A stretch of DNA of 64,000 bases, from the NCBI GenBank assembly GCA_035559815.1, contig DATMAT010000051.1:1-64000 (forward strand), given 5' to 3'. The notes beneath the pieces are model-generated. The model made no database searches, was not told the DNA's origin, and saw only the letters and a program-made list of their open reading frames with translations. The translations under genes and the position numbers were made by a program. Position 1 is the stretch's first letter. Every line of letters begins with the position of its first letter. The stretch comes from Thermodesulfobacteriota bacterium. GTDB lineage: Bacteria; Desulfobacterota_D; UBA1144; Nemesobacterales; CSP1-2. This document shows, in pieces, positions 1-64,000 of this stretch.

Positions 1-42
1 TATTCGTAACATTTGACCAAAAATACTGCTATACTTGTTCAC
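1..42 (-). CDS. IS4-type transposase, N-terminal fragment at window edge
   Basis: On the reverse strand a GTG codon at 42-40 follows a strong ribosome binding site (AGGAGG, complement of about 48-54) and opens a frame that leaves the window after 14 codons. The visible residues, MNKYSSIFGQMLRI, resemble the start of IS4-family transposases with a DUF4372-like N-terminus, which often begin 'MNK...FGQ(L/V)L'. Only the start is visible, so the family call rests on that short stretch and on its position next to a decayed toxin-antitoxin pair. The insertion-sequence end should lie somewhere between about 60 and 200, but I could not define an inverted repeat. Confidence 0.4.
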   Translation of the reverse strand, partial: MNKYSSIFGQMLRI

Positions 43-234
43 GGGATGCCTCCTTCAGGTGGTTGTTTTGTTGTTGCAAATAAATCAATTCTACCTGTTG
101 GAGCTCCCTTCCCTTAAAACCTATTTTGGACAGATATGAGAATAAAAGCCGTGTCTTGACGGTGCGTTATTCCTGATGAAGAGTAATTTCACTAGACCTT
201 TATGAATCAGTATATTGAAGCGGGAGGTTTTATA

Positions 235-483
235 ATGGCAAGACGAAAGAAATCACCTAAGCTTATAGATTTTAAGGTACTTATAGAACCCGATGAAACA
301 GGTGGATATGTGGTATCTTGCCCGTCTTTATCCGGTTGTTTTAGCCAGGGCGATACACTGGAAGAAGCGCTTGAGAATATAAAAGAGGCTATTGAGCTTT
401 GCCTTGAAGATATGAAAAAGCATGGTGAGCCCATACCGGCTACATCCCATTTACTGGTTGGTAGTGTCACAGTAGCTATATGA
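235..483 (+). CDS. hicB: HicB-family type II antitoxin
   Basis: This 82-residue protein has the HicB partial RNase-H-like fold signature: 'DETGGYVVSCPSLSGCFSQGDTLEE' in sense, with a G-Y-V-V-x-C-P-x-L-x-G-C core, then an amphipathic helix 'EALENIKEAIELCLEDM'. HicB proteins bind and neutralise the HicA mRNA interferase and usually repress their own promoter. I chose the ATG at 235 over the one at 202 because GGAGG at 223-227 is correctly spaced for it. The next gene downstream is a HicA homologue with a stop codon, so this antitoxin now lacks a full-length toxin. Confidence 0.85.
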   Translation: MARRKKSPKLIDFKVLIEPDETGGYVVSCPSLSGCFSQGDTLEEALENIKEAIELCLEDMKKHGEPIPATSHLLVGSVTVAI

Positions 484-537
484 AATCAACTATTTCTAAG
501 ATTGAAAGACCAGAGGATTGTTCTATAGCCGTGAAAT

Positions 538-771
538 ATGAAGACTCCAATTATCTCTGCCAAAGAAGCAATTAAGGTATTTGAAAAAATCGGCTATAAG
601 GTTGTTCGTCAAAAAGGCAGTCATATTCGGATGCCCAACGAGAATAATCCATAAATACACCAGCCGTTAACGATTTCGGATCATAAAACCTTAAAACCTG
701 GGCTTCTGAGGAAACTGATCCGTCAATCGGGTTTGACCGTTGAAAAATTCACCGAATTATTAAAAAGCTAG
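538..771 (+). pseudogene. hicA: HicA-family mRNA interferase toxin, interrupted by an in-frame TAA
   Basis: From ATG 538 the frame reads MKTPIISAKEAIKVFEKIGY and then the HicA double-stranded-RNA-binding signature 'KGSHIRM', in which the glycine-serine-histidine is the catalytic region. A TAA at 652-654 stops translation after 38 codons. The same frame continues without a shift through 'PLTISDHKTLKPGLLRKLIRQ' in sense to a TAG at 769-771, matching the C-terminal half of HicA. It is therefore a 77-codon hicA with a single nonsense codon. In the family the order is often toxin then antitoxin; here hicB comes first, which also occurs. Confidence 0.8.
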
Positions 772-893
772 AAGACGCTCATAGTCGTTTGCCTCCTAAG
801 AGTTATGAATCATTACTGATAGAATATAACTTCGCCTTTGCTCTAGTATTTAGACATAATGTTTTCGTAAAAGCTGTTATTGACTGAGCCAGG

Positions 894-3788
894 TTATTCA
901 GTATTCCCGATGAGTTGACCTACCAGAACCTCTGCAATGTGCTTGGGTCGTCTTCCTACAAAGTGCTCGACCTGCTGGCGGCAGGAAACACCGGATACGG
1001 CGATTACCGTTTCTGGAGATGTCTGCCTAATAGCTGGGAAGAGGCGATCTTCTCCGATTCTCTTCGAGATTTCGTAGTGCTCCTTTTCATAGCCGAAGCT
1101 TCCGGCCATTCCGCAGCAACCGGCGCCGCTATCCCTGACCGAACAGCCGGAGAGACGGAGAAGCTCTAATGAGGGTTCACTGCCAATCAATGCCCTCTGA
1201 TGACAGTGTCCGTGGAAGAAAACCGATTGGCTATTGGATTTCCAAGAGATATTGAGCCGCTTTTTTTTATGTAAATCGAGGAGAAACTCTTCCAATAGAA
1301 ATGAGCTATCCGCCACAACTCTGACATCGTAGTCTCTAGGTAATAAATCCGGGTATTCATCCCGAAAGGTGAGGATACAGCTAGGCTCGGTACCGATGAT
1401 TGGTATGCCTTTGCGAGCGTAGGTAGAGAGTAGCTCTACATTTCTGAGTGCACGGGAGCGTGCCGGTTCGACCATCCCTTTACTGAGCATCGGGCGGCCG
1501 CAGCACGCACGGTTGGGGACTAATATTACTTCAAATCCGGCGGCTTCGAGCAGCTTCACCGCGGCTTGACCGACTTCCGGATAATAAAAGCTAGTCCAGG
1601 TGTCGTGAAAATAGACTACTTTTCCACCAGCAGTTCTGGGTTTGATTGGCTGGCGATTGTAGAACCAATTAGTAAAAGTCTCACCGGCAAAGCGAGGAAA
1701 TGAACGATTTGGATGAATATTCATCTGAGAAAGTAACCAGGGTGATAGGGAGTTATCTAAGATAAAGTTGGCCAGCGATGCAGAATGAGAGGAAATGCGG
1801 CTTATTTCATGAATATAGCCGAAGATACGGTCGCGGATAGTTAGTCCGCGAGCCGAGTGATAATGGGCCAAGAACTCGGTCTTCATCTTGGCTACGTCAA
1901 CGCCGGAGGGGCATTCCCTCTTACACCCTTTACAGGCAAGACAGAGGTCATATACCTTATACATTTCATCGCTGGCTAATGCTTCTTTAGATAATCTTCC
2001 CGAGATAACCGCCCTAAGCGCATTGGCTCGCCCCCTGGTTGTGTCCATTTCATCGCGTGTGGCCATGTATGATGGGCACATTATGCCTTCTCCGATTTTC
2101 CTGCAGAGACCTTGACCGTTACACATCTCTACCGCCTGAGTGAATCCTTTATCCTTGGACCAATCCAGGTAAGTACTAATTTCTACTGCTCTGTAGTTTG
2201 TGGTGTATCGCAGGTTTTCATCCGGCATCGGAGCATCTACAACCTTGCCCGGATTGAGGAGTCCGCGCCGGTCAAAGGCGGTTTTCAACTCGCGCATTGC
2301 TTGATAAAGTGTAGGGCCGAAGAGTTTCTCATTGAGATAGCTTCGTTGTAAACCGTCTCCGTGCTCTCCGCTCATAACACCGCCATACCGTAGAGCTAGC
2401 TCGAAAGCCTGCTCTGTTAGCTCCTTCATGAGCGTTACACCCTGGGTTGCTTTCAGGTTGACGAGCGGTCTCACATGAAGGCATCCGGCGCTGGCGTGCC
2501 CATAGAACGCCGCTTTGGTTCCCAGCCTGTGGATCACATCAAGTATATTAGCTACATAGTTTGATAAATTTTCAACCGGCACGGACACATCTTCGATGCA
2601 GGGAATGGGCTTATAATTGTCTCGTTTACTCATCAGTAAGCCTAATCCTGCCCTCCTTACCCCCCATACATTAGCCTGATATTCCGGAGAAAGGGCGTAT
2701 GCGCTGGAACATTTGACGTTCCTGCCGTTAAGATAAGAAACCAAGTCATGGGTCTTTTGTTCCACTTCCCTTTCTGTTTGACCATAGAACTCTACGGCCA
2801 AGATAGCTTCGGGGTCGCCTTCGACAAACGAGAGCATTGGGGAATATCCGGGGTGTTCTCTGGTAAGGCTGATGAGCATCCGATCGATCAATTCTATCGC
2901 CGAAGGATCTTTTTCGAGGATAACCGGCACGGCCTCCATGGCCGAGACCAGTTTGGTAAATTGTAAAAGCGTGAGCCCGGTATGAAGGGGCCTAGGAACC
3001 AAATTAAGTGTGAACTCTGTTGCTACGGCTAGCGTTCCTTCAGAGCTGGCAAGAAGTTGAGCTGGGTTGAAGGGACTCTTGAGAAGGTAAGGCAGGCTGT
3101 AGCCAGAAGCCCGCCGCCAGTGCTTGGGAAAATCTTTCTTGATGGCTTCGGCATAGCGGTTACGCAATTCAAGAAGATTCTTGTAGAGCCTTCCTTCGGC
3201 AGAATTTGTGTTGGCTTTGTTAGAAAAGCTAACCTCGTCTATAGCGTTTAGCCCTATCGTGCTGCTATCCGAGAGAACAACCTGAGCGGCTTTTAAATTA
3301 TCTCCGGCCATTCCATATAGGATTGAGTGCGTGCCGGTGGCGTTATTTCCTATCACACCGCCCATAGTTGCCACTCTGGCGGTTGCCGGGTCCGGGCCAA
3401 ACATAAGGTTGTGTCGTTTCAGATATCGATTAAGTTGTTCCAGGTATATACCGGGTTGTACTCGAACTGTGCCAGTCTCCGGGTTTAATTCCAGCACCTC
3501 ATTCAAATACTTAGAAAAGTCGATCACCAAGGCATGACCCACGGCTTGACCGGCAAGGCTCGTTCCTCCGCCGCGTGGAAGTATAGGCACATTGTACCGG
3601 GCAGCGGTTTCTACCGTTCTTGCTACGTCCTCAACTGTTCTCGGAATGACCACACCGACAGGCTCAATCTGATAATTGCTGGCATCGGTACTGTAGAGAA
3701 ACCGGCTGATGGTATCAAACCGGACTTCACCGTCTAGTTTCGTTTTAAGAGTGACTTCGAGGTCTCGGCGGAGGGAATCAGTGGGCAT
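894..3788 (-). CDS. FAD-linked oxidase fused to Fe-S/CCG-domain subunit (2-hydroxyacid dehydrogenase, GlcD-GlpC type)
   Basis: This protein of about 964 residues fuses what are separate subunits in glycolate oxidase. The N-terminal third is a PCMH-type FAD-binding domain (LPRGGGTSLAGQ and a GGVIGNNATG motif), followed by the FAD-oxidase C-terminal domain with an H-x-G-D-G-like segment (GEHGDGL). Two 4Fe-4S motifs follow ('CLACKGCKRECPSG' is the clearest) and then two cysteine-rich CCG domains (CCGRPM and GAGCCGMAGSFG, with HGHCHQ between). The architecture matches YdiJ-like D-2-hydroxyglutarate or D-lactate/glycolate dehydrogenases, which pass electrons from a 2-hydroxyacid to the membrane quinone pool or an electron-transfer protein. 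The substrate cannot be read from sequence. The start could be at 3815, but the second methionine (3788) removes a non-conserved hydrophobic extension; neither has a clear ribosome binding site. Confidence 0.85.
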   Translation of the reverse strand: MPTDSLRRDLEVTLKTKLDGEVRFDTISRFLYSTDASNYQIEPVGVVIPRTVEDVARTVETAARYNVPILPRGGGTSLAGQAVGHALVIDFSKYLNEVLELNPETGTVRVQPGIYLEQLNRYLKRHNLMFGPDPATARVATMGGVIGNNATGTHSILYGMAGDNLKAAQVVLSDSSTIGLNAIDEVSFSNKANTNSAEGRLYKNLLELRNRYAEAIKKDFPKHWRRASGYSLPYLLKSPFNPAQLLASSEGTLAVATEFTLNLVPRPLHTGLTLLQFTKLVSAMEAVPVILEKDPSAIELIDRMLISLTREHPGYSPMLSFVEGDPEAILAVEFYGQTEREVEQKTHDLVSYLNGRNVKCSSAYALSPEYQANVWGVRRAGLGLLMSKRDNYKPIPCIEDVSVPVENLSNYVANILDVIHRLGTKAAFYGHASAGCLHVRPLVNLKATQGVTLMKELTEQAFELALRYGGVMSGEHGDGLQRSYLNEKLFGPTLYQAMRELKTAFDRRGLLNPGKVVDAPMPDENLRYTTNYRAVEISTYLDWSKDKGFTQAVEMCNGQGLCRKIGEGIMCPSYMATRDEMDTTRGRANALRAVISGRLSKEALASDEMYKVYDLCLACKGCKRECPSGVDVAKMKTEFLAHYHSARGLTIRDRIFGYIHEISRISSHSASLANFILDNSLSPWLLSQMNIHPNRSFPRFAGETFTNWFYNRQPIKPRTAGGKVVYFHDTWTSFYYPEVGQAAVKLLEAAGFEVILVPNRACCGRPMLSKGMVEPARSRALRNVELLSTYARKGIPIIGTEPSCILTFRDEYPDLLPRDYDVRVVADSSFLLEEFLLDLHKKKRLNISWKSNSQSVFFHGHCHQRALIGSEPSLELLRLSGCSVRDSGAGCCGMAGSFGYEKEHYEISKRIGEDRLFPAIRQTSPETVIAVSGVSCRQQVEHFVGRRPKHIAEVLVGQLIGNTE

Positions 3789-3815
3789 GATATAGAAAAT
3801 CAGTATAACTGTCAT

Positions 3816-4135
3816 GAGGAAGGTTAACTATGCTGGGAACATTGGATTCGATACGAGTTTTAGAAGGGGTAAATCAAATTTAGTTTGTGTTTTGTGCCTT
3901 ATGAAAATTCAGACTAGAGTAGTGAGATTATATTTTTGTAAGGAACGCATGTATGCGTTCCCTACGCTTTATAGAAGCGTTGACCATGCTGAGCTAATAT
4001 GTACAAGTATTGCAGTGCTTCTGCATTTACTTCTCGGATCAGGAAAAATGAATCGAGGGTTTAGGGTTATAAGTTTCTACGCGGTTTTGTAACCCAAGAT
4101 GGAATGAGGGGAGTGCAATTGTACGCCCCTACTGC
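3816..4135. other. intergenic, with two small palindromes
   Basis: I find no gene in this stretch. It contains a near-perfect palindrome at 3938-3965 (GGAACGCAT arms) and an imperfect one at about 4107-4132 (AGGGG...CCCCT around CAATTG), both members of the CTAC-ended hairpin family seen elsewhere in the window. The second lies directly after the cofH stop codon and could help end that transcript, although it has no obvious U-tract. Confidence 0.5.
3938..3965. repeat. palindromic repeat, GTAG...CTAC family, copy 1
   Basis: The arms GTAAGGAACGCAT and ATGCGTTCCCTAC pair with one G-U-type mismatch around a two-base loop. The same arm sequence recurs at 22428-22479. Confidence 0.7.
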
Positions 4136-5338
4136 TCAATCCTCTCCTTCTTTGCTGAACGTCATGACCGTGTCATACGTGGTGGTTCTCTGAGCCGGTA
4201 TGCGTCCGATCTCCCTGGTAAGGCGGCGGAATTCCTCGGGCGGAAAATACTGGCCATGATTTGCCCCGGCAGCGCGGGAGATATGCTCTTCCATCAAGGT
4301 GCCGCCGAAATCGTTGGCCCCGGCGGTTAAAGAGAACTGAGCGAACTCCGGCCCCTGTTTCACCCATGATACCTGGATGTTGTTTATCCATCCGCGAAGC
4401 ATAAGCCTGGATACCCCGTACATCTTCAACTGCTCAAGGTCAGTAGGACCGGCCATTACCTTACCCTTGGATTTTCTAAAAAGCCTGGTGTTCCAGGGAA
4501 TGAACCTTAGCGGAACAAACTCGGTAAATCCCCCGGTCTCTTTCTGAATATCCCTGAGTATCCCTATGTGTTTGGCCCAGTGGTGGGGCTTATCTAGATG
4601 GCCATACATTATGGTCGAGGTTGTCCTCATACCGGCCTTGTGTGCTTTTTTGACGATTCTAATCCAGTCATAGGTGGTAATCTTTCTTGGCGCTATTACC
4701 TTCCTCACCTCCTCGTCCAGGACCTCAGCGGCAGTGCCCGGGAAGGTATTGTGGCCGACATCCTTGAGCATCTCGATGAAGTCTTCTTCGGTCACGTTAA
4801 GGGTCTTTGCCCCGTAATATATCTCGAACGGGGAGAAGCAGTGTGTGTGCATGTCCGGCACGGCCTTTTTCACTGTTTTTATGAGTTCTATGTAGAATTT
4901 CCCGTCTATATCCGGGTGCATGCCTCCCTGCATGCAAACCTCGGTTGCTCCGTTTTCTCTGGCTTCTATCGTTTTTTGGGCAATCTCCTCCATGGTCAGG
5001 AAATAGGCCCGTTCATCCCCTTCCGGAGCCATAAAATTGCAAAAACCACACCAGACATCGCAAATATTGGTGAAATTAATATTGCGGTTTATGACATAAG
5101 TTATGACGTCTCCAACATCCTCTTTCCTGATTTCATCGGCGGCGATGGCTAGAAGGGAAATCTCGTCCGCATCCTGCATGTTGAAAAGATGCTCACCTTC
5201 TTCTACAGAAACCTCCTGTCCCACCAGGGCCTTGTTAACTATCTGAGCCGTTCTCCCGTTCACTCTCGACAGAAGGGAATCAAGACCGAGACTTCTATTT
5301 TCTTCTATTTTGTCCACTATCTCCTTAAGCTCTTCCAT
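4136..5338 (-). CDS. cofH: 7,8-didemethyl-8-hydroxy-5-deazariboflavin (Fo) synthase subunit CofH
   Basis: CofH is the radical-SAM subunit that joins an iminoacetate-derived or tyrosine-derived radical to 5-amino-6-ribitylaminouracil; with CofG it makes Fo, the chromophore of coenzyme F420. The protein is about 400 residues from the chosen start and has the radical-SAM cluster motif CX3CX2C at C93/C97/C100 ('NICDVWCGFC'), followed by the family's 'EVCMQGGMHP' segment. I chose ATG 5338 because a GGAGAGG ribosome binding site precedes it and the start overlaps the cofG stop by 14 bases, which indicates translational coupling; an upstream in-frame ATG at 5398 would extend far into cofG. CofC, CofD and CofE are not in this window. 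Confidence 0.93.
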   Translation of the reverse strand: MEELKEIVDKIEENRSLGLDSLLSRVNGRTAQIVNKALVGQEVSVEEGEHLFNMQDADEISLLAIAADEIRKEDVGDVITYVINRNINFTNICDVWCGFCNFMAPEGDERAYFLTMEEIAQKTIEARENGATEVCMQGGMHPDIDGKFYIELIKTVKKAVPDMHTHCFSPFEIYYGAKTLNVTEEDFIEMLKDVGHNTFPGTAAEVLDEEVRKVIAPRKITTYDWIRIVKKAHKAGMRTTSTIMYGHLDKPHHWAKHIGILRDIQKETGGFTEFVPLRFIPWNTRLFRKSKGKVMAGPTDLEQLKMYGVSRLMLRGWINNIQVSWVKQGPEFAQFSLTAGANDFGGTLMEEHISRAAGANHGQYFPPEEFRRLTREIGRIPAQRTTTYDTVMTFSKEGED

Positions 5339-6626
5339 TTTCCTCTCCTTGGGTCTTAGATGAATTGGCCGGGGATACGTAGCCGTAATCATCCACAAAA
5401 CCGTTCACCCGCTCCAAAACACTGTTACTCAGGAATTCCTCCCCAATAAATTCCGGATATACCGGTAACCTTTCTTTCAGGATAAAACCAAGCTCCTTAA
5501 GCTCCTTCTCCATCCTCTCTACCTGGGGCCAGGGAGCCTCCGGGTTAACGTAATCGATTGTGATAGGTGAAACTCCACCCAGGTCGTTAGCCCCGGCAAA
5601 AATAAAAAGAGAAAAGGTCCTTGAATTTAAATTGGGGGGAATCTGTACATTCATTCTTTCCCCGAATAAAAGCCGGGCAATGGCCACGGTTTTGAGCATA
5701 TCCAGGAATTCCGGGGAGAGATGTCTTTCCATCAATATTCCTGGCTTAGGGCTGAAGTTCTGAATAATTATCTCCTGAATATGGCCGTATTCATCCGAAA
5801 GTTTCTTTATAGCGATTAACGAATCCACCCTCTCTTCATGCGTTTCCCCTATGCCCACCAGTATCCCGGAGGTCCAGGGAATCCTCAACTCGCCTGCATA
5901 TTCGGTTGTCCTGATTCTAAGCTTGGGCACCTTATCCGGCGAACGGTAGTGTGCTTCGCCCTTCTTGAGAAGCCTGGTGCTTATTGTTTCGAGCATCAGT
6001 CCCTGGCTTGCATTCCATTCTTTGAGTGCGGCCAATTCGTCCCTATTTGCCACACCCATATTCGTATGGGGAAATATATTTTCCTTGAGACCGGCCTCGG
6101 ACATCGCTACCAGGTATTCGGCAGTGGTTTTATATCCTATTTTAGATAGGGCGTCGCGATAAACCGGGTATTTAAGCTCCGGCTTGTCGCCGGTCACGAA
6201 GAGAAGCTCGGTGCATCCGAGCCTAGCTCCTTCCCTGGCAGTGTCAAGGACCTCCTCCGGAGGTATGAATAGTTCACCCTCTTCCGGTTCAATCTTGAAG
6301 GTGCAATAGCCGCAGTGGTCGCGGCAGAGCCGGGTAAGGGGAACAAACACGTTTTTGGAGAAGGTTATAGTATTCCCTTTACCCTTTTCCCTGACCCGGG
6401 ATGCAGCATAGAGCAAGAAGGGGAATTCCTGGCTATCCAGTTCCAGGAGAAAAAGGGCGTCTTCTTTGTCTATTGTCTCGCCATAAACGGCTTTATCTAT
6501 TATTTTTTCCAGCCGCGGGGACGGAATCTTTAACGGGTTCGGCGAAATGCCGAATGAGCCGAACGCTCCTCTTAACCTGCCTGAGCCAAGTAAGCCTTCC
6601 GTCTCACTTACATAGGTATTCATCAT
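5325..6626 (-). CDS. cofG: Fo synthase subunit CofG
   Basis: CofG is the second radical-SAM half of Fo synthase, closing the deazaflavin ring. The protein (about 433 residues) carries CX3CX2C at C101/C105/C108 ('CRDHCGYC') and the CofG-typical 'LLFVTGDKPE' and 'NFSPKPG' elements. It heads a two-gene operon with cofH, the genes overlapping by 14 bases. In actinobacteria the two are fused as FbiC; here they are separate as in archaea and cyanobacteria. The order cofG-cofH with tight overlap suggests stoichiometric synthesis. Either of two adjacent ATG codons could be the start. Confidence 0.93.
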   Translation of the reverse strand: MMNTYVSETEGLLGSGRLRGAFGSFGISPNPLKIPSPRLEKIIDKAVYGETIDKEDALFLLELDSQEFPFLLYAASRVREKGKGNTITFSKNVFVPLTRLCRDHCGYCTFKIEPEEGELFIPPEEVLDTAREGARLGCTELLFVTGDKPELKYPVYRDALSKIGYKTTAEYLVAMSEAGLKENIFPHTNMGVANRDELAALKEWNASQGLMLETISTRLLKKGEAHYRSPDKVPKLRIRTTEYAGELRIPWTSGILVGIGETHEERVDSLIAIKKLSDEYGHIQEIIIQNFSPKPGILMERHLSPEFLDMLKTVAIARLLFGERMNVQIPPNLNSRTFSLFIFAGANDLGGVSPITIDYVNPEAPWPQVERMEKELKELGFILKERLPVYPEFIGEEFLSNSVLERVNGFVDDYGYVSPANSSKTQGEENGRA

Positions 6627-6883
6627 TTTAATTTTTTTTCTCTTCTATATGTGCACTTTAAGCGGTTTTTTTACTGCCTAGATTCACTTATATTCGCATA
6701 AGTAGATGGTCTTTGTCAAGTCTTTTGGCTGTTCCAACCTGGCCTTTTTGCCTCGGAATAAGCGTCTGGTTACTTGACATCTATACCACGCTACATTTTA
6801 CTTAACCGTGGCCAACCAAATTGATTTTCGGGAGCGGTTTCACATTCTATCAAATAAAAAGCGTTTCACTAAAGGAGCAATGA

Positions 6884-7879
6884 ATGGGGTATGAGTTAGA
6901 GCGTTCCGTAGCTATGGAGGCGGTGCTCAAGGCATCAAGGTTGTGTCAGTCGGTAAGGGCTTCGCTAGTGTCCGAGGAGACCATAGCCAAGAAGGACAAG
7001 TCCCCGGTCACCGTAGCCGATTTCGGTGCTCAGGCGGTAATAAGCCTAGAACTCAGGAGGGCTTTTCCTGACGACCCCATAATGGCGGAGGAAGACGCTG
7101 CTACCCTTCAAACGCCTCAGGCGAAGGTCATAATGGAGAAGGTTTTCGAGCATGTGGACGCGGTGATACCCGGTTTGGGGGAAGATGCGGTAGTGTCGGC
7201 AATTGACTACGGCAGTCATGCAGGCGGTTCACAGGGTCGATTTTGGACAATTGACCCTATTGACGGAACCAAAGGGTTTTTACGGGGAGAGCAATACGCG
7301 GTGGCCCTTGCCCTCATCGAAGACGGAAGGGTGATTCTCGGGGCGCTGGGATGCCCCAACTTTCCTGTAGACCCAAATAATCCGGAAGGGGATAAGGGTT
7401 GTCTGTTCATGGCCGTCAAGAATCAGGGAGCGATGATGCGTTCATTAGGTGATTCTATGGAAACTGCAATTAGGGTTACACAAATCGACGATCCCTCCAT
7501 TGCTTCTTTTTGCGAGTCGGTAGAATCCGCTCACTCTTCTCATAGCGACGCGGCGCTCATCTCACGGATGCTCGGAGTCACTACTCCCCCGATTCGCATA
7601 GACAGCCAGTGCAAGTATGCCGCTTTGGCCCGGGGCGACGCATCTATTTACATGAGGCTTCCTACCAGCAATGACTACGTGGAAAAGATTTGGGACCATG
7701 CTGCCGGCTGGATTATAGTGAAGGAGGCTGGCGGAGAGGTTACGGATGTCTACGGTAAGCCGCTCGATTTTTCGTTGGGGCGAGAACTACGGCATAACAC
7801 CGGTGTCCTGGGGACTAACGGCAAGCTTCACCCTAAGGTAGTGGATGCGGTCAGGCGGGTTTTGGAATCTAAGGTGTGA
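6884..7879 (+). CDS. 3'(2'),5'-bisphosphate nucleotidase (CysQ/HAL2-like), inositol-monophosphatase family
   Basis: The 331-residue protein belongs to the lithium-sensitive phosphatase superfamily. The metal-binding residues are visible: D46 in 'TVADFG', the E69-E70-D71 cluster in 'MAEED', D124/D127 in 'DPIDGTKGF', and D271 in 'WDHAAG'. The long insertion between the first two motifs and the 'TKGFLRGEQYAVALAL' wording fit the HAL2/SAL1 subtype that removes the 3'-phosphate from 3'-phosphoadenosine 5'-phosphate (PAP), a by-product of sulfation or sulfate assimilation. The ATG at 6884 lies eight bases after AAAGGAG. No sulfate-assimilation genes are nearby, so the substrate is family inference; inositol phosphates are an alternative. 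Confidence 0.85.
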   Translation: MGYELERSVAMEAVLKASRLCQSVRASLVSEETIAKKDKSPVTVADFGAQAVISLELRRAFPDDPIMAEEDAATLQTPQAKVIMEKVFEHVDAVIPGLGEDAVVSAIDYGSHAGGSQGRFWTIDPIDGTKGFLRGEQYAVALALIEDGRVILGALGCPNFPVDPNNPEGDKGCLFMAVKNQGAMMRSLGDSMETAIRVTQIDDPSIASFCESVESAHSSHSDAALISRMLGVTTPPIRIDSQCKYAALARGDASIYMRLPTSNDYVEKIWDHAAGWIIVKEAGGEVTDVYGKPLDFSLGRELRHNTGVLGTNGKLHPKVVDAVRRVLESKV

Positions 7880-8540
7880 ATAAAGTCATAGATTCAAAAC
7901 TATTCCGGAATAAATTAGCTTATTTTGGAGCGTAACCATCTCTAAACAGGGTGGTCTTCATCCTTGAGTAATTCTTAATGACGTCCAGAAATCACACTTG
8001 TCCAAAATAAGGGATTGCATCGCCACAAAAAGAAAGGATAGAATTTCTTGAGGTGTTCGCCCTTCGACTCCGCTCAGGACGAACGGGTCTTTTATTCCTA
8101 ATTAGCAGCGGATGCGTGCATCCGCTCATTCCTTCCCCGATTTAATCGGGGATCGACTCAGGACAGGCTCTGAGCCCCGTCGAAGGATGCCAATGTACTT
8201 ATTCGGAACCCTATCCAGCTTGTCGAAGGGATAAATTTCACGACCGACGCAATCCCCCCTTTCTAGGACTAATGTTATCAGGACTTACATAACAAACATA
8301 AAGAAGGCAATTTGATTTGAAATTAGGCTTTTTATCCGTCTAAAAGTCTTATTTCACAGGGATGAGTTTTCTGATTATTTTGAACAGTGGTGTTCAAAAA
8401 GCCTAATTAAGTTGAGATGGTTTGCAATGTCGTTTATAATAACATTTGCTTAGTTCTGATTCTCCAAACGTTACTTCTCTCAAGCTAGTTCTCCGGGGAA
8501 TTTCACTATCCTCGCAATAAATAGAAAAAGGAGAGAGATC
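7880..8540. other. intergenic, repeat-rich
   Basis: I see no gene here. The first half contains degenerate copies of 'CTTCGAC...GCTCAGGACGAACGG' and 'CCCGATTTAATCGGGGA', short inverted elements that recur throughout the window. From about 8238 to 8400 the sequence aligns, with gaps, to about 24974-25190 (shared blocks such as CAATCCC, CATAAA and TTTTCTGATTAT), so it is one copy of a longer dispersed repeat. The last 40 bases carry the ribosome binding site of gpgS. Confidence 0.5.
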
Positions 8541-9752
8541 ATGGGTGATTTTCACCAGGCCGAAGTTATTTCCACATTACACAGGCTGAAGAAGGATAAC
8601 GTCGAAAAATTAGAAGAAGAGTTGAAGGAGGATTCTGAACTCCGTCCGATTGCGCTTGTTCTTCCGTGTCTTTATTCGGAGTTACAGGGGCAGGCTTTAA
8701 AAAACATCTTAGAGGATTTGAAGAATGTAGATTATCTTAGTGAAATAGTGATAACCCTAGGAAGGGCGAGCGAGGCGGAGTTCAAGCATGCTAAGGATTT
8801 TTTCTCCATCCTTCCTCATAAGGTGAAAATAATATGGGATGACGGCGAAGGGGTACGCTCTCTTTTCCGACTATTAGAGGGAAACGGGCTTTACACCGGT
8901 GAACCGGGAAAGGGAAGGGCAGCCTGGATCGCTTATGGATATGTGCTGGCGGAAGAATCCAGTGAGGTCATAGTACTACATGACTGTGACATTATTACCT
9001 ACAGTAGAGAACTCCTGGCCAGGTTGTGTTATCCGGTTGCAAACTCGAACCTGGATTTTGAATTTTGTAAAGGCTACTATTCAAGGGTAACCGACCGAAT
9101 GTACGGCCGGGTAACCAGACTCTTTATCACACCGATCGTAAGAGCGTTAAAGAAAATCGTGGGGCACCTCCCATTTCTGGTGTATTTGGACAGCTTCAGA
9201 TATCCGCTTGCCGGCGAATTCTCGATGAAAGCGGACCTGGCCAGGGTAAACCGTATCCCTTCCGATTGGGGATTGGAAGTGGGGATGCTCGCCGAGGTTT
9301 TCAGGAATGTTTCCCCGAAGCGCATATGTCAGGTCGATCTTTGTGACAACTACGAGCATAAACACCAGAGTTTGTCCACCGATGACCCCCAGGGCGGGCT
9401 TCTAAAGATGTGCATAGATATATCAAAATCACTTTTCAGGACGCTAGCTGCGGAGGGAGTAGTTTTCTCCGAGGGATTTTTTAACACCTTGGTTGTAACC
9501 TATCTGAGAACGGCACAGGATGCTATAAAGGTGTATAGCGACGATGCGGCGATAAACAGCCTCTATTTTGATAGACACGAAGAAGCAGTTGCCGTAGAGA
9601 CCTTCGTTAAAGGAATAAGGATAGCTAGCAAGAGTTTCTTCGAAGATCCGCTTGGTGCGCCGCTCATACCAAACTGGAACAGGGTAACTTCGGCAATACC
9701 CGATTTTCTCGATCAACTAAAACAGGTAGTAGATGAGGATAATGCCCAGTGA
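8541..9752 (+). CDS. gpgS: glucosyl-3-phosphoglycerate synthase (GT81 family)
   Basis: This 403-residue cytoplasmic enzyme is predicted to transfer glucose from an NDP-glucose to 3-phosphoglycerate, the first step to the compatible solute glucosylglycerate. The GT-A fold is visible: 'ALVLPCLYSE' (first strand), 'GKGRAAWIAYGY' and the nucleotide/metal motif 'VLHDCDIITY' (a D-x-D variant), then 'PLAGEFSMKADL' in the acceptor region. It overlaps the start of a dedicated phosphatase gene by about 11-20 bases, the arrangement known for gpgS-gpgP pairs in for example Persephonella. GGAGAG precedes the ATG. A mannosyl specificity cannot be fully excluded, but mannosyl-3-phosphoglycerate synthases belong to a different family (GT55). 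Confidence 0.85.
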   Translation: MGDFHQAEVISTLHRLKKDNVEKLEEELKEDSELRPIALVLPCLYSELQGQALKNILEDLKNVDYLSEIVITLGRASEAEFKHAKDFFSILPHKVKIIWDDGEGVRSLFRLLEGNGLYTGEPGKGRAAWIAYGYVLAEESSEVIVLHDCDIITYSRELLARLCYPVANSNLDFEFCKGYYSRVTDRMYGRVTRLFITPIVRALKKIVGHLPFLVYLDSFRYPLAGEFSMKADLARVNRIPSDWGLEVGMLAEVFRNVSPKRICQVDLCDNYEHKHQSLSTDDPQGGLLKMCIDISKSLFRTLAAEGVVFSEGFFNTLVVTYLRTAQDAIKVYSDDAAINSLYFDRHEEAVAVETFVKGIRIASKSFFEDPLGAPLIPNWNRVTSAIPDFLDQLKQVVDEDNAQ

Positions 9753-10551
9753 TTTTCTGGTCTTCACCGATTTGGACGGGACGCTCCTTGATTACAGCTC
9801 TTATTCTTTTGAAGCGGCGATACCGGCGCTTCGACTTATCGGCTCAAAAAACATCCCTCTCATAATATGCACCAGCAAGACCAGGGCGGAAATAGAGCTT
9901 TATAGGAGTCTACTGGACAATCAAGCACCTTTCATCTCCGAAAACGGCGGGGCTATCTTTATTCCCGACTCATACTTTCCTTACGACTTCGACTATGACA
10001 AAGAGGTGGATGGCTACAAGATTATTGAACTTGGAACCCCTCATAACACATTGATCGAGGTTTTAAACTCGATAAAAAAAGACGCGGGAGTCAATCTCAA
10101 AGGTTTATCGGAGATGACTATTGAAGAACTTTCGGAGGTCTCCGGACTAAATAAGGAGGAGGCCGGGCTGGCTCGAAAGCGTGAATACGACGAGCCCTTC
10201 ATCACATACGGAGATGAGGGGGATAAGGAGCGGGTGAAGAAAGAAATAACCAGAAGGGGGTTTAGGCATACGGAGGGTGGGATATTCCAACACATCATGG
10301 GTGAGAACGATAAAGGTGGGGCCGTTAAGACTCTCATCGATATTTTCAAGGTAAAGTTCTCCGGGCTAAAAACTATTGGTATAGGGGACAGCCTTAATGA
10401 CCTCCCTATGCTTGAAGCGGTCGATATTCCTGTGCTCGTCCAGAAGCCCGACGGCCAATATGACCCAAGAATAAAATTGGATAATTTGATCCTTGCAGAA
10501 GGAGTGGGACCCGAAGGATGGAACAAGGTTGTTTTAGGTTTATTGGAATGA
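9733..10551 (+). CDS. gpgP: glucosyl/mannosyl-3-phosphoglycerate phosphatase (HAD superfamily)
   Basis: This HAD-IIB phosphatase of about 270 residues shows motif I 'FTDLDGTLLD' (catalytic Asp pair), motif II 'IICTSKT', and motif IV 'GIGDSLNDLPML'. The 'SENGGAIFIP' and 'GRFFH-like' GGIFQHI segments are typical of mannosyl-3-phosphoglycerate phosphatases. It should remove the phosphate from glucosyl-3-phosphoglycerate made by the gene it overlaps, releasing glucosylglycerate. The start is either ATG 9733 or ATG 9742; the latter begins MPSDFLVF and matches the family's N-terminus better. The overlap with gpgS implies coupled translation. Confidence 0.87.
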   Translation: MRIMPSDFLVFTDLDGTLLDYSSYSFEAAIPALRLIGSKNIPLIICTSKTRAEIELYRSLLDNQAPFISENGGAIFIPDSYFPYDFDYDKEVDGYKIIELGTPHNTLIEVLNSIKKDAGVNLKGLSEMTIEELSEVSGLNKEEAGLARKREYDEPFITYGDEGDKERVKKEITRRGFRHTEGGIFQHIMGENDKGGAVKTLIDIFKVKFSGLKTIGIGDSLNDLPMLEAVDIPVLVQKPDGQYDPRIKLDNLILAEGVGPEGWNKVVLGLLE

Positions 10552-10694
10552 GCCGGTGATTACTTAGGGCCGGTGACATATACCGTTACCACCAGCCAGT
10601 CTAGGTAGTTCATTTAATTAAAGTTCTTATCATTTGGATGCATGGTATTACCGCCCCAGCCAGAGCCTCATTGATTCATCAGTGGCTGATTCGG

Positions 10695-11708
10695 TTAAAT
10701 GGGAAGATTGATTTCTTTTCCTGCTTCGGAGGATTTATAAGCCGCGACTATTATCTCCAGTGCGGCACGTGCGTCCCTTCCGGTTATCGCCGGCTCCCTA
10801 CCTTCGATTATGGACATTATGAATTCATCTATCAGTCTATCCACATCTACCCTCCACCAGTTTACCGATTCGGTTTTTTCCTGGTCGAAGATCTTGAAGT
10901 CATGATAGGGTTTATCTACGATCATGGCCTTTTTTGAGCCCAGTATCTCAAACTTGGCATCTAGATGGGTGGGAAAACCCAGGGGATTTACCCAGCCTGC
11001 GGAAATCGTCCCGATGATTCCGCCCTCAAACTCAATAAATACGGTGCCGAAATCGTCTACCGGAATTTCTGTGTGGACCTTTCTTCCTATATCTGCATAA
11101 ACCTTCTTTGCCGGTCTTCCAACCAGCCACATTAACCCGAAGACGGCATGTATTCCGATGTCGGCAAATCCACCAAACCCGGCCTTTTCTTGGTCCAGGA
11201 ACCAAGAGGTATTGAGCCCCTTTATTACCGTGGGAATTTTACCATACTTGGTAGCGTTCAGGTGGTATATATTTCCAAACTCGCCGCTTTCTATCATCTC
11301 CTTCATCCGGATAACGCCCAGTTGATAGGGAGGGTTGAACGGGACCATCAGCTTAACATCGCTGTCTTCGGCGATGGATATTATCTCATCTGCTTCTTCG
11401 AGATTTGTGGCAATAGGCTTATCGCACAGGATATCGATACCCCTCGGCGCCACTTTCTTGACGACCTCCAGGTGTCTCGATGGTTCCGTTCCGATATAAA
11501 CAGCGTTTAATCCTTCTTCCTTGGTAAGCATCTCGTCTAAGTCTTCATAGTATCTGGCCTTAAACCTTTCCGCATCTTTTTTGGATAAATCCCTGTTTAT
11601 TCCGATCGCCGCTATAGAGTTTAGTGCCACTTCTTTGTGACCGGCGATGGTGGGAGCATAACGAAGGATGTGCGGATGGTCGTAGCCTATTATTCCGAAC
11701 TTAAGCAT
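10695..11708 (-). CDS. Gfo/Idh/MocA-family NAD(P)-dependent oxidoreductase
   Basis: The 337-residue protein has an N-terminal Rossmann domain ('FGIIGYDHPH', an atypical dinucleotide loop where the usual GxGxxG is GYDHPH), then the conserved 'CDKPIATN' (catalytic-site lysine of the EKP motif, here DKP) and a C-terminal alpha/beta domain with 'GGFADIGIHAV' (the D-x-x-x-H active-site pair). Members oxidise or reduce sugar carbons or related polyols; the substrate is unknown. It lies downstream of a second family member on the same strand, separated by a hairpin. Confidence 0.8.
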   Translation of the reverse strand: MLKFGIIGYDHPHILRYAPTIAGHKEVALNSIAAIGINRDLSKKDAERFKARYYEDLDEMLTKEEGLNAVYIGTEPSRHLEVVKKVAPRGIDILCDKPIATNLEEADEIISIAEDSDVKLMVPFNPPYQLGVIRMKEMIESGEFGNIYHLNATKYGKIPTVIKGLNTSWFLDQEKAGFGGFADIGIHAVFGLMWLVGRPAKKVYADIGRKVHTEIPVDDFGTVFIEFEGGIIGTISAGWVNPLGFPTHLDAKFEILGSKKAMIVDKPYHDFKIFDQEKTESVNWWRVDVDRLIDEFIMSIIEGREPAITGRDARAALEIIVAAYKSSEAGKEINLPI

Positions 11709-11734
11709 GACTAATGCACCTCCATTTAGCCTCG

Positions 11735-11785
11735 GACTCGGTTTCTCTCTTAGGGGGATAAGAGAGAAACGCCTATAGCCGAGTC
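11735..11785 (-). terminator. long hairpin between the two oxidoreductase genes
   Basis: A perfect 12-base inverted repeat (GTTTCTCTCTTA 11741-11752 and its complement 11759-11770) with a G-rich loop is extended by an outer GACTCG/CGAGTC pair at 11735-11740 and 11780-11785. It begins right at the stop codon of the upstream oxidoreductase. There is no convincing U-tract, so it may stabilise or attenuate rather than fully terminate the transcript. Confidence 0.45.
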
Positions 11786-12801
11786 TAGTTGATCCTTACT
11801 GGCTTTCCCTTTTCTGCAGATTTCAGGGCCGATACGATTACCTTGAGCGCTTTACTGGCATCTTCATCGGTTATTCTGGGTTTTGCGCCGTTCTCTAGGC
11901 AGTCGAGAAAATGCTCGATTTCTCTCGTGAAAACGTGGGGCATCGAAGATAACATCGTGGAGAACCGAGGTATGGACACACTATCTCCGACGATTACCGC
12001 AGGACTCGAATCCTTGTCGCTGTATTGAATTTTTCCCTTCGTTCCGATTACCTCGGTTGAACAGTAAAAAGGGGCATACTCTTTGGGATGTGCCCAGCTC
12101 ACTTCTATCACCGCTTGCTTGCCACCCTCAAACTTTACCAGCATGACCCCGAAGTCATAACAACCGTAAGCCCTGGCCTCCTCTCTTAAGCTTTTAAACT
12201 TGGAGAAGACCTCGACCGGTTCCTCCTCCAAAAACCACCGGGAGAGGTCGGCGACGTGTATTCCCAGGTCGACTATCACCCCGCCGTTTTCCCTTTTCCA
12301 ATGCCAGTCACCCTTGGGAAAGCCCACCCAGGAACGTTCGCTTCGCCTCACGCTAATCGGTTCTCCTATTCTTCCGGCAGAAATTGCGTCTTTGATCTGC
12401 ACCCACCGGTCGTCAAATCGTCTGGTGTGCCCGATGAAGAGCCCTTTTCCGTTTGCCCTAGAAGCTTCGAGCATTCTACTCGAATCGGCCAGTGTCATTG
12501 CAATCGGCTTTTCACAGATTACGTGTTTTCCGCTCTCCAGGGATTTAATAGCCATCTCTGCGTGCAGGTGGCTGGGCGTGCATATATCCACTAGGTCGAT
12601 GTCGCCGTTCTTGAGGAGTTGACGAAAGTCCCGGTAATACTCGTCGGCTCCTAATTCCTCGGATGCCTTTTTGGCCCTTTCTTCGACTATATCGCACGTG
12701 GCCACTACATTTGCTCGGCGGATATTCTTCCAGGCGTGTTTATGGGCCAGGTTATAGATATTTCCATTTCCGATGATGCCGACATGAAATTCTTTTTCCA
12801 T
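11785..12801 (-). CDS. Gfo/Idh/MocA-family NAD(P)-dependent oxidoreductase
   Basis: This 338-residue paralogue has a canonical dinucleotide loop ('GIIGNGNIYNLAH'), the signature 'CEKPIAMT' with the conserved EKP lysine, and 'GGVIVDLGIHVADL' containing the active-site D and H. It resembles inositol 2-dehydrogenase/glucose-fructose oxidoreductase-type enzymes acting on cyclic or sugar substrates. Together with the neighbouring paralogue and the asparagine synthetase upstream it could form a small sugar- or aminosugar-modifying unit, but that is inference from position only. GGAGGA precedes the ATG. Confidence 0.83.
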   Translation of the reverse strand: MEKEFHVGIIGNGNIYNLAHKHAWKNIRRANVVATCDIVEERAKKASEELGADEYYRDFRQLLKNGDIDLVDICTPSHLHAEMAIKSLESGKHVICEKPIAMTLADSSRMLEASRANGKGLFIGHTRRFDDRWVQIKDAISAGRIGEPISVRRSERSWVGFPKGDWHWKRENGGVIVDLGIHVADLSRWFLEEEPVEVFSKFKSLREEARAYGCYDFGVMLVKFEGGKQAVIEVSWAHPKEYAPFYCSTEVIGTKGKIQYSDKDSSPAVIVGDSVSIPRFSTMLSSMPHVFTREIEHFLDCLENGAKPRITDEDASKALKVIVSALKSAEKGKPVRIN

Positions 12802-12899
12802 TGTTAATTGGTCCTCCTTTTGGGGGAATTACTGATAAAAATTATCCAACCGCCGTGAAAGAGGGCGTTGATTCTTAGCCGGCTCGAATCTTCCGGGCT

Positions 12900-14492
12900 C
12901 TACAGGTCCTCGTTTTTGGTGGCGAGAAAATCTACCTTGTTTATCCTGGTGATTTCTTCAAGGAGCGCCAACGTTGCCGGGGTAGCGTAATCTTCCTTGA
13001 GGTAGCGATAGTTACTTCCGTAGTCGAGGACGTCAACACGGTTAAATTTTTTTCCAGCGAAGTGTTTTTCCGCGATTGACCGGATCATCTCGTGAACGCC
13101 GGTGCCGTCCTGAGCTCGGGATTTCTGCCGATAGGCTATTTCTCGGGGAATGCCTTTCCGTAGCGCCAGTTCTCTATGAACAAGCTTTCTGTATTTGTCG
13201 TCCGCATCTTTTATCTTTAGATTGGGGGCTATTCTCATGGCCGTTCTGATTACTTCTCTGTCTAAGAAGGGTGCTCTTAACTCGATGGAATGGGCCATGG
13301 CCATCCGGTCTTCCCGCTCCAGCGTGTCCAGATATAGCTTTTCGATGTCGTCCCAGAGCCGGTCGTGTAGAGCCAGATGACCCTTCTCTCTCACCACATC
13401 GTTGTACCAGGAATATCCGGCGAATAGTTCATCGGCAGCCTGTCCGGTAAACATGACTTTGTGGTTATCTTCTCTGCACATCTTGGCGGCAATGTACATC
13501 GGTATGGCCGCTTCAACCTGAATTAGGCCGTTTAACTCGATTGCTTCGATGATCTCCGGTAACAGACTCTCGATGAGTTCCTCGGTAAGATATTCGAGCT
13601 TGATGTTCAATCCCAGTTCTTTTGCCGACCTTAATGCCATCTCTACATCTCCGCCCCCTTTTGCCCCGACGGAGTAACAGGTAACCTTGCAGCCGGCTAG
13701 TTGAACCGCCCTACTCACCAGTACACTGTCGATGCCGCCGGAGAATAGCACCCCTACTCGGTCAAGCCCGGCTACCCTTTTTTCGACGGCCCGGTCGAAT
13801 GCCCCCTGATAAGCTTTAAGCGCTTCTTCCATATCATTAATCTCGATGGGAGGTTTCTCTATCTCGTATCCGGTTTCGATCCTTATTCTCTCCGAGACCT
13901 CCACTATTTTCCCCGGAGGCAATCTTTTTATGATTCCCGCTCCAGAGGTTATGGCTTTTCTCTCCGAGGCAAAATAGAAGGGAAGGCTGTCCGTAAAGTA
14001 GATGGGTTTCTTCCCGACCGGGTCCCTGGCCAATGCCAGGTACTTTCCGTCGGTTACGGCGAAAGCGTACATGCCGTCGAGGAGGGGCATTGCTTTCCTG
14101 ACTGCATCGAGGAGATTACCCTCATAAAAATATTCTATTAGATGGAGGAGAACTTCGCTATCGCTGTCACTACCCATTTCTCGGTCAGCGAGTAGTCCTC
14201 TTAGCTCCCGGTGATTGTATATTTCACCGTTGTGAACTAGGGTGAGTTTATCTCCCTTTATCGGCTGTACGCCTTTCTCACCTCCAACTATCTCCAGCCT
14301 CGATTGGCCAAGAGATATAGGTCCTTCATCCCTAACTCCTTTAAGATCATTAATATTCTTGGCCTGCCATATGTTTTCATTGAGATAGACTCCAACTTGG
14401 TCGGGACCTCTATGTCGGATCCTGGACAGCATGTCCAATGTAACACTTATCGGTCCGTCTCTATGATCCATAAAACCGCATATGCCACACAT
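12900..14492 (-). CDS. asnB: asparagine synthetase (glutamine-hydrolysing)
   Basis: The 530-residue protein begins MCGICGF, so the processed Cys2 is the glutaminase nucleophile. It has the class-II amidotransferase segment 'RHRGPDQVG', 'LVHNGEIYNH', then the synthetase domain PP-loop 'LFSGGIDSVL' (SGGxDS) that adenylates the aspartyl carboxylate, and a conserved 'APFLDREV'. The length is close to the 510-560 typical of E. coli-type AsnB. The product would be asparagine from aspartate, ATP and glutamine. Because it sits upstream of two sugar oxidoreductases, an alternative is amidation of a sugar acid as in WbpS/AsnB-like enzymes of surface polysaccharide loci. Confidence 0.85.
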   Translation of the reverse strand: MCGICGFMDHRDGPISVTLDMLSRIRHRGPDQVGVYLNENIWQAKNINDLKGVRDEGPISLGQSRLEIVGGEKGVQPIKGDKLTLVHNGEIYNHRELRGLLADREMGSDSDSEVLLHLIEYFYEGNLLDAVRKAMPLLDGMYAFAVTDGKYLALARDPVGKKPIYFTDSLPFYFASERKAITSGAGIIKRLPPGKIVEVSERIRIETGYEIEKPPIEINDMEEALKAYQGAFDRAVEKRVAGLDRVGVLFSGGIDSVLVSRAVQLAGCKVTCYSVGAKGGGDVEMALRSAKELGLNIKLEYLTEELIESLLPEIIEAIELNGLIQVEAAIPMYIAAKMCREDNHKVMFTGQAADELFAGYSWYNDVVREKGHLALHDRLWDDIEKLYLDTLEREDRMAMAHSIELRAPFLDREVIRTAMRIAPNLKIKDADDKYRKLVHRELALRKGIPREIAYRQKSRAQDGTGVHEMIRSIAEKHFAGKKFNRVDVLDYGSNYRYLKEDYATPATLALLEEITRINKVDFLATKNEDL

Positions 14493-15130
14493 TTTTTAAT
14501 CTCCTTTCATTAGTTTTTTTATCTTATCTGTAACAAAAAAAAGTATTTTCTGAAGAAGGGTTTCTCTTCATGGTCGTGTTCAATCTAGAATATTTGGGCT
14601 TTATAAGACTTAGCGAATCTGAGATTTAAGCTATAACTACAGCCATTCTAACAAATAAGCCGAAATAAATCAAGTTTTTGTGGTAAATATCAGCAATAAC
14701 ATATATATAAAATATATAATTATATAAGAGAGGACTGAACAATCTGACGCTAAGCTACCGTCGATAGGTAGTTATGTTTATCTTAAGCCTAGTTCTATCT
14801 CAAGTAACTTATAGAATTGTCATTCTGAACCCCTTCGAGTTCCGGGCAGGCTCCGCTGAAGAAACTTTAAATATATTTAGATGCTTCACTCCGTTCAGCA
14901 TGACAACCTAGGCCTTTTGCCAGAGTTTATTCTTATATTTTGCTTAGCACAGGGTCCGAGGTATTTAGTGACTCGGCCTAATACGAAGGCAAGAAGGATT
15001 TCAATTTTGGTTGCAACTTATCACAACAGTCTCCGACTGATCGTCTCGGCTTATACAGTTTAATCTCTTATGCATTAACAGAGGTCAAAAAATTTGTGAC
15101 CGCTTGGCCCGTTTGTTATAATCTAAGACT
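14493..15130. other. intergenic with AT-rich tract, dispersed repeat and gckA promoter
   Basis: No gene is visible. The divergent spacer contains a very AT-rich tract at about 14699-14735 (repeated TATATA), a degenerate dispersed repeat at about 14819-14905 ('CATTCTGAACCCCTTCG' to 'CGTTCAGCATGACAA'), and at its right end a good sigma-70-like promoter for the glycerate kinase. Confidence 0.5.
15094..15122 (+). promoter_or_regulatory. sigma-70-type promoter of glycerate kinase, leaderless configuration
   Basis: TTGTGA at 15094-15099 and a perfect TATAAT at 15117-15122 are separated by 17 bases. The predicted transcription start falls at about 15129-15131, at the ATG itself, and no ribosome binding site exists upstream. 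The mRNA is therefore likely leaderless. Confidence 0.6.
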
Positions 15131-16459
15131 ATGGAATTAGCGAAATTGCGTAGAGATGCTATCGCTATATTCCACGCTGGTCTCAAGGCTGTAGACCCAG
15201 TTGTAGCGGTTAAGCAGCATCTTAACTACCTAGATGGCAGACTAGAAATCCAGGGCCGCACCTACAACATAAACGAATTCGAGCATGTCTATGTAGTTGG
15301 AATGGGAAAAGCCTCGGCATCGATGGCCCGGGCAATCGAAGACCTGTTGAGCGAGTGCTGTACGGACGGAATTATCAACGTCAAATATGGTCACTCCGTC
15401 CCGCTCGAGATAATCAAAATCAACGAAGCCGGACATCCTATACCCGACCGAGCGGGTTTAATGGGAACGGAACGGATTATCGAGTTGCTCGAGCAGACCG
15501 GAGAGAAAGACCTGGTTTTGTGCTTGATCTCCGGAGGAGGCTCGGCGCTTCTCCCCGCTCCGTATGAGGGTTTGACTCTAGAAGACAAACAACAGACGAC
15601 CAGGGTGCTCTTGGATAGCGGGGCTAATATTCATGAGATTAACGCCTTAAGAAAACACATCTCCCGGGTCAAGGGCGGCCGGTTGGCCGGAATGGCTTAT
15701 CCCTCCACTTTAATTTCATTGATTTTATCCGACGTGATCGGCGATGACCTGGACAGCATCGCCTCGGGACCGACCGTTCCGGATAGTAGCACATTTGTTG
15801 AGTGTTTACACATAATCGACAAATATGGGATAAGAGAGAAGGTTCCCCGCTCCGTGGTCGAGTTTCTGGAGAGGGGATTGCGGGGAGAGATTGAGGAGAC
15901 CCCTAAAGCGGATGACCCGGTTTTCGCAAAAACCGGTAATTTCATAATTGGAAGTAACATACTCGCGGTCAGGGCGGCCAAGGAGAAGGCGGATGGGCTT
16001 GGGTACAACAGCCTCATTCTATCCAGCTTCATCGAAGGGGAGACCAGAGAAGTAGCCAAGGTACACTCGGCCATTGCCAAGGAGATAATCAGTACGGACA
16101 ACCCGGTGTCCAGGCCGGCCTGTGTAATTTCCGGCGGTGAGACCACGGTTACTATTCGAGGAAAGGGATTGGGGGGACGTAATCAGGAATTTTCTCTGGC
16201 GGCAGCGATTGATATCGACGGCCTGGAGAATGTAGTGATATTGAGCGGCGGTACCGATGGAACAGACGGCCCGACTGATGCTGCTGGCGCAATTGCTGAT
16301 GGAACGTCTTTACGAAGGGCTACAGAGTTAAATCTCAGGGCGGATGATCATCTCCGGGAAAACGACTCCTATCATTTTTTTGGGAAACTGGGAGACCTGC
16401 TCATTACCGGACCGACCCGTACCAACGTGATGGACCTCCGCCTGGTTTTGGTGGCTTAG
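15131..16459 (+). CDS. gckA: glycerate 2-kinase (GckA/MOFRL family)
   Basis: The 442-residue protein has the N-terminal DUF4147 Rossmann-like domain ('VYVVGMGKASASMA', 'AGHPIPD', 'CLISGGGSALL' phosphate loop) and the C-terminal MOFRL domain ('GGETTVTIRGKGLGGRNQE' in sense and 'SGGTDGTDGPTDAAG'). These enzymes phosphorylate D-glycerate to 2-phosphoglycerate with ATP. The pyruvate kinase gene follows 27-33 bases later, so glycerate could flow through enolase into pyruvate. Free glycerate is also the acceptor for the direct glycerate-glycosylating synthases encoded just downstream, so this kinase sits at a branch point. The start at 15131 fits the family N-terminus (LRRDAIAIF) and a leaderless message. 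Confidence 0.92.
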   Translation: MELAKLRRDAIAIFHAGLKAVDPVVAVKQHLNYLDGRLEIQGRTYNINEFEHVYVVGMGKASASMARAIEDLLSECCTDGIINVKYGHSVPLEIIKINEAGHPIPDRAGLMGTERIIELLEQTGEKDLVLCLISGGGSALLPAPYEGLTLEDKQQTTRVLLDSGANIHEINALRKHISRVKGGRLAGMAYPSTLISLILSDVIGDDLDSIASGPTVPDSSTFVECLHIIDKYGIREKVPRSVVEFLERGLRGEIEETPKADDPVFAKTGNFIIGSNILAVRAAKEKADGLGYNSLILSSFIEGETREVAKVHSAIAKEIISTDNPVSRPACVISGGETTVTIRGKGLGGRNQEFSLAAAIDIDGLENVVILSGGTDGTDGPTDAAGAIADGTSLRRATELNLRADDHLRENDSYHFFGKLGDLLITGPTRTNVMDLRLVLVA

Positions 16460-16492
16460 GGTTCGGATATTTGTTAAGTGTAAGGAATGATA

Positions 16493-17923
16493 ATGCCAAG
16501 GACTAAGATCGTATGCACCATAGGCCCCGCTTCCAGCTCGCCACAGATTCTAGAGCAGTTGATAAAAGCGGGGATGAACGTAGCCCGATTAAATTTCTCC
16601 CATGGAACGAGGTCTGAACATGGGAGGGTAATTCTTCACATTAGAAGGATTGCCCGGAGGCTCGGCTGCCCCGTGGCTATACTTCAAGACCTGGCCGGCC
16701 CTAAAATAAGAATCGGGGAAATCGAAAATGGGGTTGTAACACTGGAATCGGGAGGGTTATTTACCCTCACCAACCGTCGGGTGCTTGGAGATGAAAAAGT
16801 GGTTTCGATCAACTACCCCAGCCTTCCCAGAGAAATAAAGCCGGGAGACACACTCCTCCTCAGCGACGGGGCTCTGGAACTAAAGGTCTTGCAGACAAAC
16901 GCCCATGATATCAAGTGCAGGGTGATCGTGGGCGGCCCTCTCAGCTCGAACAAGGGCATCAACCTGCCCACCGGCTCGATCAAAACCCCCATTCTGACCG
17001 CCAAGGATAAAGACGACTTGGCTTTCGGAATAGAGCATGAAGTCGATTTTATTGCGTTATCTTTCGTGAGAAATGCTAAAGACGTGGAAGACGTAAGGCG
17101 ATTCATGAGGAGAGGGAAAGGAAGCGGCATACCGATAATCGCCAAGATAGAGAAGCATGAAGCGCTCAAGAATATAGATGAAATCATAGAGGCAGTCGAC
17201 GGCGTCATGGTGGCCCGTGGTGACCTGGGGGTGGAGATTCCACTGGAGAAGGTGCCCCGGGTACAAAAGATGCTTATCGAAAAAACAAATAGGCTCGGCA
17301 CCCCGGTTATTACCGCCACTCAGATGCTCCGTTCGATGGTGGATAGCCGTCGACCTACCCGGGCCGAGGTCACCGATGTGGCAAACGCCATCCTGGACGG
17401 CACTGACGCCCTTATGCTTTCCGAAGAAACGGCCATAGGGAATTACCCGGTCGAATCCGTAAGGATGATGGCAAAAATTGCCGAGGACACCGAGGCCGTT
17501 TTTCCCTTCGATGCTTGGTCTCGAAAATATCCCGAAGAGGGTCTAAAGTCCGTGCCCGAGGCGGTCAGCCGGCGGGCCTGTGAGCTAGCCGAAGATATAG
17601 GGGCAAAATTGATAATAACCTTCACCCAGTCGGGAGCCACGGCCAGGATGGTATCAAAACACCGGCCGAGTCCGGTTATCTTGGCGGCTACACCGGTAAA
17701 AGAGACCTACCGCCGTTTGGCGCTGGTGTGGGGTGTAATACCTATTTTGAGCAAGACTATGAAAAGCACAGATCAAATGATCAAAGGGGTAATCGAGGAT
17801 GCATTAAGCTCGGGCATGGCCAGCCGGGGTGAAAGGGCGGTAATTACTGCAGGCCTTCCCGTCGGTATTTCCGGCAATACTAATTTGATAAAGGCAGAGG
17901 TTCTGGACGGTAAAGGAATGTAA
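16493..17923 (+). CDS. pyk: pyruvate kinase
   Basis: The protein of about 476 residues starts 'MPRTKIVCTIGPASSS', the classic N-terminus, with the substrate-binding arginine in 'NVARLNFSHG', the signature 'IIAKIEKHEAL' (catalytic lysine), and 'VMVARGDLGVEIP' for Mg2+ binding. It makes pyruvate and ATP from phosphoenolpyruvate and ADP. ATG 16493 is preferred over 16487 because AAGGA lies at a better distance. It directly follows gckA, suggesting co-transcription. Confidence 0.95.
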   Translation: MPRTKIVCTIGPASSSPQILEQLIKAGMNVARLNFSHGTRSEHGRVILHIRRIARRLGCPVAILQDLAGPKIRIGEIENGVVTLESGGLFTLTNRRVLGDEKVVSINYPSLPREIKPGDTLLLSDGALELKVLQTNAHDIKCRVIVGGPLSSNKGINLPTGSIKTPILTAKDKDDLAFGIEHEVDFIALSFVRNAKDVEDVRRFMRRGKGSGIPIIAKIEKHEALKNIDEIIEAVDGVMVARGDLGVEIPLEKVPRVQKMLIEKTNRLGTPVITATQMLRSMVDSRRPTRAEVTDVANAILDGTDALMLSEETAIGNYPVESVRMMAKIAEDTEAVFPFDAWSRKYPEEGLKSVPEAVSRRACELAEDIGAKLIITFTQSGATARMVSKHRPSPVILAATPVKETYRRLALVWGVIPILSKTMKSTDQMIKGVIEDALSSGMASRGERAVITAGLPVGISGNTNLIKAEVLDGKGM

Positions 17924-18016
17924 TCCTAATCATCTGGCAAACTTTCGTTTTTGTGAGCTTTTTCGGGGGAGGCGAGTGGAAGGATGAACAAACCATAGAA
18001 AAGGAGGTAATACACC

Positions 18017-19276
18017 ATGGCAACCTTGAGAAAATACTCCTCAGCACTTAGGGAAAATGTGCACATGTGGATAGACAAGATAAAAAGCGTGGACATATTG
18101 GTGAGCATTCCCAGCTACAACTGCGAGGACAGCATAGGCTATGTGGTGGAACAGGTAGGGCAGGGATTAGCACAACATTATCCTGGTCTTAAGACTGCGG
18201 TTTTCATCAGTGACGGGGGATCTCTAGACGATACACGGGAAAAGGCTTATGGAGCTTTGATTCCCGACGGCGTGGAAAGACGCGTCACCATATACCGCGG
18301 ATTACCCGGAAAAGGTACATCGCTTCGGGCGGTGTTTGAAGCGGCTACCCTGCTTAATGCCAAAGCTATTGCCATGTTCGATGCAGATCTTAGGAGCATT
18401 ACCCCGGAATGGGTAAAACTGATGATAGACCCCATACTGAACCAAACGGCTGGGTTCGTAGCCCCGTTATACCGTCGGCATAAGTTTGACGGCACCATCA
18501 CCAACCACATTGTATATCCCATGACCCGGGCACTTTACGGAGTGGACTTGCGTCAGCCCATCGGGGGGGATTTTGCTTTTTCTCCCGAACTGGCCGAGTT
18601 TTACATGAGAGAAGATGTGTGGGATACCGATGTGGCCAAATTTGGGATCGATATTTGGATGTCTACCTCGGCCATAAATGAGGGCTATAAAGTGGTTCAA
18701 TCCTACCTGGGGACGAAGATCCATGGAGCCAAGGACCCGGGCAGCGACCTGGGACCCATGTTCCATCAGGTTATCAGCACCCTTTTTTATCTCATGGGAA
18801 GGTATGAAAACAAATGGCGTCAAGAGGCCACGCTAAAATCAATTCCCATAATCAACTTCAAAGGGGAAATTCTCCAACTGGAACCGGTCAATGTAAATTT
18901 GAAGAGGTTGAAGACCGAGTTCATAGAAGGATTTAATCACTTTAAGCCTATGTATAGACACATACTGAGCACCGAGAACATGTCCAGGCTTGAAAGCATC
19001 CACCGGAGCTGGGAGTCGGGCAAGGAAGAAGAATTGGACGCCGAGCTGTGGAGTAAGGTTCTCTACGACTTTGCGGTTATATATCAACTCTGGCAGAGAA
19101 ACAGGCGTCGGCTGGTGGACATTATCACACCGCTTTATTTTGGCCGCACTAAGAGTTACTGCGAGCAGGTGATTGACATGAGCAGTGACGAAGCGGAGGC
19201 CGTAGTACAAAAACAGGCCGAAGTATTCGAAAAGAACAAACCATACCTTATAGAGAGGTTTTCCATGTGGGAATAA
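18017..19276 (+). CDS. GT-A glycosyltransferase resembling mannosylglycerate/glucosylglycerate synthase (paralogue 1)
   Basis: The 419-residue protein has a GT-A fold: 'VDILVSIPSYN' first strand, 'SDGGSLDDT', the donor-handling 'GLPGKGTSLRAVFEA', and the D-x-D motif 'MFDADLRSITPEWV'. The segment 'RQPIGGDFAFSPEL' resembles the acceptor loop of Rhodothermus-type mannosylglycerate synthase (GT78), and 'WDTDVAKFGIDIWM' includes the family's conserved D and W. Such enzymes transfer a hexose from an NDP-sugar directly to D-glycerate in one step. A strong AAAGGAGG precedes the ATG. It is roughly half-identical by eye to the gene at 20118, and both are near glycerate kinase, which supports a glycerate-linked role. 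Exact donor and acceptor are not readable from sequence. Confidence 0.7.
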   Translation: MATLRKYSSALRENVHMWIDKIKSVDILVSIPSYNCEDSIGYVVEQVGQGLAQHYPGLKTAVFISDGGSLDDTREKAYGALIPDGVERRVTIYRGLPGKGTSLRAVFEAATLLNAKAIAMFDADLRSITPEWVKLMIDPILNQTAGFVAPLYRRHKFDGTITNHIVYPMTRALYGVDLRQPIGGDFAFSPELAEFYMREDVWDTDVAKFGIDIWMSTSAINEGYKVVQSYLGTKIHGAKDPGSDLGPMFHQVISTLFYLMGRYENKWRQEATLKSIPIINFKGEILQLEPVNVNLKRLKTEFIEGFNHFKPMYRHILSTENMSRLESIHRSWESGKEEELDAELWSKVLYDFAVIYQLWQRNRRRLVDIITPLYFGRTKSYCEQVIDMSSDEAEAVVQKQAEVFEKNKPYLIERFSMWE

Positions 19277-19299
19277 ATAGGCAATTAACCGGATTTAGG

Positions 19300-19328
19300 T
19301 TGAGGCCGCTAAAATTATTGTCTATAAT
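19300..19328 (+). promoter_or_regulatory. promoter upstream of the cysteine hydrolase gene
   Basis: TTGAGG at 19300-19305 and TATAAT at 19323-19328 are separated by 17 bases. The predicted leader to the ATG at 19454 is about 118 bases, so the hydrolase and the second glycosyltransferase may form a transcription unit of their own. Confidence 0.5.
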
Positions 19329-19453
19329 AAAATAACTTTTATTGATAATTATCTCATGCCGGTCCTTTCCCATAGTTAGTTTAGTGACCTTTAACAGCAA
19401 GATATATAAGCTAGGACATCCAAAATATTCTTATTCAACAAGGGGAAAATTAT

Positions 19454-20101
19454 ATGGAAATTAACCCGGTACTTCTGGTCGTAGATATGCAAAACGGTTT
19501 TTGTGGCATCGGGGGTTCATTCGACCAGTTTGGCTTCAACATACAACCCTATAGAGCGATAATACCCAAAGTCAGAAAGATGATTGATTATATGAGAGAA
19601 AAAGGAGTGCCGATTTATTACTCAAAGGCGATAAGAGAGGCCTCCGGAATAGACCTTATCGACCGGGTACACAAAATCATCCCGGATAGCCGCCGAGAGA
19701 GACTCAAAAAAATGCACCTTTGCATCAGAGATACCTGGGACAGCGAAATCATAGACGAGTTAAAGCCGGAGTCCCACGACTATATAGTGGAGAAAAGGCG
19801 GGACTCTGTATTTCAGGACACAGAATTTGAGCTATGGCTTAAGGCCCTTCGAGCGGACACCATAGTTTTCACCGGAATCGACACCTATGTTTGCGTAGAG
19901 AGCACGGTGAGGGATGCGTTTAACAAGGGCTATGACGTAATTCTATTGAAGGACTGTGTTGCTTCGAGAAATCCCAAACACCATTCAGACTCCATCGAGC
20001 AAATCACTGAGGCCTACGGCCTGGTCTTAGATTCCGATGATTTTATGAAGATGATAGAGAATAAGCAAATAATTCTAATTACGGAAAATAACCCACAATA
20101 A
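19454..20101 (+). CDS. isochorismatase-family cysteine hydrolase
   Basis: The 215-residue protein shows the catalytic triad of the family: D11 in 'LLVVDMQNGF', K114 in 'VEKRRDS', and C147 in 'GIDTYVCVEST'. Members include nicotinamidases, N-carbamoylsarcosine amidases and ureidoacrylate hydrolases, which cleave amides or ureides; isochorismatases proper lack the cysteine. It is flanked by two paralogous glycosyltransferases and ends 16 bases before the second one, so it is probably co-transcribed with it. Its substrate is unknown; an amide-linked metabolite linked to glycerate metabolism is only a guess. Confidence 0.8.
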   Translation: MEINPVLLVVDMQNGFCGIGGSFDQFGFNIQPYRAIIPKVRKMIDYMREKGVPIYYSKAIREASGIDLIDRVHKIIPDSRRERLKKMHLCIRDTWDSEIIDELKPESHDYIVEKRRDSVFQDTEFELWLKALRADTIVFTGIDTYVCVESTVRDAFNKGYDVILLKDCVASRNPKHHSDSIEQITEAYGLVLDSDDFMKMIENKQIILITENNPQ

Positions 20102-20117
20102 AATCAATGGAGGGAGT

Positions 20118-21410
20118 ATGGCGCCTAAGAAAGGAAAAAAGACGCTCAACATTCTGGACATTGATGATGAAGCTAAGAGAAAGGTAGAAGAGATTGAGCA
20201 TGCAGACATAGTGGTTGGGATTCCCAGTTTCAACAACGAAAAGACCATCGGCCATGTGGTTAAAGCCGCGGAATACGGACTGGCCAAGTATTTCCCAAAC
20301 ATGAAAGCGGTTTTGGTGAATTCCGACGGCGGTTCAAAGGATAAAACGAAGGATGTAGTAAGGGATACGGGGGTGTATCACAGCCTCAATACCATCCTGG
20401 TAGACCACCCGATCTCCCCGGCGGCGCAGGTAATCGCCACTTATAATGGGATTCCGGGAAAAGGGAGTGCCCTGAAGGCCATATTCGAGGTTTCGGACAG
20501 GCTGGGGGCTAAGGCCTGTGTCCTGCTAGACTCCGACTTGCGAAGCGTCACTCCGGAGTGGATAGAGCTACTGGCCAGGCCGATTATAAGAAGAGGGTAC
20601 GACTACGTTTCGCCATTTTACTCGCGCCACAAATATGACGGCACCATTACGAATATGGTGGTGTATCCGCTCACCAGGGCGCTTTATGGGAAAAGGGTGA
20701 GGCAGCCGATAGGAGGCGATTTTGGCATCTCTAAAAAGTTGATTAAAAACTATCTGGATAAGGCCGTCTGGGGAACGGATGTAGCCAGATACGGTATTGA
20801 CATCTGGATGACTACGGTGGCCATAAGCGAGGATTTCAAGATTTGCCAGTCTTTTTTGGGGGCCAAGATCCATGATGCAAAAGACCCTGGTAAATCGCTG
20901 GGCCCGATGTTTAGGCAGGTCGTAGCCACCGTTTTTAGGCTGATGAAAGACTATGAAGGCGATTGGAAAGAGATAAAAGAGAGCATCCCCACGGCGATGT
21001 ACGGTTTTGTGTCCGAGGTCTACCCGGAACCGATAGAAGTAACCCTGGAGCCGATGATAGAAAATTTTAACTCGGGGCTTCGGGAACACGCCGAGTTTTG
21101 GAAGAAGTTCCTGCCGGATGAACGGTTGTATGAATTAAATCAAATAGCTTCACTCGGTATAAACGAGTTTCGTTTTCCTCCTGAAGTTTGGGTGAAAGCA
21201 GTCTATGATTTTGCGGCGGGATTCAACAAAGCCAAGGGTGCGGATAAGGAGAGAATCGTGGAATCGATGACCTCTCTCTATTTCGGACGGGTAGCGTCGT
21301 TTGTAATCGAGAGTAAAGACCTGAAGACCTATGATGCAGAGCTTCTCATAGAAACCCAGGCTCTCAAGTTTGAGGAGCTAAAACCCTATCTCCTGGAAAG
21401 ATGGGGATAG
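20118..21410 (+). CDS. GT-A glycosyltransferase resembling mannosylglycerate/glucosylglycerate synthase (paralogue 2)
   Basis: The 430-residue paralogue of the protein at 18017 keeps all its key elements: 'ADIVVGIPSFNNE', 'NSDGGSKDKT', 'GIPGKGSALKAIFE', the metal-binding 'LLDSDLRSVTPEW', 'RQPIGGDFGIS' and 'WGTDVARYGIDIWM'. It has a longer insertion after the second motif (about residues 75-105, with a 'DHPISPAAQ' segment). It should be a retaining enzyme making a hexosylglycerate from NDP-hexose and glycerate. GGAGGGAG precedes the ATG. Two such genes plus gpgS-gpgP in one 13-kb stretch suggests two routes to glucosylglycerate or products with more than one sugar. Confidence 0.72.
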   Translation: MAPKKGKKTLNILDIDDEAKRKVEEIEHADIVVGIPSFNNEKTIGHVVKAAEYGLAKYFPNMKAVLVNSDGGSKDKTKDVVRDTGVYHSLNTILVDHPISPAAQVIATYNGIPGKGSALKAIFEVSDRLGAKACVLLDSDLRSVTPEWIELLARPIIRRGYDYVSPFYSRHKYDGTITNMVVYPLTRALYGKRVRQPIGGDFGISKKLIKNYLDKAVWGTDVARYGIDIWMTTVAISEDFKICQSFLGAKIHDAKDPGKSLGPMFRQVVATVFRLMKDYEGDWKEIKESIPTAMYGFVSEVYPEPIEVTLEPMIENFNSGLREHAEFWKKFLPDERLYELNQIASLGINEFRFPPEVWVKAVYDFAAGFNKAKGADKERIVESMTSLYFGRVASFVIESKDLKTYDAELLIETQALKFEELKPYLLERWG

Positions 21411-21446
21411 AGATAGGCCCCAGCCAATGGTATTATAAATAAGATA

Positions 21447-22409
21447 GTGAATCTTATTGGAAATAACACCTCGGACTATTTAAAAGGGAATAGAAGAAAG
21501 AGGTCTATTCTTCCCTTTATAGCTTTATCCATTCTCTTTCACCTGTTTCTTGTCCTACTCTATCTCCTGCTCTATCCGCCGGACAGGCAGGCGGTAAAGC
21601 CAAAGGAAAAGCCGGAGTTTATAGAGATAACCCAGGTTCCAATACCTAAGGAAAAAGAGACCGAGCCTCCGGAAGAGACGAAACGCCTTGCGGAAAGGTC
21701 TCATCAGGCCCCTGAGGAAAAAACAAAGGATGATTTTACCAAGGAAGGGGCGGTAAGTGCACTACCTCAGCCCAAACAGCCCAGCCAAACCAAGAAGACC
21801 GAGGAGAAGACCCAACCCTCCAAACAGTCTAAAGAGGTAAAAACGGCGAAGAAGGAGCCAAGGAAAGAAGTAAGTACGGATAAGTCCCGCCAGGTTGCCT
21901 CTATCCCAAAAGTGGAAAAGGACTCGGAGTTGGCCAGAAAACAGTTGGAGGAGAGAAGACCCCCCGACCTCAGTAAAGAAGACCTTTTTAGCGCTGTTCC
22001 CCGTCAACCTTCCCAGGAACAACAGGCTTCTCAAGGGTTTCTGGGGGCCAGGAATATAGAGAAGAAAGAAGATACGGTTGATTTCAACACAACTGAATTC
22101 AAGTACATCTCGTATTTCAACAAGCTTAAAAGGCAGATAGAAGGGGTATGGAATTATCCGGAGTTGTCTCGTTTGAGGGGGGAACAGGGTGAGCTTTTTC
22201 TTATATTTACGATTAGAAGAGACGGGCAACTGGAGGATGTTAAGTTGATAAACTCTTCTGGATACGCTCGTCTTGATGATGAAGCAATCCGGGCAATCGA
22301 TGTCGCCGCTCCATTTCCTCCTTTCCCCAGTCAATGGGGGAGCCTGGAGAGGCTCAATGTAAGGGCTGTATTCAGGTATCAGATAAGCTACGGATGGCAG
22401 ATAAGGTAG
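21447..22409 (+). CDS. TonB-family energy transducer
   Basis: The 320-residue protein has one N-terminal membrane segment (about residues 20-42, 'LPFIALSILFHLFLVLLYLL'), a long lysine-, glutamate- and proline-rich periplasmic stretch (about 45-200) and a C-terminal TonB domain (about 215-315: 'YFNKLKRQIEGVWNYPE', 'GQLEDVKLINSSGYARLDDEA' in sense). TonB couples the proton-motive force to outer-membrane transporters, so this is the best evidence in the window for a diderm cell. No exbB/exbD are adjacent. The start is a GTG at 21447; there is no good ribosome binding site. Confidence 0.82.
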   Translation: MNLIGNNTSDYLKGNRRKRSILPFIALSILFHLFLVLLYLLLYPPDRQAVKPKEKPEFIEITQVPIPKEKETEPPEETKRLAERSHQAPEEKTKDDFTKEGAVSALPQPKQPSQTKKTEEKTQPSKQSKEVKTAKKEPRKEVSTDKSRQVASIPKVEKDSELARKQLEERRPPDLSKEDLFSAVPRQPSQEQQASQGFLGARNIEKKEDTVDFNTTEFKYISYFNKLKRQIEGVWNYPELSRLRGEQGELFLIFTIRRDGQLEDVKLINSSGYARLDDEAIRAIDVAAPFPPFPSQWGSLERLNVRAVFRYQISYGWQIR

Positions 22410-22427
22410 TTGATAATAATTAATAAT

Positions 22428-22479
22428 GTAGGGAACGCATATCCTTCGACCTTGCTCAGGACGGGTATGCGTTCCTTAC
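22428..22479. repeat. palindromic repeat, GTAG...CTAC family, copy 2, with inserted loop
   Basis: Arms GTAGGGAACGCAT (22428-22440) and ATGCGTTCCTTAC (22467-22479) match copy 1 but enclose a 26-base loop that itself carries 'CTTCGAC...CTCAGGACG', part of another dispersed repeat. It lies between convergent tonB and purM and could act as a bidirectional terminator. Confidence 0.65.
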
Positions 22480-22497
22480 CAAATTTTCGTGGACTTT

Positions 22498-23541
22498 TCA
22501 CTTTATTATAACCTTCTCCTCTCCCCTTTTTCTCCTTCTCACCTCCCCGATAACCCTGGCCTTTTCTCCAAGCCTCCTGAGCTTTCTCAAAACGGCGTCT
22601 GCCTCTTGATCGGCCGTAACCACGGTCATTCCTATCCCGCAGTTGAATGTCCTGAACATCTCCTTTCTGTCCAGCCGGCCGGCGAGCTTGATTAATTTTA
22701 TAAGAGGGGGAATTTCCCAAAGTGAGGCGTCCAGGACAACATTAAACTTTTTAGGAATTACCCGCGGTATGTTCTCTAAGAGTCCTCCGCCTGTGATATG
22801 GGCCAAGGCGTTCAGGTGGAATTCCTTTTGGAGCGAGAGTATTGTTTTTACATAAATGCGTGTTGGCTCCAGAAGCTCTTCTCCAAGTGGGCGGCTGAGC
22901 GGGCTGGGAATGTCCGAGAGACTCAATTTTAGTTTTTCAAAAAGGACCTTTCTGGCAAGAGAATATCCGTTAGAATGAAGCCCGCTTGAGGAAATGCCGA
23001 TTACCAAATCCCCGGGCTTGACCTTAGAGCCGTCGATGATTTTGTCTCTATCTACGATCCCGACCACAAAGCCGGCCAGGTCAAATTCTCCCTTGTTATA
23101 AAAACCGGGCATCTCCGCCGTTTCGCCCCCCAGGAGTGCACATCCCGCTTTTTTACATCCCCGTACTATCCCCTTGATTATTTCTACCCCTTCTCCGGGT
23201 TTTAGCTTTGAAGTGGCCAGGTAGTCGAGAAAGAATAGGGGTTCTGCGCCGCAGGTGATTATGTCGTTCACGTTCATAGCCACCAGGTCAATGCCTATGG
23301 TGTCCAGTCTCCCGGCCATGAATGCTATTTTGAGCTTGGTTCCCACTCCGTCAGTAGAGGCGACGAGAATGGGTTTCCGGTATTTATCTATAGGGGGAGA
23401 GAAGCAACCGGCGAACCCTCCGATCTTTCCTATTACGCATTTATTATGGGTAGATTTGGCCAGGGGTTTTATAAGCTCGACGAAAAGATTTCCGGCACTA
23501 ACATCCACACCGGCACTTTTATAAGTGATCTTTTTAGCCAC
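22498..23541 (-). CDS. purM: phosphoribosylformylglycinamidine cyclo-ligase (AIR synthetase)
   Basis: The 347-residue protein is a standard PurM: 'YKSAGVDVSAGN' at the N-terminus, the ATP-binding 'VASTDGVGTKLKIA', 'NDIITCGAEPLFFLDY', the signature 'GCALLGGETAEMPGFY', and 'HITGGGLLENIPRV'. It converts FGAM and ATP to AIR in purine synthesis. It is convergent with tonB and has no purine genes beside it. A distant relative with no obvious purine role lies at 45649. Confidence 0.95.
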   Translation of the reverse strand: MAKKITYKSAGVDVSAGNLFVELIKPLAKSTHNKCVIGKIGGFAGCFSPPIDKYRKPILVASTDGVGTKLKIAFMAGRLDTIGIDLVAMNVNDIITCGAEPLFFLDYLATSKLKPGEGVEIIKGIVRGCKKAGCALLGGETAEMPGFYNKGEFDLAGFVVGIVDRDKIIDGSKVKPGDLVIGISSSGLHSNGYSLARKVLFEKLKLSLSDIPSPLSRPLGEELLEPTRIYVKTILSLQKEFHLNALAHITGGGLLENIPRVIPKKFNVVLDASLWEIPPLIKLIKLAGRLDRKEMFRTFNCGIGMTVVTADQEADAVLRKLRRLGEKARVIGEVRRRKRGEEKVIIK

Positions 23542-23960
23542 GAACTTGAAGGATACCTGAGAGATGTTTCTATTAACAATACCTGTTGAATACCCGTAGT
23601 CATACTACAGGGATGAAAACGGGTTACCCGAAGGGCAGAAAAGTGTATATGACATCGATAGAATAAAGTAAGAAGAATCTTTGAACTCCTAATATAGTCG
23701 GTAGGAGCGGCTTCCAGCCGCGATATGAGAAATCACCACAAGCCTGTCCTGAGCTGGTTCCCGATTTAATTGGGGAAGGGATGGCGCTCTTATAAATAAA
23801 TTGATAGGTGGGTACACAGAGTATTATAGTAAAGGGAATCAGCTTTTTATTTTAGATGCGCCGTGGTTCTAACACGGGAGTTTCACTATTTGAATGTTTG
23901 TTCTTTTAGCAAGGTACTACTTTTGCTTCCCAGCAGAGGAAGCAAAAGTAGCTTGGTTGC
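23542..23960. other. intergenic with REP-like element and hairpin
   Basis: No gene is visible. About 23700-23726 carries a short REP-like palindrome (GTAGGAGCGGCTTCCAGCCGC), and about 23740-23780 a 'CCTGTCCTGAGCTGGTTCCCGATTTAAT' type dispersed repeat in degenerate form. The right end has the hairpin listed separately. Confidence 0.5.
23917..23951 (-). terminator. 14-bp perfect hairpin downstream of hsp20
   Basis: CTACTTTTGCTTCC (23917-23930) and its exact complement (23938-23951) enclose a seven-base loop, nine bases beyond the stop codon of the Hsp20 gene. The 14-base stem is strong; a U-tract is absent on the hsp20 strand, so termination is plausible but not certain. Confidence 0.55.
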
Positions 23961-24407
23961 TTAATTGATTTTAATCTGTTTTGGTTTTGCCTGCTCGGTC
24001 TTGGGGAGGGTAAGCGTGAGCACACCGTCTTTGTAATTGGCCTTTATCCCATCGGCATCTACGGTTTGAGGAAGCGTAAAGCTGCGGACGAAGGTTCCAT
24101 ACGCACGCTCGATTCTCACGTAATTGTCTCTTTTTACATCCTCCACGAATTTCTTCTCCCCCTTGATGGTGAGTGTGCTATCCCTCAGGTCAATTTGTAT
24201 ATCCTCTTTGTTCATTCCAGGCAGGTCAGCGCTGACCACATAGCTGTTCTCAGTCTCGTAGATGTCCACCGCCGGTGCCCACATTCCTTTCTCTAAATCC
24301 TCCCTGTCTCCCGCGAAAAAACCCCTCAGGGTCTCCTCGAACAACCTGTTTATTCTGTCTTGAAGTGAACCAAAATCTCTCATTGGATCCAACCTCATGA
24401 TCGCCAT
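23961..24407 (-). CDS. small heat-shock protein, Hsp20/alpha-crystallin family
   Basis: The 148-residue chaperone has the alpha-crystallin domain at about residues 43-138 ('PAVDIYETENSYVVSADLPGM', 'DIQIDLRDSTLTIKGEK', 'GTFVRSFTLPQTVD', 'ANYKDGVLTLTLPK', each in sense) and a C-terminal IXI motif 'QIKIN' for oligomer contacts. These proteins bind unfolding polypeptides without ATP. AGGAGGTGAG precedes the ATG, and a recognisable promoter lies upstream, so it is probably a single-gene transcript ended by the 23917 hairpin. Confidence 0.94.
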   Translation of the reverse strand: MAIMRLDPMRDFGSLQDRINRLFEETLRGFFAGDREDLEKGMWAPAVDIYETENSYVVSADLPGMNKEDIQIDLRDSTLTIKGEKKFVEDVKRDNYVRIERAYGTFVRSFTLPQTVDADGIKANYKDGVLTLTLPKTEQAKPKQIKIN

Positions 24408-25556
24408 TTTCGCTCACCTCCTATTTGAATTTGAATTTCTTTCTGACAAAAAATAAATTAATCATTGTCTTAAAACCGTCAAGGGTGTTTTTGGCTGATA
24501 ATGCTGGAGAAATCCGCTACTCCTTCGTTGCCATAATGCATCCTTACTTAAGCTAATTGGTAACGCCTAATTTTTCAAAATGAGAGATTGCCTTGCCGGA
24601 AGTCAGAGAGAAGAGTTGACATTCGCTAGGTGTCATTGCAAGGGGAAAGAAACAATTCTCTCAGGCCTGTCATTGCGAGGACACTGAGCAAAGCGAAGGG
24701 GACGAAGCAATCCATCTCAAATGTCATTCCGACCCTTGTCCCGAATCCTTCGGCTTCGCTCAGGATAAACTCCTGTGAGGGAGGTTGGGAGGAATCTTGA
24801 TAGATCCTTCGCTAGTCCTTCGCTTCCGCTCAAGACATGGCTCAGGATGACACTTCGTGTCAGATTGCCACGCCGCCAAAAGACGGCGGCTCGCAATGAC
24901 ATGGTAGGAGGACAGGAATTCCTTCGGCAGGTTCGGAGCCTGTCCATAGCTAGTCCCCGATTTAATCGGGGAAGGGATAAATTCGATAACCGAAGCAATC
25001 CCGTCTCTAGAAGCTTATGTTAACAAGACCTTCAAATATGATTTGAGCGTATGTAATTTGGATAGCATTTACCTAACGAACATAAAAGGACAACCTGATT
25101 TAAAAAAAATATTCTTATCTGTTTAAAAAGCTTCTTTTACAGGAGCAGATTTATTATTTTCTGATTATCTTGGACAGCAAAAGCAAAAAAGGGATCCTGG
25201 TAATTGTTTCTTTACACATCGGGCGAAGTTATTTGAAAGTTAAACTATTTTTGGGTATAAATTCCAGCTTTAATAGATGATGTTGCGAACACTATACTTC
25301 TTGTCATCCCCGTCCCCCGGTTAAACCGGGGGATCGATCGGGGATCCATCTTTTTGAAAAGCTGGATTCCCACTCCCCGCCTGCGCGGGGACAAGCTTCG
25401 TGGGAATGACCAATCAGCGGATCGCCGCTTAAGCCTATGCCTGTCCTTCGGTTAAACCGTGGGATTAATAGGGTAAGTTACAGGAATAACAGCTTCGAGT
25501 TAAGTAGGATTAACGATGCGTAACATGAATCGACAGAATTTAGGGGGAAGTGAAGT
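24408..25556. other. long intergenic repeat cluster
   Basis: I find no gene in this stretch of about 1.15 kb. It is a mosaic of dispersed repeats: 'CATTGCGAGG...GAAGCAATCC' blocks (about 24600-24720), 'CTTCGCT...CAGGAT' blocks (about 24740-24990), the longer repeat at about 24974-25190 that matches about 8238-8400, and a hairpin-forming block at about 25300-25410 with 'GTCATCCCCG', 'CGGGGATCCATCTTTTTGAA' and 'GGGAATGAC' parts that recurs at about 63862-63945. The right end carries the start region of bpsA. Confidence 0.55.
24455..24482 (-). promoter_or_regulatory. promoter of hsp20
   Basis: On the reverse strand TTGACG (complement of 24477-24482) and TAATTT (complement of 24455-24460) are 16 bases apart, about 48 bases before the start codon. 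No CIRCE or ROSE-like element was recognised. Confidence 0.5.
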
Positions 25557-26603
25557 ATGAATTTCAATCATCTGGCTAAGGAAATATCATCTCGTTCTCG
25601 TATTAAGGTTTCAATCAAGGACGTAGAGAGGTTTTTGGGAGCGCTTCGCAAGACCAAGATGCCGTGGGAGCTGGCTGACCTATCCGATTTCCCCGTTCCG
25701 GCTGTTTTCGAGTCCATGAAGGTTTTAAAGGAGAAGGAACTGATTGCAATATCTGACGGCGGCATTCGGCTTACCGCCAAGGGAAAAAAGATTGCCAGGG
25801 ATCTACACCCGGTGGAAGATATATCCTGCCCCAAGTGCGAGGGCAGGGGGATAAGTTTAGAAAAATTCAAAGAACTGGAGGAGAGGTTTCTCAAGATTCA
25901 GAGGAGACGACCCAAACCGGTAAGGCGTTACGACCAGGGATATGTAACCCCAAAAACCACGCTGTCCCGTTTTGCCCTGGCATACGAGAGGGGGGATATC
26001 GCCGGGAAAGAAATAATAGTGTTGGGCGATGACGATTTGATGAGCATAGTTTTGGGACTTTCCAGTCTTGCAAAAAGGATCACCGTCGTAGAGATCGATA
26101 AGAGGTTAACGGACTTCATCGAGGGGACGGCGGAAAAAGAGGGATTTCAAGTTAACGTACAGACCTTTGACCTGAGGCATCCACTTCCCCAGGACCACAT
26201 TAAAAAATATGATGCCTTTTTCACCGACCCGCCGGAAACCTTGAAAGCGGCCGACGCCTTCATAGGGCGCGGAATATCCGCACTGCGTGCCCCCGGTTCG
26301 GCCGGGTATTTCGGGTTAACCAGGAGGGAAGCTTCTCTCACTAAGTGGTACGGTGTTCAAAAATTGCTTCTTAAATATAGAATCGTATTTACCGACATAA
26401 TCCACAATTTCAACGAGTACGTAAACTGGGGCTACGAAGAGGAGACCAGGGCCTGGAGGCTGTCGCCGCTAAAGGTTAGACCCCGGAAGAACTGGTACAG
26501 GTCTGCACTCTACCGGTTCGAGACTCTCGACGGCTTCAGGGGGAACTTCAAGGATTACGGTAAAGAAAATATATATGAAGATGTGGAAAGCTCGACGACC
26601 TGA
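25557..26603 (+). CDS. bpsA: N4-bis(aminopropyl)spermidine synthase (branched-chain polyamine synthase)
   Basis: The 348-residue protein matches BpsA, which adds two aminopropyl groups from decarboxylated S-adenosylmethionine to the central nitrogen of spermidine, giving branched polyamines that stabilise nucleic acids at high temperature. It has an N-terminal winged-helix-like region, a CPKC pair (C91/C94), the aminopropyltransferase Rossmann core with the catalytic 'VLGDDDLMS' (GDDD at 157-160), 'TVVEIDKRL' for donor binding, and 'FFTDPPET' (about 221-228). The family is known from Thermococcus, Thermus-type and other thermophiles. GGGGGAAG lies upstream of the ATG. The gene stands alone between repeats. 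Confidence 0.9.
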   Translation: MNFNHLAKEISSRSRIKVSIKDVERFLGALRKTKMPWELADLSDFPVPAVFESMKVLKEKELIAISDGGIRLTAKGKKIARDLHPVEDISCPKCEGRGISLEKFKELEERFLKIQRRRPKPVRRYDQGYVTPKTTLSRFALAYERGDIAGKEIIVLGDDDLMSIVLGLSSLAKRITVVEIDKRLTDFIEGTAEKEGFQVNVQTFDLRHPLPQDHIKKYDAFFTDPPETLKAADAFIGRGISALRAPGSAGYFGLTRREASLTKWYGVQKLLLKYRIVFTDIIHNFNEYVNWGYEEETRAWRLSPLKVRPRKNWYRSALYRFETLDGFRGNFKDYGKENIYEDVESSTT

Positions 26604-26620
26604 ATACCGTTTCTATTTTA

Positions 26621-26693
26621 GCCACGAATGGGCACGAATGAACACGAAAGATTCAAAATATCTTATTCGTGTAAATTCGTGTTAATTTGTGGC
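26621..26693. repeat. GCCACGAAT inverted repeat, copy 1
   Basis: A 73-base imperfect palindrome beginning GCCACGAATGGGCACGAATG and ending with TTCGTGTTAATTTGTGGC. It separates bpsA from carB and its right arm supplies a spurious in-frame ATG for carB. Six related elements lie between 45.5 and 56.7 kb. Confidence 0.8.
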
Positions 26694-26713
26694 AAAACCA
26701 AATAATTTTTTTA

Positions 26714-29700
26714 ATGCCAAAGCGAACCGATATAAAAAAGATATTACTGGTAGGCTCGGGGCCGATCATAATCGGCCAGGCCTGCGAATTCGATTATTCC
26801 GGAACCCAGGCCTGCAAAGCCTTAAAGGAGGAGGGCTACCAGATCGTGCTGGTGAATAGCAACCCGGCTACAATCATGACCGACCCGGCCTTCGCCGATA
26901 AGACCTATATCGAGCCTCTCATTCCGGAGATAGTGGCAAAGGTGATCGAGAAAGAGCGCCCTCAGGCGCTTCTTCCCACACTGGGCGGACAGACCGCACT
27001 AAATATAGCCGTTTCGCTTGCCGAATCCGGGGTCCTGGATAAATTCGGGGTCGAGCTTATCGGGGCTAAGCTTCACGCCATAAAGAAAGCGGAGGACAGG
27101 AAGCTTTTTAAGGAAGCCATGCTCAGGATCGGTCTTAATGTTCCCCGGAGCGGAATTGCCCACTCCATGGAAGAGGCCTGGAAGGTTGTAGATGAAATCG
27201 GATTCCCGGTGATAATTAGGCCCGCATTCACACTCGGAGGGACCGGCGGTAGCGTAGCCTATAACCGGGAAGAATTCGAGGAGTTTGCTAAAGTAGGACT
27301 GGATTCAAGCCCGGTCAGGGAAATCCTCATAGAGGAATCGGTCTTGGGCTGGAAGGAATTCGAGCTTGAGGTGATGAGGGACGGAAAGGATAACGTGGTC
27401 ATAATATGCTCCATCGAAAACTTCGACCCCATGGGTGTTCACACCGGTGACAGCATAACCGTAGCCCCGGCGCAGACCCTCACCGACAAGGAATACCAGA
27501 GGATGAGGGACGCAGCCATCGCCATAATCAGGGAGATAGGCGTCGATACCGGTGGTTCCAACATTCAGTTTGGGGTCAACCCCAAAGACGGAAAGATGGT
27601 AGTGATCGAGATGAACCCCCGGGTGTCCAGAAGCTCCGCCCTGGCCTCAAAAGCTACTGGTTTCCCGATCGCCAAAATCGCTGCAAAACTGGCCGTGGGG
27701 TATACACTTGACGAAATTCCAAACGATATCACCCGCTACACCCCTGCCTCGTTCGAGCCGACGATAGATTACGTGGTAGTAAAGATTCCCCGGTTCGCCT
27801 TCGAGAAATTCCCCCAAACCGAGCCGGTGCTCACAACCCAGATGAAATCCGTGGGCGAGGTCATGGCCATCGGGAGGACCTTCAAGGAATCACTTCAAAA
27901 GGCCATGCGCTCCCTGGAGATTGACTCCTACGGCTTTGAGCCTCGGTCTCAAGACGTGGAATTGATCCGAGAAAAGTTGAGGGTTCCTAGCCCGGAAAGG
28001 CTCTGGTATCTGGCCGACGCGTTTAGATGCGGTATGAAGATTGACGAGCTATATGCTCTTACCGGTATAGACCCCTGGTTTCTTGAGAATATAAGACAGG
28101 TCGTGAAGATGGAGGAAGAGATAAAAAGCCCGGATAAAGATGCAATGCTTCCTGACGTCATCAAGCGGGCTAAGGAGTTTGGGTTTTCGGATATGCGGCT
28201 GGCCGAGCTTTTAGAACTGGCGGACAGTCAAGTTGAGGAGAGGAGAAGGGATCAGGGCCTTCGAGCCGTTTACAAGATGGTAGATACGTGCGCCGCAGAA
28301 TTTGAAGCCTATACACCTTACCTCTATTCGACATACGAGCGAGAGGACGAGGCGCTTCCCACCGCCAATAGGAAAATGGTGATCCTGGGCAGCGGCCCTA
28401 ACCGGATTGGGCAGGGAATAGAATTTGACTACTGCTGTGTTCATGCCTCCTTCGCCCTCAAGGAAGAGGGCTTTGAGACGATAATGGTCAACTGTAACCC
28501 GGAGACGGTGAGCACGGATTACGACACATCTGACCGCCTCTATTTTGAACCCCTCACCCTAGAGGATACTATGTCCATAATCGAGAGGGAAAAGCCGGAG
28601 GGGGTGATAGTCCATCTGGGCGGACAAACCCCACTAAAACTGGCGATTCCGCTGGAGAAGAAGGGCGCAAAAATAATCGGCACCTCTCCGGAGAGTATTG
28701 ACCTAGCCGAGGACCGGGAGAGGTTCCGTGATTTAATACTTCAGCTTGGACTTACCCAGCCTAAGAGCGGCATTGCCCGGAGCGGGGATGGGGCACTCGC
28801 CGTGGCCAAGGAAATCGGATATCCGGTCGTGGTAAGGCCTTCTTACGTGCTAGGCGGACGGGCGATGGAAATCGTTTACACCGAGGAATCCTTAAAACGC
28901 TACATCAGAGAAGCGGTAAAGGTTTCTCCCAACCATCCTATTTTAATCGACGAGTTTTTAAAGGACGCAATAGAAGTCGACGTTGATGCCGTTTCCGACG
29001 GAAAGACCGTGGTGATAGGCGGAGTTCTCGAACACATAGAAGAAGCCGGCGTACATTCCGGCGATAGCGCCATGGTTCTTCCGCCCTTTTCCATAGGTCA
29101 ATATCTGATTGACGAGATAAAGCGCCAGACCCGGGAGCTTGCCCTGGCGTTAAAGGTGGTTGGGCTGGTGAACGTTCAGTTCGCCATTAAAAACAGGGAT
29201 GTCTACGTGCTCGAGGTAAATCCCCGGGCCAGCCGTACCGTTCCATTTGTCAGTAAAGCTATCGGAGTTCCTCTGGCAAAGATAGGAGCCAAGGTTATGG
29301 TTGGTAAGACTCTCGGACAGCTCGGGTTCACCGATGAGATTATCCCGGAGCATATTTGCGTGAAGGAATCCGTCTTTCCCTTCATAAAATTCCCCGGTGT
29401 GGATACGATATTGGGACCGGAGATGAAATCCACGGGAGAGGTCATGGGTATTGATAACGAATTAAGACGCGCCTTTGCCAAGGCTCAGCTTGCCGCCGGT
29501 ACTAATCTGCCCCTTTCCGGAACTGCATTCGTAAGCGTAAAGGACGACGACAAGCCCCGAATCGTCAGTATAGTGAGAAAGCTTCAGGAACTGGGGTTTG
29601 GACTCATGGCCACCCGGGGGACCGCTTCGTATCTAGAGAATCTCAAAATACATTGCCGGATGGTCAACAAGGTTATCGAAGGAAGACCCCACGTCGTCGA

Positions 29701-29935
29701 CCACATGAAAAACGGAGAGGTCCAGCTAGTGATAAACACCACATTCGGAGAGAAAGAGGTTGCCCAGTCCTATTCCATTAGAAGGACGGCTCTGGTTCAT
29801 AATGTTCCATACTATACTACTATCTCCGGTGCGAAGGCCGCCGTCGGGGCAATAGAGGTTTTGAAAAAAGAGGGGCTTGACGTAAGGGCCCTTCAGGATT
29901 ATTACAAAGAAGGTATACTGAGTAGGTATAATTAA
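26714..29935 (+). CDS. carB: carbamoyl-phosphate synthase large subunit
   Basis: The protein of about 1,073 residues has the duplicated CarB layout: carboxyphosphate half (about 1-400, '[21 protein letters not shown]' in sense), oligomerisation domain (about 400-550), carbamoyl-phosphate half (about 550-935, '[20 protein letters not shown]' in sense) and a C-terminal MGS-like allosteric domain (about 935-1073, '[15 protein letters not shown]'). It makes carbamoyl phosphate from bicarbonate, ATP and ammonia (from the CarA glutaminase) for pyrimidines and arginine. I chose ATG 26714 because residues upstream of it derive from the flanking repeat. carA is not in this window. It is relevant that a separate carbamoyl-phosphate-yielding pathway is encoded at 47.4-57.7 kb. 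Confidence 0.96.
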
Positions 29936-29990
29936 TTTTTCGTAGACCTGTAACGTAATAATAAAGAACAACGTGACAGCGAGGCAACTA

Positions 29991-30019
29991 GTAGGGGCGA
30001 CCCGCCGGGTCGCCCCTAC
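29991..30019. repeat. palindromic repeat, GTAG...CTAC family, copy 3
   Basis: A perfect 13-base inverted repeat, GTAGGGGCGACCC and GGGTCGCCCCTAC, around GCC. It lies between carB and greA; an almost identical element is at 50345. Confidence 0.8.
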
Positions 30020-30063
30020 AATTTCTATTCAGTTTTGGCACTGCCCGATTTAAGGAGGGAAAA

Positions 30064-30540
30064 ATGTCAACGGAGAGAGTTCCAATTACACCCGAAGGAT
30101 ACAAGAGGCTTCAAGACGAGCTACAGAGGCTTAAAACAGTGGAGCGGCCTCAGGTCATAAAGATGATTGAATACGCCAGGTCCCTCGGAGACCTCTCTGA
30201 AAATGCGGAGTACGAGACGGCAAAACAGAGACAGAGCTTTGTCGAGGGAAGGATTCAAGAGCTTGAGAATAAGATTGCCCGGGCGGAGGTTATAGACCCA
30301 TCAACCCTTCCTAATAAAGATAGGGTTATGTTTGGAGTGCATGTGACAATTGAAGAAATAGAAACCGGTAACACCATAACCTATCAACTGGTCGGGCCGG
30401 ACGAATCCGAGCCGGAGAACGGAAAAATCTCCGTAACCTCTCCCATAGGTCGGGCGCTTCTGGGAAAGCGTGAAGACGACGAAGCCCGCGTCCAAACCCC
30501 TTCGGGGATAAGGGAGTTTGTGGTGTTGAAGATTGAGTAG
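30064..30540 (+). CDS. greA: transcription elongation factor GreA
   Basis: The 158-residue protein has the N-terminal coiled coil (about 8-75) with the acidic tip '[14 protein letters not shown]' that reaches the RNA polymerase active site to stimulate cleavage of backtracked RNA, then the FKBP-like C-terminal domain ('[10 protein letters not shown]'). AAGGAGG precedes the ATG at the ideal distance. An integron-integrase relic lies immediately downstream on the opposite strand. Confidence 0.96.
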
Positions 30541-30610
30541 GGACAACCCTTGCGGAGCCCATTCCACCATCAAGGTATATCAATTGGGCTAAGTACCGCC
30601 AGTCCTCCAC

Positions 30611-31552
30611 ACTCAGAACGTGCGTGTAAATCATTGTGGTCTTAACATCCTTGTGCCCCAATAACTCTTGCACGGTCCGAATGTCATAACCGTTTTGAAG
30701 CAGGTGCGTGGCGAAACTGTGGCGAAGTGTGTGGCTAGTAACGCGCTTGATAATACCAGGGCGTTTAGCCGCCGCTCTAACGGCTCGTTGCAGACTCGTC
30801 TCATGCAAGTAATGGCGGCGCATGATGCCCGTGCGCGGGTCTCTGGATAAGACGTCGGAAGTAAATACATATTGCCAGACCCACTCACGATCAGCATTTG
30901 GGTACTTGCGTCCAAGGGCAAAAGGCAGATAAACCGAGCCGTAACCTTTTGCCAAATCCTCTTCATGTAAGCGCTTGAACCGCCTGAGATGTTCCTGCAA
31001 GGGTTCGATAAGACTATTGGGCAGCATAGTTACGCGGTCTGTCATTCCTTTGCTGTCCCGTACCATAATTTGGTGTTGACCAAAGTCAATATCTTTCACG
31101 CGTAGTTGCACACACTCCATCAACCGCAATCCACTGCCGTAGAGCAGTTTCGCCATTAACTGATGCGTGCGCTTCATCAAGCCGATCACTTTTTGCGCTT
31201 CTTCTCTGGTCAGTACGGTTAGCAAACGCCTGGGTTTTTGCGCGCGTACGGAATTAGTTATTAGTGCCAACTCCTGCTTTAGCACCTAACGGTAGAGGAA
31301 CAGCAATGCGCTGTGTGCCTGATTTTGAGTGGAGGCGGCGACATTCTCTTTCAACGCTAAATGAGTCAGACAAGCCTCGATTTCAGGTGTGCTCATATCC
31401 TTTGGGTGACGTTTATTATGAAAGAATATATATCACCTAATCCAGTAAACGTAACTCTCTCCGGTGCGGTCGGAATAGTGTTTGAGCTATACAGCGTCTC
31501 GGACCTGGTCAAGGAGCTTCTTGGACTTCTCTTCCGTATTCGAGGGATTCAT
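30611..31552 (-). pseudogene. integron-type tyrosine recombinase (IntI-like), three in-frame stop codons, truncated C-terminus
   Basis: The reading frame from ATG 31552 gives 'LLDQVRDAV*LKHYSDRT', '[19 protein letters not shown]', '[19 protein letters not shown]' in sense: the SAM-like core-binding domain of integron integrases, with TAG at 31489-31487, TGA at 31435-31433 and TAG at 31288-31286, and no frameshift. After GTG 31285 the catalytic domain is open and complete in its key residues: '[12 protein letters not shown]' (first Arg), a 110-150 region with the long insertion that marks IntI-type enzymes, '[12 protein letters not shown]' (HxxR), '[13 protein letters not shown]' (His and nucleophile Tyr). 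Homology ends just after YTHVL at about 30611; the frame then runs into the antisense of greA. It is not functional as a full-length recombinase; the catalytic part alone could still be translated. Confidence 0.82.
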
Positions 31553-31603
31553 CGTGATCCTTGACATCTTACTCTGTTTAGCTTAAGTTGGTTTTACTGG
31601 TAA

Positions 31604-31627
31604 TTATACAGCGTTTCTGCTGTATAA
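31604..31627. promoter_or_regulatory. perfect 9-bp inverted repeat upstream of the integrase relic
   Basis: TTATACAGC (31604-31612) and GCTGTATAA (31619-31627) flank a six-base loop in the 172-base spacer between the divergent integrase start and the first methylase gene, where the attI recombination site and promoters of an integron would be. It could be an operator or hairpin; a CTGT-N-ACAG core is also reminiscent of LexA-type sites, but the spacing does not match the E. coli consensus. No clear attI was identified. Confidence 0.35.
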
Positions 31628-31724
31628 GATGCCCAATAGAGGTGATTAGGCAGCAGAACCGTCAGTCTAATTTTGTGCTGTCTAATGTATAGTTAGCCCC
31701 CAAAGAATGTAAACCAGTACGTTT

Positions 31725-32405
31725 ATGAATAGTCAGTTTAAATCCAAACGGCGCGTCGCCAATTACGGCGAGGTCTTCACCAGCCCAGAAATCGTGAATG
31801 CCATGCTCGACCTGGTGAAACAGGAAACCGAGCGGATTGATTCTCGCTTTTTGGAACCCGCCTGCGGAACAGGAAATTTTTTGGCGGAAATCCTGCGCCG
31901 CAAATTGGACCAGGTGGAGAAAACCTACCGGCGCAGTCAGTTGGACTTTGAGCGCAATCTGGTGCTGGCGGTATCGTCTATTTACGGCATTGACATTCTA
32001 GAAGACAATGTCATCGCCTGCCGGGAGTGGCTGTTTGAGATAGCCAACGAGCGTTATACCGCTTTGTTCAAGAGCAAAGCCAAAGAACCACCCTGCCGCC
32101 GCTCCTTGCGCTACATCCTGGGGAAAAACATCATTTGGGGCGACGCGCTCAGTTTGACCACCGTTGACGCGAACCCGCATCAGATCATCTTTGCCGAATG
32201 GTCTTTTCCCCTGCACAACAGCCTGATTAAGCGCCGCGACTTTGTTTTTGCCGAGTTACTGCCCGGCGATATAGACAAACAGCCCACTTTATTCTCGAAA
32301 AACGTTCACGTTTCCGATTTGGGCGAGCAGGTCTTCCTGCCCACGGAAACACGCAGTTATCCCTTGGTGCATTTTCTGAAGGTGGCCGAAGCCTATGACA
32401 ATTAG
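31725..32405 (+). CDS. DNA methyltransferase-like protein of a restriction-modification operon (subunit 1)
   Basis: The 226-residue protein has an N-terminal TRD-free N6-adenine methylase segment: 'GEVFTSPEIVNAMLD' and the AdoMet motif I 'FLEPACGTGNFLAEIL' (about residues 42-56). The catalytic (D/N)PP(Y/F) motif is absent; the corresponding stretch reads 'IIFAEWSFP'. It therefore probably works with, or as a partner of, the next gene, which has NPPY. The next gene starts 11 bases before this one ends, which implies translational coupling. High use of GCG/CGC codons sets this operon apart from the host genes. Confidence 0.7.
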   Translation: MNSQFKSKRRVANYGEVFTSPEIVNAMLDLVKQETERIDSRFLEPACGTGNFLAEILRRKLDQVEKTYRRSQLDFERNLVLAVSSIYGIDILEDNVIACREWLFEIANERYTALFKSKAKEPPCRRSLRYILGKNIIWGDALSLTTVDANPHQIIFAEWSFPLHNSLIKRRDFVFAELLPGDIDKQPTLFSKNVHVSDLGEQVFLPTETRSYPLVHFLKVAEAYDN

Positions 32406-33921
32406 CAATTACAACCCCGATGTGCTTTCCTGCTTGGCGAATTTGAGCAGCGACGAGGTCTTTACCCCGCCCGCCATAGTCAACCAGATGTTGGATTTGC
32501 TGCCCGCAGAAATCTGGCGTGACCCAAAGGTGACCTTTCTCGACCCGGCCTGCAAAACCGGCGTTTTCCTGCGCGAAATTGCCAAGAGGCTGCTGGTGGG
32601 ACTGGAAAAAGCCATCCCCGACCGGCAAAAGCGCATCAACCATATCTTCACCAGGCAACTTTTCGGCATCGCCATCACCGAGATCACCGCCCTGCTTTCG
32701 CGGCGCAGCGTGTACTGTTCCAAGACGGCCAACGGGAAGTATTCGGTGGTGGAATGGTTTGGCGATGCGCAGGGCAACATCCGTTTCCGGCGTATAGAGC
32801 ACACTTGGGAAAATGGCCGCTGCCGCTGGTGCGGCGCCAGCCAGTGCGAATACGACCGCGGCCCGGATTTGGAAACCCACGCCTATGAATTCATTCACAC
32901 GGATAAACCGGAGGAGGTTTTTAAGATGCAATTCGATGTCATTATCGGCAATCCGCCGTATCAATTAAGTGATAGCGGGCATGGTGTAAGCGCAGGGCCA
33001 TTGTTCCATTTTTTTGTTCAACAAGCAAAAAAAATGCAACCCACTTATCTTTTGATGATTATTCCTGCTCGTTGGTATGCTGGCGGAAAAGGTCTGGATG
33101 AATTTAGGGATGAGATGTTAAATGACAGAAGAATGAAAATTTTAGTAGATTACGAATCTAGTAAAGATTGTTTTGAAGGTGTCAATATTGCGGGGGGAAT
33201 TTGCTATTTTCTATGGGAAAAAAACTATAATGGTGACTGCGAGGTCATCAATATGCGACCCACACAACAAGTAAAGGCAAGGCGAGCATTAAACCAATTT
33301 CCGATTTTTATTCGAGCAAACCAAGCAATTTCTATTGTCAATAAAGTACTTGCAATCACAATTGATACTTGGGATAAGCATAATTATCCAAGAAATCCCT
33401 TTGGCTTTAGCACAAAGGAAAGAGGCAAACCTGAACCTTTTGAAGGTTCAATTACATTATTAAGTAGTCGGGGCTTCGGGTATGTAAGTATGGATAAAGT
33501 TACAAAAAATGCAAATCTTATAGACAAATATAAAGTTATTATTGGGCGTCTAGTACCAAGTAATGGTGAGTTAGATGTAAATCCGGCTGATGGGTATCGC
33601 GTTATAACCAATACAAAAATACTAAAACCTGGTGAAATTCACACTGAGTCTTACTTGCTAATTGGTGCTTTTGACACTCTTGAAGAAGCTCTAAATTTTG
33701 ATTCGTTTATAAAGTTAAAGTTTCCTCGCTTTTTACTTAGGCAAGCCATTTCATCGGTAAATGTTACAAAAGAATGTTTTAGGTTTGTCCCCAGCGAAGA
33801 TTTTACGCAAAAATGGACAGATGAAAATCTCTACAAAAAATATGGTTTGAATAGAGATGAAATTGACTTTGTAGAATCAACAATCCGCCCCATGACCAAC
33901 GGAGAGGAAAACGATGCCTAA
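32395..33921 (+). CDS. Eco57I-like N6-adenine DNA methyltransferase (restriction-modification)
   Basis: The 508-residue protein repeats the layout of its neighbour ('DEVFTPPAIVNQMLD', motif I 'FLDPACKTGVFLREI' at 48-62, a variant with Lys in the glycine loop) and then has the catalytic motif IV 'IIGNPPYQLSD' (NPPY at 186-189). A small cysteine cluster (C143, C146, C151) lies between the two motifs. The C-terminal half is AT-richer than the N-terminal half and probably holds the target-recognition domain. The stop codon overlaps a start-like sequence (ATGCCTAAC at 33914) that duplicates the beginning of the helicase-nuclease gene at 34566, so the original operon was tightly coupled. Confidence 0.8.
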   Translation: MTISNYNPDVLSCLANLSSDEVFTPPAIVNQMLDLLPAEIWRDPKVTFLDPACKTGVFLREIAKRLLVGLEKAIPDRQKRINHIFTRQLFGIAITEITALLSRRSVYCSKTANGKYSVVEWFGDAQGNIRFRRIEHTWENGRCRWCGASQCEYDRGPDLETHAYEFIHTDKPEEVFKMQFDVIIGNPPYQLSDSGHGVSAGPLFHFFVQQAKKMQPTYLLMIIPARWYAGGKGLDEFRDEMLNDRRMKILVDYESSKDCFEGVNIAGGICYFLWEKNYNGDCEVINMRPTQQVKARRALNQFPIFIRANQAISIVNKVLAITIDTWDKHNYPRNPFGFSTKERGKPEPFEGSITLLSSRGFGYVSMDKVTKNANLIDKYKVIIGRLVPSNGELDVNPADGYRVITNTKILKPGEIHTESYLLIGAFDTLEEALNFDSFIKLKFPRFLLRQAISSVNVTKECFRFVPSEDFTQKWTDENLYKKYGLNRDEIDFVESTIRPMTNGEENDA

Positions 33922-34586
33922 CGACTTCTTCCCGCCCCGCCTGACGTGGGTTGAGGCAGGGCTTGAAACCCTGTCTGGGTGCATGGAAGCCCCGCGGGCT
34001 GGTGATGCAGCTCCGGCAGAGGTTTGCAGGGAATAAGTGAAAGGAAAGGATATGACCTATTGGCGCCTCCACTATCATCTCATTTGGTCAACCTATGACC
34101 GCCAGCCAACTTTGACCGGTGAACGCGAGAAGATGTTCTATGGCGTGTTGTACCGCAAAGCAGAAGAACTGGGCTTAAAAATCCATGCTGCCGGAAATGT
34201 AGATGACCATGTGCATATAGTGGTGTCCATACCACCCAAAGTATCGGTATCAGAATGCGTGCGGCAAATTAAAGGCGCCAGCTCTTATGCCATCAATCAT
34301 ATGCTGGTAGTGACGGTCAATTTCAGTGGCAGAGCGGTTATGGCGCGCTGACCATTGGCGAAAGGTCGTTGGAAACCGTTATGGCCTATGCCGCAAAACA
34401 GAAAGAACATCATCGGGATAAAACATTGCTTGGCATTTACGAGATAAGCGATGACGAAGAATAAAATTGCTTTGTTTTGGCTAGTTTTGCGCAACATAGA
34501 CATCCCGCCGAAATATATCGACGCAAGATTTATCCCGCCAAAACCAGGATACGGAGATACCCTCAATGCCTAACGAATTCTTCCCC
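33914..34586 (+). repeat. duplicated 5' end of the helicase-nuclease gene flanking a RAYT insertion
   Basis: The 20-base start ATGCCTAACGAcTTCTTCCC at 33914-33933 recurs at 34566-34585 with one difference, both in a start-codon context. The first copy overlaps the methylase stop codon and continues into a 40-codon frame unrelated to the nuclease (ending 34036); the second opens the full gene. Between them lies the RAYT transposase relic. The simplest reading is that an insertion separated the operon and left or created a copy of the gene start. Confidence 0.6.
34052..34464 (+). pseudogene. REP-associated / IS200-like Y1 transposase (RAYT), frameshifted
   Basis: From ATG 34052 the frame reads 'MTYWRLHYHLIWSTYDRQP', typical of IS200/IS605 and RAYT Y1 transposases, with the HUH motif as 'DDHVHIVVSIPP' and 'VRQIKGASSYAIN'. 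Around 34301-34310 a one-base frame change occurs; in the other frame it continues as 'FQWQSGYGALTIGERSLE' to a TAA at 34462-34464, the usual C-terminal 'F.WQ.GYGAFSVS' segment. The two parts add up to about 137 codons, full length for the family. It splits the restriction-modification operon. Confidence 0.8.
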
Positions 34587-37127
34587 CAACGTCCGGCGGC
34601 GGCGCCCAAAATCTACGCCTACGAAGATACGCACCCGCAATACGCGGGGTTGCTGAAAATCGGCTACACCACCAAAGACGTGCGCGAGCGGGTGGCAGCG
34701 CAATATCCCACCGCCCGCCCCGGCGAGCCGCCCTATCGCATCGTGGTGGAAGAATCGGCCATGCGTAGCGACGGCACGGTCTTTACCGATCACGAGGTGC
34801 ATCGCTATCTGCGTAGTCGGGGCATCCCGAATCCGCAGGGCGAGTGGTTTCAATGCACCGCCCAGGATGTGCGCGCTGCCATCCTGGCCATTCAGCGGGG
34901 AGAACTGAACGAAGAGCAGCGCACCCTCGATTTTCCTATACGGCCGGAACAACAGCGGGCCGTCGAAAGGACAGCCGCCTATTTCCGGCAGTTCAACCCG
35001 AAAACCACCGGCAAGCCTTCCCATTTCTTGTGGAACGCCAAGATGCGGTTTGGCAAGACCTTTGCCGCCTATCAGTTAGCCAAGGAAATGGGCTGGAAGA
35101 AGGTGCTGGTGCTCACCTTCAAGCCCGCTGTGCAAAGCGCCTGGGAGTCGGACTTGAAAAGCCATGTGGATTTTACCGGCTGGCAGTTCATCTCCAATAG
35201 GGATTTGCCGGCAGACGGATTGCCACGCTACAACAAAAGCCGCCCCCTCGTTTGTTTTGGCTCATTTCAAGATTACCTGGGCAAGAATCCCAGCACGGGC
35301 GGCATCAAAACCAAGAATGAATGGGTGCATACCACCAACTGGGACTGCGTCATCCTGGATGAATACCACTACGGTGCCTGGCGCGAAAAAGCCAAAGACT
35401 TGTTCGAGGGCGAAGAGGAGGAAGAAATCCGCTTTGCCCAAGGCGAGGCAGCGGAATTTCTGAAAGAAGCCGATGAAGAACTGGAAGATTTTCTGCCCAT
35501 CACCAGCGACCATTATCTCTATCTCTCCGGCACGCCCTTTCGCGCCATCGCCTCGGGCGAGTTCATCGAAGAGCAGATTTTCAACTGGACCTATTCAGAC
35601 GAACAACAAGCGAAAGAGGGTTGGAATGGCCCAGATAACCCCTATGCTATGCTGCCGCGCATGGTGCTGCTCACCTACCAACTGCCGGATGAAATCCGCG
35701 AAATTGCCTTGCAAGGCGAGTTCGATGAGTTCGACCTCAACACCTTCTTTTCCGCCACCGGTCACGGTCCCTTTGCCCGCTTCAAATATGAAGACGAAGT
35801 CCAGAAATGGCTGGATTTAATCCGCGGTGCCTTTCTGCCTACCACAGTGGATAACCTGAAACTTGGCAAAGAACGGCGGCCGCCCCTGCCGTTTTCCGAC
35901 CGGCGGCTGCTCAACGTCCTGACGCATACGTTATGGTTTTTGCCCAGTGTTGCCGCCTGTCATGCGATGAAAAACCTGTTAGAAGAGCGGCAAAACAGGT
36001 TCTATCACGACTACAAAGTCATCGTTGCCGCAGGCGCGGAGGCTGGCATCGGCGTGGCTGCCCTGGAACCAGTGCTGCGGGCGATGGGCGACCCCCTTAA
36101 GACCAAAACCATTACCCTGACGTGCGGCAAGTTGACCACTGGCGTCACGGTCAGACCCTGGACGGGCATCTTTATGCTGCGCAACTCCTCCAGCCCCGAG
36201 ACCTACTTTCAGGCGGCCTTCCGCGTGCAATCACCGTGGACGATCAAAAATCCCGATGGGCAACACCCTAACCAGGAGGAGATTCTCAAACAGGAATGCT
36301 ACATCTTTGACTTCGCCCCCGACCGCGCTCTGCGCCAGATCGCAGAATACGCCAGCCGCCTGAACGTGGACGAAACCGCCAGCCCGGAAGTCAAAGTGGC
36401 TGAGTTTATTCGCTTCCTGCCGGTGCTGGCGTACGACGGCAGTTCAATGAAACAGATTGACGCAGCAGGGATTCTGGACATGGCGATGAGCGGCACTACC
36501 GCTACCCTACTAGCCCGCCGCTGGGAAAGCGCCCTGCTGGTCAATGTGGACAACGAAACCCTGGCGCGCCTGATGGCAAATGAGAGGGCTATGGCTGCCT
36601 TGATGAGCATTGAAGGCTTCCGGAATCTGAATCAGGATATTGAGACCATCATCAACCGTTCCGAGGCGGTCAAAAAGGCAAAACGCGAGGCCAACGACCG
36701 GCAACTGACCAGAGAAGAAAAGCGGGAACTGAGCGGAGCCGAGAAGGAATACAAGAGCAAGCGCAAGATGATTCAGGAAAAACTCATCAAGTTTGCCACC
36801 CGTATTCCCATTTTCATGTATCTCACCGACTACCGAGAACATACCCTCCGTGATGTAATCACCAAACTCGAACCAGGGCTTTTCAAGCGCGTGACTGGCC
36901 TGAATGTCGAAGATTTTGAGCTTCTGGTTAGCCTCAATGTCTTTAACAGTGCCCTGATGAACGATGCGGTGTATAAATTCAAACGCTACGAAGATTCAAG
37001 CCTGGTCTATACCGGCGTCAACAGACACGATGAAGAATACATAGGTTTGTACGACACTGTCTTGAGCCGCCAAGAGTATGAGGCGACATTCGTCAATGAA
37101 CCCTCGGAGAGTTATGAGCAAAAATAG
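34566..37127 (+). CDS. GIY-YIG (T5orf172-like) nuclease fused to DEAD/DEAH helicase, restriction subunit
   Basis: The 853-residue protein has an N-terminal GIY-YIG-type domain (about 14-105): 'KIYAYED' and 'LLKIGYT' strands, R40 in 'TKDVRERV', H76/H79 in 'FTDHEVHRYL', and E93 in 'PQGEWFQCT', the usual Arg-His-Glu set. A superfamily 2 helicase follows: Walker A 'MRFGKTFAAYQ' (GKT 163-165), DEYH box at 265-268 ('CVILDEYHYG'), 'YLSGTPFRA' motif III, and 'QAAFRVQSPW' as motif VI. Lysine- and glutamate-rich coiled segments lie near the C-terminus (about 690-740). With the two methylases it forms an ATP-dependent restriction system in which translocation feeds a GIY-YIG nuclease. An attC-like site follows at 37139, so the gene ends a cassette. 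Confidence 0.83.
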   Translation: MPNEFFPQRPAAAPKIYAYEDTHPQYAGLLKIGYTTKDVRERVAAQYPTARPGEPPYRIVVEESAMRSDGTVFTDHEVHRYLRSRGIPNPQGEWFQCTAQDVRAAILAIQRGELNEEQRTLDFPIRPEQQRAVERTAAYFRQFNPKTTGKPSHFLWNAKMRFGKTFAAYQLAKEMGWKKVLVLTFKPAVQSAWESDLKSHVDFTGWQFISNRDLPADGLPRYNKSRPLVCFGSFQDYLGKNPSTGGIKTKNEWVHTTNWDCVILDEYHYGAWREKAKDLFEGEEEEEIRFAQGEAAEFLKEADEELEDFLPITSDHYLYLSGTPFRAIASGEFIEEQIFNWTYSDEQQAKEGWNGPDNPYAMLPRMVLLTYQLPDEIREIALQGEFDEFDLNTFFSATGHGPFARFKYEDEVQKWLDLIRGAFLPTTVDNLKLGKERRPPLPFSDRRLLNVLTHTLWFLPSVAACHAMKNLLEERQNRFYHDYKVIVAAGAEAGIGVAALEPVLRAMGDPLKTKTITLTCGKLTTGVTVRPWTGIFMLRNSSSPETYFQAAFRVQSPWTIKNPDGQHPNQEEILKQECYIFDFAPDRALRQIAEYASRLNVDETASPEVKVAEFIRFLPVLAYDGSSMKQIDAAGILDMAMSGTTATLLARRWESALLVNVDNETLARLMANERAMAALMSIEGFRNLNQDIETIINRSEAVKKAKREANDRQLTREEKRELSGAEKEYKSKRKMIQEKLIKFATRIPIFMYLTDYREHTLRDVITKLEPGLFKRVTGLNVEDFELLVSLNVFNSALMNDAVYKFKRYEDSSLVYTGVNRHDEEYIGLYDTVLSRQEYEATFVNEPSESYEQK

Positions 37128-37138
37128 AAAAACCTCGG

Positions 37139-37198
37139 GCCTAACAACATCATGCAGCGGACGGTGCTGCGCGCCGCCGCTAATGCGGAGCGTTAGGA
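37139..37198 (+). repeat. attC-like integron recombination site
   Basis: The 60-base element starts with the core site GCCTAAC (37139-37145, R'' consensus RYYYAAC) and ends with GTTAGGA (37192-37198, R' consensus GTTRRRY, last base off). The interior has imperfect inverted arms (ATGCAGCGG and CCGCTAATGC) as expected for L'' and L'. It lies 11 bases past the stop codon of the nuclease-helicase, the expected place for a cassette's attC. Confidence 0.7.
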
Positions 37199-37296
37199 TG
37201 CGGTAGGATGCCAATTGGCTGGGCAATGATCGAGGGGGAAGCGGCCACCGGCTAGGCTCTAAAGAGAGCTTGGTTAACCTTAAAGGAGAACACCAA

Positions 37297-37407
37297 ATGC
37301 AAAACGACAAACAACACGACATAGACGTACTCAAACAACTCGTGACTTATCAGCGTTATCGGACCGGAGCTCGCATTTCGGCGAGCCGATCGAACATCGA
37401 TCGATAA
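37297..37407 (+). CDS. small ORF, 36 residues, unknown
   Basis: An ATG at 37297 preceded by AAAGGAG opens a 36-codon frame starting MQNDKQHDIDVLKQL and ending at TAA 37405. The N-terminal half looks protein-like (acidic and helical) but the second half runs into a palindromic stretch (37360-37410). It may be the 5' remnant of a cassette gene. I do not recognise a family. Confidence 0.3.
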   Translation: MQNDKQHDIDVLKQLVTYQRYRTGARISASRSNIDR

Positions 37408-37428
37408 CCGGGCGGCTTTCCTAAAGTT

Positions 37429-37587
37429 ATGAAACGTTTACTGTTTTCATGCCTGTTTACCAGTCTAATACAAATGCCGGTGATGGCCCAGGAATTACGA
37501 GGCTTTGCGGACATTCACAACCATCAGTTCGCGAATCTTGCATTTGGGGGCAACATCAGGAAGTCCAGGGTCAGGTCTTGGTTGTGA
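37429..37587 (+). pseudogene. truncated secreted metal-dependent hydrolase (cassette remnant)
   Basis: A 52-codon frame begins with a plausible signal peptide (MKRLLFSCLFTSLI, cleavage near 'MAQ-EL') followed by 'GFADIHNHQFANLAFGG', which resembles the N-terminal H-x-H metal-binding start of amidohydrolase-type enzymes. Homology then stops where the 163-base repeat element begins at 37568, and the frame ends at TGA 37585. It is best read as the 5' end of a cassette gene destroyed by insertion or deletion. Confidence 0.5.
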
Positions 37588-37730
37588 ATTCAGGCTTGAC
37601 GAAGAAAAGGTCCGCTCCCCTTTTTTGAAGAACGCTTTCCATGGGTAGTTAGTGGCCTGAGAGACAAAAATTTCTTTTTGGGCTGTTTCCGTTTTCTCTT
37701 CTTGACCCGAAACCAGGTTCTTTGTATTCT
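37568..37730. repeat. 163-bp direct repeat, copy A
   Basis: Starts GGGTCAGGTCTTGGTTGTGAATTC, in part, and shares with 38506-38670 'GAAGAACGCTTTCCATGGGT', 'AATTTCTTTTT', and 'CCGTTTTCTCTTCTTGACC'. The two copies are about 75-80% alike by eye, same orientation, and bracket the dihydrofolate-reductase-family cassette. It has no coding capacity I trust and may be a non-autonomous element related to the RAYT type. Confidence 0.7.
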
Positions 37731-37847
37731 GAGTACTAATTAGATTAAGCAATGACTTGCAGTGATTTGCAGAATAACACCCCTAGTAGAGAATTATGCT
37801 GCATTTTTGCAGTCTAATTATTAGTTAGGCCGCTTCAGGAGCACATC

Positions 37848-38456
<609 letters not shown>

Positions 38457-38462
<6 letters not shown>

Positions 38463-38488
38463 CAAAACGCTGAGCTTGGTCGTTAGGC
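38457..38488 (+). repeat. short attC-like site after the DHFR-family cassette
   Basis: GCCTAAC (38457-38463) and GTTAGGC (38482-38488) are exact core-site consensus sequences and lie within a longer inverted repeat GCGGCCTAAC / GTTAGGCCGC. The 32-base span is much shorter than a normal attC, so the central part (L'' to L') has probably been deleted. Confidence 0.6.
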
Positions 38489-38505
38489 CGCGCGAAGAAC
38501 TCTGG

Positions 38506-38670
38506 GGGTCAGGTCTTGGTTGTGAATTCAACTTAAAGAAGAAAAAGGTACTTCCCCTTTTTCCTTGAAGAACGCTTTCCATGGGTAATTAGCGAGTTGG
38601 GGAAGCCCAAAATTTCTTTTTAGCTTTTCCCGTTTTCTCTTCTTGACCTGAACTTGGTTTTTTCTATTCC
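38506..38670. repeat. 163-bp direct repeat, copy B
   Basis: Second copy of the element at 37568-37730, same orientation, beginning with the same GGGTCAGGTCTTGGTTGTGA. It lies directly after the short attC, so cassette plus repeat may have been duplicated or may recombine. The rest of the 38463-38776 spacer is AT-rich without a gene. Confidence 0.7.
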
Positions 38671-38776
38671 TGCTAATCATGTTACCCTGATCAAATTTAT
38701 AGGTACCGATTGACCGTTGAATACTATCAAAACATACTAAAGCATATAATAATGCATATTGCTGAAAGGAGATTCC

Positions 38777-38971
38777 ATGAGGACAACACTAAACATAAAC
38801 GATGAATTGCTTAAAAGGGCGTCGGAATTGACCGGCATTAAGGGGAAATGGTTGTTGGTTAATATGGGCTTGGAAATCTTAATCGCAAGGGAAAGTAGTA
38901 AAAAACTGGCCAAATTGGGTGGGGCGGAAAAAGAATTGACCAAGATACCTCTTAGAAGAACGAGGAACTGA
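38777..38971 (+). CDS. vapB: VapB-type antitoxin
   Basis: The 64-residue protein begins 'MRTTLNINDELLKRASELTG', the ribbon-helix-helix start of VapB (DUF2191) antitoxins, and ends with the toxin-binding 'KLAKLGGAEKELTKIPLRR' in sense. AAAGGAG at 38766-38772 decides the ATG at 38777. A vapC start follows five bases later but is only a remnant, so this antitoxin is orphaned. Confidence 0.85.
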   Translation: MRTTLNINDELLKRASELTGIKGKWLLVNMGLEILIARESSKKLAKLGGAEKELTKIPLRRTRN

Positions 38972-38975
38972 GAAA

Positions 38976-39026
38976 ATGGTCCTTTTTGACACCTGCGGTA
39001 CGGTTAATAGTCGGCCACGATTTTAA
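38976..39026 (+). pseudogene. vapC: VapC toxin remnant (first codons only)
   Basis: The frame from ATG 38976 reads MVLFDTCGTV before losing homology and stopping at TAA 39024. 'MVLxDT' is the canonical VapC PIN-domain start with its first metal-binding Asp; the remaining 110 or so residues are missing. Confidence 0.65.
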
Positions 39027-39336
39027 GTTGTAATAATCAAGACTTAATTTGCCAAACGCCTTCTGAACAGGTTATATTCTCTCATTAAATTTATACTACT
39101 GTTGTCATTCTGAGATGCGAAGCGGCGAAGAATCTAATATTAAGATGCTTAACTTCGTTCAGCATGATAACTGGGGCCTTTGCGGAGTCTATTATGAATG
39201 TAATGAACGGCATAGAGTGACATTTAGAAAAGTAAAATCGTTCTATCAGACGCCACTTGCAAGGCGCAGTCTGTTTGATTGAACCCTGACTATTACATTT
39301 CAGTCATTATACCGCTTACATAGCTTATCAATCACG
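39027..39336. other. intergenic, one dispersed repeat
   Basis: No gene is seen. About 39105-39170 is another copy of the 'GTCATTCTGAGATGCGAAG...CGTTCAGCATGATAA' repeat; the rest is AT-rich. Confidence 0.5.
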
Positions 39337-40011
39337 ATGCATCCGATCATTCAAATTGCCGGGGTAATTGACAAGGAGGAGGCCGCTCTCCTTTGTAAAG
39401 CCGGGGTTACGCACATTGGTTTTCCTCTTCGTATTTCTGGCGGCCGTGAAGACCTGTCGGAATCAGAAGCTAAATCGATCATAAGCTCAATAGGCTCAAG
39501 CGTAGCAACTGTACTTATTACATATCTCGACGATAGCGATGAGGTCGTTGATTTCTCCGATTATCTCGGCGTGGGAGGGGTTCAACTCCATGGCCCAATA
39601 TCAGAAACCAATTTAGAAAATATTCGGAATCGGAGACCACATTTGTTCATCATTAAGAGCCTTATAGTCCGGATGAATAATTTGAGTGAACTGGAGAAAG
39701 AGGTTTCCCGGTTCCATCATTTTGTTGATGCGTTTATTACCGACACCTACGACCCGAATACTGGCCGAACAGGTGCCACCGGTAAAACCCATGATTGGGC
39801 GGTAAGCCGTCGTCTGGTGGAGCTTTCCCCGAAGCCGGTCATCCTGGCCGGAGGACTGACTCCTGAGAACGTCCGGGCTGCAATCACCAAGGTTCGCCCT
39901 GCCGGTGTTGACGCACATACCGGAGTAGAGGATCCTGATGGTCGTAAAGACCTGGCACTTGTCACTAAATTCATTTCCGAGGCGCAAAAAGCATTTGGAC
40001 TTATTGAGTAG
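39337..40011 (+). CDS. phosphoribosylanthranilate isomerase-like (TrpF-like) protein lacking the catalytic cysteine
   Basis: The 224-residue protein is a TIM barrel of TrpF type: 'GVQLHG' (82-87), 'FITDTYDP' with the general-acid Asp at 136, 'GATGKTHDW', 'PVILAGGLTPENV' and a phosphate-binding 'GVDAHTGVED'. TrpF needs a cysteine at the end of strand 1 (KICGI); here the sequence is 'IQIAGVI', so Cys is Ala8. The 'SSG' in the last phosphate loop is 'HTG'. It is therefore unlikely to isomerise phosphoribosylanthranilate by the standard mechanism and may act on another sugar phosphate or be non-enzymatic. No trp genes are adjacent. Confidence 0.75.
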   Translation: MHPIIQIAGVIDKEEAALLCKAGVTHIGFPLRISGGREDLSESEAKSIISSIGSSVATVLITYLDDSDEVVDFSDYLGVGGVQLHGPISETNLENIRNRRPHLFIIKSLIVRMNNLSELEKEVSRFHHFVDAFITDTYDPNTGRTGATGKTHDWAVSRRLVELSPKPVILAGGLTPENVRAAITKVRPAGVDAHTGVEDPDGRKDLALVTKFISEAQKAFGLIE

Positions 40012-40469
40012 GGAGTAGCGGCTTATCAAAAATAAGGGGTTAATTATCAGAGTTCGCCTGATAGTAATCAAAGATTTTCAATTGCTCATAAAGAATAAGT
40101 ACCCCTCTTTAATTCTCCCCTTGTTAATGGGAGAAACACGTCCTAACACCTTAATTCCTTCCCCCCAATGTGGGGGAAGGTTAGGATGGGGGGAAAAATG
40201 AATACACCCCCACCTTAGTCCCCCATCAAGGGGGAGGAAATAAAGGGCTTTAAAAGCTATTTACACAAATAGGATTATGGCCTCGTTTTACCAGGATGGT
40301 TTTTTAGTCTCTGATTATTTTTGGAGCTGTAAGGGAACAGTATGAATCATCCAAATGAGCTTGCTTTAGCACTACAACGGGTATTACCAGGTGATTCCCC
40401 ATTTCTCTGATTGACATGAAATTAGACTTGTTGTAGCATCAGGCAAAAGAGCTATTTGAGGAGGCTCAC
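40012..40469. other. intergenic with dispersed repeat and a 22-codon ORF
   Basis: About 40100-40240 is a repeat rich in 'CCTTCCCCC...GGGGGAAGG' and 'CCCCACCTTAGTCCCCC', similar to 47320-47390 and forming hairpins. A tiny frame at 40342-40410 (MNHPNELALALQRVLPGDS) looks protein-like and may be a gene fragment, but it is too short to name. Nothing else is visible. Confidence 0.45.
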
Positions 40470-40850
40470 ATGAGTGATGCGGAGAACCGTACTACGGTTG
40501 AGGCGCTGATAGCGGCGATAAACGGTAACGACCGCCCGGCGCTCGACAATGTATTTGCCGAAGATGCCGTGATAGAATGGCCGCAGTCCGGCGAGCGGAT
40601 AAACGGCGGGCAAAACCGGCGTGAAATCTATAACCGCTTTCCCTCTCTACCCAAGGTTACACCCCGGCGTATTACCGGCAGGGGAGACCTCTGGGTGCTC
40701 GAAGCGAGCCTTGATTACGGCGACGGAGAGCCGTACCAGTGCGTGTTCATTTTCGAAATGAGAGACGGCAAGATTGCCAGGGAGGTCGGATACTGGTCAA
40801 AGCCGTTTCCGGCGCCCGATTGGCGCGCCCCTTGGGTCGAGCGAATGTAG
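40470..40850 (+). CDS. SnoaL-like/NTF2-fold protein
   Basis: The 126-residue protein has the NTF2-like alpha+beta cone signature: 'TVEALIAAINGNDRPALDNVFAEDAVIEWP' (split by turns) followed by beta strands 'WVLEASLDYGDG' and 'YQCVFIFEMRDGKIAREVGYW' in sense. Such proteins are ketosteroid-isomerase-like small-molecule binders or enzymes; no catalytic assignment is possible. GAGGAGG precedes the ATG. It stands alone. Confidence 0.72.
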   Translation: MSDAENRTTVEALIAAINGNDRPALDNVFAEDAVIEWPQSGERINGGQNRREIYNRFPSLPKVTPRRITGRGDLWVLEASLDYGDGEPYQCVFIFEMRDGKIAREVGYWSKPFPAPDWRAPWVERM

Positions 40851-41468
40851 AGATAGGATGGTTAGAAAAGAAAATGTGAAAGTCTATATTTGATCTGACG
40901 GACAATGTCAATACAAGTTAAATCGGTATACACCACGAAATAATTTCGATGCTTACCCGTAAATTTGTCAACTTGGTCGTTTGTTCAAACTCGGACTAAA
41001 CTCTTTGAATAATATGGTTGTCATGCTGAACCCTTCGCCATGCTCGGAGCTTGTCCTGAGTGAAATGAAGGAATAAACTCAGTGAAGCGTCTAATAATAT
41101 TCAGATTCTTCGCTGCTTTGCGGCTCCAGAATGAATGGGCATTTTTATTTCTCTTTACCAGCGGATAAACCACCGCTCATGCTTGTCGAAGCATCATACT
41201 GAGCCTGGTCGAAGTATGAATTTAGAACCTAAGGAGTTCGTCCTTCCCCCGGTTAAACCGGGGGACCAGCTCAGGACGAACGGGATTATTGACAAGCTCA
41301 CCGCTCAGAACGAGGGGGTGTGTTATTGACTTAGTCATGGCATTCAGAATGACGGGCTGAGAATCACCGCTCTTTATCTACGTAACTTTTGTTGACACTA
41401 TCGGTAATATCTAATGTTGGTGTCTAATGTTGGTGTTTACATTTTTTTTGACGTGGTAGGTTTGCCCC
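40851..41468. other. intergenic, repeat-rich
   Basis: No gene is visible. About 41025-41330 is a string of degenerate dispersed repeats ('CATGCTGAACCCTTCG', 'AAGCATCATACTGAGCC', 'CCCCGGTTAAACCGGGGGA'). Confidence 0.5.
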
Positions 41469-42251
41469 CTACACAATTATCCTCTTCCTGATCCTCACTA
41501 CCGCGTAGATAAACGTCAGCATTCCAAAAACTATAAGCCAGAGTACATTTTCAACCATTCCCGGTTTTAGCTCTCCCATTACCAGCCCGCGCACAAGCTC
41601 TGTAGAGTGGTATAGAGGTGTAAACCAGGCGACCGTACTTACCCAGTCCGGCAGTGTGGAGAGTGGAAAGAAAATACCGGAAAGAAAAAAGAGCGGGGCG
41701 ATAAGAAGCGTGAAATAATAACTGAAGAAATCCCAGGATTGAGAAAACGACGTGAAAAGCATGGCCATTGAGGCAAAGGCGAAGCCGGTAAGGAGAATGA
41801 CAAAGGGGACGAGTATAGCGGTTGGAGAGGGGATGAGTTTGAAAAGGAAAAGTACAATTATCATAGCCAGACTTGAGAAAACCGCTTTGGTCGTAGCAAA
41901 GAGAATCTCCCCGGCAACCACTTCGTCGATATCTACCGGGGTTGATATTATGGCATCGTATGTTTTTTGAGCGACCATTCGGGCATACGCTCCGAATGTG
42001 CACTCGTAGCTAGCGGCATTCATCGCTGTGTAGGATATTAATCCCGAAGCGATGAACTGCATGTAGCTCATGCCGTTTACATCCGGGATCAACGGTGCAA
42101 ACCCGTAGCCTAGGGCGATAAGATAAAGAACAGGCTCGCCGATGTTGGCAACTAGGCTAGACTTATAAAACTTGGTCCAGACGATTAGATTCCTGTACCA
42201 TACCCATCGGCACCGGTAGGTAATGTTAGGAAGAACCTCAGTTATATTCAT
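41469..42251 (-). CDS. ABC-2 type transporter permease (NodJ-like)
   Basis: The 260-residue membrane protein has six predicted helices and the ABC-2 signature region 'SPLFFLSGIFFPLSTLPDWV'-like ('IAPLFFLSGIFFPLSTLP', about 195-212), close to NodJ and polysaccharide or drug exporter permeases. It would pair with a separate NodI-like ATPase, which is not in the window on this strand; the ATPase gene may lie elsewhere or have been lost. Substrate unknown. Confidence 0.83.
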   Translation of the reverse strand: MNITEVLPNITYRCRWVWYRNLIVWTKFYKSSLVANIGEPVLYLIALGYGFAPLIPDVNGMSYMQFIASGLISYTAMNAASYECTFGAYARMVAQKTYDAIISTPVDIDEVVAGEILFATTKAVFSSLAMIIVLFLFKLIPSPTAILVPFVILLTGFAFASMAMLFTSFSQSWDFFSYYFTLLIAPLFFLSGIFFPLSTLPDWVSTVAWFTPLYHSTELVRGLVMGELKPGMVENVLWLIVFGMLTFIYAVVRIRKRIIV

Positions 42252-42832
42252 CTTTTATCCAATCAACCATCATATTCTCGCCCACACCCCCCCCACGCCC
42301 ATTCTCCCATACGCTCACACACCCATACACCCTCATTCCCTAAGATACTAAAATCTTAAAACGGCTTGTCAACATTAAAATATGACCGATGGTACTGCTG
42401 TCTAAAATAACTAGAAACAAGAGGTCCATACTAGTAAAACAAGGCCTTTAGGTAGATAAAAACGTCTTTGTAAAGTCAGGTCATCCCCTTTTATGTTTGC
42501 TATGCAAGTGCCATCCTAATCCGATTTGTTGAAATAGCTTTTTAACCCTCCTCACCCTTCGCCTCCGCTCAGGGTGAAGGCATGGCATTGCCGGGAGTTT
42601 TAGACCTGCCTTCATGGTGAGCGGAGTCGAACCATGAATCCTTGGTCAAGACTAGGGCAGACTCTACCCACAATGGGGAAGGAGATAATTGCTTTTATAC
42701 TATTATTGTGAGTCGCCCTCTTTTAGCGACAACCAATCTCTTATTTTGGACAAGCTCAGACCGATGCCTTTCTGGAAATGGCAAGAAATGATAAGGTATA
42801 GACCCAAACCAAAACCTGAGGGGTAAAGTTTA
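42252..42832. other. intergenic
   Basis: No gene is visible between the divergent permease and symporter genes. Near 42270-42345 is a C-rich low-complexity stretch (CCCACACCCC...), and 42550-42680 holds degenerate dispersed repeats. Confidence 0.45.
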
Positions 42833-44188
42833 ATGGAACAAGCACTGATAAAAACACTCTCCGACATAAGCGGCTTCGTATGGGGTTTGCCTCTTATTGT
42901 GCTCCTTCTGGGAACGGGGATATACCTGACCATAATCTTAAGGGGCATTCAGTTCCGCGCGCTGATTCCTTCATTATATATTGCATTGATAAAAAGAAAG
43001 GAAGAAAGGGAATCGGAAGGGGACATCTCTCATTTCCAGGCTTTGATGACTGCGCTTTCCGCAACGGTGGGAGTCGGGAACATCGCCGGGGTGGCAACGG
43101 CAATTGCTACCGGCGGCCCGGGGGCGGTGTTCTGGATGTGGATTACCGGCCTCTTCGGCATGGCCACAAAATATTCGGAGGCAGTACTCGCCGTTAAATA
43201 TAGAGAGGTTGATAAGTTCGGTACGATGAGCGGCGGGCCCATGTACTACATCTCAAAAGGGCTCGGGTTAAAGTGGCTCGGAGTTCTATTTGCGGTATTT
43301 GCTTCCATTGCCGCATTTGGTATCGGAAACATGGTTCAGTCGAACTCCGTTGCCGATGCTATTAATTCAACCTTTGGTGTACCCCATTGGATTTCAGGAG
43401 TGGTCATGTGTATTGCCACCGGGCTTGTAATCATCGGTGGAATCAAGAGCATCGCCAAGGCCGCAAGTGTGATCGTTCCTTTCATGATAGTTTTCTATAT
43501 GTTTGGTGCAACCATATCCATTATTATTCACTGGGATAATGTGTTCGATGCCTTTCGCTTGATTTTCTATCACGCATTTACGCCGACCGCTGCCGCCGGC
43601 GGATTCATGGGGGCGGCAATAAAGGAAACGGTGAGGATGGGGGTTGCCAGAGGGATCTTCTCGAATGAATCGGGCCTTGGAAGCTCGCCGATAGCCGCGG
43701 CCGCCGCACAGACCAGGAATCCGGTGAGGCAGGCACTGGTCTCTATGACTCAGACATTTATAGATACAATCGTCGTCTGCACGTTTACCGGTGTTGTTAT
43801 AATAGCAAGCGGTGTGTGGACTAGCGGTCAGACCGGAGCCTCCCTATCCACGCTGGCATTCGAACAGGGAATCCCCAAGCAGATTGGTGACGATATTGTA
43901 GCTATAAGCCTAGCCTCTTTTGCCTATTCCACCATTATCGGATGGTGTTACTACGGAGAAAAAGCTATAGAGTACCTTTTCAAAGAGCCGGCGGTAAAAC
44001 CCTACAGAGTTGTTTTCACTATTATGGTATTGGTTGGAGCAACAGTTGAATTGGACCTGGTGTGGACCTTTGCCGATATTATGAACGGCCTCATGGCCTT
44101 TCCGAACCTCATCGGCCTCCTCGGCCTCTCCAGGGTTGTAGTGGAGGAGACGAAGAAGTATTTGGAGATGGAGATAAAGGGGAGGTAG
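42833..44188 (+). CDS. alanine/glycine:cation symporter (AGCS family)
   Basis: The 451-residue integral membrane protein has about 10-11 hydrophobic helices and the AGCS signature '[22 protein letters not shown]' (in sense, about 83-104), plus '[16 protein letters not shown]' and '[20 protein letters not shown]'. It takes up alanine or glycine with Na+ (or H+). It lies at the left border of the nitrogen-metabolism cluster but is separated from it by a decayed toxin-antitoxin pair and is probably not part of it. Confidence 0.93.
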
Positions 44189-44206
44189 GTTTTTATAAAA
44201 ATATAT

Positions 44207-44520
44207 TTATCTCAGTCGCTTTCTTAATATTGGTTCCATAAGTTTTAGCATTCTCTTTGCTTGATCTTCGTCTATTTCGTCATTTATATACTTCTCATAT
44301 ACATTGACTACCTCTGGAGGCATAGAACTCTTTTTAATGATGCCGCATGCACCTTTGCGTTCCCACTCCATAAACTTATTAACTAGTTCCTTGACAATTC
44401 TAAAGCCTTTCTCTTGATAAGAAATAGCGTAGATTCTTCGGAAACTCCAGTAAAATGGTATATGAAGATATTAGAATCAATGAAGACTGTTTCTCCTGTT
44501 TTAATCTGGTTAAGTTTCAT
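44207..44520 (-). pseudogene. truncated PIN-domain toxin joined to an unrelated 3' fragment
   Basis: From ATG 44520 a 45-codon frame reads 'MKLNQIKTGETVFIDSNIFI' and 'YHFTGVSEES', the beginning of a PIN (VapC-type) ribonuclease with its first Asp in 'FIDSNIF', then stops at TAG 44383. Overlapping in another frame is 'GFRIVKELVNKFMEWERKG' to a TAA at 44207, apparently the 3' part of a different small gene. The toxin is therefore broken by deletion. Its start overlaps the antitoxin stop by 11 bases. Confidence 0.65.
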
Positions 44521-44740
44521 AAAAAGACTCTTCCTCTAAAATTGCTTTTACTACATCTGGAGATGCTGGAATTGCTCCTCTGGTCCGCTCAACCGTTTTT
44601 CCCCGCTTTCTCTGCAGGTATTGTATCAGTGCTTCTTCAATAACATCGGATAACTTCCTTTTTTCTTTTGCAGCGATTACCTTAAGTGCCGTAATAACTT
44701 TTTCATCTAAAGCGGTTCCGACCTTTCGTCTCATTTTCAC
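44510..44740 (-). CDS. ribbon-helix-helix antitoxin of a PIN toxin pair
   Basis: The 76-residue protein starts 'MKMRRKVGTALDEKVITALK', a ribbon-helix-helix DNA-binding element, followed by 'KLSDVIEEALIQYLQRK'. It overlaps the truncated PIN gene, the usual antitoxin-first arrangement. The antitoxin is intact. Confidence 0.75.
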   Translation of the reverse strand: MKMRRKVGTALDEKVITALKVIAAKEKRKLSDVIEEALIQYLQRKRGKTVERTRGAIPASPDVVKAILEEESFYET

Positions 44741-45083
44741 GTTGCTCCTTTTGATTTATTAAATAAAGCATGGTTGTTTTCAGTAAGAAATCAAGATTTT
44801 GGTCTAGATTTCTATTTACTATTCAAAAGCTGCTGGTTCAAGATTAATATGGCTTTCTGCACTTCATATTCAGCGGATACGTATCCGCTCATTCCTTCGT
44901 GGAATTTACACTGAGTTTATCGAACGTGCTCAAGACAGGCTCGAAAGATGGAATGTATTTAAACTTAAAAGGTACGTCCTTCGGCAAGCTCGTCAAAAAA
45001 ACAATGAAAAAAACTACTTGACTTAGTTTACTAAAGTTGATAGAGTGTGAAATATAGTAGACGGAATATTGGTCTCGGCGGAT
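44741..45083. other. intergenic with dispersed repeat and cluster promoter
   Basis: A degenerate repeat occupies about 44865-45000 ('GTATCCGCTCATTCCTTCG', 'CTCAAGACAGGCTCG'). A promoter with an operator-like inverted repeat follows immediately before the first gene of the nitrogen cluster. Otherwise nothing is seen. Confidence 0.5.
45018..45046 (+). promoter_or_regulatory. candidate promoter and operator of the Nit1C/oxamate cluster
   Basis: TTGACT (45018-45023) and TAGAGT (45041-45046) are 17 bases apart, about 38 bases before the first start codon. The inverted repeat TTAGT-TT-ACTAA (45023-45034) lies inside the spacer, where a bound repressor would block polymerase. The XRE/cupin protein encoded at 46691 is an obvious candidate regulator. 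Confidence 0.45.
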
Positions 45084-45533
45084 ATGTCCGAATTTATATT
45101 CAAGATTGCAGAAAATGACAAAGAATTGGAAGAATATTTCCGTATTCGTCATGAGGTTTTTGTGAATGAGCAGAAGATATTCCCGGAAACTGACGTAGAT
45201 GAGTACGACAAAGAGGCGATACATATAGTGGCGATCGAGAAATCCACGGGAAAGACGGTAGGAGCGGTGAGGTGTTACAGAAAGGAAGGCGATACCTGGA
45301 TAGGAGGACGGCTAAGCGCCGCTCCTGGATTTCGAAATGGCGTGGTCGGCTCGAATCTGGTGAGATTTGCGGTGAAAACCGTAAAGTCCAGGGATTGTAA
45401 GAAGTTCCTGGCCTATGTACAGCCTCAGAACGTGAGATTCTTCGAAAGGCTTGGATGGAAGACCATTGGAGAACCGATTACCTATCATGGCCTTCCTCAT
45501 CAGTTGATGGAAGCCGATCTGGATTCGGGTTAG
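45084..45533 (+). CDS. GNAT acetyltransferase, MSMEG_0567/Sll0786 family
   Basis: This protein of about 149 residues matches the N-acetyltransferase of the conserved 'nitrogen starvation' cluster (Sll0786 in Synechocystis, N-terminal part of MSMEG_0567). The GNAT core is visible: 'YFRIRHEVFVNEQKIF', 'IVAIEKSTGKTVGAVRCYR' in sense, the CoA-binding 'FRNGVVGSNLVRFAV', and 'FFERLGWKTIGE'. It heads the cluster and is followed by an AIR-synthase-like gene, the same pair as in Nit1C clusters; in mycobacteria these two are fused. Acceptor unknown. ATG 45084 is preferred over GTG/ATG at 45069 by homology and position after GGCGG. Confidence 0.85.
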   Translation: MSEFIFKIAENDKELEEYFRIRHEVFVNEQKIFPETDVDEYDKEAIHIVAIEKSTGKTVGAVRCYRKEGDTWIGGRLSAAPGFRNGVVGSNLVRFAVKTVKSRDCKKFLAYVQPQNVRFFERLGWKTIGEPITYHGLPHQLMEADLDSG

Positions 45534-45543
45534 GAAGATTTTT

Positions 45544-45630
45544 GGCCACGAATGAACACGAATTATCACAAATAAAATAACTTAAGATTGTTTGTTTTTT
45601 ATTCGAGTTCATTTGTGTCAATTCGTGGCT
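45544..45630. repeat. GCCACGAAT inverted repeat, copy 2
   Basis: GGCCACGAATGAACACGAA on the left and TTCATTTGTGTCAATTCGTGG on the right (one base overlong to quote exactly) form an imperfect hairpin between the first two cluster genes. Confidence 0.8.
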
Positions 45631-45648
45631 AAAGATAAAGGAGATTAG

Positions 45649-46647
45649 ATGCGAGAGCTAATTTCGGCCTTACGTTCCTCTCCCCGATTAAGCCAGAAAG
45701 GCCAACTGAGAAATCTATGGCACTTATTCCCTCAAGTTTGCAAAGTTGACGGCAATGACGTGATTCTCGGCGACGACGCCGCCGCCATAAAAACCCCGGA
45801 CGGTTATCTCCTTCTTGCCGCAGAAGGCGTTTATCCACCCCTACTAAAATCCAATCCCTACCTTTCCGGGCGTACGTCGGTACTTACTAACGTAAACGAC
45901 ATTTACGCCATGGGGGGGAGACCTCTAGCCATACTGGATGTTCTTTTTGCTTCAGATTCTGACGAAATTAACGAGGCGCTTCGAGGAATAAATGATAACG
46001 CATCCCGTTACCGGGTTCCGGTGGTGGGAGGACACCTGACCGAAGAGAAGGATTTCTCCTCGCTATCCGTTTTTATATTGGGCAAGGCTAAAAGCTTAAT
46101 CTCCGGTTTTTCGGCCAAAGAGGATGACGATTTAATATTTGCTTTTAGTCCTAATGGGAAGTTTTATTCCGGGTTTAACTTCTGGGATTCTTCGAGCAAC
46201 TTGAGCGGCGAGGAAGCGTTAATGCAGTTGGAACTCCTTCCCCAAATCGCGGAGGAGGGATTAGCCGATGCCGGGAAGGATGTGAGCATGGCCGGGCTTA
46301 TCGGCTCGGTCCTGATGCTTCTTGAATGTTCGGGAAAGGGTGCGGACATCTACATTGATAAAATCCCCGCCCCTTTAGAAGTGCCTTTAAAGGATTGGTT
46401 GCTCACATTTCCCAGTTTCGGATTCATCTTATCGTTGAGACCCCAGAATACCGACAAAGTAGAAGAGAGATTCAAACAATTGGGACTGGCGTTTGAGAGG
46501 ATAGGAAAAGTGACTACCGATCACCAGGTTTTCCTCCTTAGTGATGCCGGTGAGAGGAATCTTTTCTGGGATTTTGGTAGAGAGCCTTTGATTGGATTTG
46601 CCGATAGTCCAACCACTAAGGCACGAAGGTCCAAAGGAGGAATATAA
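45649..46647 (+). CDS. AIR synthase-related protein, Sll0787 family
   Basis: The 332-residue protein shares the PurM/ThiL/HypE-type ATP-binding fold: 'VILGDDAAAIKTPDGYLLLA' in sense, 'VLTNVNDIYAMGGRPLAILD' in sense and 'VPVVGGHLTEE'. It corresponds to the AIR-synthase-like component of the MSMEG_0567/Sll0786-0787 system. Enzymes of this superfamily activate amides or carboxylates with ATP, so a role in amidine, nitrile or ring formation is plausible but unproven. AAAGGAG precedes the ATG. Its true purM counterpart is at 22498. Confidence 0.87.
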   Translation: MRELISALRSSPRLSQKGQLRNLWHLFPQVCKVDGNDVILGDDAAAIKTPDGYLLLAAEGVYPPLLKSNPYLSGRTSVLTNVNDIYAMGGRPLAILDVLFASDSDEINEALRGINDNASRYRVPVVGGHLTEEKDFSSLSVFILGKAKSLISGFSAKEDDDLIFAFSPNGKFYSGFNFWDSSSNLSGEEALMQLELLPQIAEEGLADAGKDVSMAGLIGSVLMLLECSGKGADIYIDKIPAPLEVPLKDWLLTFPSFGFILSLRPQNTDKVEERFKQLGLAFERIGKVTTDHQVFLLSDAGERNLFWDFGREPLIGFADSPTTKARRSKGGI

Positions 46648-46674
46648 GTAGAGACACAAATTTTGTGTCTCTAC
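46648..46674. repeat. palindromic repeat, GTAG...CTAC family, copy 4
   Basis: A perfect 13-base inverted repeat, GTAGAGACACAAA and TTTGTGTCTCTAC, with a one-base centre, directly after the AIR-synthase-like stop codon and 17 bases before the regulator gene. It could be an operator, a processing site or simply a dispersed repeat. Confidence 0.75.
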
Positions 46675-46690
46675 ATTATCAGGGAGATAA

Positions 46691-47278
46691 ATGGACGAAG
46701 AAAAAAATCACGTAGACCGCATCATACTGAAACTGGGAGAAAAGATAAAAACGCTCCGCATGGAAAAAGGCTGGTCCCTGCAAGATTTAGCGGAGAAATC
46801 GGGTATCTCCGCAGCGGGGATTCATAAGATTGAATCAAACGGCATAATCCCGACCATAACCACGATGATGAAGATTGCCGATGCGCTGGGAAAGAAGGTC
46901 AGCTACTTCATAGAAGAGGAAAGGGAAGACAAGGATGTTGTCTTTGTCCCCGCTAGGAGACGGGAGGCTATTTTCACATTCAAGAAGGGACTAGATTTAC
47001 AGGGTATTTCCGCCAAGAAATATGGAGATTTCATGATGACTGCCGCTTACTCGGTGGTCGAAGTAGGTGCATCGAGCGGGAGAAAACCGATGAGCCATCG
47101 CGGAGAGGAACTGGTTTATTGTCTCCAGGGAAAAATGGAATTCAAGGTGAAAGATAAAACTTATATTTTAACTCCAGGCGACAGCCTGCATTTCCGGACG
47201 CATCAGGAGCATAGCTGGAAAAACGTGGGCAATGTTCAAGCAAAGTTATTATGGGTGTTGGCTGTACCGCCGTCGTAA
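46691..47278 (+). CDS. XRE-family regulator with C-terminal cupin domain
   Basis: The 195-residue protein has a helix-turn-helix domain (about 10-70: 'IKTLRMEKGWSLQDLAEKSG', 'SAAGIHKIESNGIIPTITTM', each in sense) and a cupin_2 domain (about 110-190: 'HRGEELVYCLQGKMEFKVKD', 'LTPGDSLHFRTHQEHSWKN', in sense) that likely binds a small ligand. This architecture is typical of local repressors that sense the pathway substrate (such as PuuR). It sits between the Nit1C-type genes and the oxamate carbamoyltransferase genes, so it may control both. GGGAGAT precedes the ATG. Confidence 0.88.
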   Translation: MDEEKNHVDRIILKLGEKIKTLRMEKGWSLQDLAEKSGISAAGIHKIESNGIIPTITTMMKIADALGKKVSYFIEEEREDKDVVFVPARRREAIFTFKKGLDLQGISAKKYGDFMMTAAYSVVEVGASSGRKPMSHRGEELVYCLQGKMEFKVKDKTYILTPGDSLHFRTHQEHSWKNVGNVQAKLLWVLAVPPS

Positions 47279-47399
47279 CCTGTCTTATTTGATGTGCAGT
47301 GTACATCAAATGGAAATAAAAGGTTAGGATGGGGTAAATATAAATTAACCCCCACCTTACTCCCCCGTAAAGGGGGAAGGAGTAAAGGGTATCAAGCCA

Positions 47400-48665
47400 A
47401 TGAAATATCTGGGTGAAAGGATAAACGAGGCCAATAAGATTGCGGTAGAGAGGATTCTTTCCGTCGAACCTGTCTTTATAGACGTTGACACCGCAATCAA
47501 GGTAATTCCGGGTATGACTCCGAATACCGTGCTTCACGCCGGACCGCCGGTTGAGTGGGAGAGGATGTGCGACCCGATGAAAAGAGCGGTAAGAGGCGCT
47601 CTTATATTTGAGGGCTTAGCGTCTGATGACCGGCAGGCTGAGGATTTGATGAGGACAAAAAAGGTAAAGCTTTCTCCTAACCATCACCACGATGCCGTAG
47701 GCCCGATGACCGGAATCATCTCTCCGTCCATGCCGGTGATCGTCACAAAAGATTTGACGTTTGGAAAAACGGCTTACTCCACCTTCAACGAGGGTGGAGG
47801 TAAGGTTCTGTGGTTTGGCGCCGTGGGGAAGGAGACTATTGACCGCCTCAAGTGGATGCGAGATGTATTCGCCCCAGCGATGAAAAAGACAGTGGCTAAA
47901 ACGGGAGGCATTCCTATCTGGAATATCCTCGCCCAAGGAATTCAGATGGGGGACGAGTGTCATAATCGCCACGCCGCCTCTACTAATATTTTTCTTAAAA
48001 ACATTGTCGAACCTCTCATCTCCATAGATTCGCCGACGGAAGTTTTAATTCAGACCTATCGTTTTATCGCCGGAAACAGCCATTTCTTCCTCAATTTAAC
48101 CATGACCGGGTGCAAGCTGGCCATGGATGCCGCTCGCGATATAAAAGACTCTACGGTCGTAACTGCCATGTCTCGAAATGGCACTGACTTCGGGATAAGG
48201 GTAAGCGGCTTGGGAGATACCTGGTTCACGGCTTCGGCCCCATTTCTTTTGGATGCACTTTACAATCCCGGATACGGGCCGGACGACGGCGCCCCGGATA
48301 TCGGAGATAGCTCGATCATAGAAACCATGGGACTGGGCGGGTTTGCCATCGCCGCTGCGCCGGCCATGGCTTCTTTTGCCGGTGGCGGTTTTCAAGAGGC
48401 GGTGGAGATAACGAAACAGATGGACCGGATAACCATTGCCAGAAACCCTAAATTTGCCATACCGGTTTTGGATTTTGAGGGAACCCGTACCGGTATTGAT
48501 ATTCGGAAGGTGGTAGAGACAGGCGTTCTCCCTAGCATAAATAGCGCAGTGGTTCATAAGAGTTCAGGAACGGGACAAATCGGTGCTGGGATTGTTAAGG
48601 CTCCTTATGAATGTTTTACCAAGGCAATTATGGCTTTCGGAGAAAAATACAATTTAGCAGCATAG
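47400..48665 (+). CDS. allG: DUF1116 protein, oxamate carbamoyltransferase subunit AllG (YlbE)
   Basis: The 421-residue protein matches DUF1116/YlbE: 'AGPPVEWERMCDPMKRAVRG' in sense, 'SPNHHHDAVGPMTGIISPSM' in sense, 'MGDECHNRHAASTN', 'SRNGTDFGIRVSGLG' and 'EPLISIDSPTE'. In E. coli YlbE, YlbF and FdrA have been assigned as subunits of the oxamate transcarbamoylase (AllG, AllH, AllF) that ends anaerobic allantoin degradation by transferring the carbamoyl group of oxalurate to phosphate, giving oxamate and carbamoyl phosphate. The fdrA-like gene follows at once. The 'HHH' and 'DECHNRH' motifs look like metal or phosphate ligands. The start lacks a close ribosome binding site. Confidence 0.9.
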   Translation: MKYLGERINEANKIAVERILSVEPVFIDVDTAIKVIPGMTPNTVLHAGPPVEWERMCDPMKRAVRGALIFEGLASDDRQAEDLMRTKKVKLSPNHHHDAVGPMTGIISPSMPVIVTKDLTFGKTAYSTFNEGGGKVLWFGAVGKETIDRLKWMRDVFAPAMKKTVAKTGGIPIWNILAQGIQMGDECHNRHAASTNIFLKNIVEPLISIDSPTEVLIQTYRFIAGNSHFFLNLTMTGCKLAMDAARDIKDSTVVTAMSRNGTDFGIRVSGLGDTWFTASAPFLLDALYNPGYGPDDGAPDIGDSSIIETMGLGGFAIAAAPAMASFAGGGFQEAVEITKQMDRITIARNPKFAIPVLDFEGTRTGIDIRKVVETGVLPSINSAVVHKSSGTGQIGAGIVKAPYECFTKAIMAFGEKYNLAA

Positions 48666-48673
48666 TTTTAATT

Positions 48674-48757
48674 GGCCACGAATGAACACAAATGCTCACG
48701 AATTATTTATCTTCTAAATGATTTTTCATTAGTGTTAATCCGTGTTAATTCGTGGCT
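48674..48757. repeat. GCCACGAAT inverted repeat, copy 3
   Basis: Left arm GGCCACGAATGAACACAAAT, right arm ATCCGTGTTAATTCGTGGCT. It fills the allG-allF gap and reads in frame with allF from an ATG inside it, so it can mislead start-codon calls. Confidence 0.85.
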
Positions 48758-48779
48758 AAATCTAAAATGGAATAAGAAA

Positions 48780-50342
48780 TTGGCAATAGTCAGCACGGTC
48801 AAGAAAAACTACTACCAGGATTCGATGAAGCTTATGCAGATAAGCCAGAAGCTCGGTGCCATACCCGGTGTAATAAAGGCCTCCGCCATCATGGCGACGG
48901 AAGCTAACCTGAGGATGCTTATGGACGCTGGTCTAATCAAGGAACCCCCGAACTCGGCTAACGCAAACGATATGATTGTGGCGATTGAGGCCGATTCCGA
49001 AAGCAGTGCGAAAGAGGCGATGGAGAAGCTGGATTCCCTTCTCGCTCCGGCTATGGCCGGCATCGCCGCAAAAAGAGAATACAAAAACTTTGACTCCGCT
49101 TTGAGCGCCCTGCCCCAGGCAAATCTGGCGATCATCTCCCTTCCCGGTCAATACGCAAAGCTGGAAGTGACAAAAGCAATCGAAAGAGGGCTTCATACCT
49201 TCCTCTTCAGCGATAACCTGACTGTGGAAGAGGAAATCGAACTAAAGGAAAGAGCCAGGAAGCGCGGCCTCATGGTGATGGGACCGGGGTGTGGCACGGC
49301 AATAATAAACGGAGCCGGGCTTGGGTTTGCCAATGTGGTGAGGAGAGGCCCGGTGGGAGTAATTGCAGCCGCGGGAACCGGTATGCAGGAAGTTACGAGC
49401 CTGGTGCATAACTGGGGCTCGGGCATCTCTCACGCAATCGGCTTGGGCGGAAGAGATCTATCGGAGAAGGTCGGCGGAATCATGGCAATAGAAGCTATAA
49501 AGATGCTCCAGAGTGATGAAAGCACCGAGGTTCTTCTTCTTGTGTCCAAGCCGCCGTCCGAGAGGATAGCTAAAAAGGTGCTGGATGTAGTTGGGCAAGG
49601 CGAGAAACGCGCAGTAGTTTGTTTTATTGGAGAAAAAACTAAAAGAGAGGCAGGTTCAAAAATTCTTTATGCTTCCACCCTTGAACAGGCGGCACTGGAA
49701 GCGTCGAAATTAGTGAAAGGAAACGGAAAGGGGCTTGAAATTGCTAAAGATGGAAGTTTTAAGAAGACGGCAGAAAAGCTGATGAAATCTTTAGATGCAA
49801 AACAACGCTATCTTCGCGGCCTGTTCTCCGGTGGCACTTTGTGCTATGAAGCTCAACAGGTTCTTACTCCCATACTGGGAAGGATTTACTCGAATGCCCC
49901 TCTCCATAAGGAAAACAAGCTTGAGGATTCCAATCGTAGTAAGAAACACACCTGCGTTGATTTGGGAGAAGAGGAATTTACCCAAGGGCGTCCCCATCCG
50001 ATGATAGATGCTACACAGAGAAATGAGCGAATATTAAAAGAAGCATCTGACCCAAACACTGCGGTAATACTTTTGGACGTGGTGCTGGGATACGTGGCCA
50101 GCTCCGACCCGGCAGGTGACCTTCTCCCGGCTATTAAAGAGGCTAAAAAGATAGCAAGGAACAAAGGACGCTCGATAGCGTTTGTAGCCCATGTCTGCGG
50201 AACCGAAGAAGACCCACAGAATTTGAAGTCACAGGAGGAAAAACTGAAAAGTGCTGGAGTGTTGGTCTTGCCGACTAATGCTCTTGCCTCCAGGTTTGCC
50301 GGTTGGATTGTAACCAGGGGAAAGAAGGGGTTAGAGGTTTAA
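48780..50342 (+). CDS. allF: FdrA-like protein, oxamate carbamoyltransferase subunit AllF
   Basis: The protein (about 520 residues from TTG 48780) is an acyl-CoA synthetase (NDP-forming)-like FdrA: an N-terminal segment 'VKKNYYQDSMKLMQISQKLG', a CoA-binding Rossmann domain with 'MGPGCGTAIINGAGLGFAN', 'VGVIAAAGTGMQEVTSLVHN' and 'IGLGGRDLSEKVGG', and a succinyl-CoA-ligase-like second half with 'GLFSGGTLCYEAQ' and 'VILLDVVLGYVASSDPAGDL'. It should assemble with AllG and AllH. The upstream in-frame ATG at 48672 would translate the repeat element (36 extra residues) and is rejected. A TTG start with only a weak upstream GGAATAAGAA suggests modest translation. Confidence 0.9.
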   Translation: MAIVSTVKKNYYQDSMKLMQISQKLGAIPGVIKASAIMATEANLRMLMDAGLIKEPPNSANANDMIVAIEADSESSAKEAMEKLDSLLAPAMAGIAAKREYKNFDSALSALPQANLAIISLPGQYAKLEVTKAIERGLHTFLFSDNLTVEEEIELKERARKRGLMVMGPGCGTAIINGAGLGFANVVRRGPVGVIAAAGTGMQEVTSLVHNWGSGISHAIGLGGRDLSEKVGGIMAIEAIKMLQSDESTEVLLLVSKPPSERIAKKVLDVVGQGEKRAVVCFIGEKTKREAGSKILYASTLEQAALEASKLVKGNGKGLEIAKDGSFKKTAEKLMKSLDAKQRYLRGLFSGGTLCYEAQQVLTPILGRIYSNAPLHKENKLEDSNRSKKHTCVDLGEEEFTQGRPHPMIDATQRNERILKEASDPNTAVILLDVVLGYVASSDPAGDLLPAIKEAKKIARNKGRSIAFVAHVCGTEEDPQNLKSQEEKLKSAGVLVLPTNALASRFAGWIVTRGKKGLEV

Positions 50343-50344
50343 AA

Positions 50345-50373
50345 GTAGGGGCGACCCGGCCGGTCGCCCCTAC
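50345..50373. repeat. palindromic repeat, GTAG...CTAC family, copy 5
   Basis: GTAGGGGCGACC and GGTCGCCCCTAC, a perfect 12-base inverted repeat around CGGCC, begin two bases after the allF stop codon. Nearly the same as the element after carB (29991). Confidence 0.8.
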
Positions 50374-50389
50374 AAAAGGGAGAAAATAG

Positions 50390-51328
50390 ATGAAGGTGGC
50401 GGTAGTGGCGTTTGGCGGAAATGCTCTCATGGATTTTAGCGGCAAGAGTAGCTATGCCGAGCAGATGATGAAAGCCGACAAGATGTGCAGGGAAATCCTC
50501 AGCCTATTCAATCGGGGTTATACGGTCGTTATCACACACGGAAACGGCCCGCAAGTCGGAAATTTGCTCATGCAGCAGGAGTCCCTGGCTGACAATATTC
50601 CACCGATGCCTCTGGATGTTTGTGATGCTATGACCCAGGGGCAAATAGGCTATATGATCGAGCAGAGCCTGAGGAACATGTTCACCAAGAACGGAATAAA
50701 AAAATCGGTTGTCTCTCTGGTGACTCAGGTAGTGGTATCGGAGGATGATCCCGCTTTTAAAAATCCTACCAAGTTTATCGGACCTTTTTTTAATAAGGAT
50801 GAGATAGAAGAACTGGAGAGGGGAAGAGGGTGGCAGGTAAGGGAGGACTCCGGAAGGGGCTGGAGACGGGTTGTGCCCTCCCCAAAACCGGTGGATATAG
50901 TGGAGAAAGACGAAATCAGGGAGATGATAATGAAAAATTTTGTGGTGATATCATGCGGCGGCGGCGGAATCCCGGTACTTCGGGATAAGAAGGGTGTGTT
51001 GAAAGGGGTATCCGCTGTGATCGATAAGGATTTTGCTGCGGAGAGGCTGGCCAGCTTAATTGATGCCGAGATACTCCTTTTGATCACATCGGTCAGCCAA
51101 GTTTCTATTTTTTACGGAACACCTAAACAAAAGACACTAGGTAGAATCACGCTCGATGAAGCCAAGCGATATTGGGAGGAAGGACATTTCCCTCCGGGCA
51201 GCATGGGGCCTAAAATAGAGGCGGCTATAAGGTTTCTCGATTCAGGCGGGAAGAAAACAATCATAACTTCGCTTGAGGGTATCGAAGCGGCAATAAAAGG
51301 AGAGGGAGGAACGGAGATTGTGGCGTGA
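50390..51328 (+). CDS. arcC: carbamate kinase
   Basis: The 312-residue amino-acid-kinase-fold protein has 'VVAFGGNALMDF' (phosphate-binding glycines), 'THGNGPQVGNLLMQQE', 'ISCGGGGIPVL', 'VIDKDFAAERLASLIDAEIL' in sense and 'HFPPGSMGPKIEAAIRFL', all carbamate kinase signatures. It converts carbamoyl phosphate and ADP to ATP, carbamate (then CO2 and NH3). Next to AllF/AllG it corresponds to the kinase of the allantoin fermentation operon (YbcF/AllK). This pairing gives a complete phosphorolysis-to-ATP route from a carbamoylated substrate. GGGAG lies upstream of the ATG. Confidence 0.95.
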   Translation: MKVAVVAFGGNALMDFSGKSSYAEQMMKADKMCREILSLFNRGYTVVITHGNGPQVGNLLMQQESLADNIPPMPLDVCDAMTQGQIGYMIEQSLRNMFTKNGIKKSVVSLVTQVVVSEDDPAFKNPTKFIGPFFNKDEIEELERGRGWQVREDSGRGWRRVVPSPKPVDIVEKDEIREMIMKNFVVISCGGGGIPVLRDKKGVLKGVSAVIDKDFAAERLASLIDAEILLLITSVSQVSIFYGTPKQKTLGRITLDEAKRYWEEGHFPPGSMGPKIEAAIRFLDSGGKKTIITSLEGIEAAIKGEGGTEIVA

Positions 51329-51760
51329 TGAAAACATATGGACGGGGGAGGGTATGGGCGTATGGGAGTGTGGGCGATGAACGGATAAAATGAAAAAATG
51401 TCTATTTTTAAAACAATGTGCCTAGAAATTGGGCAGGTGTTGAATGAAGCTTCAGGGAAGAGGGTTGTTAAAGTGAAACCGAGGTTTGGATTTTTCAGGC
51501 GCACGGCAAGAATTCTCGGCCTTTGGTGCACTAGTCTTTATACCGATGGGCGGGGTTTTCTAAACCTGTGTAAGAAGTCAGGTTGATTTAACACGGTATC
51601 GGCAAAGTGGTATGTAGTTTGCCGATACACATTTTAAGAAAGGGAGGTGATTAAAAGGAGAGAAATGGCAAGTACATGATTGCCCTTTCGTTGCTTTTAT
51701 ACTAAGATAAGAGCGACAGGGGTTACAGCAGTAAAATACGGCAGTTGGGAGGTGATACCA
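51329..51760. other. intergenic within the cluster, with hairpin
   Basis: This is the largest gap in the cluster. It contains a weak 62-codon frame (51398-51586) that I do not trust, a perfect hairpin at 51596-51628 and, at 51640-51680, an AGGGAGGTGATTAAAAGGAG segment that looks like a strong ribosome binding site without a matching long gene (a four-codon frame starts after it). The amidohydrolase's own ribosome binding site follows. Confidence 0.45.
51596..51628 (+). promoter_or_regulatory. 11-bp perfect hairpin upstream of the amidohydrolase
   Basis: GTATCGGCAAA (51596-51606) and TTTGCCGATAC (51618-51628) flank an 11-base loop. It divides the cluster into a carbamoyltransferase/kinase half and a radical-SAM half and may be a terminator, attenuator or operator. 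There is no U-tract. Confidence 0.45.
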
Positions 51761-52606
51761 GTGAAAGTAAACAGAAAAGTGTTTGATGCTCATTCCCATG
51801 TTGGCGAACTGGCCGCATACAAGTTCTATGACCTTAAGGAACCAGTAAAACCTACTGTAATCGAATACCCAACTTCGAAAGAATACGTAAAACACATGGA
51901 TGAATACGGGATAGACCGGGCAATGGTTATCTCCAATTACGGCGTGCCCGATTCCGCGCAACCTTTTACTCTCAATCCTCTGGTGATTGACAGTGTTCAT
52001 AAGGCGGATCGTCTTGTCGGCGCCATATGGGTTTCCGGTATGGCCAAGGACAAGGAGCGAACCGAGGAGGCTTTAAAGCATGTGAAAGAAAAGGGCATTG
52101 TGGCTTTAAAAGCCACCTGCCTTCTCGGCGGGACCTACAAACCGAGCGAATGGGATGAGACGGTTAGGGGAATATGGGAAGGCATCGTCAAAGCCGCTGA
52201 GGAGAATAACCTTGTCCTGCATATTCATACCAGTCCCGGCGGGGGCTCGGATGTGGGAAATGCCTTTGAGTTTGTGAAGGAATATGGAAAGCGAATCAAG
52301 GTCCATATAGTTCACATGGGTGGCGGGGTAAGCGGCCACATAAGGCTCGTCCCAAAATTCATAGAGCTTGTCCAGGATGGCTATCAGGTTTACACGGATA
52401 CCACTTGGGCTATCGGCTTCGGCTCGCGCTGGTTGCTATATGAGGTAGAACGCACCGGTATTGGCACGGATAATGTGCTTTTTGCTTCCGACACCCCCTG
52501 GGGGGATTTCCCCTCGGAGTACTGGAAGGTCGAGGGAGCGAAGATTTCGGAAGAATTAAAAAACAAGATCTTCTGGGAAAACGCCCAGAAGCTTTATTCT
52601 AGGTAA
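51761..52606 (+). CDS. amidohydrolase-family (ACMSD-like) metal-dependent TIM-barrel hydrolase
   Basis: The protein of about 281 residues begins 'VKVNRKVFDAHSHVGEL', where D-x-H-x-H is the first metal-binding motif of amidohydrolase_2 enzymes; further ligands are in 'LVLHIHTSPGGGSD', 'VHIVHMGGG' and 'VLFASDTPWGDFPSEYW' in sense (final Asp). It may hydrolyse an amide or ring, or decarboxylate. In Nit1C clusters the position of the amide-bond chemistry is taken by a nitrilase; that gene is absent here and this enzyme may replace its step (inference). GTG 51761 is chosen because GGGAGGTG lies seven bases upstream. Confidence 0.85.
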   Translation: MKVNRKVFDAHSHVGELAAYKFYDLKEPVKPTVIEYPTSKEYVKHMDEYGIDRAMVISNYGVPDSAQPFTLNPLVIDSVHKADRLVGAIWVSGMAKDKERTEEALKHVKEKGIVALKATCLLGGTYKPSEWDETVRGIWEGIVKAAEENNLVLHIHTSPGGGSDVGNAFEFVKEYGKRIKVHIVHMGGGVSGHIRLVPKFIELVQDGYQVYTDTTWAIGFGSRWLLYEVERTGIGTDNVLFASDTPWGDFPSEYWKVEGAKISEELKNKIFWENAQKLYSR

Positions 52607-52617
52607 GAGGTTTTTGT

Positions 52618-52730
52618 TTAGCCAGTAGCCAGGAATTGACACAGATGAGCACGAATGAAAAAAGCTTGTGCAAAAAACTCATGAAGATAATGTTTTCTAT
52701 TCGTGTAAATTCGTGTTCATTAGTGGCAAA
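52618..52730. repeat. GCCACGAAT inverted repeat, copy 4 (degenerate)
   Basis: Left part 'AATTGACACAGATGAGCACGAA', shortened here in meaning, and right part 'TTCGTGTTCATTAGTGGC' retain the family pattern. It fills the amidohydrolase to Sll0783-like gap. Confidence 0.65.
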
Positions 52731-52763
52731 ATTTTGAGAAAACAAAAAAGGAGGTAATGCAAA

Positions 52764-53255
52764 ATGGCTGTAGAGCGAGTAAAAGGAGAGAAACCCCAAA
52801 AGGGAAAGGCGATTGTTAATTATGAGGAGAAGGTATTCCCGGATTACAAAGCAAACCCGGGAGAGAAGGCATTATTTCTCGTCCATACGGTTCCGTATGA
52901 GGGATCGGTAGCCGGCATCAATATGCTTACGGCTATAAGGTGTAAGAGAAAAGGTTACGATGTGAGCGTCGTTTTCTACGGCCCGGCATCCGCTATCCCG
53001 GTTTACCGGGGCTGGCCCAACATCGGAGACGACGGTTATGGTGCGGGTATTCAGCTCTATCCCAATCTGGTTCAAAGGATGATCAGTGAGGGAATAAAGG
53101 TTTATGCCTGCCGTTTCTCTGCCGCCTGTCTTATCGGCGTGAGGGAAGAGGATATGCTCGAGGGTGTTAGACCAATACATCCGACCGACATCCTGGACAT
53201 AACCATCGAACATGCCAGAGCGGGCGCGATGATTTTCAGCACCTGGACTGTTTAG
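52764..53255 (+). CDS. MSMEG_0572/Sll0783-family nitrogen starvation protein
   Basis: The 163-residue protein matches the Sll0783/MSMEG_0572 family: 'EKVFPDYKANPGEKALFLVH' in sense, 'PYEGSVAGINMLTAIRCKRK' in sense, 'VVFYGPASAIPV', 'GIKVYACRFSAACLIG' and the C-terminal 'DILDITIEHARAGAMIFSTW' in sense ending TWTV. It has a DsrE-like alpha/beta fold with a conserved cysteine in 'YACRF'. In cyanobacteria the gene is induced by nitrogen deprivation. No enzymatic activity is established for it that I know of. AAAGGAGG precedes the ATG. Confidence 0.92.
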   Translation: MAVERVKGEKPQKGKAIVNYEEKVFPDYKANPGEKALFLVHTVPYEGSVAGINMLTAIRCKRKGYDVSVVFYGPASAIPVYRGWPNIGDDGYGAGIQLYPNLVQRMISEGIKVYACRFSAACLIGVREEDMLEGVRPIHPTDILDITIEHARAGAMIFSTWTV

Positions 53256-53287
53256 TTATACTGATTGTGGATATAAAGGCTTTTTCT

Positions 53288-53354
53288 GGCCACAGAGGAC
53301 ACAGAGAAAAGTAAGAACTTTACTATTCTCTTCATCCTCTGTGCACTCTGTGGC
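53288..53354. repeat. GCCACAGAG inverted repeat, variant of the family, copy 5
   Basis: Left GGCCACAGAGGACACAGAG and right CTCTGTGCACTCTGTGGCT. The layout is the same as in the GCCACGAAT family but the motif is CACAGAG on both arms, so the change is compensated. Confidence 0.75.
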
Positions 53355-53408
53355 TGATAATGTATCTCACGATCTGCAATCGTCAATCTGCAACTGAAGG
53401 AGGGGACT

Positions 53409-54539
53409 ATGGATTCGAAGACCCTGAAAGTGGAGCTACAGAGTTATGGTCTTAAGATTCCGGATACCAGGGACATAAGGAGAGGGGGAGCGGGACCAAC
53501 CGGAGGGATTCATCTAAAAATCCTTCCTGACTGTGAGGCCAATATCCCGGTAGTAGGCGATTTTCTTGATACTTCTCCATATCACCTCGACCAGATAAAC
53601 GGTGAATATTGGATATTCCGGGACGAGGTCGCCCTGGCCCAGGTTGAACTGATGGGTGCGGCCAGGTTCTACCAGCACAAAACATCGAGTGGAATACCGA
53701 TGCAGCGTATGGGACTCCTTCATTGCCCAACCACTTTTGCGACGACGCTCCTTCAGACCTGCGATTTCTGGCAAGACTGGAGGAGATGCCAGTTTTGCGG
53801 AATCGAGCTTACACTCCAGGATAGAAGCACGGTCGGGTTTAAGAATGCTAAGAGTCTGGTCGAGACTATATTGCTAGCCAAGGAGCTGGACGGAATCTCC
53901 AATATAGTCTTTACCTCGGGAGTGGCTAAAGATGAAGAGAAGGCTCTGGCCAAATATGCGGAAATATGCTCGGAGGTGAAGAGGGCAACCGGGCTTCCCA
54001 TTCAGCTTCAAATAATTCCGCCGGAAGACCTGTCCTGGCTAAGGCGTTTGAAGGATTCAGGTGTGGACGCTTTGGGAGTCCACATAGAAACATTTGACCC
54101 CGATGTCTTCGAGAAGGTAACGCCGGGGAAGGCGAAGATCGGGTTCAACCGTTATGTGGAAACATGGAAGGAGGCGGTTAGCGTCTTTGGCCGATGGCAG
54201 GTGAGCACTTATATTCTAGTCGGATTGGGAGAGAGACTGGAGACAGTTACACAGGGTGTCGCTCTGTGCGCTGAAATTGGGGTCTATCCGTTCATAGTTC
54301 CGTTTCGTCCGATTGCCGGCACGCCGATGGAGAATGTAAAGCCTCCCAAGCCGGAGGTGATGGAGTATGTTTACACCGAAGCAGCGAAGATACTTTCTAA
54401 ATACGATGGACGCTCGAAGAGCAGCAAGGCCGGATGTGTAAGCTGCGGTGAATGCTCGGCGCTTCCCGATTTCGAAAAGGCTTTGAACCCGGGCAACGTG
54501 AGGTTTAAGAAATTCGCAAGGACTATAAATGTGAGTTGA
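53409..54539 (+). CDS. radical SAM protein, MSMEG_0568 family
   Basis: The 376-residue protein is the radical-SAM member of the Nit1C-type cluster. The cluster-binding cysteines are unusual: C118-x8-C127-x2-C130 ('TCDFWQDWRRCQFC') instead of CX3CX2C. The biotin-synthase-like barrel follows ('VETILLAKELDGISNIVFTS' in sense, 'GVHIETFDPDVFEKVTPGK', 'STYILVGLGE', 'IVPFRPIAGTPME'). The C-terminus has another cysteine set, C343/C346/C349 ('GCVSCGEC'), which could bind an auxiliary Fe-S cluster. The reaction is unknown. AAGGAGG precedes the ATG. Confidence 0.92.
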   Translation: MDSKTLKVELQSYGLKIPDTRDIRRGGAGPTGGIHLKILPDCEANIPVVGDFLDTSPYHLDQINGEYWIFRDEVALAQVELMGAARFYQHKTSSGIPMQRMGLLHCPTTFATTLLQTCDFWQDWRRCQFCGIELTLQDRSTVGFKNAKSLVETILLAKELDGISNIVFTSGVAKDEEKALAKYAEICSEVKRATGLPIQLQIIPPEDLSWLRRLKDSGVDALGVHIETFDPDVFEKVTPGKAKIGFNRYVETWKEAVSVFGRWQVSTYILVGLGERLETVTQGVALCAEIGVYPFIVPFRPIAGTPMENVKPPKPEVMEYVYTEAAKILSKYDGRSKSSKAGCVSCGECSALPDFEKALNPGNVRFKKFARTINVS

Positions 54540-54809
54540 ATTATTTGAATATAGGTTAATTTGCTTCTTTCCGTATATTATCGGAAGGCGTGTGAATTAT
54601 AGGAAAGAAAAGGTGCTATGTAGGATTAATAACCCATTCATCCTGAGCCTGTCGAAGGATGGAAAGTATTCTCTCTAGCTTATGAAGGCGCCCTTCGACG
54701 AGCTCAGGACGAGCGGAGATATATATATCCGCAATATCCACTTTACTAAATGAGTTTACTCTTGGGTGGGAGGGAGTATAAAAGTAATTTCTAATGTGAG
54801 TGAGGAGAA

Positions 54810-56168
54810 ATGAACATGGCACAAAACAATCTTCGCATAATCGTAATAGGTGGCGGGGCTGGCGGAATTTCTGCCGCCTCGACGGCAAAGAACGTCAACC
54901 CGGACGCCTCCGTTACTCTATTTACCGAATATGAGGACGTAGCTTACAGCCCTTGCGGCATTCCTTTCGTTCACGGTAGGGAGATTCCCAGCTTTGAGAG
55001 CCTCTTTCTTCAAACCTCGGAGCATTACGCTCAGATAGGAATCGATTTGAGGCTGCAAACCACGGTTACCGGGATCGACATTAATAAACGCACGGTAAGC
55101 GTCGGCTCTCAAGAGTTCCCATGGGACCGGCTGGTGATAGCCACCGGGTTTGAATATGAGAAACCGGAAATCCCTGGTGTTGATTTAGAGGGGATTCATT
55201 ATGTTAAAAACATCCGTCGAGCGATGGAGTTTGATAAGATTCTCGACCAGATTAAGAAGGTAGTTGTGGTAGCGGCTACGCCATTGGGGATCGAAATGGC
55301 CGGAAATCTGGCCCATAGAGGGCTTGAAACCCATCTTGTGGACGAAGGCCCCTGGCTTATGTCTAAGGTCGCCGACCCGGACATCATGGAGCCGGTGCAG
55401 AAATCTTTAGAAGAGCTTGGGGTGAAGATCCATTTCGGGACCAAGGTTCTTGAATTCAGGGGTTCAGACGGAAGGGTAAAATCCGTTGTTACCACTGATG
55501 GTGATATAGATTGCGATGTGGTTGTGGTTGCCACGAATAAAAAGCCGAATAACCGGCTTTCACGGGAGGCGGGGTTGAAGATCGGCTCGACCGGTGGGGT
55601 GGTGGTGGATGACCACATGCGGACGTCGGTGAAGGATGTTTACGCCGTCGGAGACTGTGCTGAGGTTATCCACGGTGTTACCGACCTTCCTATTCAGGGT
55701 CTTTCCGGAAGTCACGCTTATTCACAGGGAAGGGTGGCCGGAGCGAATGCGGCTGGAGAGGAGCGTGCCTACGACCCGGTTTACGTGCCCTGGGGAATGG
55801 TTGGTGGAAAGGTGCAGATGGGTGGGGTCTCTATGGGGGAGACGTTGCATAAGGCTCTGGGTATACCTCATTTTGTCGCAGTAGCCGTAGGAATTTCAAG
55901 AGCTAGATACTACCCGGGTGTGAGCAGGATACGGGTGAAGCTGATTGCCGACCCTAAAACACTTCGGGTGATGGGCGCTCAGATGTCCGGTGGAGAGGGG
56001 ATCAAAGAAAGGGCTGACTTTCTGGCATTTACCATAAAGCGTGGGGCTACGCTACACGACTACGCCTGGATGGAGAATGTGTATTCCCCTCCGATTGGAG
56101 CGCTGATGGAGCCTATTGCCCTGGCCGCCCAGGCCGGGCTGGCGGAGTTGAAGAAGGGAAACAAGTAA
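54810..56168 (+). CDS. FAD-dependent pyridine nucleotide-disulfide oxidoreductase (CoA-disulfide reductase/NADH oxidase type)
   Basis: The 452-residue flavoprotein has the FAD loop 'IVIGGGAGGISAAS', a single redox-active cysteine C49 in 'YSPCGIPF' (as in CoA-disulfide reductases and NADH oxidases), the second FAD motif 'VKDVYAVGDCAEV', and a C-terminal dimerisation domain with 'YSPPIGALMEPIALAAQ'. The NAD(P)-binding loop, usually GGGxIGxE, reads 'VVAATPLGIEMAGN', so two of the glycines are lost and nicotinamide binding may be altered. In Nit1C clusters a different flavoprotein (MSMEG_0569) occupies this place. GAGGAG precedes the ATG. Confidence 0.87.
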   Translation: MNMAQNNLRIIVIGGGAGGISAASTAKNVNPDASVTLFTEYEDVAYSPCGIPFVHGREIPSFESLFLQTSEHYAQIGIDLRLQTTVTGIDINKRTVSVGSQEFPWDRLVIATGFEYEKPEIPGVDLEGIHYVKNIRRAMEFDKILDQIKKVVVVAATPLGIEMAGNLAHRGLETHLVDEGPWLMSKVADPDIMEPVQKSLEELGVKIHFGTKVLEFRGSDGRVKSVVTTDGDIDCDVVVVATNKKPNNRLSREAGLKIGSTGGVVVDDHMRTSVKDVYAVGDCAEVIHGVTDLPIQGLSGSHAYSQGRVAGANAAGEERAYDPVYVPWGMVGGKVQMGGVSMGETLHKALGIPHFVAVAVGISRARYYPGVSRIRVKLIADPKTLRVMGAQMSGGEGIKERADFLAFTIKRGATLHDYAWMENVYSPPIGALMEPIALAAQAGLAELKKGNK

Positions 56169-56174
56169 AGGTTT

Positions 56175-56317
56175 AACCACGAATTTAGAGAGATTAACTC
56201 GACTGAAAACAAACAAGATACAAGATGCAGATTCAGAGTTATGTAAAAAATTCTCATGAATTATTCATCATCATTAATGCATCATTTTATTAGTGTGAAT
56301 TCGTGCTCATTTGTGGC
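56175..56317. repeat. GCCACGAAT inverted repeat, copy 6 (expanded)
   Basis: Left end AACCACGAATTTAGAGAGATT, right end GTGTGAATTCGTGCTCATTTG then TGGCT; the interior is longer (about 100 bases) and AT-rich. Confidence 0.65.
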
Positions 56318-56340
56318 TAAATTATTACCAAGGAACTAAA

Positions 56341-56601
56341 ATGATAGAACAAAAATCATTCGGTGAATGGCTTAGAAAAAATGCTGAAAAATACTTGCTC
56401 GAGGCCGCCACCGACGAGATGGCGGCCCGTTACCCCGAATTCTGCGCGAAGCCTTATCGTGAAAGCGGCCTGGGTCCCTTTTTCTGGAGAAACATCTTTG
56501 TCCCGATTTATTCTAAGATTCCCTGGGGTATCCGCCGGAGGTTAATTCTCCTTAGCTCGTACCCTTCGGGCCAGCGCCCGCATTGGAAAAGATGGGGCTG
56601 A
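56341..56601 (+). CDS. small conserved-looking basic protein of the cluster, unknown
   Basis: The 86-residue protein (MIEQKSFGEWLRKNAEKYLL at the start) has an acidic helical N-terminus, one cysteine ('EFCAKPY'), an aromatic segment 'GPFFWRNIFVPIYSKIPWGI' that could be a membrane-surface helix, and a basic end 'SGQRPHWKRWG'. AAGGAAC precedes the ATG. It does not resemble the small MSMEG_0570 protein of other Nit1C clusters. It is placed between the flavoprotein and AllH, so is likely part of the operon; I do not recognise it. Confidence 0.65.
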   Translation: MIEQKSFGEWLRKNAEKYLLEAATDEMAARYPEFCAKPYRESGLGPFFWRNIFVPIYSKIPWGIRRRLILLSSYPSGQRPHWKRWG

Positions 56602-56621
56602 TTCGTTTTGAAACTATTTCT

Positions 56622-56692
56622 AACCACAACCGCACGACGACACCAAGAAATGTTTCCAGAGTTTTACTTTGTGCCGTTGTGTGGTAGTGGTT
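56622..56692. repeat. inverted repeat, divergent member of the GCCACGAAT family, copy 7
   Basis: Left AACCACAACCGCACGACGACA and right TGTGCCGTTGTGTGGTAGTGG. The element ends seven bases before the likely allH start. Confidence 0.6.
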
Positions 56693-56698
56693 ATTAAC

Positions 56699-57685
56699 GT
56701 GGATGATTTGATAATAGAAGCTGAATTCGTCGGCCATAGAGCGGCAAAAGCACTGCGCGGTTCTAGAAAGACAGCCAGGGTGCATAGCGTCTTTGACCGG
56801 GGATTCTATATCCAAATCGGCAGAAATCTGATTAGCGTGATCAAAAATGAAGACTTTATCAGTCCTACCTCGATAGTCATCGGTGATCCCTATGAGAGAG
56901 GGTTCAGGTCAATAGGTATAGAAGAAGGAATGAAAATCGAGATTAATGGGGATAGTCTGGTTTTTGAGGACAAAGCGCTCACCATCAGATTCGGGAAATC
57001 TGCCAATTCGTTTTCCCCACCGGTTCCCAAGCGGAGTGCCCTTTTGGACTTAATCAAGATCAGTCTCAATCTTAGAATCTTGAGAGACGTGATATACACC
57101 TGTCCAAGCCGGGAAGGGCTTGTTCCTCTCTTGGAGAATGTGGAGTTATATGGACCAGCACAAGTTTTTCTTAGACCTCAAATGCCAATCCTTTCGGAAA
57201 AAGCGAGGCCCAATATCGAGACGCTCATGTGGGGACTATTTAGCGGTGATCACAATATGATATTAGCCAGAGCCTCGGAAATACTTGGGCTTGGACCAGG
57301 GCTCACTCCTTCTGGTGACGATTTTCTTGCCGGATTAATACTCAGTTTGGTAATAGGGGGAAAGGCACTTCGGAAAAATGGCACAAAAGAGTTGATTTTC
57401 TACCAGAAGCTGTCTAGAGACATCTGTAAATTGGCCAAGGAAAAGACTACGATTTACAGCCAAATCTTTCTAAATCAAGCACGAAGGGGTGAAGGCCCCA
57501 AAGCTGTGGTTGAGTTGATTCATGCTCTTCTGACAAAAGACCCGAACCAGGTCGCCTCCTCCGCCAAGACGGTCATAGGCATGGGGGAAACATCCGGGGC
57601 CGATATTGCCATCGGCATCTACTACGGCATCCGCTTTTTGATCTCGAGGCTGGAGAGGCTAGAAGACATGTTGGAACTTGAATAA
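56699..57685 (+). CDS. allH: DUF2877 protein, oxamate carbamoyltransferase subunit AllH (YlbF)
   Basis: The protein of about 328 residues carries the DUF2877 signature 'LGLGPGLTPSGDDFLAGLIL' (in sense) that identifies YlbF/AllH, plus 'GRVHSVF'-like 'ARVHSVFDRGFYIQ' near the start and a C-terminal 'VIGMGETSGADIAIGIYYGI' in sense. With AllF and AllG, encoded 6-9 kb upstream on the same strand, it should complete the oxamate carbamoyltransferase. Its separation from the other two by the Nit1C-type genes means the two modules are interleaved rather than merely adjacent. The start is uncertain: TTG 56669 and several GTG codons precede or follow; GTG 56699 clears the repeat. Confidence 0.88.
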   Translation: MDDLIIEAEFVGHRAAKALRGSRKTARVHSVFDRGFYIQIGRNLISVIKNEDFISPTSIVIGDPYERGFRSIGIEEGMKIEINGDSLVFEDKALTIRFGKSANSFSPPVPKRSALLDLIKISLNLRILRDVIYTCPSREGLVPLLENVELYGPAQVFLRPQMPILSEKARPNIETLMWGLFSGDHNMILARASEILGLGPGLTPSGDDFLAGLILSLVIGGKALRKNGTKELIFYQKLSRDICKLAKEKTTIYSQIFLNQARRGEGPKAVVELIHALLTKDPNQVASSAKTVIGMGETSGADIAIGIYYGIRFLISRLERLEDMLELE

Positions 57686-57837
57686 ATCGTTGATAATTAA
57701 GACATAGAAGGAATTACTGTTCATGATTCGACTAGCTCACCATGAATGGCTTAGTTCTAATGCCGTTCACCCTGGAGCCTATCGAAGGGTGTGTTTTTTG
57801 CGTAGTTTTAATCAAAATCAAATTAACGACATCTTCC

Positions 57838-59016
57838 ATGAAATCTCTTAAAATCGCCCTACTCACCTACTCAACCAAGCCACGAGGCGGAGTGGTGCAT
57901 ACTTTATCTTTAGCAGAGGAATTAGCCCATCTTGGACACCGGGTTCATATATATGCCCTTAGCGGTGGAGAGGGTTTTTTCAGGCCGGTAGGCGTTCCTT
58001 ATACCCTAATTCCCTGCGAGAACTTGCCCGATGAGGGTATGGATGAAAAGGTGAAGAGATACATCAATACCTACTCCACATACCTGGCTTATACAAATCT
58101 AGATTGCGACATCTACCATGCTGAGGATTGCATTTCTGCAAATGCGCTTCTGGTGTTGCGTAATCTTGGTTTGATTAAATCCTTCATAAGAACCGTTCAC
58201 CACGTAGATGATTTCACGTCACCATCGCTGATCGAGTGTCAATTGAGAAGCATCATCGAGCCTGACCACATAATCGTTGTCAGTAAATTCTGGGAAAATG
58301 AGCTTCGCTCTCGATTTTCCCTGAACCCCACCGTCATTAACAACGGCGTAGATGTGGAGAGGTTTAAAATTACCGGCGTCGAGGGATTCAAGGATAAAGC
58401 TAAAGAAGACTTCTTGGTAAGCGGGTGTAGGGTGATTCTCAGCGTAGGCGGAATCGAGCCGCGAAAGAACACGCTAACCACACTACGGGCATTTGGAATT
58501 GCCAAATCATATTTTAAAGAAAAGGGTGAGCGTTTAGTCTGGCTAATCGGAGGCGGAGAAACGCTGTTCGATTACCGGGTGTATCGTGATGAATTCTTTT
58601 CTGAGGTGAAAAGGTCTGGATGTAGGTTAGATGAAGACATAATACTTCTTGGCAATGTTCCCGATGATTCGATGACTAAACTCTATGGAGCGGCGGATGT
58701 TTTGGTCTTTCCCTCGGTGAAAGAAGGCTGGGGGCTCGTCGTCTTTGAAGCCATGGCCTCCGGGCTTCCAGTGATTGCCTCTATTATCGAACCTCTCACC
58801 GAGTATCTAGGAGACGAAGAAAATTCTTTACTGGTTTCACCGATGGACTATGAAGCATTGGCTCACGGGATCATCAGGGCCATGGAGAATCCGGAGCTCC
58901 GGGACAGACTGATAAAAAACGGAAGAAAAACAGCCGAGTCTTATAGCTGGAGGACTACGGCGTTAAAGCATGAGGAGTTTTATGAAGGGATCTTAGAAAG
59001 TGTTGATATAAAATAA
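57838..59016 (+). CDS. family 1/4-like glycosyltransferase, MSMEG_0565 family
   Basis: The protein of about 392 residues starts 'MKSLKIALLTYSTKPRGGVV' and has 'VHTLSLAEELAHLGHRVHIY' in sense, matching MSMEG_0565-family GT-B glycosyltransferases of the same conserved neighbourhood. The C-terminal donor domain has 'VGGIEPRKNTLTTLRAF' and the E-x7-E motif 'EGWGLVVFEAMASGLPVIA'. It may glycosylate the pathway product. ATG 57838 begins the conserved sequence; an upstream ATG at 57742 adds 32 non-conserved residues. It is the last gene of the cluster. Confidence 0.9.
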   Translation: MKSLKIALLTYSTKPRGGVVHTLSLAEELAHLGHRVHIYALSGGEGFFRPVGVPYTLIPCENLPDEGMDEKVKRYINTYSTYLAYTNLDCDIYHAEDCISANALLVLRNLGLIKSFIRTVHHVDDFTSPSLIECQLRSIIEPDHIIVVSKFWENELRSRFSLNPTVINNGVDVERFKITGVEGFKDKAKEDFLVSGCRVILSVGGIEPRKNTLTTLRAFGIAKSYFKEKGERLVWLIGGGETLFDYRVYRDEFFSEVKRSGCRLDEDIILLGNVPDDSMTKLYGAADVLVFPSVKEGWGLVVFEAMASGLPVIASIIEPLTEYLGDEENSLLVSPMDYEALAHGIIRAMENPELRDRLIKNGRKTAESYSWRTTALKHEEFYEGILESVDIK

Positions 59017-59040
59017 CAAAAAATGGGTTCGAGCTGCACG

Positions 59041-59370
59041 CTATGGCGCAAACATCTCTGCAAGCACTTCAAGGATCTTATCTTGAGTTGAATTATCAAT
59101 CTTCCCGATTCTTTTGACAAGCCTTGTTTTATCAACCGTCCTTATTTTATCGAGCACGATTAGCCCTTGCTTACCTTTGAAAGTACAAGGTACACGCGTA
59201 GGATATATTTTCCCTTTGGTTGTCATCGGAGCAATGATTATAGTGTTTATAAACCGGTTCATTTCATCGGGAGAAATAATGAGACAGGGTCTTGTTTTTT
59301 TAATCTCACTGCCTACGGTAGGATCAAGGTTGACTAGATAGACTTCAAATCGCTTTACCGCCATTCCCAT
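59041..59370 (-). CDS. mazF: MazF/PemK-family mRNA interferase toxin
   Basis: The 109-residue protein has the MazF core: 'RFEVYLVNLDPTVGSEIKKT' in sense, 'RPCLIISPDEMN', 'IIIAPMTTKG' and 'GLIVLDKIRTVDKTRLVKRI' in sense. It should cleave mRNA at short motifs. It overlaps the antitoxin gene by 16 bases. This is the only toxin-antitoxin pair in the window with both partners intact. Confidence 0.93.
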   Translation of the reverse strand: MGMAVKRFEVYLVNLDPTVGSEIKKTRPCLIISPDEMNRFINTIIIAPMTTKGKIYPTRVPCTFKGKQGLIVLDKIRTVDKTRLVKRIGKIDNSTQDKILEVLAEMFAP

Positions 59371-59612
59371 TCATCCGTGTCCCATTCGGTACGACCGGTC
59401 AGGTCCTCGTCGAGCAGTTTATCGTCGCCATGCGTGGCCATCGAGCGAAATGCTTCCGCCCAATTCTGTCTAGGTTGTTTAGGGGATGAAAGAACAATCC
59501 GGTTTTTTTCTACTTGGAGCTCAACCTCGTCCTTGAGACCGGTTTGATCCAGGATGGCTTTGGGGATGCGGATCCCTTGTGAATTACCGATTTTAATGAT
59601 GCTGATTTTCAT
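59355..59612 (-). CDS. mazE: MazE/AbrB-type antitoxin
   Basis: The 85-residue protein starts 'MKISIIKIGNSQGIRIPKAI', a swapped-hairpin AbrB DNA-binding domain, and ends with an acidic toxin-binding tail 'TGRTEWDTDEWEW'. It is translated before MazF and probably autoregulates the operon. Confidence 0.92.
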   Translation of the reverse strand: MKISIIKIGNSQGIRIPKAILDQTGLKDEVELQVEKNRIVLSSPKQPRQNWAEAFRSMATHGDDKLLDEDLTGRTEWDTDEWEWR

Positions 59613-59843
59613 CAGGTTTAACCTCTAAGTGTAAGTAGCTATATTGTAATTACAAAATAAATTGTGTCAAGCTTTGGAACTGCTTGTGTGGTTAAAAATG
59701 GGGCGACTTTTCATGGCTTACGAACCCTTATTCGATCAATCTTAGGGTTAGGTAAAAACCGAACATCTCGGCACGTAACCGGTGTTTTTGTAGCATAAAA
59801 GGCTGATTTCTGTGCTTACGTGCAATTCCTTGTTAGATCACTC

Positions 59844-60455
59844 TTAGTTCGCACTTAGCTTTTCCTCGAAGCTGGCATACGGCAGGAAGCGGTCGCGATC
59901 AAACGGAGGCTCGTCGCGGCCGGGTATTCGCTCCCCAGGCCACTCTTTTACCCACCAGTTTCTTTCATCCTCATCAGCATAGTATTTTAGGTAGATGTAT
60001 ATATCTTCTTCACTGCCGCTTCCAACCAAATCAATGTGACAAGCAAAGTCAGCATTGTCGGGCTGCATGACCATCTCTTCACGTAGTAAGTCGCTCCAAA
60101 GCTGGTTATATAGTTCGCGATCACTCAGGTGGTTAGTGTGATGCAGGTACACGTGAAGTAAAGAAAGCGCGTTAACTACTTCCCATAATTTGGCCATCAG
60201 TTGAGAGTCATCTAATTCATCAGGTGAAGGTAAAGATATGCCCGATTCAATTAGAACTTGAAACGGTTGGTTCCAAGCTGCTTGCTCGAATGCGGCAACG
60301 TATTCCCAGAATTTTTCTTTAATTTCTGCCGGGCAACGGGATGGTTCATCGCAAACCATTTGTTCAGCAGTTAGTTCTTCTGACTGTTTTTTCAAATTCC
60401 GAATGCGGGTTTTTACGTCGTCCTGCCCTACATTCTTTTTACTCTTTTTTGACAT
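59844..60455 (-). CDS. hypothetical protein
   Basis: The protein of about 203 residues starts MSKKSKKNVGQDDVKTRIRN, with AAGGAAC upstream supporting ATG 60455. It is acidic and mostly helical, with 'HVYLHHTNHLSDRELYNQLW' (in sense) near the middle and a C-terminal 'GRDEPPFDRDRFLPYASFEE' in sense. No transmembrane segments or catalytic motif are evident, and I do not recognise a family. Confidence 0.65.
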   Translation of the reverse strand: MSKKSKKNVGQDDVKTRIRNLKKQSEELTAEQMVCDEPSRCPAEIKEKFWEYVAAFEQAAWNQPFQVLIESGISLPSPDELDDSQLMAKLWEVVNALSLLHVYLHHTNHLSDRELYNQLWSDLLREEMVMQPDNADFACHIDLVGSGSEEDIYIYLKYYADEDERNWWVKEWPGERIPGRDEPPFDRDRFLPYASFEEKLSAN

Positions 60456-60606
60456 GGATGTTCCTTTTCTTATGCTGCTTAACTTTTTCACCGGTAAGGT
60501 TTCCATTCCTCCGCGCTCATACCACAAGCACTCGTAATTATGGCTGTCTTTGTAGCGGGCTAAAAAATCGGTCTATTAATCTTGGTTTACGCAACTATCT
60601 CCGTCG

Positions 60607-60852
60607 TTATTCTTCAATGTCTTCGAATCGTACACCTCGACCTGCTCGTATGTTTTTTCCGGCAGTTTCTATGTGTTTCAAAAAGCGCGGCTCGTTTTCC
60701 AATCGATAATTAAACCAATCGTCTTCCGACTCGAACCCGATTAATATTCCTGCTGGCTTGCCGTGGCCGGTGATTATTATCTCCTCTTTTTCTGCCAGTC
60801 GCAAATATTTCGAGAGATCGTCTTTCACTTCTGATAAAGCTACCTTCTTCAT
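60607..60852 (-). CDS. Phd/YefM-type antitoxin
   Basis: The 81-residue protein starts 'MKKVALSEVKDDLSKYLRLA' and has 'EEIIITGHGKPAGILIGFE', the Phd/YefM DNA-binding core. The ATG overlaps the stop codon of the upstream toxin relic in the ATGA arrangement, toxin first. The antitoxin is intact. Confidence 0.9.
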   Translation of the reverse strand: MKKVALSEVKDDLSKYLRLAEKEEIIITGHGKPAGILIGFESEDDWFNYRLENEPRFLKHIETAGKNIRAGRGVRFEDIEE

Positions 60853-61143
60853 TTTGTTTCTCCTATCTTTTTAAGCCAAGATTCGGCTTCTGATTTTGGA
60901 ATAATAGCCAAAACTTCTACGACTCCTTCCGACACGTCACAAAACACGCAAACTACTTCTACCCGCAGCCGATACTGCGGAGGTGATAGCCCGCGGAGGC
61001 GTTTTGATCTGCTTTTTGCTTACCTTCGTGGGTTCGTACCTTAGGTGTTTTTCAATTGCATCCCGCACTATTGCACGTGAATAAGCATTCAGTTTGCGTA
61101 AGTCATCAACCGCCTCTGGTGAGAAGATGATACCAAATCGCAT
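60849..61143 (-). pseudogene. RelE/ParE-family toxin, frameshifted
   Basis: From ATG 61143 the frame reads 'MRFGIIFSPEAVDDLRKLNA' and 'YSRAIVRDAIEKHLRYEPTK', the RelE start. Near an A-run at 61013-61017 (forward strand T-run) the frame shifts; in the other frame it continues as 'LRGLSPPQYRLRVEVVCVFC', 'VEVLAIIPKSEAESWL' to a TGA at 60851-60849 that overlaps the antitoxin ATG. Translation without the correction stops after 68 codons with an aberrant tail. A one-base slip in a homopolymer explains it, so a sequencing error should be excluded. Confidence 0.8.
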
Positions 61144-61401
61144 TCTGGCTAGAATATAGCCAATATTTATGATGCTTGCATATTAACAGGTGCAAAATAT
61201 AGGAATAGGCTGTTTGTCATCCGATACTATCATAATAGGCGAGGGGTTATTTCATAAGTCAATATCAGTACGGCTTCCGCTCTTATAGCCAGTCAGTACG
61301 GCCAACGGCATCCCAAAGAGATATGTTGAGCTAAGTTTGCTGCGCCTTACTTCTTCTTTATAATAATACAAGCTCAAATACTACTTGAGGTAGAAAGCAT
61401 G

Positions 61402-63129
61402 ATGAACATTACTTTGTCCGATTTTGAATCGTCGATAGGCCAGATGATGATTAAGCGCGGGAAGAGGTATTGGCAGAATGGGCTGGTGCAAGATTTGGAA
61501 GAGATAGAAACCGGTATGTGGACTGCGCAGGTTGAAGGGACTCAGGTTTATGAAGTCAGAATAAGTATATCTAACGATGTGGTAACCGATTATAGCTGTA
61601 CCTGTCCCTATGATCTCAGTCCCGTATGTAAGCACGAGGTGGCTGTGCTTTATGCGATTCAAGAACGCCTAGGTACGGGGGTGCCAATAAAGAAAGGAGA
61701 AATAGGATCAAAAAGAAAAAAAGGAAATACCGTAAAACAAAAGCCCAAAACGGTTGCCGAGGAAGTGGACGAAGCGATTGGAACAATGTCTCAGGAAGAA
61801 ATTATCGATTTGGTACGTAGCTATGCCCTTAGAAACCGTGAATTTCGCCTCACCTTATTGGCTCAATCTACGCCTCGCTCCGGAGGGGGTAGTAAAAGCG
61901 CCTATAGAGAACTGGTTAAGGAATCACTTCGTTCCGGCATGGATCACCACGGTTTTATAGACTACTGGAGTGGCCGGCGAGCAGTTAAAGGAGTAGAAGA
62001 GTTATTGAATAAAGCGGTAAAGCTTGCGGAAAGCAGCAAGTCGGAACAAGCTATACCTATATTCCAGGCGGTAATTGAGGAACTCGTGCCGGCACTCCAG
62101 TTTGCAGATGATTCAAACGGCGATATCGGCGGTGCTATTGAATGGGCGTTTGAAGAGTTCTATAAATGTATCGAGAAAATTCAAGATCCAATAACCAGAA
62201 AAGACCTATTTTACTACTGTTTAACTGAAGCAAAGCACAAGCAGTACGAAGGGTGGGACTGGAAGTGGAATTTCTTGCAATTGGCGGGAGAGCTTGTCTC
62301 TTCAGATGAACAAGAAAAAGAGCTTTTTGCCATCCTCGATAAAGTACTGCGAGCAAAGCAGTCTAGCGAATTCACTGACCAATATGATCAGGAGCAAGCC
62401 ACCCAGATAAAGCTTGAAGTCATCAGGAAACGGGGTAATGAGAAGGACGTTAACCAGTTTATAAATGACAACATCCATCATACACCTATTCTTCGTCTGG
62501 CTATAGGGCAAGCTTTTGCCAATAAGGATTTTAAAAGAGTAATTGAGTTGGCTAAACAGGGAATTAGACAGGATACGGTACGTCGATACCCTGGTCTCGT
62601 GAACGAATGGCTTGAATGGCTTCTTAAGGTAGCACAGAAAGAAAAAAATGTAGAAAGCATCCGGGAGTACGCCAGTCTTCTTTTCCTCAAAACCGGCGAT
62701 TTTGAATACTACAAAAAACTCAAGAAGACATATACCCAGACTACCTGGCCGGATCAGGTCGAAAAATTAGTCAAGCAATTACGACGAGAAGCATCCAACA
62801 ACACATTAGCGGAAGTATTTATTCGAGAAAAGGAATGGCAAAGACTCTTCGACCTAGTAAGAGATCATTCTTCTTCTATTGGACCGATCGAGGATTACCA
62901 TAGATATCTGGCCCCTCATTTTCCGAAGGAGCTGATAGAGATTTACGAAAAAAAGTCAAAGGAACTTTTGCTCCATAGTATGGGTCGGGCTGCCTACCAG
63001 GATGTTTGCCGAATGCTTCGGAGAATGAAAAACCTAGGGGCAGGCGACAGGGTCGGCGAACTCATTAAAGAATTTAGTGAACAATACAAGAAACGGCCAG
63101 CCTTGCTGGAAGAACTTAAGAGGGTGTAA
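61402..63129 (+). CDS. SWIM zinc-finger family protein
   Basis: The protein of about 575 residues has an N-terminal SWIM domain with the C-x-C-x(n)-C-x-H pattern: 'DYSCTCPYDLSPVCKHEVAV' (C73/C75...C84/H86 region). A long helical-repeat region follows (about 130-575), resembling TPR-like solenoids. SWIM proteins bind DNA or proteins; the solenoid suggests a scaffold role. No partner SNF2 helicase, a frequent neighbour of SWIM proteins, is in the window. Confidence 0.82.
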   Translation: MNITLSDFESSIGQMMIKRGKRYWQNGLVQDLEEIETGMWTAQVEGTQVYEVRISISNDVVTDYSCTCPYDLSPVCKHEVAVLYAIQERLGTGVPIKKGEIGSKRKKGNTVKQKPKTVAEEVDEAIGTMSQEEIIDLVRSYALRNREFRLTLLAQSTPRSGGGSKSAYRELVKESLRSGMDHHGFIDYWSGRRAVKGVEELLNKAVKLAESSKSEQAIPIFQAVIEELVPALQFADDSNGDIGGAIEWAFEEFYKCIEKIQDPITRKDLFYYCLTEAKHKQYEGWDWKWNFLQLAGELVSSDEQEKELFAILDKVLRAKQSSEFTDQYDQEQATQIKLEVIRKRGNEKDVNQFINDNIHHTPILRLAIGQAFANKDFKRVIELAKQGIRQDTVRRYPGLVNEWLEWLLKVAQKEKNVESIREYASLLFLKTGDFEYYKKLKKTYTQTTWPDQVEKLVKQLRREASNNTLAEVFIREKEWQRLFDLVRDHSSSIGPIEDYHRYLAPHFPKELIEIYEKKSKELLLHSMGRAAYQDVCRMLRRMKNLGAGDRVGELIKEFSEQYKKRPALLEELKRV

Positions 63130-63161
63130 TCAATCAAACGATATATCTATTACTACCAAAT

Positions 63162-63671
63162 CTACTTGTAGAATTCCTCTTCCGTTACTGGTGCTGCCAC
63201 TACCGGTTCCCCTTCAAGATGCAACCGTTTTCTTGCTGAGAACATCGCTCCACGCGCCTCCAACACAGGAGCAAATTGCATCAGACCGACCGGAACCCTT
63301 ACGTCGTCGTATATGGCCTCATAGCCGCCACGAATGAAATACGTCTCATGCCAGAATCCCGTTCCTCCCGAATCGTGCACGAATTCCTGCCACCATTGTT
63401 GGTGGGGGAGTGAGCGGGCCCATCGCTCGAGTGACTCAAAGTCTCGCCAGTACTGTCGCATACCGAAATGGGGAGGGAAGAAACCAAAGTAGAGGTTCTC
63501 ATGTAAAAGCAAACCGTCGGGCTTTGCCGCTACAGCCTTGGCAATCTTCGGCCCGAAGCTAAAAAACGTCCATAGACCCTTGACCTGGTTGACGCGCATT
63601 CCCAGGTAGATAACAACCAAGTTGGGATAGGCGGAGAGGTCAACCGTTCTCCTGTCGACTCGCTTTTTCAT
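63162..63671 (-). CDS. DUF4188 (monooxygenase-like) protein
   Basis: The 169-residue protein matches DUF4188: 'VVIYLGMRVNQVKGLWTFF' near the start, 'LLLHENLYFGFFPPHFGMRQ' in sense, 'YWRDFESLERWARS' and 'GFWHETYFIRGGYEAIYDDV' in sense. The fold is thought to be a dimeric alpha/beta barrel related to small haem or antibiotic-biosynthesis monooxygenases. GAGGAGG precedes the ATG and a promoter with an operator-like repeat lies upstream. Confidence 0.78.
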   Translation of the reverse strand: MKKRVDRRTVDLSAYPNLVVIYLGMRVNQVKGLWTFFSFGPKIAKAVAAKPDGLLLHENLYFGFFPPHFGMRQYWRDFESLERWARSLPHQQWWQEFVHDSGGTGFWHETYFIRGGYEAIYDDVRVPVGLMQFAPVLEARGAMFSARKRLHLEGEPVVAAPVTEEEFYK

Positions 63672-64000
63672 GGCCTATTCCTCCTCATTCATGATTGTTG
63701 ATGCGAACTCATAAGTCATACTTTGTTAGTATGTGAAGTTTACTAATAAAAATCCTTTTAAGTCAACGGGAGTAGAGGGATTAAAAATGTGTACCGAATC
63801 TGCTCCATCGTGCCAGGGTGTTCCCGTCTGAGCCAAGGGACAGAATCAACCATGTATCAATTCTGTTATCCCCGAAATTTTTAATCGGGGATCCATTTTT
63901 TTGAAGAACCGGATTCCCACCTGCGTGGGAATGACAACCAGAGTAAAATTGCCTCCCCGGAAACGGTCTGTTCGGCAGCAATTATGTGCTGCGTTGTCGA
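63672..64000. other. intergenic with promoter and dispersed repeat
   Basis: The left third holds the promoter region of the DUF4188 gene. About 63862-63945 is a dispersed repeat ('TATCCCCGAAATTTTTAATC', 'GGGGATCCATTTTTTTGAA', 'GGGAATGAC') matching about 25300-25410. No gene is visible; an open frame on the reverse strand here is repeat-derived. Confidence 0.5.
63737..63766 (-). promoter_or_regulatory. promoter and operator-like repeat of the DUF4188 gene
   Basis: On the reverse strand TTGACT (complement of 63761-63766) and TAAACT (complement of 63737-63742) are 18 bases apart. The inverted repeat TTAGTA...TACTAA (63726-63731 and 63741-63746) overlaps the -10 box. The half-site sequence AGTTTACTAA also occurs in the promoter at 45018, though the spacing of the arms differs. 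Confidence 0.45.

Follow-up and report, generated by a model that had tools for sequence, protein, structure and literature searches.

Nit1C genes interleaved with an AllFGH and carbamate kinase module in three unrelated bacterial lineages suggest one unrecognised nitrogen pathway

The stretch of DNA analysed here, a window of 64,000 nt from contig DATMAT010000051.1 of a Thermodesulfobacteriota bacterium (assembly GCA_035559815.1), carries 13 genes between 45.07 and 59.02 kb, all on the + strand (Table 1). A profile search placed four Nit1C families and a Nit1C-type glycosyltransferase (GT) over their curated cut-offs at this locus, Nit1C being the nitBCDEFGH cluster (Podar 2005, PMC1199592; Pseudomonas, PMC11049912). 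Between the Nit1C genes lie those for AllG, AllF, AllH, carbamate kinase, an amidohydrolase (AmidoH), a flavoprotein resembling CoA-disulfide reductase, and a small protein, with five genes standing between AllH and carbamate kinase. A previous, sequence-only reading had listed 13 same-strand genes in this order; all are present on the + strand, and the family profiles agree with its assignments. Several of the automatic gene starts are too long, the true starts probably being 51761 for the amidohydrolase and approximately 45084 for the GNAT protein, 48780 for AllF, 56341 for the small basic protein, and 57838 for GT. Promoter and terminator scans of the cluster returned matches at chance level, and intergenic gaps of 150–350 bp between some of the genes leave a single transcript unproven, a point against the explanation that we favor below.

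Table 1. Genes of the cluster within the window, with the profile or PDB matches on which each assignment rests.
Product	Position	Strand	Evidence
GNAT acetyltransferase, MSMEG_0567/Sll0786 family (NitE-like)	45069..45533	+	TIGR04045 153.7 bits, cut-off 68.5
AIR-synthase-like (AIRS-like) protein, sll0787 family (NitF-like)	45649..46647	+	TIGR04049 327.5 bits, cut-off 321.3
XRE-cupin transcriptional regulator	46691..47278	+	HTH_3 + Cupin_2
AllG (DUF1116), oxamate carbamoyltransferase subunit	47400..48665	+	PF06545 282 bits, E=4e-84; PDB 3clq E=2e-114
AllF (FdrA), oxamate carbamoyltransferase subunit	48672..50342	+	NF004760 497.7 bits, cut-off 433; PDB 3dmy (E. coli FdrA) E=9e-86
Carbamate kinase	50390..51328	+	TIGR00746 equivalog 406.9 bits, cut-off 358
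Cluster-specific amidohydrolase (Amidohydro_2)	51680..52606	+	PF04909
MSMEG_0572/Sll0783 family protein (NitB-like, DsrE-like)	52764..53255	+	TIGR04044 181 bits, cut-off 109.9
Radical SAM protein, MSMEG_0568 family (NitD-like)	53409..54539	+	TIGR04043 331 bits, cut-off 303.7
CoA-disulfide/CoA-persulfide-reductase-like flavoprotein	54810..56168	+	TIGR03385 277 bits, below cut-off 578.8
Small basic protein, 96 aa	56311..56601	+	no Pfam/NCBIfam match
AllH (DUF2877), oxamate carbamoyltransferase subunit	56669..57685	+	PF11392 E=2e-23
Glycosyltransferase (GT), MSMEG_0565 family	57742..59016	+	TIGR04047 389.9 bits, cut-off 259.9

These 13 genes account for the first two thirds of the cluster, which thus extends beyond what the sequence-only reading had delimited. 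In most relatives, GT is followed by genes for OsmC, an AllF-N/AllG-N fusion, a 188-aa protein, a methyltransferase, an aminotransferase, and a LysA-like enzyme; in this genome, the six lie beyond the window on the same contig, at 65.7–71.0 kb. We dropped the idea that they are a separate unit because they come right after GT in the relatives and because the 188-aa gene is found in 19 of the 21 phylum genomes with the radical SAM gene. A CysK-like gene also belongs to the continuation, and the genome carries a second copy of part of this downstream block that is free of Nit1C genes. An AlphaFold model of the 188-aa protein (single sequence, pLDDT 55) was too weak for use, and the fold search made with it gave matches only at E≥0.017, mostly ferritin-like.

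Alignments of the cluster proteins reveal several strictly conserved residues of catalytic type. Cys116 of the Sll0783 protein is invariant in 26 sequences, Cys49 is invariant in the flavoprotein, and the radical SAM protein combines a CX8CX2C motif with a C-terminal CX2CX2C motif. Invariant cysteines thus occur in Sll0783, OsmC, and the flavoprotein, and they point to the possible involvement of a thiol or persulfide carrier in the chemistry. The flavoprotein has relatives in PDB (6pfz, 3kd9, and 8a56). At 277 bits against a cut-off of about 579 (TIGR03385), it is not a CoADR equivalog, its invariant Cys49 notwithstanding. MSMEG_0569 is absent from its best 25 families, and MSMEG_0570 found no match among the cluster proteins. 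In the amidohydrolase, His38, His40, Lys144, His181, His209, and Asp271 are invariant; an AlphaFold model of this protein (four-row alignment, pLDDT 48) was also too weak for use.

We then compared 58 genomes of the same (Dadabacteria-like) phylum. The radical SAM gene occurs in 21 of them, and 20 of these 21 also encode AllG (contingency table 20/1/4/33, Fisher p = 1e-10), the lone exception being cut by a contig end. AllG is present in all 11 genera that have the radical SAM gene, the two genes lie 4.3–6.1 kb apart in each of the 15 cases in which they share a contig, and the order of the cluster genes is fixed within the phylum. From this co-occurrence and recurrence, we conclude that the arrangement is not accidental. 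Chance juxtaposition in a single genome, for which we found no supporting point, is refuted by the 21 phylum genomes and by the two other lineages described below, and we give it practically no weight. It had been proposed that the arrangement would be accidental if the genome also held an ordinary Nit1C locus and a complete all operon. The whole genome contains one TIGR04043 match and one PF06545 match, both at this locus; it lacks another Nit1C locus, and none of its proteins scores over the allantoinase cut-off.

Outside the phylum, the combination was found in two lineages, a small number that counts against our preferred explanation. The first is a genome from another phylum (G164), in which the order is Sll0783-AmidoH-rSAM-GNAT-OsmC-AllG-CK-AllF-GlcD-GlcF-AllH-AIRS (rSAM, radical SAM; CK, carbamate kinase); the genes are accompanied by a 2-hydroxyacid-oxidase-like pair and an SsuA-type importer and adjoin a divergent sigma-54-type regulator. 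The second is Methylocystis iwaonis, whose plasmids join the flavoprotein, small protein, Sll0783, AllG, AllF, XRE-cupin, and OsmC genes to a canonical nitrilase Nit1C. Here, the XRE-cupin relative is 46% identical and the flavoprotein relative is 54% identical, the next plasmid match of the latter being 32%. The small protein is conserved in the phylum and has plasmid relatives only in the two Methylocystis clusters; plasmid scans with it and with the flavoprotein returned only the two M. iwaonis records as hybrids. Within the stretch examined in Methylocystis, there is no carbamate kinase, AllH, or AmidoH, which also weighs against the explanation that we prefer. A search of the domain sample with Sll0783 yielded only G164 and, in G319, a Nit1C fragment without AllG. 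Three further candidates with a radical SAM protein over the TIGR04043 cut-off (G376, G244, and G099) were rejected, no other cluster gene lying nearby. In the AllF tree, Methylocystis groups with the phylum (support 99/98); its radical SAM protein nests inside canonical Nit1C, and that of the phylum forms its own clade, 33–40% identical to other Nit1C forms. These trees indicate that the two modules were joined independently at least twice. The recurrence that had been proposed as a check is seen throughout the phylum and in two unrelated lineages.

The cluster had also been described as lacking a nitrilase. None of the 58 phylum genomes, including the one studied here, has a protein over the cut-off of the Nit1C nitrilase family TIGR04048, the best score being 244 bits against 502.6, at places other than the cluster. 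In G164, the amidohydrolase occupies exactly the nitrilase position. The description thus holds for the phylum and for G164, which have AmidoH instead, but not as a definition of the set, as Methylocystis keeps the canonical nitrilase. We propose that AmidoH stands in for the nitrilase. Its family was found in 22 of 387 genomes, all of them cluster-bearing, with no plasmid match. These observations bear on a reading in which ordinary cyanide or nitrile assimilation merely sits next to an independent oxalurate-scavenging operon, the two having only the neighborhood or a regulator in common. Nit1C has indeed been linked to cyanide assimilation in Pseudomonas (PMC11049912), and AllFGHK without upstream purine genes is seen in nitrifiers (PMC12625717). 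However, the missing nitrilase, the confinement of AmidoH to cluster-bearing genomes, the contig break behind the only genome with radical SAM but not AllG, and the interleaving in three different gene orders make this reading very unlikely.

The explanation that we consider on balance probable is that the locus encodes a single conserved pathway, its gene cluster being a variant of Nit1C that has merged with the AllFGH/carbamate kinase module. That the interleaved genes serve one pathway, as the sequence-only reading had thought likely, is well supported by their recurrence and by the single Nit1C locus; the substrate and direction we infer. The Nit1C core (Sll0783, radical SAM, GNAT, AIRS-like ATP enzyme, and flavoprotein) would build or process an intermediate containing nitrogen, whose final form is a ureide or an N-carbamoyl compound, and the amidohydrolase, or the nitrilase in Methylocystis, would open or unmask this ureido compound. 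AllFGH would then cleave the ureide with phosphate, giving carbamoyl phosphate together with an amide or amine, and carbamate kinase would draw ATP from the carbamoyl phosphate, leaving carbamate to decay to ammonia and CO2. It is plausible that Nit1C makes the ureido compound that AllFGH phosphorolyses. In support, AllFG/carbamate kinase modules on other plasmids adjoin ring-opening amidohydrolases.

AllFGH converts oxalurate to carbamoyl phosphate plus oxamate and back again (PMC11326118), and because this reaction is reversible, direction is not readable from sequence. A serious rival to the catabolic reading, possible if less than probable, is biosynthesis. Carbamate kinase and AllFGH would then run towards synthesis and supply a carbamoyl group while the radical SAM, AIRS-like, GNAT, glycosyltransferase, methyltransferase, and PLP enzymes build a small molecule. 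The GT, methyltransferase, and PLP-enzyme genes look biosynthetic, the cluster continuing with aminotransferase, CysK-like, and LysA-like genes; AllFGH was assayed in vitro as carbamoyl phosphate plus oxamate to oxalurate (PMC11326118), and Methylocystis has no local carbamate kinase. On the other hand, the sole characterised physiological role of AllFGHK is catabolic, hydrolases and permeases accompany the known AllFG/carbamate kinase modules, and the G164 genes stand beside the oxidase-like pair, sigma-54-type regulator, and SsuA-type importer.

What most Nit1C genes do has been an open question since 2005, as a reaction is understood only for the nitrilase. The combination described here, seen in three unrelated bacterial lineages and suggestive of a single unrecognised nitrogen pathway, offers a new handle on their function: tying the core to the biochemically defined AllFGH and its carbamoyl phosphate narrows the range of its possible products, and the presence of both modules in a named methanotroph isolate, M. 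iwaonis, makes the question directly testable. A bolder and rather doubtful reading is that Nit1C is at root not a nitrile hydrolysis system. Its core would instead make a carrier-bound or cyclic ureide, perhaps an adduct resembling hydantoin and derived from cyanide, ammonia, and CO2. The only difference between lineages would be the opening step, performed either by a nitrilase or, with AllFGH/carbamate kinase acting next, by a dedicated amidohydrolase. If true, cyanide-type or other nitrogen would reach carbamoyl phosphate by a new route that yields ATP.

Among known systems, the E. coli allFGHK operon (PMC11326118) likewise encodes AllF, AllG, AllH, and carbamate kinase together, but here Nit1C genes split the all genes, a separate AllF-N/AllG-N fusion subunit lies downstream, and none of the 58 phylum genomes has an allantoinase over the TIGR03178 cut-off. 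The FdrA-DUF1116-carbamate kinase modules of Aminobacter and Citrobacter plasmids and yahEFGIJ similarly place ureide-phosphorolysis-type genes beside an amidohydrolase; they list no Nit1C genes, and the ring-opening amidohydrolases of Aminobacter and Citrobacter are annotated as a different family from AmidoH. Nitrifier allFGHK with biuret/triuret hydrolases (PMC12625717) also sets AllFGHK beside other ureide enzymes, whereas the accessible part of that account describes no Nit1C radical SAM, GNAT, or AIRS genes. Unlike Nit1C itself, the cluster is without nitrilase, MSMEG_0570, and the MSMEG_0569 flavoprotein and has the amidohydrolase, AllFGH, carbamate kinase, CoADR-like flavoprotein, and new small protein. 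Its Sll0783, radical SAM, GNAT, AIRS-like, and GT proteins nevertheless fall in the same curated families, and the G164 version retains both the Sll0783-X-rSAM-GNAT order and the divergent sigma-54-type regulator of canonical Nit1C.

Curated profile searches bore out the thirteen genes named in the sequence-only reading, in the stated order on one strand of an 80.6-kb contig (C51), whose initial 64 kb make up the window, within a 3.97-Mb assembly that is 98% complete. The Nit1C-family genes (GNAT, AIRS-like, Sll0783, radical SAM [rSAM], and MSMEG_0565 glycosyltransferase [GT]) all score over their cut-offs, as do AllF and carbamate kinase (CK); for AllG and AllH the Pfam matches are clear. Although akin to CoA-disulfide/persulfide reductases, the flavoprotein scores far under the cut-off for the equivalog. 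No family was matched by the 96-aa protein in these searches. The intergenic gaps span 6–351 bases, so an operon is likely; promoter and terminator scans of it gave no matches above chance level.

That reading also held the interleaved Nit1C and AllFGH modules to be likely one pathway, to be checked by co-occurrence in further genomes. The combination does recur, in 20 of the 21 rSAM-bearing genomes of the window's (Dadabacteria-like) phylum and in two lineages outside it. Among 58 phylum genomes, TIGR04043, counted as rSAM when over cut-off, occurs in 21 and AllG in 24 (Fisher p = 1e-10, relatedness uncorrected); at the genus level, 11 of 11 rSAM genera have AllG, again uncorrected. The sole genome with rSAM and no AllG has its contig cut at AllF, and in three of the four with AllG and no rSAM the contig ends near the cluster. 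On the 15 contigs holding both, they lie 4.3 to 6.1 kb apart. Gene order in the phylum is invariable save for the cluster amidohydrolase (AmidoH), which lies within the cluster in the window's family but in other families stands just 5′ of GNAT in divergent orientation. Among named genomes, rSAM similarity singles out Candidatus Dadabacteria and "Deltaproteobacteria/Desulfobacterota" MAGs as relatives; their rSAMs are 82 to 89% identical and their gene order is unchanged. A family member, G006, has a second rSAM copy (L070, contig C707; 74% identical) with no other cluster genes nearby. The TIGR04043 cut-off by itself is no proof of a Nit1C cluster, since three rSAMs exceeding it in genomes of other families (L060, L061, and L062) form their own clade with no further Nit1C gene near; that of L060 adjoins a two-component regulator pair.

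Directly 3′ of GT, most relatives carry genes for OsmC, a 151-aa protein in which the N-terminal part of FdrA/AllF is fused to the N-terminal extension seen in long AllG proteins, a 188-aa protein of no known family, a Methyltransf_20 protein, a class I aminotransferase, frequently also a CysK-like enzyme, and finally a LysA-like decarboxylase. In the window's genome, ≈6.6 kb with a MazF-like gene and others separate GT from these extension genes. The 188-aa gene occurs in 19 of the 21 rSAM genomes versus 3 of the remaining 37. A piece similar to the second copy on contig C23 is found in G032 (L118).

Coordinates of features in and around the compared clusters
Feature	Location	Remarks
AgcS-type sodium/amino-acid symporter	window 42833-44188	immediately 5′ of cluster; kept in window's family (G003, G004, G005, G006)
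MazF/PemK-like gene	window 59041-59370, minus strand	directly 3′ of GT; also in G005, followed there by part of another GT copy
OsmC, AllF-N/AllG-N fusion, 188-aa protein, methyltransferase, aminotransferase, LysA-like genes	C51 65.7-71.0 kb (L108 7656-13015), beyond window	continue cluster
Second copy of methyltransferase, aminotransferase, CysK, 188-aa, LysA genes	C23 of window's genome (L113 2257-10873)	also another CoADR-like flavoprotein and MetE-like protein; no Nit1C or All genes
Divergent amino-acid-kinase protein	G004 (L032 5186-6247)	extra gene between small protein and AllH; 35% identical to CK
Putative HyuA/HyuB-like (hydantoinase/oxoprolinase-type) genes, branched-chain-type ABC transporter	near G164 cluster (L082 8904-12452)	from reading of ORFs
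Cytochrome bd-type oxidase genes	L087 7263-9841; L090 17918-18480	adjoin Nit1C in Methylocystis and Acetobacter plasmids

The cluster had been described as lacking a nitrilase, and TIGR04048 indeed exceeds its cut-off in none of the 58 phylum genomes (best 244 bits versus 502.6, elsewhere in the genome). Nor does any of them carry an allantoinase over cut-off; the single far-below-cut-off match per genome is presumably dihydroorotase. An alignment query for AmidoH against 387 genomes from 317 genera, mostly bacteria outside the phylum (E ≤ 1e-40), found it in 21 phylum genomes, each with the cluster in whole or in part, and outside the phylum in G164 alone; this restriction makes AmidoH most likely a dedicated enzyme. 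Invariant residues are consistent with active enzymes: His38, His40, Lys144, His181, His209, and Asp271 in AmidoH, the radical-SAM cysteines and a C-terminal CX2CX2C in rSAM, Cys116 in the DsrE-like Sll0783, Cys49 in the flavoprotein, and a cysteine pair in OsmC. Such cysteine conservation may reflect thiol or persulfide chemistry.

Outside the phylum, G164, a near-complete genome from a different small phylum, has the order Sll0783-AmidoH-rSAM-GNAT-OsmC-AllG-CK-AllF-GlcD-GlcF-AllH-AIRS, with an SsuA-type ABC importer downstream and, upstream, a divergent GAF/AAA/HTH regulator that reads as sigma-54 type. Its AmidoH occupies the slot held by nitrilase in the canonical Nit1C of Rhizobium and Acetobacter plasmids. 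Its relative G391 retains Sll0783-AmidoH-rSAM on a short contig. Two Methylocystis iwaonis plasmids encode the flavoprotein (54% identical to the window's; next plasmid match, 32%), small protein, Sll0783, AllG, AllF (annotated "oxidoreductase"), XRE-cupin, GT, and OsmC, along with AIRS, GNAT, rSAM, and a canonical Nit6803 nitrilase; AmidoH, AllH, and CK were not found within the stretch examined. The Methylocystis bd-type oxidase operon includes DUF2474, as in cyanide-insensitive oxidases.

In the rSAM tree, Methylocystis falls within the canonical Nit1C proteins that accompany a nitrilase (74% identity to Rhizobium), the canonical group has G164 as its sister (98/92), and the phylum forms a third clade. 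In the AllF tree, by contrast, Methylocystis groups with the phylum (99/98) and G164 with ordinary AllF/YahF types. These differing groupings indicate separate histories for the two modules and no fewer than two joining events, with long branches leaving fine placement uncertain.

The AllF-AllG-AllH transcarbamylase reversibly converts oxalurate and phosphate to oxamate and carbamoyl phosphate, and in Escherichia coli allF, allG, and allH are each required (PMC11326118). On other plasmids, related FdrA-DUF1116-carbamate kinase modules adjoin ring-opening amidohydrolases and a nucleobase permease, which supports viewing such modules as probable ureide-phosphorolysis units with interchangeable upstream hydrolases. 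We propose that the Nit1C core would make or process a compound ending as a ureide, that AmidoH (or nitrilase) would open it, and that AllFGH and CK would recover ATP, ammonia, and CO2. Within the G164 cluster, the pair resembling GlcDF could take the role of ureidoglycolate dehydrogenase and form an oxalurate-like substrate. The glycosyltransferase, methyltransferase, and PLP enzymes would fit a biosynthetic direction for the cluster, which we regard as a less likely but serious alternative.

Our literature search, which covered papers outside subscription, found no publication describing Nit1C together with allFGH. Because it lacks the nitrilase, MSMEG_0570, and MSMEG_0569 features of Nit1C proper, the cluster is not classed as such, and the label of allantoin operon does not suit it either; we class it as a variant derived from Nit1C that has merged with a ureide module.
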